This document shows positions 1 through 32,872 of a DNA stretch of 32,872 nucleotides, piece by piece. A model generated the notes under the pieces. It was not told the DNA's origin, did no database searches, and was given only the letters and a program-made list of their open reading frames with translations. A program made the position numbers and the translations under genes. Source of the DNA: a virus; the IMG/VR virus record IMGVR_UViG_3300038429_000070, positions 1 to 32,872 of that record; one strand, given 5' to 3'. Within the stretch, counting starts at the first letter, position 1, and every line of letters starts with the position of its first letter.

Positions 1-2
1 AT

Positions 3-236
3 GGAGACGCTCGGGTTTATGGAGACGCTCGGGTTTATGGAGACGCTTGGGTTTCTGGAAACGCTCAGGTTTATGGAAACGCTCGGGTTTATGGAGACGC
101 TTGGGTTTCTGGAGACGCTCAGGTTTATGGAAACGCTCGGGTTTATGGAGACGCTTGGGTTTCTGGAGACGCTCAGGTTTATGGAAACGCTCGGGTTTAT
201 GGAGACGCTTGGGTTTCTGGAGACGCTCGGGTTTAT
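3..236 (+). repeat. 18-bp coding tandem repeat (13 units) with 54-bp higher-order period
   Basis: Thirteen contiguous 18-bp units, each starting GGAGAC or GGAAAC. From the fourth unit onward they are organised as 54-bp triplets encoding G[DN]AQVY, GNARVY, GDAWVS. Near identity at DNA level points to recent expansion by slippage or unequal recombination. The array extends beyond the left edge of the window. Confidence 0.9.
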
Positions 237-443
237 GGAAGTCTCAAACTCATTGAGGGTTATTTCTATCACACAAAAGAAAAGTCGGAAGAAATCGAAA
301 AGATAGAACCAGACGAAGATTATGAGATTCTCTGTTCAGACCCAGAACTAGCAGACGAGGAAAAAGAAACGGATGACAAAACAGAAGAAGCAATGGCTCT
401 TTTGAAAGAGAAAGGTTACAAAATAGTTAAACAAGAGGACTGA
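3..443 (+). CDS. Hexapeptide-repeat beta-helix protein (5' truncated)
   Basis: Partial gene cut by the left window edge; no start codon is visible. Read in the frame beginning at base 3, it gives thirteen six-residue units of type G[DN]A[RQW]V[YS], such as GDARVY, GNAQVY and GDAWVS. It continues as a non-repetitive, acidic C-terminal part of about 68 residues with many Glu, Asp and Lys, ending in KIVKQED and TGA. Such six-residue repeats usually form a left-handed parallel beta-helix, one turn per three units, and three-unit periodicity is visible here. The other frame of this DNA is also open (METLGF repeats) but looks like a shadow: only this frame gives a known fold pattern and a natural downstream sequence. 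Function unknown; a structural or appendage-like role is possible. Confidence 0.8.
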   Translation, partial: GDARVYGDARVYGDAWVSGNAQVYGNARVYGDAWVSGDAQVYGNARVYGDAWVSGDAQVYGNARVYGDAWVSGDARVYGSLKLIEGYFYHTKEKSEEIEKIEPDEDYEILCSDPELADEEKETDDKTEEAMALLKEKGYKIVKQED

Positions 444-501
444 GAAAGCTCGGCCCTCTCCATTTAATTATTTAGGTGAGTAGGGATGGAGGTGAATATT
501 T

Positions 502-1038
502 ATGAAAACAATAAACTTAACAGACGATCAATTCGAACAAGTTCAAAGCGTGCTTAAAAAAGCAGTTAAAGAAGAAAAAGTAGAAGGAGTGAAAATATAT
601 AGTCGATACGATAGTGAAAAAGTATTATTCGCTTCTACCAAAACGACAATCAAAGAGGCTGTAGTAGAGGCGGTGACGAGTCGTGCCAACTTGATTAGTG
701 CCGACTTGAGTGATGCCGACTTGAGTTATGCCAACTTGAGTGATGCCAACTTGATTAGTGCCAACTTGAGTGGTGCCAACTTGAGTTATGCCGACTTGAT
801 TAGTGCCAACTTGAGTGATGCCAACTTGAGTGATGCCAACTTGATTAGTGCCAACTTGAGTTATGCCAACTTGAGTTATGCCGACTTGAGTGATGCCAAC
901 TTGATTAGTGCCAACTTGAGTTATGCCAACTTGAGTTATGCCGACTTGAGTGGTGCCAAAACCGAATACTGCAAAGTTAATTTCTTAAGGTCAGAAAAGA
1001 AACAAGCAGAACAGTTTATTAAAGGGTTGGATAAGTAA
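502..1038 (+). CDS. Pentapeptide-repeat protein
   Basis: 178 residues. Residues 1-60 are a mixed alpha/beta-looking N-terminal part (LTDDQFEQVQSVLKKAVKEE...). Residues 61-150 are 18 consecutive A[ND]L-type pentapeptides (ANLIS, ADLSD, ANLSY), predicted to form a right-handed quadrilateral beta-helix. A basic tail follows, ending FIKGLDK. This is one of the few genes here with a textbook ribosome-binding site: GGAGGTGA at 488-495, six bases before the ATG, which fixes the start. Some pentapeptide proteins (MfpA, Qnr) mimic DNA and protect gyrase; whether this one does is unknown. CTCCAT at 458-463 could pair with ATGGAG at 486-491 and partly mask the ribosome-binding site. Confidence 0.9.
   Translation: MKTINLTDDQFEQVQSVLKKAVKEEKVEGVKIYSRYDSEKVLFASTKTTIKEAVVEAVTSRANLISADLSDADLSYANLSDANLISANLSGANLSYADLISANLSDANLSDANLISANLSYANLSYADLSDANLISANLSYANLSYADLSGAKTEYCKVNFLRSEKKQAEQFIKGLDK
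682..951 (+). repeat. 15-bp coding repeat array in the pentapeptide gene, with exact 60-bp duplication
   Basis: Eighteen 15-bp units (GCCAACTTGAGTNNT type). Bases 832-891 and 892-951 are an exact 60-bp tandem duplication encoding four pentapeptides. Identity at third positions means the copies are recent. Confidence 0.9.
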
Positions 1039-1043
1039 TTACA

Positions 1044-1066
1044 CCGCTTCTCAATTCGGGAGGCGG
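1044..1066 (+). other. Intergenic stem-loop after the pentapeptide gene
   Basis: CCGCTTCTC (1044-1052) pairs with GGGAGGCGG (1058-1066), including two G-U pairs, around a 5-base loop. It sits just after the stop codon at 1038 but lacks an adjacent T-run, so it may be a weak terminator or a 3' stabilising hairpin rather than a canonical terminator. Confidence 0.45.
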
Positions 1067-1103
1067 AAGTAAATACTTTAAGTGAGTTATTTTTTGCTTT
1101 CTC

Positions 1104-1134
1104 TTGACAACCAAAGAATACATAGTGATATACT
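1104..1134 (+). promoter_or_regulatory. Promoter of groES-groEL operon
   Basis: TTGACA at 1104-1109 and TATACT at 1129-1134 preceded by TG plus one base (extended -10); the spacer is 19 bases. Ten bases on is GACACAC (1144-1150), the element shared with the other leaders in this genome, followed by AGAA and the ATG. There is no hairpin and no Shine-Dalgarno sequence here; the leader would be only about 14 bases. Confidence 0.75.
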
Positions 1135-1154
1135 TAATCATCTGACACACAGAA

Positions 1155-1460
1155 ATGACCAAACTTAACTTCACTGCTACCCCCGGGATAATCATAGTAA
1201 CTCCGATAGAAGAAAAAGCCTCAACCTTTGTTGTTACCGGCCAAAAACAAGGGAGAATAATTCAAGGCAAAGTTATCTCGGTAGGCGATTACGATACCAC
1301 AATGAATGGGGAGAAAGTTGATCCGGCAAGATTTTGCAAAGTTGGGGATATAATCTGGTTTCTTCATTATTATGACGAAGGTGGGGTTGATGTAATGGAA
1401 GTCGAAGGCAAGAAATATTATTGTGTCAAACTCGGAGATATTAGAGCAAGAATAAAATGA
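1155..1460 (+). CDS. groES: Co-chaperonin GroES-like protein
   Basis: 101 residues, normal size for the GroES/Cpn10 family. The pattern fits: beta-barrel start (PGIIIVTPIEEKAS), a mobile-loop segment with hydrophobic FVVTG (about residues 21-33) that would dock on the GroEL apical domain, then GKVISVGDYD, KVGDIIWF and a C-terminal VKLGDIRARI strand. It forms the lid of the chaperonin chamber. It overlaps groEL by four bases (ATGA), so the two are co-translated from the promoter at 1104-1134. Sequence is divergent from bacterial GroES, supporting a virus-encoded copy rather than a recent host capture. It most likely assists folding of capsid or other large virion proteins. Confidence 0.88.
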   Translation: MTKLNFTATPGIIIVTPIEEKASTFVVTGQKQGRIIQGKVISVGDYDTTMNGEKVDPARFCKVGDIIWFLHYYDEGGVDVMEVEGKKYYCVKLGDIRARIK

Positions 1461-3070
1461 TAGCTCCTAAAATACAAATTGTTAGTGGAAAAGAAGCACG
1501 CCAAAAATTACTAATAGGCGTGAATAAGATAGCAGATGTGGTGTCTTCGACTTTGGGGCCAATGGGTCGTAATGTAGCCATAGAACAGTTTGTGCCAACT
1601 GGAGAATTATTTGCTGAGCCTAAAGTCGTACATGACGGAGTTACGGTTTCTAAAGGTGTTGATTTAACGGATTTTGTTGAGAATGTGGGAGCTACCCTCG
1701 TTCGTCAGGCTTCAGAAAAACAAGTCGAAACTTGTGGAGACGGCACAACTTTGGTTATGGTTCTTGCTCAAGCAATCATTCAGGAGTGTATGCAGTTGGT
1801 TGATGCCGGAGTCAATCCAATGAGCCTTAGAAAAGGCTTAGAAGAAGGTACGGAGCGTTTAGTAGAAGAGTTAAAGAAATTAGCCATTCCGATTAAAGGC
1901 TTAAAGGATATGGAGTTTGTTGCCACGGTGTCAGCAGGTGATGCCGAGATAGGTAAGCTTATAGCCGAAACGTATCAGAAAGTCGGCAAGGATGGAGTAA
2001 TCACGGTTGAAGAAAGTAAAGCCCCGGAAAGAATAACGGTTGAAATCCAAGAGGGAATGCAAATTGATAAAGGCTACCTTAGTCCTTATTTCGTAACCAA
2101 TCCCGAAAGAATGGAAGCGGTACTCGAAAATGCTTACTTCTTAATAACGGATAAATCTATAACAAACTTTACCGAGCTTATTCCTTTTCTTGAAGAGTTT
2201 GTTAAGTTAAGCAAAAACTTAGTAGTTATTTCCCCGGAGATTGGGGGAGAGGCATTCCCGTCATTTGTGCAAAATAAACTCCAGGGTAAAATCTTCTCTT
2301 TGTGTATTCAAGCTCCCTCATTCGGTGAAGACCAAAAGAATATTTTACAGGATATTGCAGTTTTAACTGACGGCAAGTTTATCAGTAAAGATGCCGGATT
2401 TGACTTGGCTAAACTTACCACCGATGACTTGGGGTTTGCCGAAAGTATCACGGCTACCAAGAATGCTTCAATTATAGTCGGAGGCAGAGGCACAAAGAAA
2501 GCGGTCAGTTTAAGAGTGGCGGAGATTAAAAAGTCAATGGAAGACGTTGATTTAAGCGACTTTGACAAAGAAAGAATGAGGGCAAGAATAGGCAAATTGA
2601 CTAACGGGGTTGCTGTCATTCGAGGAGGAGGACAAACCGAAGTCGAGATGAAAGAGAGGAGGGAAAGAATTTTAGATAGCAAGGAAGCAACTAAGGCCGC
2701 AATGCAAGGAGGGATAGTCCCCGGAGGAGAGATAGTATTTTTACATATTAGAAAGATATTAAATGGATTCAAGGATGCGGAGTCTATTTTATATCGGGCT
2801 TTGTATAAACCGTTCCAAAAGTTAATTACCAATGCAGGACTATCCGAAGTAGATATGGCTCTAGCTTTAAATGGTAAAGGTAAAGACTTTGGAGTAGATG
2901 TAATCACTGGTGAGGTTAAAGACATGGTTAAATCCGGGATTGTAGACCCCGCACTTGTTGCCATAAATGCTTTAAAGAATGCGGTTTCGGTAGCGATTCA
3001 GATTATAACCACTGATAATGTGATAATCCGGGATGAGGAAGAAATGAAATCCCGGCCTAAAGATAAGTGA
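1457..3070 (+). CDS. groEL: Chaperonin GroEL
   Basis: 537 residues, near the usual 540-550. Clear group I chaperonin: STLGPMGRNV, HDGVTVSK (D60, equivalent to E. coli D52), CGDGTT (residues 93-98, D95 equivalent to D87), the apical segment GYLSPYFVTNPERMEA, then RGGGQTEVEMKERRERILD, whose D407 matches the ATPase residue D398, and FGVDVITGEVKDMVKSGIVDP near the end. All ATP-binding and hydrolysis residues I can check are present, so it should be active. It lacks the flexible GGM-rich C-terminal tail of bacterial GroEL and ends in charged SRPKDK. It should form a folding ring with the adjacent GroES. Phage groEL is uncommon; a complete pair upstream of the head genes suggests use in virion assembly. 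Confidence 0.97.
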   Translation: MIAPKIQIVSGKEARQKLLIGVNKIADVVSSTLGPMGRNVAIEQFVPTGELFAEPKVVHDGVTVSKGVDLTDFVENVGATLVRQASEKQVETCGDGTTLVMVLAQAIIQECMQLVDAGVNPMSLRKGLEEGTERLVEELKKLAIPIKGLKDMEFVATVSAGDAEIGKLIAETYQKVGKDGVITVEESKAPERITVEIQEGMQIDKGYLSPYFVTNPERMEAVLENAYFLITDKSITNFTELIPFLEEFVKLSKNLVVISPEIGGEAFPSFVQNKLQGKIFSLCIQAPSFGEDQKNILQDIAVLTDGKFISKDAGFDLAKLTTDDLGFAESITATKNASIIVGGRGTKKAVSLRVAEIKKSMEDVDLSDFDKERMRARIGKLTNGVAVIRGGGQTEVEMKERRERILDSKEATKAAMQGGIVPGGEIVFLHIRKILNGFKDAESILYRALYKPFQKLITNAGLSEVDMALALNGKGKDFGVDVITGEVKDMVKSGIVDPALVAINALKNAVSVAIQIITTDNVIIRDEEEMKSRPKDK

Positions 3071-3393
3071 AATGCAATGTTTGCAAAATAAATGACGCTG
3101 TTTTTGACCCTTATTGGGGTTATTTGCCTTGTCTTGATTGTCAACGCAAACAAGCTGGATTAGCTCACCCGGGGGGACAAATTGAGTTTGTAGGCGAGGA
3201 TATTAAATTACAGCGACAGAAATATCACAATCATATAATTCAGCCTCACAGGAAAGGTGAGTTGAATAAAGAATATGTAGATATTTACGGAGCGGATAGA
3301 GCTAGAAAAGAAGGATATTCCGAAAAAGAAATTAAGAATGCAAGATATGTCTATGAAGAAGAAGCGGATAGTTTTCACAAACACTTAAAATGA
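3067..3393 (+). CDS. Small CxxC zinc-binding protein, function unknown
   Basis: 108 residues with a GTG start overlapping the groEL stop (GTGA), so translation is probably coupled. CNVC (residues 3-6) and CLDC (22-25) form a four-cysteine site around DPYWGYLP, typical of a small zinc finger. The remainder is charged and helical (GADRARKEGYSEKEIKNARYVYEEEAD). I do not recognise the family; a nucleic-acid or protein-binding adaptor near the packaging genes is plausible. Confidence 0.8.
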   Translation: MKCNVCKINDAVFDPYWGYLPCLDCQRKQAGLAHPGGQIEFVGEDIKLQRQKYHNHIIQPHRKGELNKEYVDIYGADRARKEGYSEKEIKNARYVYEEEADSFHKHLK

Positions 3394-3662
3394 ATGACCC
3401 TGCACCCAAGATTAAATGGAAAACTAATGAGGTGATTAGACATTTGGAAACCGGACACCCATATCTTGTTCTCCATACCTCCAATTTCTATACAAGCATA
3501 GTTGACCTAATGGCAACCGATCCGCTTGTTCAAATGCTCACACTTCTTCCCCGGCATTATGACGAGTATGCCCTTGATAGTGATATTAGATTAAAAAAAA
3601 ATGAGAAGAAAGAACTCGAAGGAATGAGAATGGTGTTCCAATTCAAGAGGGCGTTTATATGA
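3390..3662 (+). CDS. Hypothetical protein
   Basis: 90 residues; ATG overlaps the upstream stop (ATGA) and the last four bases overlap the next gene. No motif, signal peptide or membrane segment is recognisable. Sequence is mixed, with a hydrophobic central stretch (LVLHTSNFYTSIVDLM) and a basic C-terminus. Tight coupling on both sides supports it as real. Confidence 0.75.
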   Translation: MNDPAPKIKWKTNEVIRHLETGHPYLVLHTSNFYTSIVDLMATDPLVQMLTLLPRHYDEYALDSDIRLKKNEKKELEGMRMVFQFKRAFI

Positions 3663-3949
3663 TTTACTTTTTAATTACAATTATTAGTCTTTTGATAGGA
3701 TATTGGCTTGGAACTAAATCCAACCCTAGTTTTACAATAGGCAATGACATTAAAACATTTGCGGAAGGTGTCAAAAGGACAATCACTCCCTCCATCCCCA
3801 CAGGTATAATCAAACCCAAAACCGCACAAGAGATATACGAAAGGAATAGACCGCAAAAAGAGAGAGAGGGATTAGAGGAAATGAAGAAGACGCTTGACAA
3901 CTCTGAATTGAAACAAGTCAAGGAACTAAAAGAAAAATATGGAGTATAA
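3659..3949 (+). CDS. Small membrane-anchored protein
   Basis: 96 residues. Residues 2-17 (IYFLITIISLLIGYWL) form one strongly hydrophobic N-terminal segment, most likely a membrane anchor; the rest is hydrophilic and helical (AQEIYERNRPQKEREGLEEMKK...), presumably on one side of the membrane. There is no lipobox or cleavage motif. Starts and ends overlap neighbouring genes. Function unknown. Confidence 0.75.
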   Translation: MIYFLITIISLLIGYWLGTKSNPSFTIGNDIKTFAEGVKRTITPSIPTGIIKPKTAQEIYERNRPQKEREGLEEMKKTLDNSELKQVKELKEKYGV

Positions 3950-4349
3950 ATTTTGTCCTAAATGTAAAAATACTCGGTCGACAATCAATTTTTCAAAAGA
4001 TAAGTATCATAAAGACGGCCTTCAATCTTATTGCAAGTTATGTAAGAGTATTGAAGCGAAAAAATATAAATCGACACCGGAGTTTAAAAAACATGTTAAA
4101 GATTATCAACAGACCGAAAAATATAGAAAAACTCACATTATAAGTTCTAGAAACTATATTAAAAATAATCCTGAAAAACAAAGGGCTCGGGAGGTTGCAA
4201 GAAGACACATTAAAAAATTCGATCATTGTGAATTGTGTAATAGTAAAATAAATCTTGAGAAACATCATCCAAATTATAATTTTCCATTAAAAATTGTAAC
4301 TCTTTGTAAATTGTGCCACGAAGAAATACACCATGCAAAAAGAATTTGA
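3939..4349 (+). CDS. HNH endonuclease
   Basis: 136 residues. An N-terminal zinc finger (CPKC residues 6-9, CKLC 32-35) carries the INFSKDKYHKDGLQSYC pattern often found at the start of phage HNH proteins. The HNH core is at the C-terminus: CELC (97-100), KHH (108-110), N113 and CKLCHEEIH (123-131), giving the beta-beta-alpha-metal site. HNH nucleases next to terminases are often needed for DNA packaging, though this could also be a free-standing homing enzyme. It overlaps the previous gene by 11 bases and the next by 17, which argues for a settled operon member. Confidence 0.9.
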   Translation: MEYKFCPKCKNTRSTINFSKDKYHKDGLQSYCKLCKSIEAKKYKSTPEFKKHVKDYQQTEKYRKTHIISSRNYIKNNPEKQRAREVARRHIKKFDHCELCNSKINLEKHHPNYNFPLKIVTLCKLCHEEIHHAKRI

Positions 4350-4749
4350 AACTAGATTAGAATACTTTAGAGATCTATTCGGTCTTGAAAACTGGAAGAT
4401 AGGACTTATCTGGCAGGAGAATAATGTTGAGGGTGAAAAGCTAACCGGACTTGATACTTACCGCTCCGCTAAAACTTTAGCCAATCCCACATACAATCAA
4501 GCGACTATAACAATCTATCCGCAACTCCTTGAGAAAAAAGAATTGTGGGATGAAACCATCATTCACGAGCTTGTGCATATAGTTATGGCCGGACTTGATT
4601 TTTACACGGATAATGTAGTTCAAGATAAAGATCAACAAGTATTATTTGTGAATAGGGAAAACGCAGTTAGTCAGTTAACGAGTATAATATGTAGGATGCT
4701 TAAGAAGGGGACAAATGTACCCAAAGGTTTTTTGAAAGGAAGTGATTGA
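4333..4749 (+). CDS. HExxH metallopeptidase-like protein
   Basis: 138 residues. HELVH at residues 78-82 within ETIIHELVHIVMAGLDF is the zincin signature: two His zinc ligands and a catalytic Glu. The preceding ITIYPQLLEKKELWDETI resembles the strand-helix lead-in of small SprT-like or phage zincins. The third metal ligand is not obvious. It ends in a basic helix (SQLTSIICRMLKKG...). Position just before the terminase is unusual for a prohead protease, but no other protease is visible in the window. Function unproven. Confidence 0.78.
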   Translation: MQKEFETRLEYFRDLFGLENWKIGLIWQENNVEGEKLTGLDTYRSAKTLANPTYNQATITIYPQLLEKKELWDETIIHELVHIVMAGLDFYTDNVVQDKDQQVLFVNRENAVSQLTSIICRMLKKGTNVPKGFLKGSD

Positions 4750-4750
4750 T

Positions 4751-4837
4751 ATGTTTAAGAAAATGAAAAAAGAAGAATTAAAAGAAAAGAAACACGGCAA
4801 ACGTGAAGAGAAGAAAGAAAGGAAACATAAGAAATAA
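4751..4837 (+). CDS. 28-residue Lys/Glu-rich micro-protein
   Basis: ATG one base after the preceding stop, ending in TAA that overlaps the next ATG (TAATG). The product starts MFKKMKKEELKEKKHGK and is almost wholly Lys, Glu, Arg and His, likely a single charged helix. Existence is inferred from tight tandem spacing between two coding genes. Function unknown. Confidence 0.5.
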   Translation: MFKKMKKEELKEKKHGKREEKKERKHKK

Positions 4838-4959
4838 TGCCAAAAGCTCTTGAAAGAAAACTAAAGCGTGAGGCTTCCAAAAAAGGTATTAAGAATAAAG
4901 GAGCGTATGTATATGGTACGCTTAGAAAGACTGGATGGAAACCAAAGAGCAAAAAGTAG
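4837..4959 (+). CDS. 40-residue basic phage micro-protein
   Basis: Starts MPKALERKLKREASKKG and ends with YVYGTLRKTGWKPKSKK. This MPxALERKLK...VYGTxRKTGW pattern recurs in small proteins near phage packaging genes, so I regard it as a real gene. It is highly basic, probably DNA- or protein-binding. It overlaps the stop of the previous gene by one base and the first 25 bases of the small terminase gene. No function is established. Confidence 0.75.
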   Translation: MPKALERKLKREASKKGIKNKGAYVYGTLRKTGWKPKSKK

Positions 4960-5315
4960 ATAGACAGAAAGCGGATGTTATTAAATACTTAACACACTTT
5001 CCGTTTTATAAATGGGCCGCTAAAGCTGCTGGAATATCAGTGTCTACATTAGAGAGAATGAGAAAGGATGATAGTGTTTTTGACGAGGGGTGTGAACTTG
5101 CAAGATCGGCAGCGGTTGGTGCATGGGGTGCTTATGCCTCACCCGAGTTTATGTTAAAAGCCACTGATCCAGAAACATTCGCACAACCTGATAAATTAGA
5201 ACTAAGTGGAGATGTTAAAATAGATATAGATGGAATCCTTGGACTTAAGCAAATGGGTGACACTTCAGACAAAACAACAGACGGCGATACAAACGCTTCT
5301 AAGTCCCCAGTGTAA
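4935..5315 (+). CDS. Small terminase subunit (probable)
   Basis: 126 residues. The N-terminal part contains a helix-turn-helix-like segment (FPFYKWAAKAAGISVSTLERMRKDDSVF, about residues 22-49) where TerS proteins bind the packaging site. The middle is helical (CELARSAAVGAWGAYASPEFML), followed by KLELSGDVKIDIDG, similar to the C-terminal linker of many TerS proteins that dock TerL. It lies immediately before and overlaps TerL by 86 bases, the expected place. Identification rests on HTH, size and position. Confidence 0.75.
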   Translation: METKEQKVDRQKADVIKYLTHFPFYKWAAKAAGISVSTLERMRKDDSVFDEGCELARSAAVGAWGAYASPEFMLKATDPETFAQPDKLELSGDVKIDIDGILGLKQMGDTSDKTTDGDTNASKSPV

Positions 5316-6738
5316 ATATCTTCTGTACGGAGGGGCAATGGGAGGCGGCAAGAGTCATACACTTAGGTGGGCCGCACTCCTTTACCTTATTTATCTATGG
5401 AAGACTACCAAGATTAAAGATATACCAGTAGGACTATTTAGTGAGGACTACCCGACATTAAAAGACAGGCAGATAAGCAGAATCGAAAGAGAGTTCCCCG
5501 CTTGGCTTGGACAGCTTAAAGACGACAATATATTCGGTTTATCGTTTCATGTAAGAGATGATATAGGTGGGGGAAAGATACTTCTCAGGAACTTGGACGA
5601 TCCGAGCAAGTATATGAGTACCGAGTTTGCCGGGGAGTTTGTTGATGAGCTTACCCGTGATGCATTGCAAACTTTCGAGGATTTGCGCAACCGCTTGCGT
5701 TACCCCGGCATTGACCAAGTTAAGTTCATGGGGGCAACCAACCCCGGTGGTATTGGTCATGGGTGGGTTAAAAAATACTTCATTGACAAAAACTCGGGGG
5801 ACAGTGAGCAAGACCGCTTCTTCTATGTCCATGCCAATGCCTATGACAATAAATACATTTCACCCGAGTATATTAAGCAGCTTGAGTCCTTACCCTCTCA
5901 ACAGCGCAAAGCGTACTTAGAAGGTTCATGGGATATATTTGCCGGACAATACTTTACCGAGATAACCGACAAACACCGCATCCAACCATTCGTTCCGAGT
6001 TATGCACCGATTGTAGGAGGAATGGATTGGGGCAGGGCTAACCCGTTTTCGTTTCACTTGGCTACATTACAAAAGATTGAGTGGCGTGATGACAAGAATG
6101 AAACCGCACCATTTTACAGAGTCAAAACTTTCTTTGAGGTGTACGGTAAGGAGAAGAACCCCGATGAATGGAGTGAGATTATTAAAGACCAAATGCTCAA
6201 AAGGTTTAACTTAACTCTAAGCGATTTAGTGGATATGGGAGCATGGGTAAGGTGCGACTCAATGATATTTGCCAAAGGAGACGACAACAGCAAAAGTATA
6301 TTCGACCAATTCAAGGATGCGGATAGCCGTTGGGGTTTCATATTAAAGCCCGCAATTAAAGGGCCGGATAGTAGGATTAGGGGCTGGCAGAATATGCACA
6401 CTTGGCTTTCTTTAGCCCCTGACGGCTTGCCTTACTGGCAATGGACTACAAACTGCGAGGCATTGGATAGAACCTTACCACAGCTTATACATGACGAGAA
6501 TAATATCGAGGATGTGGAAAGTTCAAGAAAAGGCGGAATTGATGACGATTGCGGGGACGACCAACGATATATGCTCCAGCATATTACATTCATGGACGGA
6601 TTTACCGGACAGATTAAAAGCAAACGTGATGCAATACCTTTGACAAGAGAACAGAGATTGGCTCATGTTTGGAATGAAGAAGCAATTAAGGGGATTGATG
6701 TGGATAAGTTCGTCCCCAAAAAGAATAGGTTGCTATAA
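5230..6738 (+). CDS. terL: Terminase large subunit
   Basis: 502 residues; the ATP-driven DNA-packaging motor and nuclease. ATPase domain: Walker A GGAMGGGKS (34-42), Walker B EFVDE (136-140, catalytic E140) and coupling motif GATNPGG (168-174). RNase H-like nuclease domain: GGMDWGRANP (D266 as first metal ligand), RCDSM (D343) and the late acidic cluster GGIDDDCGDD (435-444). All key residues appear intact. It works with TerS on prohead DNA entry through the portal at 7250. The 86-base overlap with TerS is long; the N-terminal MESLDLSKWVTLQTKQQ before Walker A has normal TerL length, so the start is credible. Confidence 0.97.
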   Translation: MESLDLSKWVTLQTKQQTAIQTLLSPQCKYLLYGGAMGGGKSHTLRWAALLYLIYLWKTTKIKDIPVGLFSEDYPTLKDRQISRIEREFPAWLGQLKDDNIFGLSFHVRDDIGGGKILLRNLDDPSKYMSTEFAGEFVDELTRDALQTFEDLRNRLRYPGIDQVKFMGATNPGGIGHGWVKKYFIDKNSGDSEQDRFFYVHANAYDNKYISPEYIKQLESLPSQQRKAYLEGSWDIFAGQYFTEITDKHRIQPFVPSYAPIVGGMDWGRANPFSFHLATLQKIEWRDDKNETAPFYRVKTFFEVYGKEKNPDEWSEIIKDQMLKRFNLTLSDLVDMGAWVRCDSMIFAKGDDNSKSIFDQFKDADSRWGFILKPAIKGPDSRIRGWQNMHTWLSLAPDGLPYWQWTTNCEALDRTLPQLIHDENNIEDVESSRKGGIDDDCGDDQRYMLQHITFMDGFTGQIKSKRDAIPLTREQRLAHVWNEEAIKGIDVDKFVPKKNRLL

Positions 6739-6739
6739 T
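6731..6739 (+). promoter_or_regulatory. Extended -10 promoter, leaderless geometry, for the zinc-ribbon gene
   Basis: TGCTATAAT is an exact TGnTATAAT extended -10 overlapping the terL stop. Only five bases separate it from the GTG at 6745, so transcription would begin at or next to the start codon. Confidence 0.5.
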
Positions 6740-6744
6740 TAAAT

Positions 6745-7197
6745 GTGAGGATAATCATTCATTCTGTCCCAACCGAGTTATTAGTCCAAACCGTTTCATT
6801 AACCACTGATAAGGATAATCCCGATAATTCATACTTATTTAGATGTTTCAGATGCGGTACACCGGTTTGTAGGGTTCAAGGGTTAGTAGTAAGTATTGTC
6901 CCCGGACTTGTGCCAACTTATGATGTTCCCGTTATTCACGCCTGTTATCAGTGCCATGAGGCATATACGTTTCAGACTATTCTTAGTAATAGGAAGAGGA
7001 CAAGTTTAATTCTTTCACCCCAGCCCAATACGGATAGTTCTATATTCAGGTGTTTTATTTGCCGAAGGCCTTTAATTAAATATACGCCCAACTTGGTTGT
7101 TTCACTTCCCGATGAGATACCAATTAAGATTCCCAAGAACTTTGATTGTATGGAGTGCGGAAAGGATTATTTATTGTCGGATGTCGTCAGCCTTTAG
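6745..7197 (+). CDS. Duplicated zinc-ribbon protein
   Basis: 150 residues, GTG start (GTGAGGATA). It is an internal duplication. Half one has FRCFRCGTP (C34, C37), LVVSIVPGLVP and CYQC (C67, C70); half two has FRCFICRRP (C103, C106), LVVSLPDEIP and CMEC (C135, C138). Each half thus has two CxxC knuckles about 30 residues apart and should bind one zinc. It sits between TerL and portal in its own probable transcription unit. Zinc-ribbon pairs commonly bind nucleic acid or RNA polymerase; nothing here decides which. Stop TAG is fused to the next promoter. Confidence 0.8.
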   Translation: MRIIIHSVPTELLVQTVSLTTDKDNPDNSYLFRCFRCGTPVCRVQGLVVSIVPGLVPTYDVPVIHACYQCHEAYTFQTILSNRKRTSLILSPQPNTDSSIFRCFICRRPLIKYTPNLVVSLPDEIPIKIPKNFDCMECGKDYLLSDVVSL

Positions 7198-7249
7198 TGG
7201 TATAATAAGGGCATTGGACACACCGACTTAGGCGTGTCTATTTTTTTAT
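7198..7249 (+). promoter_or_regulatory. Promoter-hairpin-U-tract module before portal
   Basis: TGGTATAAT (7198-7206) abuts the TAG stop. GACACACC (7217-7224) pairs with GGCGTGTC (7231-7238), with one mismatch, around GACTTA. TA and seven Ts follow, then AT and ATG. With a start site about 7 bases past the -10, the stem-loop lies at the extreme 5' end of the mRNA. Confidence 0.75.
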
Positions 7250-9301
7250 ATGGAAGGAAACCAGAAAATGCAGGGTAGTTTTAATGAGACTATTCCTGAC
7301 GTGAATTATCCCCAAGAGGGACAGATGACGCCTCCGTTAGACCCGTTGCAACTCGATATAGAGGATGAAGAGCTAGTTAAGATAATTGACCAATATGAGG
7401 ACGGATACAATAACTTCTACGAGGATAAATATAACTTATTTGAAAGGCGTAAAAAGAATGAGGTTTACTACTTCGGTAGACAAGTTCAACAAGCCGAGGA
7501 CGAGAAGAGATTAAAGAGTTACGAATCAAGGTATCAGGATAATGTCCTCTATGAAATTATGGGAACGGTTAAACCTTTGGCAATGAGCCGAGTGCCGGAT
7601 ATGATGGCTCTCCCCGGATTTGACTCTGATGAGGCAACGGAGATTGCCGACCAGATAGGTAAGGTTATTGATACCCAGATTAAAGAGCAGGATACAAGAT
7701 TTGTTTTGGGTTTGGCATACAAGCATTTACCCGTTTATTTCACTTCATGTATTAAGACGTGGTGGGACAATGAAGCCGATGATTACGATTTCGGAGTGGT
7801 TCACCCCGACCTTATTAAATTCGATTGGACTTGCCCCACGACTGATGCCGACAGAATGAAATGGGTAATGCAGAAAGTTCCGGCAACGGTACAGCGGATA
7901 GCCCTCAAGTTCCCAAGTAAAAAGAAAGAGTTTTATGCAGAGCTTAAAAAAGACGGACTCTCAATAAGCGAGGATAAAGAACCTTGGAGAGTCCTTGCCA
8001 CGGAGATTAAATATAGCGAGATTTGGTTTACCGAATACAAACGCCATGCCACGGACGAAGTTGAGAGGATTGATGCGGTTGTTTGGAAGTATGGGGATGT
8101 AATACTCGGCAAGATGAAGAACCCCAACTTCGATTACGAGGGTGAGAAAAGATATTTCGCATATGACGATATAAGTGATGAGAACACTAAACGGGCAATA
8201 AACGAGTCAGAATTGGCCCAGCTTCTATTTACGGGACAAATGCCCCCCAATGTTAAAGAACAGCAGGTTTACCATAATTACTTCCGTTTTCCACGAAAGC
8301 CATACTTCTTTATGGGTTACGACCAATGGGGCAAGACCCCGATGGACGAGACAAGCTGGATTGAACAGAATATCCAAAACCAGAAGTCCCTTGATAAGCG
8401 TGGCAAGCAAATAGAAGAGACGTTAGACTCCCGTGGACACCACATATTTAGCAAAGGTGCTTTAACCCCTGCCGATGTAGAAGAGATGGACTTGGATGCT
8501 CCGAATCTTGATTTGTCGGTTGAGGGTAACGTAAACGAAGTTCATGCATATATAGCTCCCGAAAGACCCACTCCTCCAGAGTTTCAGGAAATAGAAAACC
8601 TCAGAAACAGGATGTATGCGGTTGCCCATTCGCAGGCGGTTAGAGGTGAGATTAAAGCCGAGGCTCCCGCAACCAGTAACCAGATAGCCCGTGAAGGAGA
8701 CTTCACCGCAGCCGATGATATTGTCGAGGATACGATTAACCCAGCAGGACAATGGATGGGGGATTGGTCAATGCAGTGGATTAAACTTCGTTATACCAAA
8801 GACCACTTCAGGTGGATTATGGGAGTAGCCGGAGACCCCATTTATCAGAAACTTAATAGAAATATGATTATGGATGGAATGATTATTAAGATTAAATCCT
8901 CAGGAAGCGACAAGATACGGGCACAGAATAATGCTTTAGAGATGGCTAAGATGGAAATGACCGACCCTTATACATTCTTTAAGGATATGGGACTTTCCGA
9001 CCCTGAAGGCCGCACAGAAAAGCTGATTCTTGCCAAGATTGATCCGCAAGCCTACTTGCAGAAAGTCGTCAAGAATCTCAATAGTTCTCAGGCACTTGCC
9101 CAAGCCCTGGAGAATGCTGAATTACAAGAGACGTCAAACTCTCCTGCGTCACCTCCAGTGGCTGGGCCAGTTAACCCAGTAATGCCTCAGGGTGCACCTG
9201 TGCCACAAGCACCCGCAGTGACCCCCAGTCCCATGAATACCGCTAATGTGCCTATTGCACCTCCTACACAGCCCCCTGCGGGTTCACCGAGGGTTTTATG
9301 A
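7250..9301 (+). CDS. Portal protein
   Basis: 683 residues; the dodecameric DNA gate at the capsid vertex. Recognised from length, position after TerL and portal-type sequence: an acidic N-terminus, YFGRQVQQAED, a long body including SYESRYQDNVLYEIMGTVKPLA, the helical IQNQKSLDKRGKQIEETLDSRGHH and SNQIAREGDFTAADDIVEDTINPAGQWM. A Pro/Ala-rich tail (about residues 630-683) is probably disordered. ATG 7250 follows the poly-T directly, but in-frame ATG 7268 has AAGGA (7255-7258) upstream, so the first six residues may not be translated. Stop TGA at 9299-9301. Confidence 0.9.
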   Translation: MEGNQKMQGSFNETIPDVNYPQEGQMTPPLDPLQLDIEDEELVKIIDQYEDGYNNFYEDKYNLFERRKKNEVYYFGRQVQQAEDEKRLKSYESRYQDNVLYEIMGTVKPLAMSRVPDMMALPGFDSDEATEIADQIGKVIDTQIKEQDTRFVLGLAYKHLPVYFTSCIKTWWDNEADDYDFGVVHPDLIKFDWTCPTTDADRMKWVMQKVPATVQRIALKFPSKKKEFYAELKKDGLSISEDKEPWRVLATEIKYSEIWFTEYKRHATDEVERIDAVVWKYGDVILGKMKNPNFDYEGEKRYFAYDDISDENTKRAINESELAQLLFTGQMPPNVKEQQVYHNYFRFPRKPYFFMGYDQWGKTPMDETSWIEQNIQNQKSLDKRGKQIEETLDSRGHHIFSKGALTPADVEEMDLDAPNLDLSVEGNVNEVHAYIAPERPTPPEFQEIENLRNRMYAVAHSQAVRGEIKAEAPATSNQIAREGDFTAADDIVEDTINPAGQWMGDWSMQWIKLRYTKDHFRWIMGVAGDPIYQKLNRNMIMDGMIIKIKSSGSDKIRAQNNALEMAKMEMTDPYTFFKDMGLSDPEGRTEKLILAKIDPQAYLQKVVKNLNSSQALAQALENAELQETSNSPASPPVAGPVNPVMPQGAPVPQAPAVTPSPMNTANVPIAPPTQPPAGSPRVL

Positions 9302-9306
9302 GGTAG

Positions 9307-9315
9307 TGGTATAAT
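9307..9315 (+). promoter_or_regulatory. Extended -10 promoter, leaderless geometry, for the acidic protein
   Basis: TGGTATAAT, six bases after the portal stop; six bases separate it from the ATG at 9322. No hairpin or Shine-Dalgarno sequence could fit. Confidence 0.65.
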
Positions 9316-9321
9316 AATGAT

Positions 9322-9678
9322 ATGAGCGACAACAAAGTCTGGAATGAAAAGATGGGATATATGATGAATCCCGAGGTAAATAAAAAATTGGACGAGGAAG
9401 TGCGTGAGTATCAAAAGGGCAACAAATTGGCGGATGAAATGGATGAAGAGGATGAAGAAGATGACAGGTATGCCATATTTGATAGTGCAGTATTTGACGC
9501 TGTAACCAAAGCCCAAGATTTATATTGTGAGGACGGGGCAAGCTTGAGAACTACTATTGAGGCATTGATTGACTGGCTTGAAGAGTGCAAGGATAAAGGA
9601 CCGGAACTTAAAAAGAAGTTGGAAGAAATAGAGGATGATGATGATGAGGAAGACGAAGAAGAAGAGAGCACCAAATAA
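9322..9678 (+). CDS. Highly acidic protein between portal and scaffold
   Basis: 118 residues with two Asp/Glu tracts (MDEEDEEDD about 40-48, and EDDDDEEDEEEE near the C-terminus) around a helical core (SAVFDAVTKAQDLYC...TTIEALIDWLEECK). Family not recognised. Its place between portal and scaffold is often occupied by head-assembly or minor scaffold-like proteins; acidic tails may interact with basic faces of capsid proteins or mimic DNA. That role is inferred. Confidence 0.8.
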   Translation: MSDNKVWNEKMGYMMNPEVNKKLDEEVREYQKGNKLADEMDEEDEEDDRYAIFDSAVFDAVTKAQDLYCEDGASLRTTIEALIDWLEECKDKGPELKKKLEEIEDDDDEEDEEEESTK

Positions 9679-9689
9679 AAAACCACGAA

Positions 9690-10667
9690 ATGGACACAAA
9701 TAAACCTGACACACAGGAACCCCCCAAAAAAACTGTAACGGAGCAAATTAAGCCCAAATCTATTCGCCAGATTGTGGAAGAAGCCCATAAACCCGTTGAG
9801 GTTAAACCTGAAGTAAAAGAAGAAGTTAAACCCGACAAACTTGAGGAAGATGTAGTTGAGAAGAAAAAGGAACGGGCTAAGCAAAAAGAGGAAGAGCGTA
9901 CCAAGCAGGTTGAGGACATTGCCAAAAAGACTTCAGAGGAAACCGCAACCAAAGTGGCGGAGGAAATGAAGAAAGAGTTTCAGGCTGAGATAGATAAAAT
10001 ACTCCAAAAACCCATTGATGACCAAGCCAAGCAAAAAGAAGCGGACGAACTTGTTGCTTCATGGGAGAAAGAGAAACGCTTGCCCAAGGATTACCCGGAA
10101 CTTATTAAAGAAACTCAACGAATAGCCGAAGTTAAGGCCAAAAGGACTATGGAGGAAATGTTAGCCAAACGTGACGAAGAAGTTAAAGCTCAAAGAGAAA
10201 AAGAAGAAACCGAGAAGAAAACTGCCGAGGAAGCCAAAACCAAACAAGTCGAGGATTTCAATAAAAAGATTAAAGATGAGTTGGAAGAACTCCATGCCGC
10301 TAAAATTCTTGAAAGGCCTTCCAAACCCGAAGAGATAGACAATCCCAATACCACAGATAAAGCCGCCAAAGAGGTACAAAAGTTCTTTGAATACGGAATT
10401 AAATATAATAAAGAACAGGTTTCTAAAGGATTACAGCCCGAAACTTCCTTAACCAAACTTTACTTCTTGCACTATAAGCCCGAAGTTGATGCACACCCCG
10501 AAGTTAAAGAGGACAAACAACCGGCCGGAGCCAACGCACCGATTGCAGGAAATCCAAGTGTGCCGTTAAATGAAGCACCACCCGATAGATACATTTATGC
10601 CAGGGATCATAATAAATCATGGGACCAGTTAAAGGACGAAATAAGTAAAGTATTTCATAGGAGTTAA
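9690..10667 (+). CDS. Capsid scaffolding protein (probable)
   Basis: 325 residues of highly charged, almost continuous coiled-coil sequence (EEVKPDKLEEDVVEKKKERAK, then EEMKKEFQAEIDKIL and REKEETEKKTAEEAK). A flexible Pro/Ala linker (about 270-295) leads to a short C-terminal helix SWDQLKDEISKVFHRS. A long alpha-helical rod with a terminal amphipathic basic helix that grips the capsid protein is the usual scaffold plan, and the gene lies directly before the major capsid gene. No protease motif is visible in it, so scaffold removal may be by exit or by an unseen protease. Confidence 0.82.
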   Translation: MDTNKPDTQEPPKKTVTEQIKPKSIRQIVEEAHKPVEVKPEVKEEVKPDKLEEDVVEKKKERAKQKEEERTKQVEDIAKKTSEETATKVAEEMKKEFQAEIDKILQKPIDDQAKQKEADELVASWEKEKRLPKDYPELIKETQRIAEVKAKRTMEEMLAKRDEEVKAQREKEETEKKTAEEAKTKQVEDFNKKIKDELEELHAAKILERPSKPEEIDNPNTTDKAAKEVQKFFEYGIKYNKEQVSKGLQPETSLTKLYFLHYKPEVDAHPEVKEDKQPAGANAPIAGNPSVPLNEAPPDRYIYARDHNKSWDQLKDEISKVFHRS

Positions 10668-10677
10668 AAGAGGGGGC

Positions 10678-10752
10678 TTGACAGATTTTCTAAACTCGCT
10701 ATAATATAGATTAGTTAACGAGACACACTCGGCCAAGGAGCCGAGTTTTTTT
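10678..10752 (+). promoter_or_regulatory. Promoter-hairpin-U-tract module before major capsid gene
   Basis: TTGACA (10678-10683), 16-base spacer and TATAAT (10700-10705); this module has a consensus -35 but no TGn. GACACAC (10722-10728) overlaps the stem CTCGGC (10728-10733), which pairs with GCCGAG (10740-10745) around CAAGGA. Seven Ts then run directly into the ATG, so no Shine-Dalgarno can exist after the stem. Perfect intrinsic-terminator shape inside a 5' leader. Confidence 0.85.
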
Positions 10753-11892
10753 ATGTTAAAATTTCTTAAACTTTCAATTAAATTTGCACCAGACGGAATA
10801 GCAACTCCGACTCGTGTAGATGTTCTTGGTAACCGCCAACTCTATAACAAGGTGGTTGACCAAATTCTTAATTTCCCCTCCCTTTATGCACGTTTCGTAT
10901 CGCAAGGGGCCAAGTTTGAGGGCAAGACGGAAGATGTAACTTACGATATAACAGCAGACACGCAAGGTCAGTTCTTTACATCTCTTGAAACTTTGAACTC
11001 TTCGGCAGTCAGCACGGCAGTTACAGGAAGCTTTGCCCATACCGCTTACACCCAACCAGTTGTTAGCATAATGCTCGAATCTTTCGCTAATGTGGGAAGT
11101 TTGGGAAGTATCAATCTTGATACTTATAAATACGAGAAAGCGGCTGCACAAGCCATGAATACTCTCGGAGCGTCAATCTACGGACTCGGAACAGCCAATC
11201 AGCCCTTGGGACTTGGAGCAATAGTTGACGATACGACAAACGTTTCGACAATCGGAGGTCTTTCTAAGTCCACTTATTCGGCACTTAACTCGACATTAAC
11301 AGCCTTTAGCGGTGGCAAGCTAACCCTCGCTACAATGGCAACCGAGTATGATTCAGCATTGGCTCCGGGTGCGGCAGATGAAATGCCAAATGTAGGTTTT
11401 TGTACCGCAGCAATCTTCAGCGATTACGAACAACTCTTGACCCCATTTGTCAGACAGAGCTATTCAGAGGTTGGTTATGACAGACTCAAAGTCAGAGGCA
11501 AATATGCGGTCAGGAATAACAGCGAAATGAGAAGTGCCGTAGGATTTGACGCACTTAGCTATCGTGGTACTTATATCGTCAGGGATTACTTCAGCACAGC
11601 CCAGATGCTTTGGTTCTTGAATGAAAAGTATATCGTCTGGAAAGGACGCTATGAAATTTCCGAAGAATATAAAGATGTTTTGGAGAAAGTGGATTTCGGC
11701 ACAATGGAAGCATACGAAGGCACAGGAGCGATTGCCTTGGAAGCTCCCTCGGAATGGAACGGTTGGTTCTATCAGAAACCCCTGACCATTCCCGATCAGG
11801 CAGGCAGAATTGCAAGATTCTATTGTATAGGCCAGACAATCCCGCTTTCTTTCAGGCGTCATGCAAAGGGAACCGGAATAACAGGAGTTTAA
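10753..11892 (+). CDS. Major capsid protein (HK97 fold)
   Basis: 379 residues, typical for HK97-fold capsid proteins without a large insertion. Position directly after the scaffold and behind the strongest-looking promoter in the window supports the call. Features: an extended N-arm (GIATPTRVDVLGNRQLYNKVV), DVTYDITADTQGQFFTSLETLN resembling an E-loop region, a long Ala-rich spine-helix region (KYEKAAAQAMNTLG), and the P-domain/A-domain tail SAVGFDALSYRGTYIVRDYF...FLNEKYIVW. It begins MLKFLKLSIKF, the N-terminal tag shared with other virion proteins here. No N-terminal delta domain is apparent, in line with the separate scaffold gene. Confidence 0.9.
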   Translation: MLKFLKLSIKFAPDGIATPTRVDVLGNRQLYNKVVDQILNFPSLYARFVSQGAKFEGKTEDVTYDITADTQGQFFTSLETLNSSAVSTAVTGSFAHTAYTQPVVSIMLESFANVGSLGSINLDTYKYEKAAAQAMNTLGASIYGLGTANQPLGLGAIVDDTTNVSTIGGLSKSTYSALNSTLTAFSGGKLTLATMATEYDSALAPGAADEMPNVGFCTAAIFSDYEQLLTPFVRQSYSEVGYDRLKVRGKYAVRNNSEMRSAVGFDALSYRGTYIVRDYFSTAQMLWFLNEKYIVWKGRYEISEEYKDVLEKVDFGTMEAYEGTGAIALEAPSEWNGWFYQKPLTIPDQAGRIARFYCIGQTIPLSFRRHAKGTGITGV

Positions 11893-11893
11893 T

Positions 11894-12685
11894 ATGAAAT
11901 ACTTAAAACTATCAGCTAAATACGACTTAATGGCAAGAATGCTCGTGTTGGAGGGCCAAGACCTCTACACTGTAGATACGACCAAAAATCATCTACTCGG
12001 AACTCAAGCATGGGGTGTTGGAGGCAGAATCTACAGGTATGCCCTAGTCGGAACATCAGCCCTTGTCAAAGGCAATCTTTTACAGGAAGCTGTCAATGAT
12101 ACGCAGTTTAACGGACTGGCAGTTCAAACAGCCGGAGTTGTTAATGATACAAGCCTTACTCTTACCAACGGAACCACAACAATAGTTCCTCAGTTATTCC
12201 AAGACGGCTCGGTATTCAGCTACACAGCAGGTTCTGGTATCGCAATCGGTGACCATTACAATATTGTAGGCAATATCACAGGCACCTTGACAACGGGAGG
12301 CACAATTAAGGTTCCTCTTGATAGACCTCTTAGATATGCCTATCCTACAACAACCACGGCCGTCAACCTTGCAAAGAGTCCGTATGGCGGAGTTATTCAA
12401 GCCCCGGCTACGACTCAAACAGGTATTGCGGTAGGTGTAGCAATCTATGAACTTGCAGCCTCAACCTCAACAGTCTGGCAATATGGTTGGATTCAAACTC
12501 ACGGAGAATGTGCAGTACTTTCCGATGGCTCAAGCTTTGCAATCGGAAGCGATGTCGGAACTCCCTCAGGTACAGCCGGATGCGTAACAGTATTTGCAGC
12601 AGGAACAACCCATATGAGAGTCGGTACGGCCAGACAAGCAGCAAGTTCGAGTCACACGATCAGCGTATTCCTTCAGATAGATTAA
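11894..12685 (+). CDS. Capsid decoration-like virion protein
   Basis: 263 residues, immediately after the capsid gene, with AGGAG (from about 11883) as ribosome-binding site. Starts MKYLKLSAKYDLMA, the shared tag. The body is Gly/Thr/Ala-rich beta sequence with TVWQYGWIQTHGECAVLSDG near residues 195-215, a WxWxQTxGxxxVLxDG pattern I associate with small head proteins following phage capsid genes. Probably expressed with the capsid protein and bound to the head surface. Exact role unproven. Confidence 0.7.
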   Translation: MKYLKLSAKYDLMARMLVLEGQDLYTVDTTKNHLLGTQAWGVGGRIYRYALVGTSALVKGNLLQEAVNDTQFNGLAVQTAGVVNDTSLTLTNGTTTIVPQLFQDGSVFSYTAGSGIAIGDHYNIVGNITGTLTTGGTIKVPLDRPLRYAYPTTTTAVNLAKSPYGGVIQAPATTQTGIAVGVAIYELAASTSTVWQYGWIQTHGECAVLSDGSSFAIGSDVGTPSGTAGCVTVFAAGTTHMRVGTARQAASSSHTISVFLQID

Positions 12686-12708
12686 TTCTCTATCTCCAGG
12701 AGAGAATT
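12684..12708 (+). promoter_or_regulatory. Inverted repeat spanning the ribosome-binding site
   Basis: AATTCTCT (12684-12691) and AGAGAATT (12701-12708) are a perfect 8-bp inverted repeat with a 9-base loop, two bases before the ATG at 12711. The AGGAGA Shine-Dalgarno lies at the loop/stem junction, so folding could limit initiation. There is no U-tract, unlike the promoter modules. Confidence 0.55.
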
Positions 12709-12710
12709 AT

Positions 12711-13484
12711 ATGAAATATCTAAAATTACAAGCCAGATTTACTTATACAGGCGTTATGCTTGAGAATCTTCTCCCTATTCCGAGAGGAGTACAGTTTGGG
12801 TCGTCTTTAGCAACTTGGGATTTAACCAATGTCACGGCTCTTAAACTTCCCTCAGGAACAACAATCGGAGGATCGTCCTTAACAGCTCTTGGAACAATCA
12901 CGTCAACTTCAGCCAATGCTTTGGCGGTAGGAGCCAACGGAACGACAAACCCCGCTTTTAACGTAGACGCTTCCGCAAGTTCAGTTGCAACAGGTATTAA
13001 CGTAGCGGGTGCAGCGGCAGCGGCAGGGGTTACAATGTCGGCTCTTTCCTCGGGTTCAAACGAAAATATAATTATTTCTCCCAAAGGAACAGGTTTAATG
13101 GAAAACGACACTCCTATTGATTTCTATACTCCGGTTGCAGTTAACTCAACAACTACTTTAACAGCGGCTCAGGTCTTGTCAGGTTATATAACCTCTACCT
13201 CAGCAGCAGCAGTTACCATGACTCTTCCGACAGGAACAACTCTTGGCAATGCAATCTTAGGTTGTGCACAAGGATTCTCATGGAATCTTTATATTGATAA
13301 CACGGCGGGAGCCAACACAATTACAATGGCTGTTAATACAAACGCTATTCTTTCGGCAGCTGCAGCAGCAGGATCGGGTGCAGGAGCCGGACTTCTGACA
13401 GTTCCAAGCGGTGTTACTGGAGTAGCTTGCTTCAACTTGATGTTTACGAGTGCTACAGCTTACGCATTCAGCCGTACAGCCTAA
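12711..13484 (+). CDS. Capsid-associated beta-rich virion protein
   Basis: 257 residues. Begins MKYLKLQARFTYTG (shared tag). Then low-complexity Ala/Thr/Gly/Ser beta sequence, with SANALAVGANGTTNPAFNVDA, GINVAGAAAAAGVTMSAL and NENIIISPKGTG, a repeat style common in virion decoration or head-fibre proteins, ending LMFTSATAYAFSRTA. Follows the decoration-like gene with an AGGAGA site inside an inverted repeat. Function inferred from context. Confidence 0.65.
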   Translation: MKYLKLQARFTYTGVMLENLLPIPRGVQFGSSLATWDLTNVTALKLPSGTTIGGSSLTALGTITSTSANALAVGANGTTNPAFNVDASASSVATGINVAGAAAAAGVTMSALSSGSNENIIISPKGTGLMENDTPIDFYTPVAVNSTTTLTAAQVLSGYITSTSAAAVTMTLPTGTTLGNAILGCAQGFSWNLYIDNTAGANTITMAVNTNAILSAAAAAGSGAGAGLLTVPSGVTGVACFNLMFTSATAYAFSRTA

Positions 13485-13486
13485 GG

Positions 13487-13494
13487 TGTATAAT
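13487..13494 (+). promoter_or_regulatory. -10 promoter, leaderless geometry, before 13501
   Basis: TGTATAAT (TATAAT 13489-13494) lies three bases after the preceding stop; six bases (AAGGAT) separate it from the ATG. TG abuts the hexamer without the usual intervening base. Confidence 0.55.
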
Positions 13495-13500
13495 AAGGAT

Positions 13501-14064
13501 ATGAAATTCCTTAAACTCTCTCCTAAATTTAACACAGTAAGTGCTTCTTATTTTCGAGATCAAAACAGAGTTCCTTTAACAACTGATGGCATAATCTCTA
13601 CAGATTCACGAACTTTTGTAGGTAATAACGCCACGGTTAACGTCCCCATCTTTGGTTTTACAGGAGTTTTGGAAATCCGTGGTCTTTGGGGTGTGGTTAC
13701 TACAACTTTAGGAGCTAATCACACGGCATCTTCCTGGAGAATTAATGATCAGACAGCTCAGGTGTATTTGACTGCGGTTGGAGGTGCTTCTATTGGAGGA
13801 TATACTCCAGGTTCCATGATTTATAAAGGCGGACTTGTTGCTACAGCTTTAACTGCCAAATCAGCAGCAGCAGGATATATTACAGAACCCGCTGCAACCC
13901 AAATGATTAACTTAACCCCTGTAATTATTGGAGATAAAACAACATTAACAAACAATACAATTGAATATCACTATGCTACAACCGATACTCCAACTTCAGG
14001 AGCCATGACATTCTTCCTTAGATGGTTGCCAATGAGCAATGACGCTTCGGTTACTTCGTTGTAA
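13501..14064 (+). CDS. Tagged virion protein
   Basis: 187 residues. The frame is open from an ATG at 13450, but the start at 13501 is preferred: it does not overlap the upstream gene by 35 bases, it sits six bases after a TATAAT, and it gives MKFLKLSPKFNTVS, the shared N-terminal tag. The body is beta-rich (GFTGVLEIRGLWGVV, SSWRINDQTAQVYLTAVGGASIGG) and ends TFFLRWLPMSNDASVTSL. Likely a capsid-surface or minor virion component; family not recognised. Confidence 0.72.
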   Translation: MKFLKLSPKFNTVSASYFRDQNRVPLTTDGIISTDSRTFVGNNATVNVPIFGFTGVLEIRGLWGVVTTTLGANHTASSWRINDQTAQVYLTAVGGASIGGYTPGSMIYKGGLVATALTAKSAAAGYITEPAATQMINLTPVIIGDKTTLTNNTIEYHYATTDTPTSGAMTFFLRWLPMSNDASVTSL

Positions 14065-14075
14065 AAAAAGTGATC

Positions 14076-14084
14076 TGTTATAAT
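14076..14084 (+). promoter_or_regulatory. Extended -10 promoter, leaderless geometry, before 14092
   Basis: TGTTATAAT is an exact TGnTATAAT. Seven bases (TAGTTAT) separate it from the ATG. Confidence 0.55.
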
Positions 14085-14091
14085 TAGTTAT

Positions 14092-14277
14092 ATGACACCT
14101 ACAGATCTTTTCCAAAAAGTAATGGCGGATAATAATTTAACCGCCACTTTGTCAAAACCTCAGGTAAGATTTATTGAGAATGGGGGAGTAATAGTTGAAC
14201 AACCGCAACTTTTAGTCACTTTTACAACGCCACCCAAACCAGTTGACTCTCAAATACCAGCAGACAAATCAGCATGA
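14092..14277 (+). CDS. Small hypothetical protein
   Basis: 61 residues (MTPTDLFQKVMADNNLTATL...), with a beta-like middle (QVRFIENGGVIVEQPQLLVTF) and a polar C-terminus. First gene of a six-gene block read from the promoter at 14076-14084; its stop overlaps the next ATG (ATGA). No family recognised. Confidence 0.7.
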   Translation: MTPTDLFQKVMADNNLTATLSKPQVRFIENGGVIVEQPQLLVTFTTPPKPVDSQIPADKSA

Positions 14278-14582
14278 ACCCGCAAAACCCATATGCAACA
14301 GGCAGACAACCAACCCCGGAAGAGGTTAAAGCCAATATGATGTTTCAAAAGCAACTTGACGAAACCGAAGTGGCCATTAAGCTCTCCATGCGTCAATGGC
14401 TAATCCTCTTCAAGATTTTAACCAATACCAGTTTTACCTATGGGGATTTTGACGGGATAGGCAAAATAGTTAAAAAGATACAACCCACAGTAGACTCAAT
14501 AAGACTCCAGGCCCCGGGGAGCAATCCTTCGCCAAATCATGTAGTTGAACCGACAATTTTAGGAAGCAAACGTAAAAACTAA
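14274..14582 (+). CDS. Small hypothetical protein
   Basis: 102 residues starting MNPQNPYATGRQPTPEEVKA. The central helical stretch KQLDETEVAIKLSMRQWLILFKIL is amphipathic rather than clearly membrane-spanning. Overlaps neighbours by four bases upstream and one downstream, implying coupled translation. Function unknown. Confidence 0.7.
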   Translation: MNPQNPYATGRQPTPEEVKANMMFQKQLDETEVAIKLSMRQWLILFKILTNTSFTYGDFDGIGKIVKKIQPTVDSIRLQAPGSNPSPNHVVEPTILGSKRKN

Positions 14583-15241
14583 TGGCACCATTCGCACCCA
14601 CAGAAGAAGATTTAAGAAAACAAGCCCAAAATGAGGCTAATATCAGGGAACTTGAAAGACTAAAGATGGACACTTTCGAAGTCTATAACCCAATGGATAC
14701 AGACTTTAAGTTCATGCAGGATAGATATTGGCACGTTGTTAAAGCCCACGAAACCAAAGAGATGCCACGCTATCTCGCCAAGCACTATGCCAAAAAGATT
14801 GTTGAGTTCATGATTAACCAGCAAATACAGAAGGAGGGAGAAGAACTCAAAGCTCTAAGGGAAAAACAAATGGGAACAGCTTTTAGAGACGCATATGTGG
14901 AAAATGTAGAAGTCTGGGATAAAGTACCGAGAGCCAATGACCCAGAACTTGTTGCGGAGCATATGAAGATGCTCAGAATTAGAAAAGTAATGGACTATGG
15001 TATGGAACCCGAAGCCCAACAGGAAGCCCCGGCTCCTCTTGAAACACTAGACAATAGAAGCAGTTATGAAAAAGCCTTTGATGATATATCCGAAGCTCCG
15101 CAAGCCCAACAATCGAGGCCACAAGCCCCTGTAATGCCCTCAGAGGCCTCTCCAGTGATAAAAGATACATCCATACCTCCTTTATACAAGTCTAAGAAAG
15201 ATTTAGCCCGTGAAGCAGCAGAAGCAACCAAAAATGGATGA
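14582..15241 (+). CDS. Hypothetical protein with YNP-DF domain
   Basis: 219 residues. Residues 32-78 contain FEVYNPMDTDFKF and MPRYLAKHYAKKIVEFM, which recur in the gene at 15400 (IYNPTKDDFTW, FPKYLALHLAKHLAQKM). The two therefore share a domain of about 45 residues. The N-terminus is a charged helix; residues 140-219 are Pro/Ala/Gln-rich and probably disordered. Family not recognised; possibly a connector or head-completion factor given its position between head and tail genes. Confidence 0.72.
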   Translation: MAPFAPTEEDLRKQAQNEANIRELERLKMDTFEVYNPMDTDFKFMQDRYWHVVKAHETKEMPRYLAKHYAKKIVEFMINQQIQKEGEELKALREKQMGTAFRDAYVENVEVWDKVPRANDPELVAEHMKMLRIRKVMDYGMEPEAQQEAPAPLETLDNRSSYEKAFDDISEAPQAQQSRPQAPVMPSEASPVIKDTSIPPLYKSKKDLAREAAEATKNG

Positions 15242-15479
15242 AGGAATTAGAGCTAAGGTATCAAGGTTTTTGGATATTTTAATCCCCGAGGGAAAATGGG
15301 AGGAATATCTTGAACTTTTGGACAGGAACGGAATACCGAATAGAAAACAGACAATAGGTCTTTTGCTTATTATCTGCCAGCAAATAGAAAAACTAGAAAA
15401 TGATTACAAACAGCTTAAACAACCTGCCAACGGAACCCGATCAGACAAAAACGTACATCTACAATCCGACAAAGGATGA
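15234..15479 (+). CDS. Small helical hypothetical protein
   Basis: 81 residues from ATG 15234 (MDEGIRAKVSRFLDILIPEGKW); a GTG at 15210 in the same frame would add eight residues but overlap the upstream gene by 32 bases. Mostly helical (EEYLELLDRNGI, QTIGLLLIICQQIEKLENDYKQL). No family recognised. Overlaps the next gene by 80 bases. Confidence 0.65.
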   Translation: MDEGIRAKVSRFLDILIPEGKWEEYLELLDRNGIPNRKQTIGLLLIICQQIEKLENDYKQLKQPANGTRSDKNVHLQSDKG

Positions 15480-15666
15480 TTTCACTTGGCCGTATGCCGG
15501 ACAGGATTATACTTTACCCTCACGCAAGATTGTTGATTTTCCCAAGTATCTCGCACTTCATTTAGCCAAACATCTTGCCCAGAAAATGGCTTTAGAAGAT
15601 GATTCCGGCAGACATTATGAAGATAGGTTTAATAAATATTTAGCCGAAATATTAGTACAAGTATGA
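15400..15666 (+). CDS. Small protein with YNP-DF domain (paralogue of 14582 gene)
   Basis: 88 residues. Its core (residues 18-64: YIYNPTKDDFTW, YTLPSR, FPKYLALHLAKHLAQKM) aligns with residues 32-78 of the protein at 14582, so it looks like a minimal version of that domain. The only ATG lies 80 bases inside the upstream gene; the conserved domain begins near 15451, so the N-terminal 17 residues are less certain. Function unknown. Confidence 0.68.
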   Translation: MITNSLNNLPTEPDQTKTYIYNPTKDDFTWPYAGQDYTLPSRKIVDFPKYLALHLAKHLAQKMALEDDSGRHYEDRFNKYLAEILVQV

Positions 15667-16253
15667 ACCCCGATTCACAAAATTTAGATTTAAGCAATTA
15701 CCCCAAAATAGTTCCTCCCACCGAGGAAGAAAGCGAGGAGATAGAAAAACGTTCCAAAGCCATTCAAGCTATTAAGGTGCTTGCGGATAACCTAATCAAG
15801 GCCATGCAATCTTACATATTTGACCTGCAGACCTTCGACAGCAAAATCAGGATGCTAAACCAGCGTGAGGCACAAATTAAGACTGCCGAGCTTACGAATG
15901 CCGACAAAGAACAAGCCGTATATGCCCGTGAAGCCGAGATTAAGAGCAAAGAGGAATATCTGGTTAATTTAGGAATTGAGTTAAAAGAGAAAGAACTTAA
16001 ATTGGGGGAGGACAAGAAAATTCTTGAGGAAATTGAGAAAGCCAAAGGAGAATATGAAGAGATTAAAGAACAAGCTATTAAAGTACAAATGCAACTCGGA
16101 ACAATGAATAAACTAATGGCCGACATAAAAGAAAGAGAGCACGTTGTTGAAAAAAGAGAAGAAGTAGACGCTGAACGTAAAAAGTTGCTTGATGTAAGGG
16201 AAAATAGAATAAAAGACCAAGAAATACGCCATGGTTTAGAGCAGAAAGAATAG
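15663..16253 (+). CDS. Coiled-coil protein
   Basis: 196 residues, nearly all heptad-like coiled coil from about residue 30 (REAQIKTAELTNADKEQ, REAEIKSKEEYLVN, KEREHVVEKREEVDAERKK). A short N-terminal polar tail precedes it. Last gene of the 14092-16253 block; its TAG stop is fused to the next promoter. It could be a second scaffold-like or spacer protein, but no family is recognised. Confidence 0.75.
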   Translation: MNPDSQNLDLSNYPKIVPPTEEESEEIEKRSKAIQAIKVLADNLIKAMQSYIFDLQTFDSKIRMLNQREAQIKTAELTNADKEQAVYAREAEIKSKEEYLVNLGIELKEKELKLGEDKKILEEIEKAKGEYEEIKEQAIKVQMQLGTMNKLMADIKEREHVVEKREEVDAERKKLLDVRENRIKDQEIRHGLEQKE

Positions 16254-16300
16254 TGGTATAATATACTAACGGACACACCGCCTCAAAGGGCGGTATTTTT
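16254..16300 (+). promoter_or_regulatory. Promoter-hairpin-U-tract module before 16301
   Basis: TGGTATAAT (16254-16262) follows the TAG stop directly. GACACAC is at 16272-16278. ACCGCC (16277-16282) pairs with GGCGGT (16289-16294); then A, five Ts and the ATG. Confidence 0.78.
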
Positions 16301-17080
16301 ATGTATAAACTTAATCCTAGATTTGATGCTGCACCCCTAGATGATGACAGAATTCATGGTCTAATTGCTCTTAATACTACTAGTTCGACTCCAAGCCAAA
16401 AAGCTTTACCTTTAAGCGGATTCTATTTAAGCGGAGTGGGGGCATTGGCTACGGCCATAGTTGATGGATCGGGCAACCAGATAACCTCATTTAATGGTGG
16501 TTCGGTTACACAAGGAACTTCCCCTTGGGTGGTAGCTGGAAATAAAACCAATAACGCAGCAGTTCCCTCAACTACTAATTTGGGAACTTTGGTGGGTGTC
16601 GCCAATGCTGCCGCTCCGACTTGGACGGAAACTTATCAGGTTGCCGAGTCAATGGATTTATCGGGAAATCAGAGGGTAACTTTAGGAACCGCACTTTCAG
16701 GTGAAGATTTTACGAATAGTATTTTTGCCGTTGCCCCGCTACCTCTTGCGGTTTCAACCTATGCAATCGCTTCAATAGACAGTGCAGCTTATGAAGCCAG
16801 TCATATCGGTAAAGCCTCGGCAGGGGTTCTTTATGGTTTTAGCGGATACAACTCAAAAACAACGGGACAATTTATTCAAGTTCACAACGCAACATCACTT
16901 CCATCTAATACGGCAGTTCCCAAAATCTTAGTTTATGTTCCTGCACAAAGTTCGTTCTCATTTGACGCTACTCCTTTTGGAATTTATTTCTCAACAGGAA
17001 TTACAATCGGTAACTCCTCAACGGGTGCAACTTTAACAACGGGAAGTGCGGATTGCTGGTTTAATTTACAAGTAAAATGA
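16301..17080 (+). CDS. Virion structural protein with shortened tag
   Basis: 259 residues starting [12 protein letters not shown], a short form of the KLxxRF tag. Gly/Ser/Thr-rich beta sequence throughout ([40 protein letters not shown]), a style common in phage appendage proteins. Transcribed from its own hairpin-leader promoter and translationally coupled to the next gene by ATGA. Likely a tail or head-fibre component. Confidence 0.65.
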
Positions 17081-17496
17081 AATTTTTCGCTCCTAAGCAA
17101 CAATTAACAACTTTTTCAATACCTTTTACAATAGTTAATGGGGCAGGAGAAAGCACAACGAATACGAGTTATGACGACATGGCTTACTATAAAGTTCCGT
17201 TTGATAAGACAATGTTTCCAAATGCCGTTTCTATAAAACTTCAGGTTCTTTTGCAACAGGATAATTCAGGAACATATCAGGTATGGTGTCAATTAAAAAC
17301 AACCGCAGGGTCAATAATGACAGGTTCGGAAGTAACTGCAACATTGGCTCAGTATGCAACATCGGTTCAAACTTCAGGGGATTTAACTTCCGTATTAACA
17401 AACGGCCCCGAAAGTTACCAACTTCAAGGCAAAACCGCATCAGGTGGAAAATGTGATATTCAAGGGGCTGCAATTATGGTTCAAATGGCAATATGA
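17077..17496 (+). CDS. Small beta-rich virion protein
   Basis: 139 residues beginning [13 protein letters not shown], only weakly like the tag. Beta-rich body ([35 protein letters not shown]) ending AAIMVQMAI. Overlaps both neighbours by four bases. Possibly a jelly-roll-type appendage subunit; family not recognised. Confidence 0.65.
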
Positions 17497-18734
17497 TTTA
17501 TTATGTTGATGCAATTAATGGACTTGATACAAATAACGGAACTTCAACAAGTACCGCATGGCAAACTACAACCAAAGTAGGGGCTTTTACTTTCAGTGCT
17601 GGGGATAGTTGCCTATTTAAGCGTGGACAAACTTTTACAGGAGGATTTTATGTAAATAATGGGGGAACTGCCGGAAATCCTGTAACTTATGGAGCTTACG
17701 GAACTGGAGCAAACCCTATTATTTCAGGCGGAACTAATTGTAATGACAGACAGAATATAACCTTTCAGAACTTAGATTTTACAGGGGCAACAGGACTTTA
17801 TAGTGCAGGTTTTCTTTGTGAACCTACATATCAGCAACCCCAAAACATAATTCTTTCTAACTGCAATATTTATAATAACGGCTGGGCGGGAATTTGGTTT
17901 AATGCTCAAAGTAATATTACGGTAGCGGGAATTACGATTACGAACTGCAATATTTATTCAAATACTATTTTTGGGATTTTAATTACAGGCCAAGACGCTA
18001 CTCACAGAATTACGGGTTTAACCATTTCAAATAGTCATATTTACAATAATAGCAATATTACTAATGGCCAGCATGGAATTCACATAGACCAATGTACCGC
18101 ACCGGTTGTAACAGGAAATGAAATAAACGGAAATACGGGTTCTTTGGCTTGGTCGAGTGGGCTTTATATTTCAGCTTCGCCCAGTTCGGTAGTCCAATAT
18201 AATTATGCTCATGATAATAATACTTCAAATATTCACTTTGATGTAAATAGTAATGGTTTTAATTGCTCTTTTAATACAAGTACGGGCCGGGTTTGGAACG
18301 GTTTTTGGATTGAAAGACATTTGATAGCGAACGGTATATCTTCAATGACTAATAATACAAGTTATCACGATAACCGAAGTCTTTATATTGGGCCAGGTGA
18401 TGGCACTCAGGCAGTAACAGGTGTCACAATCCAGAACAATAATTGGGTTTCACCAACTCTTTCGGCCATGGGAATTGATATTCAAAATGGCGGAAACTAC
18501 TCTGACAACTTTAATAATAATGTAAATAATAATTTTTACTCACTTGGAAGTGCTGTTGCGGGCTATACTGTCCCCGCAGATACAAGTTATACATTAGCCC
18601 AGTGGCAAACCTATACAGGATTTGATATAAATAGCGGAACTTTTACAAGAACCTCCCACGCACGAAATAGTGCTTCCGCAAGGACACAAGTCTCAAGAAC
18701 CACCAAAACTCCAGTTAGAAGGAGATTGAGTTAG
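17493..18734 (+). CDS. Right-handed parallel beta-helix protein, tailspike-like
   Basis: 413 residues. Starts YYVDAINGLDTNNGTSTSTAWQT, a common lead-in of pectate-lyase-like helices, followed by repeated turns with Asn ladders (NIILSNCNIYNNGWAGIWF, ITITNCNIYSNTIFGILI, LTISNSHIYNNSN, GNEINGNTG). Such folds form trimeric tailspikes or polysaccharide lyases/hydrolases that degrade capsule. Catalytic residues cannot be assigned by eye. The C-terminus is Arg/Ser/Thr-rich (SHARNSASARTQVSRTTKTP). No N-terminal virion-anchor domain is evident, so it may attach through the small proteins encoded upstream. Confidence 0.8.
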   Translation: MIYYVDAINGLDTNNGTSTSTAWQTTTKVGAFTFSAGDSCLFKRGQTFTGGFYVNNGGTAGNPVTYGAYGTGANPIISGGTNCNDRQNITFQNLDFTGATGLYSAGFLCEPTYQQPQNIILSNCNIYNNGWAGIWFNAQSNITVAGITITNCNIYSNTIFGILITGQDATHRITGLTISNSHIYNNSNITNGQHGIHIDQCTAPVVTGNEINGNTGSLAWSSGLYISASPSSVVQYNYAHDNNTSNIHFDVNSNGFNCSFNTSTGRVWNGFWIERHLIANGISSMTNNTSYHDNRSLYIGPGDGTQAVTGVTIQNNNWVSPTLSAMGIDIQNGGNYSDNFNNNVNNNFYSLGSAVAGYTVPADTSYTLAQWQTYTGFDINSGTFTRTSHARNSASARTQVSRTTKTPVRRRLS

Positions 18735-18743
18735 TGGTATAAT
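18735..18743 (+). promoter_or_regulatory. Extended -10 promoter, leaderless geometry, before GTG 18750
   Basis: TGGTATAAT immediately after the TAG stop; six bases (CCACTT) separate it from GTG 18750. Confidence 0.6.
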
Positions 18744-18749
18744 CCACTT

Positions 18750-18932
18750 GTGGTTGAAAGATTTTTGGGAAATATATCCGTAAGAATATCCAATTTTCTT
18801 GATAAAGCGATGGAACGTGCGTATCAGAATACTTTAGAATTTTATGAAGTCACTCCTCAAAAGTTAAAAGATGAAAAAGAGTCTATCAGAAAAATGGAGT
18901 TAGAAGAAGCTAGAAAAAGAGAATCTTCTTAG
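18750..18932 (+). CDS. 60-residue helical protein, GTG start
   Basis: Product begins with the GTG-encoded Met, then VERFLGNISVRISNF, and ends in charged helix (KLKDEKESIRKMELEEARKRESS). The start is chosen because it is the first codon after the promoter at the distance seen for other genes. It occupies its own transcription unit between two promoters. Function unknown. Confidence 0.6.
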   Translation: MVERFLGNISVRISNFLDKAMERAYQNTLEFYEVTPQKLKDEKESIRKMELEEARKRESS

Positions 18933-18985
18933 TGGTATAATATGAAGTAGGAGACACACTCGCTTTAGGCGGGTGTTTTTATTTT
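18933..18985 (+). promoter_or_regulatory. Promoter-hairpin-U-tract module before 18986
   Basis: TGGTATAAT (18933-18941) follows the TAG stop. GACACAC is at 18953-18959. ACACTCGC (18956-18963) pairs with GCGGGTGT (18969-18976) with one G-U pair. A T-run broken by one A then leads straight into the ATG. Confidence 0.78.
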
Positions 18986-19279
18986 ATGTATATCCAAATT
19001 GATGACGATACATTTATTCAGTACGACTCTGATAACCAAACAACCTTAATTATCAGTAAAAGCTCATTGGAAAAACAAATAAATGCTTTACAGACAAATA
19101 CTCCCACAGTCCCGACAGATGATGTCTTGCTTGCTTGGGCAAAGGAAAATTATCCGGGTATTTCGCAAATCAACGATGCCCAAAATCTAATTGCCAATTT
19201 ACAAGCCCAGCTTGACCAACTGGATAGTTCAATAGATATTTCGGCACAAGCGTCTAAAGCCATGAAAGCTAAAATATGA
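18986..19279 (+). CDS. Small hypothetical virion-region protein
   Basis: 97 residues. N-terminal beta hairpin-like MYIQIDDDTFIQYDSDNQTTLIISK, then helical regions (SSLEKQINALQTN, NDAQNLIANLQAQLDQLDSS). Coupled by ATGA to the connector-like gene downstream. Could be a small neck or chaperone-like protein; family not recognised. Confidence 0.65.
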   Translation: MYIQIDDDTFIQYDSDNQTTLIISKSSLEKQINALQTNTPTVPTDDVLLAWAKENYPGISQINDAQNLIANLQAQLDQLDSSIDISAQASKAMKAKI

Positions 19280-20340
19280 GAGAAACTTATACCAATTTAC
19301 TTAATGATTTCTATACCGATATAAATATGATGTCCCCAAGCGGGACACCTAATTTGGATACCAATGTAACCAATTTCTTCAATCTCCATTTGGGACAAAG
19401 GTATCAGTTAATCTTGGCTAAAATGAATAACTATAAAACGATTAAGCCTTATTCCTTAACCACTTCTAATAATGCTCAAATCTATCCCATGCCCCCTGGA
19501 CTCGTCACAATCGAGGGAGGATACATTACAGTAGGCTCCGTGAACTTCCCTCTCCAACCTATAAACTCAAGGTATAACTGGGAGCAACTTAATGCTATTT
19601 TAATTCAGGCCTCGGCTCTTCCCCAGTTCTACTTTGTCGAACAGGATAGTTTTCAGATTTGGCCCATTCCTCAAGCCGCATATACGGGTAAAATTTACTA
19701 TCACTTCAGAGATAGAAATTTGAGCGTGGCCGATTACACAACAGGAACAATTACGCTAACCAATGCCAGTAACAGTGTTTCCGTTTCAGGAGGGACTTTT
19801 ACCACGGCCATAACAAGTTCGGGATTCTCAATTAACGCTGCACAAGTTGAAAATACGGTTTATGAAAACGCTAACGTAGATGGTTCGACAGTAACCTCTT
19901 GTTCAGTATCGGGGACTACGATTAGGATTTATATTGACGACCCGACAAATGCGATTGCAGCTCAGGTTATTTATAACTGGTATCAATACTACTTATTTAG
20001 TGAGGCGGGTATCAGGGAACAGGACGGAGCGTATATTACGGCCACAGATGATACTCACTATATTTTTGACAACACAATGAAAATAATTAACTCCGATACG
20101 GCTAATCCTTTAAATATCACGGGAGCCAATATCACGCCAGTTTCAGGTGCAGCTACGAATATATTTGATTTAACTAACGGAGCTTCTATAGCTTTGAATT
20201 TTAATAGAGTAGAGGGATTCAGTTACTCAAGCGGAAGTGGACTATCAACTGCGGAACACAATCAAGTAATGGCGATACCTCTAACCACACCTAAGATAGC
20301 GACTGATGGGGATACTAATTTGGCGATAATAAACACTTAG
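19276..20340 (+). CDS. Connector-like protein fused to an appendage domain
   Basis: 354 residues. Residues 1-155 match the N-terminal half of the protein at 22509 (MR[ED]TYT, GxRYQLIL, NYPMQxINSxYNWxQLNAILIQASAxPQF, WPIPQAxYT, RDRNL). In the other protein this half belongs to a head-tail connector or adaptor-like chain. From about residue 160 this protein switches to beta-rich sequence (TITLTNASNSVSVSGGTF), then NWYQYYLFSEAGIREQDGAYI, PLNITGAN, FNRVEGFSYSSGSGLSTAEHNQVM, patterns I associate with tail-fibre or baseplate proteins. It therefore looks like a chimera: virion-docking N-terminus plus an exposed C-terminal module. Confidence 0.7.
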   Translation: MRETYTNLLNDFYTDINMMSPSGTPNLDTNVTNFFNLHLGQRYQLILAKMNNYKTIKPYSLTTSNNAQIYPMPPGLVTIEGGYITVGSVNFPLQPINSRYNWEQLNAILIQASALPQFYFVEQDSFQIWPIPQAAYTGKIYYHFRDRNLSVADYTTGTITLTNASNSVSVSGGTFTTAITSSGFSINAAQVENTVYENANVDGSTVTSCSVSGTTIRIYIDDPTNAIAAQVIYNWYQYYLFSEAGIREQDGAYITATDDTHYIFDNTMKIINSDTANPLNITGANITPVSGAATNIFDLTNGASIALNFNRVEGFSYSSGSGLSTAEHNQVMAIPLTTPKIATDGDTNLAIINT

Positions 20341-20341
20341 G

Positions 20342-20350
20342 TGATATAAT
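20342..20350 (+). promoter_or_regulatory. Extended -10 promoter, leaderless geometry, before 20357
   Basis: TGATATAAT, one base after the TAG stop of the upstream gene; six bases (ATACAT) separate it from the ATG. Confidence 0.6.
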
Positions 20351-20356
20351 ATACAT

Positions 20357-20908
20357 ATGAAATTAAATCCCAGATACGCAGCTACTTTTGGTTGGCAGAA
20401 ATCTAACGGAGCAGGCCAGACAATAACTACTGCCACAGATATTAATTGGAAAAATATAGATGATAATTCGACGGCTTATTCTGCTTCTTCTATAACCGCA
20501 GGCAATAATTCTTATGAACAATGGTTAGCCGGACATCTTTCGGGAACATTTAACTCGATTACCGCAGGTCTATTTGCTCATACAACTACATCTTTTGGTT
20601 CTTATTTGACTCTCAAAGGAGTTAAAGCCATGACTGCAGATGGAGACAGGTTAACTTATACCACCCCATCAACAACTGCTAATACTAATCTTACAACCGA
20701 TATGACTGCTACAGAGGCTATTGGTTCTGGCGTAGCGGTTTGGTTTGGAATTACAAGTGCTAATGCTTCCGGAAAAGCTGCAACTTTTTCAACAGCCAAC
20801 ACTGATAATTGGACAAATTATTTAACAACTCAATTACAAACAGCAGTTGGAGTAGCAGCAGGAGATACAGCACAAGTGACCGTGACTTTGCAATACAACG
20901 AAAACTAA
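20357..20908 (+). CDS. Virion protein with shortened tag
   Basis: 183 residues starting MKLNPRYAATFGW, a short KLxPR[FY] form of the tag, as in the 16301 gene. Beta/Thr-rich body (GQTITTATDINWKNIDDNSTAYSA, SYLTLKGVKAMTADGDRL) ending TAQVTVTLQYNEN. Likely an appendage or decoration subunit; no family assigned. Confidence 0.65.
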   Translation: MKLNPRYAATFGWQKSNGAGQTITTATDINWKNIDDNSTAYSASSITAGNNSYEQWLAGHLSGTFNSITAGLFAHTTTSFGSYLTLKGVKAMTADGDRLTYTTPSTTANTNLTTDMTATEAIGSGVAVWFGITSANASGKAATFSTANTDNWTNYLTTQLQTAVGVAAGDTAQVTVTLQYNEN

Positions 20909-20932
20909 ATACAATTAGTCTTCGACAATACC

Positions 20933-21334
20933 ATGTCATTAACAGGATCAGATTACGATTTAGATTACCTCTTTATTGCGGAGACTATTGATGGTTCAAT
21001 AATCAAACAAACTCCAGATGACAAAGCCAAATTTTCCTCAGTTGGTACAATGATGACCGACCTAATGAAAGAACACCTCAAATCTTTCTCTTTGGTCGGA
21101 AAAGGACATATATTCACAATTGACCTAAAAGATGGGCATTTTGAGGTTGATGGAAATAAAATTTATTCTCCCACGATCCCTCCAAGCAATGCTGATTTAA
21201 GACCTATTTACTGGCGACAAGTGACAAGAAGTATTGGAGCTGATGGTAGTGAAATTCCCAAAATAAGGTACATAATTGGCTGGCAATATACTCTTAATGG
21301 TAAAAATTGTGATTGGCAAATGGCAATAGAATAA
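20933..21334 (+). CDS. Hypothetical virion-region protein
   Basis: 133 residues (MSLTGSDYDLDYLFIAETIDG...). A mixed alpha/beta chain with GKGHIFTIDLKDGHFEVDGNKIY and a closing YIIGWQYTLNGKNCDWQMAIE strand pair. ATG lies 25 bases after the previous stop with no clear ribosome-binding site. Function unknown. Confidence 0.65.
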   Translation: MSLTGSDYDLDYLFIAETIDGSIIKQTPDDKAKFSSVGTMMTDLMKEHLKSFSLVGKGHIFTIDLKDGHFEVDGNKIYSPTIPPSNADLRPIYWRQVTRSIGADGSEIPKIRYIIGWQYTLNGKNCDWQMAIE

Positions 21335-21335
21335 T

Positions 21336-22454
21336 ATGATAGCACTAGATGTAGCATCACACGGTACAGCAACTTCGACTTCGCCTTTAACGTGGAGTCA
21401 TACTTGTACTGGTTCTAATTTAGTCTTGATTGTAGGAGTCGCCTGTCAAGCAACAAGTAGCGCTTCTATTTCAACCCCGACATATAACGGAGTTTCTATG
21501 ACTTTAATAGGATCACAAAGATCTACCGCTTTCGGTATAACAGCACTTTATTATCTATTAAATCCTGCAACTGGATCACATACAATTTCTATCGGTTTTG
21601 GGGGAACTTCACCAACTTGTAATGCCGGAGCGGTGTCATGGACAGGTGTTGCTCAAAGTGGACAACCAGACGCAGTAGCTGGTAATACAGGCTCTAGTTT
21701 AAACCCCTCAGTAACGGTAACCACAAGTGCGGATAATTGCTGGGTAGTAGGTGTATTGATAGATAGTGGTTCTCCTACTGCTGGATTAACCAATAGATAT
21801 ACTGGTGCAGTTAATACTCAATATATATCTTTTCAAGATACTAACGGAGTCAAACATCCTGCGGGAGGACAATCGGTGAATTGGACAGATGCTAGTTTGA
21901 CATGGGGTATTCAGGCAGCTTCTTTTGCTCCCTTAAATTACACTACTACCACTCAAACAATTACAGGAAAATCTAGAATAACCGCTTCTACTTCTCAAAC
22001 TATTCAAGGTAAGTCAAGAGTTACAGCAACTACCACTCAAACCATCACAGGTAAAGCAAATATAATTTGGGTGCAAACAAATCAAACTATATCTGGTAAA
22101 TCAAGACTTACAATTTCAACTCTACGAACCATTTTAGGTAAAGCTAGTCTTCTCATTACAACCTTACAAAATGTCACTGGTAGATCCCGTATAACAGCTT
22201 CCACCCAACAGACCATAAAAGGTAAAGCAAATCTATTAGTAACTACTCAACAAACTATTACAGGTAAAGCTAAAATAACTATTTTTTACTGGAGTGGAGT
22301 ATCAGGTGAATCAACACCTTATACTAAATCATCAGGGGTAAGTACACCTTTTACAAAAGTATCCACAAATTCTACCACTTATACCAAACCTGGTTCGGTT
22401 AGTAGTCTTTGGAATAAAGTATCTGGAGTAGTTACAGGTTGGACCAAGAAATAG
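21336..22454 (+). CDS. Fibre-like protein with two stacked C-terminal repeat types
   Basis: 372 residues. Residues 1-200 are a beta-sandwich-like domain (SNLVLIVGVACQATSSASISTPTYNG, GSHTISIGFGG, VSWTGVAQSG). Residues 207-316 hold eight units of about 14 residues of type QTI.GK[SA].[IL]T (QTITGKSRITAST, QTIQGKSRVTATT, RTILGKASLLITT). Residues 324-372 hold five ten-residue units with [YFW].K (STPYTKSSGV, STPFTKVSTN, STTYTKPGSV). Tandem short repeats of this sort form stalks or binding tails of appendages. The stop is fused to the next promoter. Role inferred. Confidence 0.7.
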   Translation: MIALDVASHGTATSTSPLTWSHTCTGSNLVLIVGVACQATSSASISTPTYNGVSMTLIGSQRSTAFGITALYYLLNPATGSHTISIGFGGTSPTCNAGAVSWTGVAQSGQPDAVAGNTGSSLNPSVTVTTSADNCWVVGVLIDSGSPTAGLTNRYTGAVNTQYISFQDTNGVKHPAGGQSVNWTDASLTWGIQAASFAPLNYTTTTQTITGKSRITASTSQTIQGKSRVTATTTQTITGKANIIWVQTNQTISGKSRLTISTLRTILGKASLLITTLQNVTGRSRITASTQQTIKGKANLLVTTQQTITGKAKITIFYWSGVSGESTPYTKSSGVSTPFTKVSTNSTTYTKPGSVSSLWNKVSGVVTGWTKK

Positions 22455-22508
22455 TGGTATAATATAGATAAGGAACACATCCGCAAAGTTGCGGGTGTTT
22501 TTTATTTT
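22455..22508 (+). promoter_or_regulatory. Promoter-hairpin-U-tract module before 22509
   Basis: TGGTATAAT (22455-22463) follows the TAG stop. The element is GAACACAT (22473-22480 region), a variant of GACACAC. The stem ACAC..CCGC (from 22475) pairs with GCGGGTGT (22491-22498), with a bulge. A T-run broken by one A continues to the ATG. Confidence 0.72.
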
Positions 22509-23471
22509 ATGCGAGACACTTATACAGGGCTAAAATCACAATTTCTTAGGAATATAAACCTAGTTGGTTCAACAGATTCTAATCTTTTGGCCGATTTTCA
22601 GGCCAATTTAGGCCGTAGATATCAACTTATCCTTTCAGAGTTAAAGAATTACAAAAATCAGACTCAGTTCACAGCCTCAACGGTTGCTAATCAACAATTC
22701 TACGCTTGGCCACCCTCTACAGTAGACATTGAATCAGTAGTTATTACAGTTGGATCAGTCAATTATCCAATGCAGATAATCAACTCTCAATATAACTGGG
22801 ATCAGCTTAATGCTATCTTAATTCAAGCCTCAGCTATGCCACAGTTCGTATTTCCAAGGAAAGATGACTTTGGTGTATGGCCTATTCCTCAAGCGGTTTA
22901 CACCATTACTTTTAACGCTCATGCAAGGGATAGGAACCTGTTAGTCGAAGATTATGTAGGAGGTACTGTGCAAGTTACAAGTGGTTCTAATTCAATTGTA
23001 GGTACAAATACAACCTGGACTGCGGGAATGGTTGGGAGATGGTTTGAGGTTACAGATACTACAGTCAACGGACATGGATATTTTTATCGTATTACAGCAG
23101 TCGGAAGTACTACCACAGCCACACTTAATACATCTTTTTACGGAGATTCCAAGTCAGGTTTGACTTACTTAATTGGTGAGAGTCCTGAAATACCAGAAGA
23201 GGGTGGGATAGTCTTAGTTGACGGAGTAACAGCAGATTATTACTCAGGTATGAAAGTTGATCCAGATAAGTCGGCATTTTTCACCAATAAGTTTCTAACT
23301 GGGGAGGGATCGAAAGGACTACCCGAAGATATGACAGCACAATCAACTATCAAGGGTGGTTTGTACGGACTTATAAATAGATACAAAAATAGGACGACAA
23401 AGACCATTATCAGGAGAAAACCAAAACTCAATCCATTACAATACAAAGTTTGGAGCACAAATCTCAGTTGA
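22509..23471 (+). CDS. Head-tail connector/adaptor-like protein
   Basis: 320 residues. MRDTYTGLKSQFLRN, GRRYQLILSELKNY, YNWDQLNAILIQASAMPQF and FGVWPIPQAVYTITFNAHARDRNL form the N-terminal half shared with the 19276 gene. The C-terminal half (GMVGRWFEVTDT..YFYRITAVGSTTTATLNTSFYG, EGGIVLVDGVTADYYSGM, TIIRRKPKLNP) resembles adaptor proteins that sit under the portal in podoviruses (T7 gp11-like role). The identification rests on sequence style and position before the nozzle-like gene; no structure can be checked here. Confidence 0.65.
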   Translation: MRDTYTGLKSQFLRNINLVGSTDSNLLADFQANLGRRYQLILSELKNYKNQTQFTASTVANQQFYAWPPSTVDIESVVITVGSVNYPMQIINSQYNWDQLNAILIQASAMPQFVFPRKDDFGVWPIPQAVYTITFNAHARDRNLLVEDYVGGTVQVTSGSNSIVGTNTTWTAGMVGRWFEVTDTTVNGHGYFYRITAVGSTTTATLNTSFYGDSKSGLTYLIGESPEIPEEGGIVLVDGVTADYYSGMKVDPDKSAFFTNKFLTGEGSKGLPEDMTAQSTIKGGLYGLINRYKNRTTKTIIRRKPKLNPLQYKVWSTNLS

Positions 23472-23497
23472 CATGCCTATAAAACCTATGCTATACT
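23468..23497 (+). promoter_or_regulatory. Promoter of second HNH gene, leaderless geometry
   Basis: TTGACA (23468-23473) overlaps the upstream TGA stop; an 18-base spacer leads to TATACT (23492-23497), preceded by TG plus one base. Only five bases separate the -10 from the ATG at 23503. Confidence 0.7.
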
Positions 23498-23502
23498 AGC
23501 AT

Positions 23503-24084
23503 ATGTCGAAAGTCAGAGGTCATTATAAACTTCATACAACCAATAAAGGTTGGTTCAAAAAAGGCGTTTCTTCGTGGCGATTAGGTAAAGGCAAACCTCT
23601 AGAGGGAAAGAAAGAATGTCCAGTCTGTCATAAAATGTTTAATTGGAAAAGATCGGGGTATAACAAAGCTCCACTAACTTGCTCTAAAGAATGTCGGTAT
23701 AAATCCGCTTCAATTACTGGAACTCATCATGTTTTCAAAGAATGTTGCGTTTGTGGAAAGACTTTTGGACTTCCGCCATCTGTAATGAACGATCATGGCA
23801 GGTTAAATTCAAGAATGTATTGTTCAAGAGAATGTAGATGGAAAAGTAGAATGAGATGGACTGATAATGAAAAGCAAAATGCAGAAAGATTAGTAAGGAC
23901 AATGGTGAAACAAGGAATTATTATACAAAAAGAATGTGAGGTTTGTGGAGATAAAAATACTATTGGTCATCATTATCTCGGATATGATCGTGAACATTGG
24001 CTAGATATTAAGTGGCTTTGTGATAAACATCATATTCGAGAACATGAGAGAATGAGGCAAGCAGGCGAAAACAAACTTCTTTAA
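23503..24084 (+). CDS. HNH endonuclease, probably homing type
   Basis: 193 residues. Two N-terminal zinc-binding units (CPVC 39-42 with CSKEC 60-64; CCVC 81-84 with CSREC 107-111) are likely DNA-contact modules. The C-terminal HNH core has CEVCG (145-149), GHHYLGYDREHW (155-166) and LCDKHHIREH (172-181). It interrupts a run of tail genes with its own full -35/-10 promoter, as expected for a free-standing selfish homing endonuclease inserted between connector and nozzle genes. It could instead nick DNA during packaging. Confidence 0.88.
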   Translation: MSKVRGHYKLHTTNKGWFKKGVSSWRLGKGKPLEGKKECPVCHKMFNWKRSGYNKAPLTCSKECRYKSASITGTHHVFKECCVCGKTFGLPPSVMNDHGRLNSRMYCSRECRWKSRMRWTDNEKQNAERLVRTMVKQGIIIQKECEVCGDKNTIGHHYLGYDREHWLDIKWLCDKHHIREHERMRQAGENKLL

Positions 24085-24085
24085 G

Positions 24086-24142
24086 TGGTATAATTAGAGC
24101 CAAGAGACACACTCCTCAAGTGAGGGGTGTTTTTTTATTTAT
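24086..24142 (+). promoter_or_regulatory. Promoter-hairpin-U-tract module before 24143
   Basis: TGGTATAAT (24086-24094) follows the TAA stop. GACACAC is at 24106-24112. ACACTCCTC (24109-24117) pairs with GAGGGGTGT (24122-24130), with one G-U pair, around a four-base loop. Seven Ts, then ATTTAT and the ATG. Confidence 0.82.
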
Positions 24143-27100
24143 ATGGCTAAAAATGAATCAACAGACAAAAAAGAAGAGCAGAAAAGATGGATCGGTGGCA
24201 TAAGTGACTATCTAAAAGAGGGTAGTAATTTTCAGGTAACTTCACAGTTTTACTTTGGCCGATCAGTAGACTTTAGAAACGATCCCCAAGCTATTACTCT
24301 TTTACCAGGTGCTTTGAAAGAATCAGGAGGTACTGTAACAGATCTTTTGAAATGGGCAGATATTGTCCCTACTTCTTTAACAGTATTTTTGTATGGAGAT
24401 TCAGGCAATCTATATCAAAGAACATCAACACCAAGTTGGTCTAAAATAGGTCAAGTACCTGCCTCACATGGTAATGGTCTTTCGTATTTTTCAGGGGATG
24501 ATTATGTATATTTAACCTCAGATTCGTCTATAGCACGTTATGGCCCAACAGCTAACTCGCCAGTATTTACACCTAATTTTTTACAAGCTCAAGGTGGGGT
24601 TCCAACCAACACAGCGTCTCTTTTACTTGCCTCGGCCTCGTCAATGTACGGTTCAGCCGCAGATTCAGCCTCGTTATCGGTTACGGGCGATTTAACTCTT
24701 GAAACTTTCTTTAAGTGCAATACTCTTCCCGCAGTCGGGAGCAGTATGACCTTGATAGGTAAATGGGACGAATCGGGGGCTACTCGAAGTTACAAACTCG
24801 ATTTGTATGGGGTTTCGGGGTATTTCGGTAACGGCCAAGATGGTGCATTAACTGTCTCCGTAAATACCACCGAGGCTCCCATTGATTCGGCTTGTACGGG
24901 AACTTCGGGAACTCAAGCCCTAACGGCAACAAATGCGTCTTTCGCCCAAGGACAAGTTATTTTAATTCACCAATCACAGGGTACTGGGGCAGGAAAGTGG
25001 GAAAGAAATACCATAAATGGATATACCACAGGAACAATTACAACTGGAACGCCATTAGTGAATTCCTATACTTCAGGCGCTCAGGTTAGAGTCTTAAAGC
25101 AATATACAAATGTAACCGTAAATACAGGAATTACTTATACGGCTAAGGCTTGGAACGGAACGGTAGGGGGAATCTTAGCTTTCTTGGCAAGCGGAACGGT
25201 TACAGTTACAGGAAATATTGTAGCAGACGGAGGGGCTGGTTCACAAGCTCTAAATGGACAGACAACGGGCGGTGGAAGTGGGGGAGGATTTAGAGGTGGA
25301 AATGCTGTCGCAACAGATAGCCCCAATCAAGGATATACGGGAGAAGGTACAGCTGGGGCATCAGTGGCACAAACAACAGCTAATGGTAATGGGGGCGGAG
25401 GAGCTTATATAAACGGTCCTAATAACGGATCTGGGGGCGGAGGAGGAAATGGAACAGTAGGTCAGATTGGTCAGGCAAGTAAAGATGTTGGAAATGACTC
25501 TGATACTTGGATTGCTGGAGCTGCAGGTGCAAGTGCTGGAAGTGCAGATTTAACAACAATGATGTTTGGTGGGGGCGGAGGAGGAGGTGTAAATAGAACA
25601 AATACCTGTGGGGGCGGTGGTGCGGGGGGAGGAATTATTTTTATAACAGCCACAACATTAACCGTTACTGGAGCAATTACATCAAATGGCGGAGCTGGTG
25701 CTTATGACGGAAATACCGGAAGCCAAAAACACGCAGGGGGAGGAGGAGCTGGAGGATCAATATTACTTAAAGCACAAACTGCAACTTTAGGTTCATCTCT
25801 TATTACCGCTAATGCAGGTGCTGGTGGCGGGATTTATAGTCAGGGTGGCGGTGGTGCTGGTTCAGTTGGCCGTATCCATCTTGATTACTATACATCTTAC
25901 ACAGGTACCACCACACCAACTCTTGATTATGCACAAGATAATACCCTAGTCACTACAAATACAACTCAAGCTAGACTCGGTATTTCTAATGACGGAACCG
26001 CTTATGAATATCTTTCAATGAATCTTTCCTCATTAACCACTGGAGTATGGAATAGATTATCAGTATCATGGGCATCTGCGTCATCTCTTGCAACCTTTTA
26101 TTGGAATGCTGTTAGTCTAGGCACGTTCACTGGAACAAAAACAGCGATACATGACAACGCTTCACTCTTATATGTCGGAGCGAATAAAAATGCTACTGTA
26201 GTTACTAATTATTTCGATGGCCTCTTAAACGATATGCGTATATGGGCAAATGTCCAGACCGCAACCCAGATATTTAATAATTATTTAATTCAAATTTCTC
26301 CTTCCTTGGGAGGACTTAATGCCTATTACAAATATAATTCCGCCTATACAGATGCTACAGCCAATACTAATACTCTCACTTCTCACGGAAGTCCGACATT
26401 CTCGACAGATGTACCTTTCGCTGGGGCTACAACTAGACTAGATATTGATGTAGCAGTCGCTTTAACAGGACAGACGTACACTCTTTTGACTGCGATAGCC
26501 GAGAACTCAGCCGATATGCTGCCTTTTACACCAGTTAATGACCCTCAAGCCTCGGTAGGATTCTTTGTAGATACTAAGGGAACGGGAGATTGGACAGTTA
26601 CAGTTCATGACCAACAGAATAGGGTTATCGCTACAAAGACGATATTAAACGCATCAATTCCCGCATCAGGTTTTGTGGAGTTTATCTTTGCTAATCCTTG
26701 GAGATTAGTATTCAAACAGAGTTATCACATGCACTTAACCGTGAGTACGGGAACGTCTAAAGTCGTCACAGGGACGACAGCTAATTTCTCAACCGCAGAA
26801 TATACGACTTATTTTGGATTCTTAGTACCAGATACTCAGTTTCATCCAGTTACTCAGTTCCAATATCAACCATTAGGCGGGTCACTTACAGGTGCTGAGA
26901 TAATAGGTAATGAACGCTATCTAGCAGTTTGGGACGGAGCTAACTATCTACCTAATTTCATTACACTCACTCCCGGGTGGAAAGTAAGGTGTTTTGCTCA
27001 ATGGAGACAATATCTAGCTATCGGAGTATGGAAAGGTGGAAATATATATGATCTATCTCACGGGCGTATATACTTCTGGACGGGTTATCAGCCTGCATAT

Positions 27101-27889
27101 GACTTTTTCATAGACGTACCCGAAGGACAAATTAATGCTCTATTCGGAGTGGATTCAGACCTATATATGTTTGCAGGTTATAGAGGACAACTTTTGGACT
27201 ACAAAGGTGGATATTTCTATAATACAGGCAACTCAGAATCAAATAAGATTAAAAAGATGCCCCTTCTTGAGTCGAATACTTACACTGAGGTTTTTCCGGG
27301 AGCACTCACAATGTGGCGTGGCCTACTTCATTTTGGACTTTATGCTAACAGCAACTCGACTACCAGCCAAAGAGGTGCTTATTCTTACGGGACACTTAAT
27401 CCTTTTTACCCAGAAGCCCTATCATTTGATTATCCCATCTCTACAGGAAATAGAGGTTCGACAGTTACAATCGGTTTAGTTTATCCTGTAGGGCAAAACT
27501 TACTAATCGGCTGGCAAGATGGGTCAGGATATGGGTGTGATGTGGTGAACTTCAACAACCCTCCTGCTGATAATGGTGAGATTCAGTTATTCTTAAATGA
27601 CGGAGGCAAGATGTGGCACGATGATGATAATTTGGCTATAAAAGCAGTCTATTCTCCTCTTAGAACTGGAGAAAGTATCACCCCTGAGTACGCCTTAGAT
27701 AGACAATCTTTTAATCAATTGACTACAGTTTCAACAGTAGGAAGCAGAAATACCAAACAACTTATAGCCAACGGTAGAAGTTGTGAAGTCCAAATAGGAG
27801 TTACAATGACACAAACAAACGGTACATCTCCGACTTTGTTAGGTTTAACATTAGATCAAGACCCGCTTGAGAGCGAGGAAGCACTATAA
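24143..27889 (+). CDS. Tail nozzle/adhesin-like protein with nested LamG and Gly-rich domains
   Basis: 1248 residues, the largest gene. N-terminal 1-165 (SVDFRNDPQAITLLPGALKE, then SYFSGDDYVYLTSD) and C-terminal 860-1248 (ERYLAVWDGANYLPNF, KVRCFAQWRQYLAIGVW, QNLLIGWQDGSGYG) look like a beta-propeller split by insertions, as in podovirus tail nozzles. Between them is a LamG/concanavalin-like domain in two pieces: 176-228 (SLSVTGDLTLETFFKC...SYKLDLYG) and 608-715 (ARLGISNDGTAYEYL...GLLNDMRIWANVQT). Residues about 229-605 are a Gly-rich block with many GGGGG runs, resembling polyglycine-II adhesin tips. Likely receptor binding at the tail end. Family assignment is by eye. Confidence 0.72.
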   Translation: MAKNESTDKKEEQKRWIGGISDYLKEGSNFQVTSQFYFGRSVDFRNDPQAITLLPGALKESGGTVTDLLKWADIVPTSLTVFLYGDSGNLYQRTSTPSWSKIGQVPASHGNGLSYFSGDDYVYLTSDSSIARYGPTANSPVFTPNFLQAQGGVPTNTASLLLASASSMYGSAADSASLSVTGDLTLETFFKCNTLPAVGSSMTLIGKWDESGATRSYKLDLYGVSGYFGNGQDGALTVSVNTTEAPIDSACTGTSGTQALTATNASFAQGQVILIHQSQGTGAGKWERNTINGYTTGTITTGTPLVNSYTSGAQVRVLKQYTNVTVNTGITYTAKAWNGTVGGILAFLASGTVTVTGNIVADGGAGSQALNGQTTGGGSGGGFRGGNAVATDSPNQGYTGEGTAGASVAQTTANGNGGGGAYINGPNNGSGGGGGNGTVGQIGQASKDVGNDSDTWIAGAAGASAGSADLTTMMFGGGGGGGVNRTNTCGGGGAGGGIIFITATTLTVTGAITSNGGAGAYDGNTGSQKHAGGGGAGGSILLKAQTATLGSSLITANAGAGGGIYSQGGGGAGSVGRIHLDYYTSYTGTTTPTLDYAQDNTLVTTNTTQARLGISNDGTAYEYLSMNLSSLTTGVWNRLSVSWASASSLATFYWNAVSLGTFTGTKTAIHDNASLLYVGANKNATVVTNYFDGLLNDMRIWANVQTATQIFNNYLIQISPSLGGLNAYYKYNSAYTDATANTNTLTSHGSPTFSTDVPFAGATTRLDIDVAVALTGQTYTLLTAIAENSADMLPFTPVNDPQASVGFFVDTKGTGDWTVTVHDQQNRVIATKTILNASIPASGFVEFIFANPWRLVFKQSYHMHLTVSTGTSKVVTGTTANFSTAEYTTYFGFLVPDTQFHPVTQFQYQPLGGSLTGAEIIGNERYLAVWDGANYLPNFITLTPGWKVRCFAQWRQYLAIGVWKGGNIYDLSHGRIYFWTGYQPAYDFFIDVPEGQINALFGVDSDLYMFAGYRGQLLDYKGGYFYNTGNSESNKIKKMPLLESNTYTEVFPGALTMWRGLLHFGLYANSNSTTSQRGAYSYGTLNPFYPEALSFDYPISTGNRGSTVTIGLVYPVGQNLLIGWQDGSGYGCDVVNFNNPPADNGEIQLFLNDGGKMWHDDDNLAIKAVYSPLRTGESITPEYALDRQSFNQLTTVSTVGSRNTKQLIANGRSCEVQIGVTMTQTNGTSPTLLGLTLDQDPLESEEAL
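24824..25957 (+). other. Gly-rich domain nested inside LamG coding region
   Basis: Encodes about residues 228-605 of the nozzle/adhesin-like protein. It starts with a FGNGQDGALTVSVNTTEAP lead-in domain. It then becomes glycine-dominated (GGGSGGGFRGG, GGGGGNGTVG, GGGGGGGVNRT, GGGGAGG), ends at SVGRIHLDYYTSY, and the LamG strands resume. Coordinates are approximate. Confidence 0.6.
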
Positions 27890-28257
27890 TGATTGACAAA
27901 AAAGACCCAAAAGATAAACAACCTCAAAATGAGAGGAGAGGCCAATCGTGGACTACTTTTGAAAGTATTTTACCAGGAGGAATTAGACCTCAAAACTTGG
28001 TACCTAATCCTGTAGCCAAGGGAGATATATTCTTTACAGGCCCTAATGCTAATTTTAATCGAGTGGGGATAGGGACTACAGGACAAGTACTACAAGTAGT
28101 TGGAGGTGTGCCAACATGGGGAAGTGCACCTTTAAGTGGTTTAGCTACAAATCGTCCAGTAAGTGGGAGATTTGTGGGCGATATGTATATAAATACAGAC
28201 ACACCATCGCTTTCGGTATGGATTGGTGCAAGTTGGAAGTCATCAACCCTATCTTAA
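27889..28257 (+). CDS. Small virion protein
   Basis: 122 residues; ATG shares one base with the preceding TAA. A charged N-terminus (MIDKKDPKDKQPQNERRG) precedes a beta-rich part with NRVGIGTTGQVLQVVGGVPTW and GDMYINTDTPSLSVWIGASW. This GTTGQVLxVxGGxPxW pattern is a common short module in phage tail-fibre proteins. Translationally coupled to the nozzle gene, it is probably a tail component or a fibre tip. Confidence 0.68.
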   Translation: MIDKKDPKDKQPQNERRGQSWTTFESILPGGIRPQNLVPNPVAKGDIFFTGPNANFNRVGIGTTGQVLQVVGGVPTWGSAPLSGLATNRPVSGRFVGDMYINTDTPSLSVWIGASWKSSTLS

Positions 28258-28260
28258 AAG

Positions 28261-28308
28261 GTGTATAATTATGACATAGGGCACACCTTTTGATGTGCCT
28301 TTTTTATT
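28261..28308 (+). promoter_or_regulatory. Promoter-hairpin-U-tract module before 28309
   Basis: TATAAT (28264-28269) is preceded directly by TG, as at 13489. GGCACA (28280-28285) pairs with TGTGCC (28294-28299) around an 8-base loop; six Ts, then ATT and the ATG. The GACACAC element is replaced by GGCACACC. Confidence 0.75.
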
Positions 28309-29130
28309 ATGAAATACTTAAAACTACAATCTAGGTTTGATACAACTATTCCTAGTTCACCGGATCTATCTGCGGCTACGGACAATTCTACAAATGGAGT
28401 CGATACAGGGAATAACGCCATAGCAAGTTTTGACCCGACAACTACAGCCGGAGCTCAGCAAACAAGTTTAGGAAATGGAGATAATAGTTTGGGTTCACTT
28501 TTAGGAGGAGAAACGAATAGTTATATATCTAATTTTGCCAATGCTATACCATCAATTTATAAGACTGGTATGGATATGTACAATGTCCCTAATCTTGAAA
28601 CAAACGCCACTAATTTAACCAACCGAGTTACCAATGCTACACCCAATGCTTACATTGCAGCCAAAGGCTATGATGTGGACGCCACGGATATAAATAACGG
28701 GATAGCCAATAGTACGGCATATTTAACACCTCAAGCCAATGCTGCCACAGCTAATGCAAATACTGCTGCCGGTCTTGCGGGTACTTACATTTCAAACGCC
28801 TTATTACCTTACCAGGCACAAGGTACTTTAGTTACGAATCAAGAAGCCGCACAAGCCACGGGTTGGAATCAAACCCTACAAGATCAATTCAATGGCCTTA
28901 TAGACAAAATGCAGAGTGGTATAACCCTATCAGCTAATGAGATGAGCTTGGCACAATCCTTGGCTGCAACTGAAGAAAAATACCAAGAAGCAGTTGCAAC
29001 CGCAGAGATACCACTTACAGCAAAAGAAACAACCGCCGGAAATACACTTACAAATGCTTTAACTAATACAATTATAAATCCATCTCAGATGTCCAAAGCT
29101 AGTAAGACAGGGATAGCAACTTATTCTTAA
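28309..29130 (+). CDS. Tagged internal (ejection-type) virion protein
   Basis: 273 residues. Starts MKYLKLQSRFDTTIP, a full copy of the shared tag. The rest is Ala/Asn/Thr-rich and largely helical (NAATANANTAAGLAGTYISNAL, SLAQSLAATEEKYQEAVATAE), unlike the beta-rich tagged head proteins, and resembles core or ejected proteins of podoviruses. It precedes a lytic transglycosylase and a 768-residue helical protein, matching an ejectosome gene order. Function inferred from context. Confidence 0.65.
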   Translation: MKYLKLQSRFDTTIPSSPDLSAATDNSTNGVDTGNNAIASFDPTTTAGAQQTSLGNGDNSLGSLLGGETNSYISNFANAIPSIYKTGMDMYNVPNLETNATNLTNRVTNATPNAYIAAKGYDVDATDINNGIANSTAYLTPQANAATANANTAAGLAGTYISNALLPYQAQGTLVTNQEAAQATGWNQTLQDQFNGLIDKMQSGITLSANEMSLAQSLAATEEKYQEAVATAEIPLTAKETTAGNTLTNALTNTIINPSQMSKASKTGIATYS

Positions 29131-29131
29131 A

Positions 29132-29554
29132 ATGAATGATAATCCATACGCAATGTTTCTGGATCAACCAAGTACAACACCTTCTCCACAGGTGAATGAA
29201 TCTAGTGATTCAAATCCATACTCAATGTTTCTGAATAATTCCCAAACAGAGGATCCGATTTCTTTAATTCAAAAGTATTTTCCACCGTCTGAATGGTCGA
29301 ATGCAGAAAAAGTAATGCAAGCGGAGTCAGGTGGAAAATCCAATGATGTGGGAGACAACTATCCGATAAACGGGCAAACAATTCCAAGTTATGGATTATT
29401 TCAAATACGGGCTTTACCAGGAAGACCCGATCCTTCAAAATTAGTTGATCCCGACTTTAATGTACAATATGCAGCTAATATGTGGAAATCTCAAGGCTGG
29501 GAACCATGGACTACTGCTAGAAAAATGGGGTTACCAGGAACAACACCTTTATAA
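29132..29554 (+). CDS. Virion-associated lytic transglycosylase/lysozyme-like protein
   Basis: 140 residues. Residues 41-130 have the SLT/lysozyme-like pattern: AEKVMQAESGG (probable catalytic E65), a YGLFQIR motif (87-93) and a closing YAANMWKSQGWEPWTTA (113-129). It would cut peptidoglycan glycan strands as DNA enters the cell. The N-terminal 40 residues carry the motif NPYxMFL twice (NPYAMFLDQ, NPYSMFLNN), separated by 24 residues, possibly a docking peptide. No signal peptide or holin is adjacent, so it is more likely carried in the virion than used for lysis. Confidence 0.85.
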   Translation: MNDNPYAMFLDQPSTTPSPQVNESSDSNPYSMFLNNSQTEDPISLIQKYFPPSEWSNAEKVMQAESGGKSNDVGDNYPINGQTIPSYGLFQIRALPGRPDPSKLVDPDFNVQYAANMWKSQGWEPWTTARKMGLPGTTPL

Positions 29555-29557
29555 AAT

Positions 29558-31864
29558 ATGTCACAAATAAGCGACTTTGTCGATACACTAATTAAAGCTA
29601 AAAACGCTATAGGAGGCGATATAAATAATGTGGCAAGTTCTGCATACAACAATACTGTTGGTGCGACAGGAAGTTTTGTAAATGATACCTTGAATAATTA
29701 TAGTAAACAAGCTGGACTTGCTAATGATGCCATACCAGGAATAGCAGGAACAGTAAACAATGCAGTATCGGCGGTCACTGGCGGAAAGGTATCTCCAGAG
29801 ACAGCAGGAAAGTATGGTTCTTTAGCAGCTTCTTTTGTTCCGATGTTAATGGCTGGTACAGAACTTTTCCCAGAAGCAGAAGGAGATCTAACTTCCGAAC
29901 AGGCCGCTATGCGAGCCCAGACAACAGCGGAAAAAGCAGCGACAACAGAAACACCACCAGAAGTTGCACCAGTTGAAAATCCAGTTACAACCGAAGCAAC
30001 CACACCCCAAACCGGAGATACCTTGATCCGTGATATGCGTACTACTAAAAATCCTAATTTCAAGGTATCGCCTGAAACACAAACGGAAGATCAAGCGTTA
30101 GGTTTTCATGGAACTACAAATCCTGCAACTGATTTTTCAGGAGAAAACACACTCCCAGGTGGTCAGGTGCCGACCGAACCAACCCTACCAACTGGCGGAA
30201 AACTGCCTCCAACACAAGAAAATCCTAATCCTATTGAACCACCACTCCCAGGTGCTAAAACTATCCCAGGCGAAGTTCCAGGAGGACTTACTCCTGCACA
30301 ACAGGAAAGAATGACTGCTGATCCTCAGGGTAACCCTACGGGTTCAGCCGATCTGGTTGGAGTGAAAGTCACACTTCCTCAATATTCGGATAATGTCAAT
30401 GTTAGGGACTGGGAAGCCAAATCTCAGAATGCAGTTGATAGATTGGTACCTGGTACCTCTGCACCAGAAATAGAAGATAATATTAAACCGACTATAACTA
30501 AAATCAGTGGCCAAATATCCAGTATTATGGAAAATAATCCTAAGTCAACAAATGTAAATGATTTAATAACTGATTTTAAGCAACAATTACAAGATGATGG
30601 TATTTATAGGCAGTTTGGCCCAGGTAAAAGACCAATTATAGATCAAGACGCTGCTAATTATATTAAAGAACTGCAAAATTCTTCTGGAATGACAGGCGAT
30701 AATATTTCTGATCAAGAACTTATGAATTTCAAGAAAAGTATCAGTCAAGATATGGGTGTAGTATCAGATAAAAAAGCTGCTGGTATTCCCCTTGATGTAC
30801 ATGATAGGGTTGTACAAACCGCTTACGATGCAGTCGATCAACGACTTGCAGGGCCAAACGGATTACATCCTGGGATAAAAGAATTAACAACGGATCAGAG
30901 TAGTTTGTATAAAGCTCAAGACTCTGCATATAAGTCGGCAGAATCTCAAACCGCTGAGATAACAACTGCACCAAATGCCCCAAATGCTTTACAAAGATGG
31001 AATAATTATGTGAAACAAAACCCAGCAGTTGGAGTTCCCCTCGAATTGGCCGGTCTGGGTACTTTAGGAACAGGTGGATTTTTTGGGGCAAAAGCAGTAC
31101 TTCCTGCTATAGGTGGAGCAATTGCCTATGGTGCGGAAGCTATTAAAAATAAATTAGGAGAAGGAAAAACCCCTCAAACAACATCTTTCACTCCATCTAT
31201 TCAACCAGATTCAACCACTGGAATATCCTATGATTCTAAAAAGGATATTTATTCAGCCCCTTCACCCCAATCACAAGGATTAGTACCTGGTGTTATAGCT
31301 CAAACAAGTAAAATAAACGCACTTAATCAAAAAGCAGCCGATGAAGCACTGACCCAACCTTTGCAAGCAAAGACAGACTATCAGGAGGCGTCAAATCTTC
31401 AAACAACTTTAACAAATACATCTCCTTTGGGGGGAGCTTATTCTGATTTGCTGAAAACAATCACCCTGGTAAACGAAGTAAGACCACTTCTCAAACAAGT
31501 TCCACCAAACATTCTTAACCAAAATCAAACCTACGATCAATTCAAAAAGGGATTAAATGGTAAATATGGAGCATTAACAGGCCTACTTGATGTTATCAGT
31601 CAGAATACTAATTTTCCGATCTCGGGAGTTTTGTCAGGGCAAGCGTTGGAAGATTATTTGGTTGGTGCTCTCGATTCAGCGGGAACTAATTACTTAAAAG
31701 TTTATCAACAACAGACAGGTTCGAATAATGTTACAGGGACAGCAAGTGGAGGTAATAATCTTCCACCGACTCTGGATAATTCACAACCATCTAACTTACC
31801 CGATGTGGCCAATTTTAGTATTCCTGGTGGAGGCCCTGGTGCAGGTTTACCCCAACTAAAATAA
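29558..31864 (+). CDS. Large internal virion protein (ejection-type)
   Basis: 768 residues. Hydrophobic, Ala/Gly-rich stretches at about residues 60-100 (AIPGIAGTVNNAVSAVTGG, GSLAASFVPMLMAG) and about 490-530 (VGVPLELAGLGTLGTGGFFGAKAVLPAIGG) could insert into membranes. Between them lie a Pro/Thr/Glu-rich linker (125-265) and a helical domain. The C-terminus is disordered, rich in Gly, Asn and Pro. Size, order after the transglycosylase and membrane-active look fit internal virion proteins that build a DNA-ejection conduit. No enzymatic motif seen. Confidence 0.65.
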   Translation: MSQISDFVDTLIKAKNAIGGDINNVASSAYNNTVGATGSFVNDTLNNYSKQAGLANDAIPGIAGTVNNAVSAVTGGKVSPETAGKYGSLAASFVPMLMAGTELFPEAEGDLTSEQAAMRAQTTAEKAATTETPPEVAPVENPVTTEATTPQTGDTLIRDMRTTKNPNFKVSPETQTEDQALGFHGTTNPATDFSGENTLPGGQVPTEPTLPTGGKLPPTQENPNPIEPPLPGAKTIPGEVPGGLTPAQQERMTADPQGNPTGSADLVGVKVTLPQYSDNVNVRDWEAKSQNAVDRLVPGTSAPEIEDNIKPTITKISGQISSIMENNPKSTNVNDLITDFKQQLQDDGIYRQFGPGKRPIIDQDAANYIKELQNSSGMTGDNISDQELMNFKKSISQDMGVVSDKKAAGIPLDVHDRVVQTAYDAVDQRLAGPNGLHPGIKELTTDQSSLYKAQDSAYKSAESQTAEITTAPNAPNALQRWNNYVKQNPAVGVPLELAGLGTLGTGGFFGAKAVLPAIGGAIAYGAEAIKNKLGEGKTPQTTSFTPSIQPDSTTGISYDSKKDIYSAPSPQSQGLVPGVIAQTSKINALNQKAADEALTQPLQAKTDYQEASNLQTTLTNTSPLGGAYSDLLKTITLVNEVRPLLKQVPPNILNQNQTYDQFKKGLNGKYGALTGLLDVISQNTNFPISGVLSGQALEDYLVGALDSAGTNYLKVYQQQTGSNNVTGTASGGNNLPPTLDNSQPSNLPDVANFSIPGGGPGAGLPQLK

Positions 31865-31975
31865 ATTTATAATTCCTTTCCCAACCCATTTGAAGAACTT
31901 AATTATTCCTTTGAAAATAAAGTACAATAAAAAAAATATTGCTAATATCTGACAACCTGCTATTATTCCATCCAT
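31856..31975 (-). CDS. 39-residue single-pass membrane peptide
   Basis: On the minus strand: MDGIIAGCQILAIFFLLYF, then IFKGIIKFFKWVGKGIINLF. Residues 4-21 form one hydrophobic span followed by an amphipathic Lys/Phe/Trp helix, a layout seen in small holin-like or membrane-active peptides. Start ATG is 2 bases after the stop of the zinc-ribbon gene on the same strand, suggesting a two-gene operon. Its stop overlaps the last codons of the + strand 768-residue gene. Only the gene pattern supports it. Confidence 0.55.
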   Translation of the reverse strand: MDGIIAGCQILAIFFLLYFIFKGIIKFFKWVGKGIINLF

Positions 31976-31977
31976 AC

Positions 31978-32079
31978 TTATTTGTTCCAATCCTTTCTTT
32001 GACATTTAGGACACTTAACAGGTTTCTCAACCCTTGGTATCCACTTAAAACCACATTTTTTACAAGTATATTTTATCAT
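31978..32079 (-). CDS. 33-residue zinc-ribbon micro-protein
   Basis: On the minus strand: MIKYTCKKCGFKWIPR, then VEKPVKCPKCQRKDWNK. CKKC (6-9) and CPKC (23-26) with the FKWIPR...KPVKCPKC..KDW context is a well-formed single zinc ribbon, so I regard this as a real gene despite its length. Such mini-ribbons often bind DNA or transcription proteins. A TTGACA lies on this strand at 32132-32137 (complement of TGTCAA), but a good -10 is not clear. It is oriented against all neighbours. Confidence 0.7.
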   Translation of the reverse strand: MIKYTCKKCGFKWIPRVEKPVKCPKCQRKDWNK

Positions 32080-32126
32080 AACATTTTGCCATAACCTTTT
32101 AATTTTATTAATTCATCTAGATGTAG

Positions 32127-32132
32127 TATAAT
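32127..32132 (+). promoter_or_regulatory. Secondary -10-like TATAAT in the divergent region
   Basis: TATAAT lies 33 bases upstream of the main -10 at 32165, without TGn or a good -35. It overlaps, on the other strand, the TTGACA that could serve the minus-strand micro-genes, so the region may be a divergent control point. Confidence 0.3.
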
Positions 32133-32161
32133 GTCAAGAACGAAAATTGATTAGTTAATTG

Positions 32162-32209
32162 TGGTATAATTACTCAACAGACACACTGAGTTAGTGTGTC
32201 TTTTTTATT
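32162..32209 (+). promoter_or_regulatory. Promoter-hairpin-U-tract module before 32210
   Basis: TGGTATAAT (32162-32170). GACACAC (32180-32186) itself pairs perfectly with GTGTGTC (32194-32200) around TGAGTTA. Six Ts, ATT and the ATG follow. This is the cleanest copy, because here the conserved element is the whole left arm of the stem. Confidence 0.85.
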
Positions 32210-32668
32210 ATGAATCCGCCCAACTCAATAGTCGGCCAAGTAAATAGAAGTATGAATGCTGGAGTACCAGCTCTTGATCAGATGACCAGTTCTAACCCTG
32301 GATTTAATCCGGGTAATATGCCACCTCCAAATACACCCATGCCTAATAAAAGTCCAATGAGTGCCATTCATCGTGCCCTAGCCAGAAGAGGAATTAATCC
32401 TGCAAATATCCCCCAATTACAATCTCCGCAAATTCCCGCAAATGGGGTAGGGCAGGGTGGGGGAGTGGTTCCCCAGCCACAAATGGGGACACCCGCAGCG
32501 GGGAGTGGGGGAGTGGCACAGGCATCTTCCGCCCCGACCCCTAGTATGCCGGTATCAGAAACAGAATTGATTTTGAAGGCTCTCAGTAAACATCTCGATC
32601 ATCGTGGAAAGATAGAAGAAAGATTATTGAATGCAATGATCCCCGAACCTAACGGAATACAACAATGA
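32210..32668 (+). CDS. Pro/Gly/Asn-rich hypothetical virion-type protein
   Basis: 152 residues. Mostly low complexity and probably disordered (NPGNMPPPNTPMPNKSP, GVGQGGGVVPQPQMG), with a short helical motif SAIHRALARRGINPANIPQLQ and a C-terminal helix ETELILKALSKHLDHRGKIEERLLNAM. Resembles the disordered tails of the portal and internal proteins. Its stop overlaps the next ATG (ATGA). Function unknown. Confidence 0.7.
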   Translation: MNPPNSIVGQVNRSMNAGVPALDQMTSSNPGFNPGNMPPPNTPMPNKSPMSAIHRALARRGINPANIPQLQSPQIPANGVGQGGGVVPQPQMGTPAAGSGGVAQASSAPTPSMPVSETELILKALSKHLDHRGKIEERLLNAMIPEPNGIQQ

Positions 32669-32872
32669 CAAAACCCACAGACTTAAAAGACCATGATTTA
32701 CTTATTCGTCTTGATTCAAGGCAAGAGGATATGGCTAACAACCTTGAGAAACTTGCTAAAAGTGTTACGGATTTAACTTCTACCTTTGCTTCCAAAGAAG
32801 AACTTAAACTAACAGCCAGAGAAACCGAGAACAGATTATGTGCGGTAGAATCTATGGTTAAAATCCTAAATG
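32665..32872 (+). CDS. Helical/coiled-coil protein (3' truncated by window end)
   Basis: The first 69 residues are visible: MTKPTDLKDHDLLIRLDSR, then LEKLAKSVTDLTSTFASKEEL and a further charged helix. The pattern HDLLIRLDxR..DM..NLEKLAKSV is common in short phage coiled-coil proteins, some of which are lysis-region or spanin-like accessory proteins; the C-terminus needed to decide is missing. Start fixed by ATGA coupling with the upstream gene. Confidence 0.7.
   Translation, partial: MTKPTDLKDHDLLIRLDSRQEDMANNLEKLAKSVTDLTSTFASKEELKLTARETENRLCAVESMVKILN

What the first reader, a model, noticed from the sequence alone, without database searches (positions are those of the whole stretch)
7198..32209. 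Repeated promoter-hairpin-U-tract-ATG leader module in front of eight virion transcription units
At 7198, 10678, 16254, 18933, 22455, 24086, 28261 and 32162 the same order occurs: a -10 TATAAT (usually TGG before it), about 10 bases (16 at the capsid gene), a GACACAC element (variants at 22474 and 28280), a stem-loop of 6-9 bp, 5-7 Ts, then the start codon within 0-6 bases. The stems differ in sequence yet keep pairing by compensatory change, which argues for a selected RNA structure. If transcription starts about 7 bases after the -10, the hairpin is at the extreme 5' end of the mRNA. It looks exactly like an intrinsic terminator, yet lies between promoter and gene, and leaves no Shine-Dalgarno site. 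Possible roles: 5' stabilising cap hairpin, attenuator opened by a phage antiterminator, or SD-independent initiation through a U-rich S1 site. I know of no described phage system with this exact layout.
Basis: partly seen in the sequence, partly recalled or inferred. Interest (0 to 1): 0.85.

Follow-up and report, generated by a model that had tools for sequence, protein, structure and literature searches.

The report
Two-hairpin switch guarding phage late genes
A family of uncultivated phages places the same tiny RNA switch, two overlapping hairpins of which only one can form and one of which looks like a transcription stop signal, between the promoter and the first gene of its virion gene groups, which suggests an unrecognised way of turning on late phage genes.

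Summary
In detail: at all eight sites a -10 box is followed by a hairpin, a U-tract and a start codon. It is not chance. In 26 syntenic phage contigs the same scan found 74 such modules in 1.9 Mb (both strands). It found none in 2.76 Mb of unrelated viral contigs and none in 756 kb of one Patescibacteria bin; in the capsid-bearing loci it found 64 on the coding strand, none on the opposite strand and none after shuffling.

"GACACAC" is the loop of a second, small hairpin at about +2 to +5 of the transcript: 3-5 bp with a 5-7 nt loop, usually A...A. Its 3' arm is the 5' arm of the terminator-like hairpin, so the two structures exclude each other. The small stem varies (45 arm pairs) but stays paired (83 of 97 leaders, against at most 63 in 1000 within-phage swaps).

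Best reading: a promoter-proximal attenuator regulon, terminating by default and opened by an unidentified factor that holds the small hairpin. The logic matches ANTAR or BglG/LicT antitermination, but the defining features tested are absent. Termination, factor and host are unproven. Genes without the module often start leaderless, which explains the missing Shine-Dalgarno sites.

The parts
7201..7249 (+). Module 1 (portal gene, ATG 7250): -10 7201-7206; small hairpin about 7215-7225 (TGG-ACACA-CCG); terminator-like hairpin about 7215-7240 with an internal mismatch; U-tract then ATG
   Evidence: PHROG portal
10678..10752 (+). Module 2 (capsid gene, ATG 10753): -35 TTGACA 10678, -10 10700-10705; small hairpin 10719-10731 (CGAG-ACACA-CTCG); terminator-like hairpin 10727-10746; T-run
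   Evidence: PHROG major head protein
16257..16300 (+). Module 3 (ORF 16301): -10 16257; small hairpin 16270-16280 (CGG-ACACA-CCG); terminator-like hairpin 16277-16294
18936..18985 (+). Module 4 (ORF 18986): -10 18936; small hairpin 18951-18961 (GAG-ACACA-CTC); terminator-like hairpin 18956-18976
22458..22508 (+). Module 5 (ORF 22509, tail-fibre-like): -10 22458; small hairpin 22472-22482 (GGA-ACACA-TCC); terminator-like hairpin 22477-22498
24089..24142 (+). Module 6 (ORF 24143, 1248 aa): -10 24089; small hairpin 24104-24114 (GAG-ACACA-CTC); terminator-like hairpin 24109-24130
28264..28308 (+). Module 7 (ORF 28309, conserved in 21 of 26 phages): -10 28264; small hairpin 28278-28288 (AGG-GCACA-CCT); terminator-like hairpin 28278-28301
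32165..32209 (+). Module 8 (ORF 32210): -10 32165; small hairpin 32178-32188 (CAG-ACACA-CTG); terminator-like hairpin 32179-32201
9310..9324 (+). Leaderless promoter of the same -10 type without hairpin (TATAATaatgatATG)
13489..13503 (+). Leaderless promoter (TATAATaaggatATG)
18738..18752 (+). Leaderless promoter with GTG start (TATAATccacttGTG)
6734..7197 (+). Leaderless TATAAT plus GTG 6745: small double zinc-ribbon protein found in 25 of 26 relatives, directly upstream of the first module; candidate trans factor (speculative)

Best explanation
The eight leaders are copies of one RNA switch, a promoter-proximal transcription attenuator. Shown by sequence: transcription from an extended -10 promoter should give an RNA in which a small hairpin (3-5 bp, 5-7 nt loop, usually A...A) starts at about +2 to +5. 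The 3' arm of that hairpin is the outer part of the 5' arm of an intrinsic-terminator-like hairpin and U-tract that ends just before the start codon. The two hairpins exclude each other, and the longer one is far more stable. Inferred: by default RNA polymerase terminates about 30-40 nt after starting, so virion genes stay silent. When a trans-acting factor (most simply a phage-encoded RNA-binding protein made from the hairpin-free leaderless genes) binds the small hairpin by its loop, the terminator loses its outer 4-5 pairs and its contact with the U-tract, polymerase reads through, and all virion units switch on together. Opening the hairpin would also clear the start codon for ribosomes.
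For: Mutual exclusivity and covariation: of 97 promoter+hairpin leaders in the family, 83 have a small hairpin with score >=8. The mean score is 8.46, against 6.02 (sd 0.35, max 6.96) when stems are swapped within a phage and 3.91 (max 5.07) when swapped freely, 1000 swaps each. With the register fixed by the ACACA motif rather than by pairing, 17 leaders give 96.1% paired cells (shuffles 69.3%, slid registers 27-50%), 15 cells changed on both sides, 0 of 500 shuffles reach this. There are 45 distinct arm pairs while the loop stays similar. Energetics: terminator median -11.3 kcal/mol, small hairpin -1.5; terminator stronger in 87 of 87, so the switch needs a ligand. The small hairpin takes a median of 4 outermost terminator pairs and usually leaves 2-5 away from the U-tract. 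Specificity: promoter+small hairpin+gene start 71 on the coding strand, 0 on the opposite strand; 74 modules in 1.9 Mb of family DNA, 0 in 2.76 Mb of unrelated viral loci; 0 in 756 kb of the Patescibacteria bin that holds one of these phages; no real hit outside the phage contig in 380 Patescibacteria genomes. Regulon logic: modules precede capsid (23), cluster 28309 (15), portal (12) and fibre-like genes (14); none precedes GroES, GroEL, terminase or the zinc-ribbon gene, of which GroES and the zinc-ribbon gene often start leaderless. Terminator-like design: the U-tract abuts the stem while the gap to the start codon varies 0-23 nt. Two phages have a second unit in tandem before the capsid gene without a promoter of its own.
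Against: No RNA data: neither the start sites, nor termination, nor antitermination has been measured. No RNA-binding protein was identified; ANTAR and CAT domains are not found in the relatives, and the conserved zinc-ribbon candidate is near neutral in charge with no fold match. Terminators this close to a start site (about +30) may work poorly. Related phages are not independent observations, and within-phage swaps still leave 53 of 97 paired because arms in one phage resemble each other. The small hairpins are only 3-5 bp.
Confidence: 0.62

Rival explanations
1. Translation switch: the hairpin next to the start codon blocks ribosome loading, and formation of the small 5' hairpin (by a protein or by the arriving ribosome) frees the U-rich stretch and the start codon; the U-tract is a ribosome/S1 landing site.
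For: In many modules the start codon is 0-8 nt after the U-tract, inside the ribosome footprint, and no SD is present; the two-state RNA would work the same way.
Against: The U-tract is kept against the stem, not against the start codon: the gap to the start ranges 0-23 nt, and in some phages an SD-like GAAAGGA or GGAG lies between. A translation switch does not need a U-run directly at the stem base. Leaderless genes in the same genomes need no leader.
Confidence: 0.17
2. 5' stabilising hairpin: a structure at the mRNA end that blocks 5' exonucleases or end-processing, with no switch.
For: The structure starts at about +2 to +5 and the stems pair compensatorily.
Against: It does not explain a second mutually exclusive hairpin with a conserved loop, the U-tract, or tandem internal copies without a promoter.
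Confidence: 0.07
3. Insulator: an ordinary terminator for read-through from the upstream unit that happens to lie downstream of the next promoter; promoter-proximal polymerase ignores it.
For: Modules lie at the boundaries of gene groups; few other strong terminators are seen in the window.
Against: An insulator would be placed upstream of the promoter; being within 10-20 nt downstream in every phage, and sharing an arm with a conserved-loop hairpin, is unexplained.
Confidence: 0.08
4. Polymerase-modifying antitermination (lambda N/boxB-like or HK022 put-like): the small nascent hairpin recruits a factor to RNA polymerase, or acts on it directly, and the modified polymerase ignores the terminator.
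For: Small 5' hairpin with a 5-6 nt A...A loop immediately upstream of a terminator; same outcome as the best explanation.
Against: A persistent polymerase modification needs no arm shared with the terminator and would not need a fresh site at every unit; overlap is nearly universal here. Recalled knowledge, not tested against boxB or put sequences.
Confidence: 0.06

Closest known systems
ANTAR antitermination leaders (EutV, NasR, AmiR; PMC3369931, PMC3369936)
   Same: Small hairpin with conserved terminal-loop residues whose distal arm overlaps the proximal terminator stem; a protein that stabilises it shortens the terminator and separates it from the U-tract; several operons in one genome share the element.
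   Different: ANTAR leaders have two hairpins (P1 and P2), both with loop residues A1 and G4. Here there is one hairpin, no room for a P1 between start site and terminator, loop position 4 is A or T in 44 of 45 six-nt loops, and no ANTAR domain passes the cut-off in 24 relatives.
BglG/LicT/SacY family RAT antiterminators
   Same: Protein-stabilised antiterminator hairpin mutually exclusive with the terminator.
   Different: RAT is a longer stem interrupted by two asymmetric internal loops and bound by a CAT-domain dimer (PMC3369936); here 3-5 bp uninterrupted stems and no CAT domain.
Lambdoid phage antitermination (N/boxB, Q, HK022 put) and Xp10 P7 (PMC6624301)
   Same: Phage genes switched on past terminators.
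   Different: Those systems modify RNA polymerase. Here each transcription unit carries its own terminator plus competing hairpin immediately after the promoter.
Start-associated and stoperator repeats of actinophages (recalled from memory)
   Same: Repeated short conserved elements before many phage genes.
   Different: Sequence-conserved DNA sites; here the sequence of the arms varies while the pairing is kept.

Membership tests
Intrinsic terminator | GC-containing hairpin directly followed by a U-run | tested here: met
   97 leaders, median -11.3 kcal/mol, T-run of 4-8 in 87 of 97
Intrinsic terminator | Causes RNA 3' ends | not testable with these tools
   needs Term-seq or in vitro transcription
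Two-state transcription attenuator | Competing hairpin that shares an arm with the terminator | tested here: met
Two-state transcription attenuator | Factor or signal that selects one state | not testable with these tools
   no factor identified
ANTAR target RNA | Two hairpins (P1 and P2) upstream of the terminator | tested here: not met
   a single small hairpin starting 8-11 nt after the -10 in 67 of 83 leaders; no space for P1
ANTAR target RNA | Six-nt loops with A1 and G4 | tested here: not met
   position 1 is A in 39 of 45, position 4 is never G
ANTAR target RNA | ANTAR protein encoded by the phage | tested here: not met
   0 of 24 relatives over the cut-off (none of the 14 control genomes rings either, so sensitivity is unproven); a host protein is not excluded
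BglG/LicT RAT | CAT RNA-binding domain protein | tested here: not met
   0 of 24 relatives, 4 control genomes ring
Any Rfam family | Match at gathering score | tested here: not met
   0 matches in window and relative G002
lambda N/boxB or HK022 put | boxB or put sequence with polymerase modification | not tested
   no model run; compared only from memory

The most novel reading that the evidence does not exclude
A whole phage family controls its late regulon with arrays of minimal promoter-proximal attenuators, opened by a new type of phage RNA-binding antiterminator that reads a 3-5 bp hairpin by an A...A loop at the very 5' end of the nascent transcript. The conserved zinc-ribbon protein encoded just upstream of the first module is a possible reader: all six phages with the two-ribbon form have five-nt AC-type loops, but that is confounded by phylogeny.
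Probability: 0.45. Interest if true: 0.9.

Novelty: new variant of a known kind. Interest (0 to 1): 0.78.

Why it matters
Known phage antitermination works by modifying RNA polymerase. A regulon of short leaders, each holding its own terminator and competing hairpin, would be a different and compact design for timing late genes, and a portable on-switch of about 40 nt. It also gives a clear sequence signature for phages whose hosts use leaderless mRNAs and have few genetic tools, so their gene control can be read from metagenomes.

Tried and rejected
A BLAST of 5.4 kb against isolated phages gave no match. Pattern scans with GACACAC or GGACAYACC in IMG/VR gave mostly chance matches; real ones lie only in relatives. 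GACACAC as a conserved protein-binding DNA site was rejected because its flanks covary as a palindrome across modules. A host-derived leader was rejected: 0 modules in 756 kb of the Patescibacteria bin and none in 380 Patescibacteria genomes outside the phage contig; the two other covariance-model hits gave no module in the same detector and lie beside ordinary genes. A firm host assignment was not possible: the capsid is found in one of 380 Patescibacteria genomes, and the other two bin hits (Scalindua, Terriglobia) may be misbinned. An AlphaFold model of the zinc-ribbon protein (pLDDT 77) had no significant PDB match. The covariance models captured only part of the modules (49 hits), so model-based absence is weak on its own; the scripted scans carry the argument. 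A fourth arm after the U-tract pairing with arm 1 was seen in a few leaders but not tested.

Full report
What is there. The window is a 32.9 kb IMG/VR virus record with portal, capsid, terminase, GroES and GroEL genes. Each has a -10 box (seven of the extended TG type), a hairpin that folds far better than shuffled sequence, a run of T, and a start codon close behind.

Not chance, and not only this phage. Using the capsid protein I collected relatives from IMG/VR and one contig from a Patescibacteria genome bin. A mechanical scan (TATAAT, hairpin, T-run, start codon opening at least 60 codons) found 64 modules on the coding strand, none on the opposite strand and none in shuffled sequence. In 26 syntenic contigs the same kind of scan gave 74 modules in 1.9 Mb, both strands counted. 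It gave none in 2.76 Mb of unrelated viral loci and none in 756 kb of the Patescibacteria bin, although TATAAT boxes and leaderless starts are present there (77 leaderless starts, against 3 after shuffling).

The overlooked hairpin. Reading the leaders side by side showed that the GACACAC element is a loop with closing arms: CGAG-ACACA-CTCG, CGG-ACACA-CCG, GAG-ACACA-CTC, GGA-ACACA-TCC, AGG-GCACA-CCT, CAG-ACACA-CTG. Relatives have GAGT-ATTTTA-ACTC, GGAG-AAATAA-CTCC, CGGT-ACATTC-ACCG, AGTC-ACTATA-GACT and others. The 3' arm of this small hairpin is part of the 5' arm of the terminator-like hairpin, so the two cannot coexist.

Tests of the small hairpin. With the register fixed by the ACACA motif, 17 leaders give 96.1% paired cells and 15 double changes, reached by none of 500 shuffles; slid registers give 27-50%. 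Across 97 leaders of the family, 83 have the small hairpin, against a mean of 53 and a maximum of 63 when stems are exchanged between leaders of the same phage, and a mean of 29 when exchanged freely. There are 45 arm pairs, and the loop mostly starts and ends with A. The small hairpin begins 8-11 nt after the -10 in 67 of 83, which is about +2 to +5 if transcription starts 7 nt after the -10, as the leaderless genes indicate. The terminator is stronger in 87 of 87 (median -11.3 against -1.5 kcal/mol). Forming the small hairpin removes a median of 4 outer pairs and leaves a short stem detached from the U-tract.

Which genes. Modules precede capsid (23), the 28309 cluster (15), portal (12) and fibre-like genes (14), and some unassigned genes. 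None was found before GroES, GroEL, terminase or the zinc-ribbon gene; GroES and the zinc-ribbon gene often start leaderless. The capsid leader is the most constant site. The phage without scan hits, G014, proves on reading to have the same units with longer terminator loops, for example CGAG-ACTTA-CTCG before its capsid gene. Two phages carry two units in tandem before the capsid gene, the second without a promoter.

How it most likely works. The design is that of a transcription attenuator: a terminator formed by default, and a competing hairpin too weak to win alone, with a conserved loop that something must hold. The simplest holder is a phage RNA-binding protein made from hairpin-free genes, which would then switch on all virion units together. 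The steps shown are the two exclusive structures, their conservation and their gene targets. The steps inferred are termination, the factor and the timing.

Rivals. A translation switch would use the same two states but does not explain why the U-run stays against the stem while the gap to the start codon varies from 0 to 23 nt. A plain stabilising hairpin or an insulator does not explain the second hairpin. Polymerase-modifying antitermination does not need the shared arm.

Relation to known systems. The logic is that of ANTAR and LicT antitermination, in which a protein-stabilised hairpin shortens the terminator and parts it from the U-tract (PMC3369936; PMC3369931). ANTAR targets need two hairpins with A1 and G4 loop residues; here there is one hairpin and position 4 of six-nt loops is never G. 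No ANTAR or CAT domain passes in 24 relatives, and Rfam has no match. Literature searches for phage late genes with such leaders found nothing, within an open-access library only. I therefore call it a new variant of a known kind.

Candidate factor. Only a few small proteins are shared by nearly all these phages. One is a zinc-ribbon protein directly upstream of the first module, with a leaderless start in 14 phages. All six phages with its two-ribbon form have five-nt loops of the AC type, but these are also the closest relatives, the protein is not basic, and its model matches no solved fold. This is a lead, not evidence.

Limits. The phages are related, so counts are not independent events. 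The host is uncertain: one Patescibacteria bin of 380 genomes searched carries such a phage, with matching G+C (0.458 against 0.454). No experiment supports termination.

Noticed in passing
window 9310, 13489, 14079, 18738, 20345, 6734: Promoters of the same -10 type with a start codon 5-8 nt downstream: leaderless genes. 148 such starts on the coding strand of the capsid-bearing loci against 2 on the opposite strand and 1 in shuffles.
   Followed up: yes
window 1155-3070: Phage-encoded GroES (Cpn10) and GroEL (Cpn60) pair, conserved in 23 of 26 relatives.
   Followed up: partly
L060:1561-1720 (G008) and G011 10256-10400: Two tandem small-hairpin/terminator units before the capsid gene; the second has no promoter of its own.
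   Followed up: partly
L220, L223, L229, L249 leaders: A minimal reading frame start-codon-NNN-TAA directly after the U-tract when the real start codon lies further downstream (ATGTCCTAA, ATGGCCTAA, ATGCTCTAA, GTGGTCTAA).
   Followed up: no
window 10678, G008 and G031 capsid leaders: Capsid promoters carry a TTGACA -35 box in addition to the -10, unlike the other modules in the window.
   Followed up: no
window 502-1038, 4333-4749: Pentapeptide-repeat protein and a weak SprT-like match in the region before the terminase gene.
   Followed up: no
window 3067-3393: Conserved 108-aa protein with two CxxC pairs and a QPxRxGxLxKEY motif, 23 of 26 phages, no Pfam match.
   Followed up: partly
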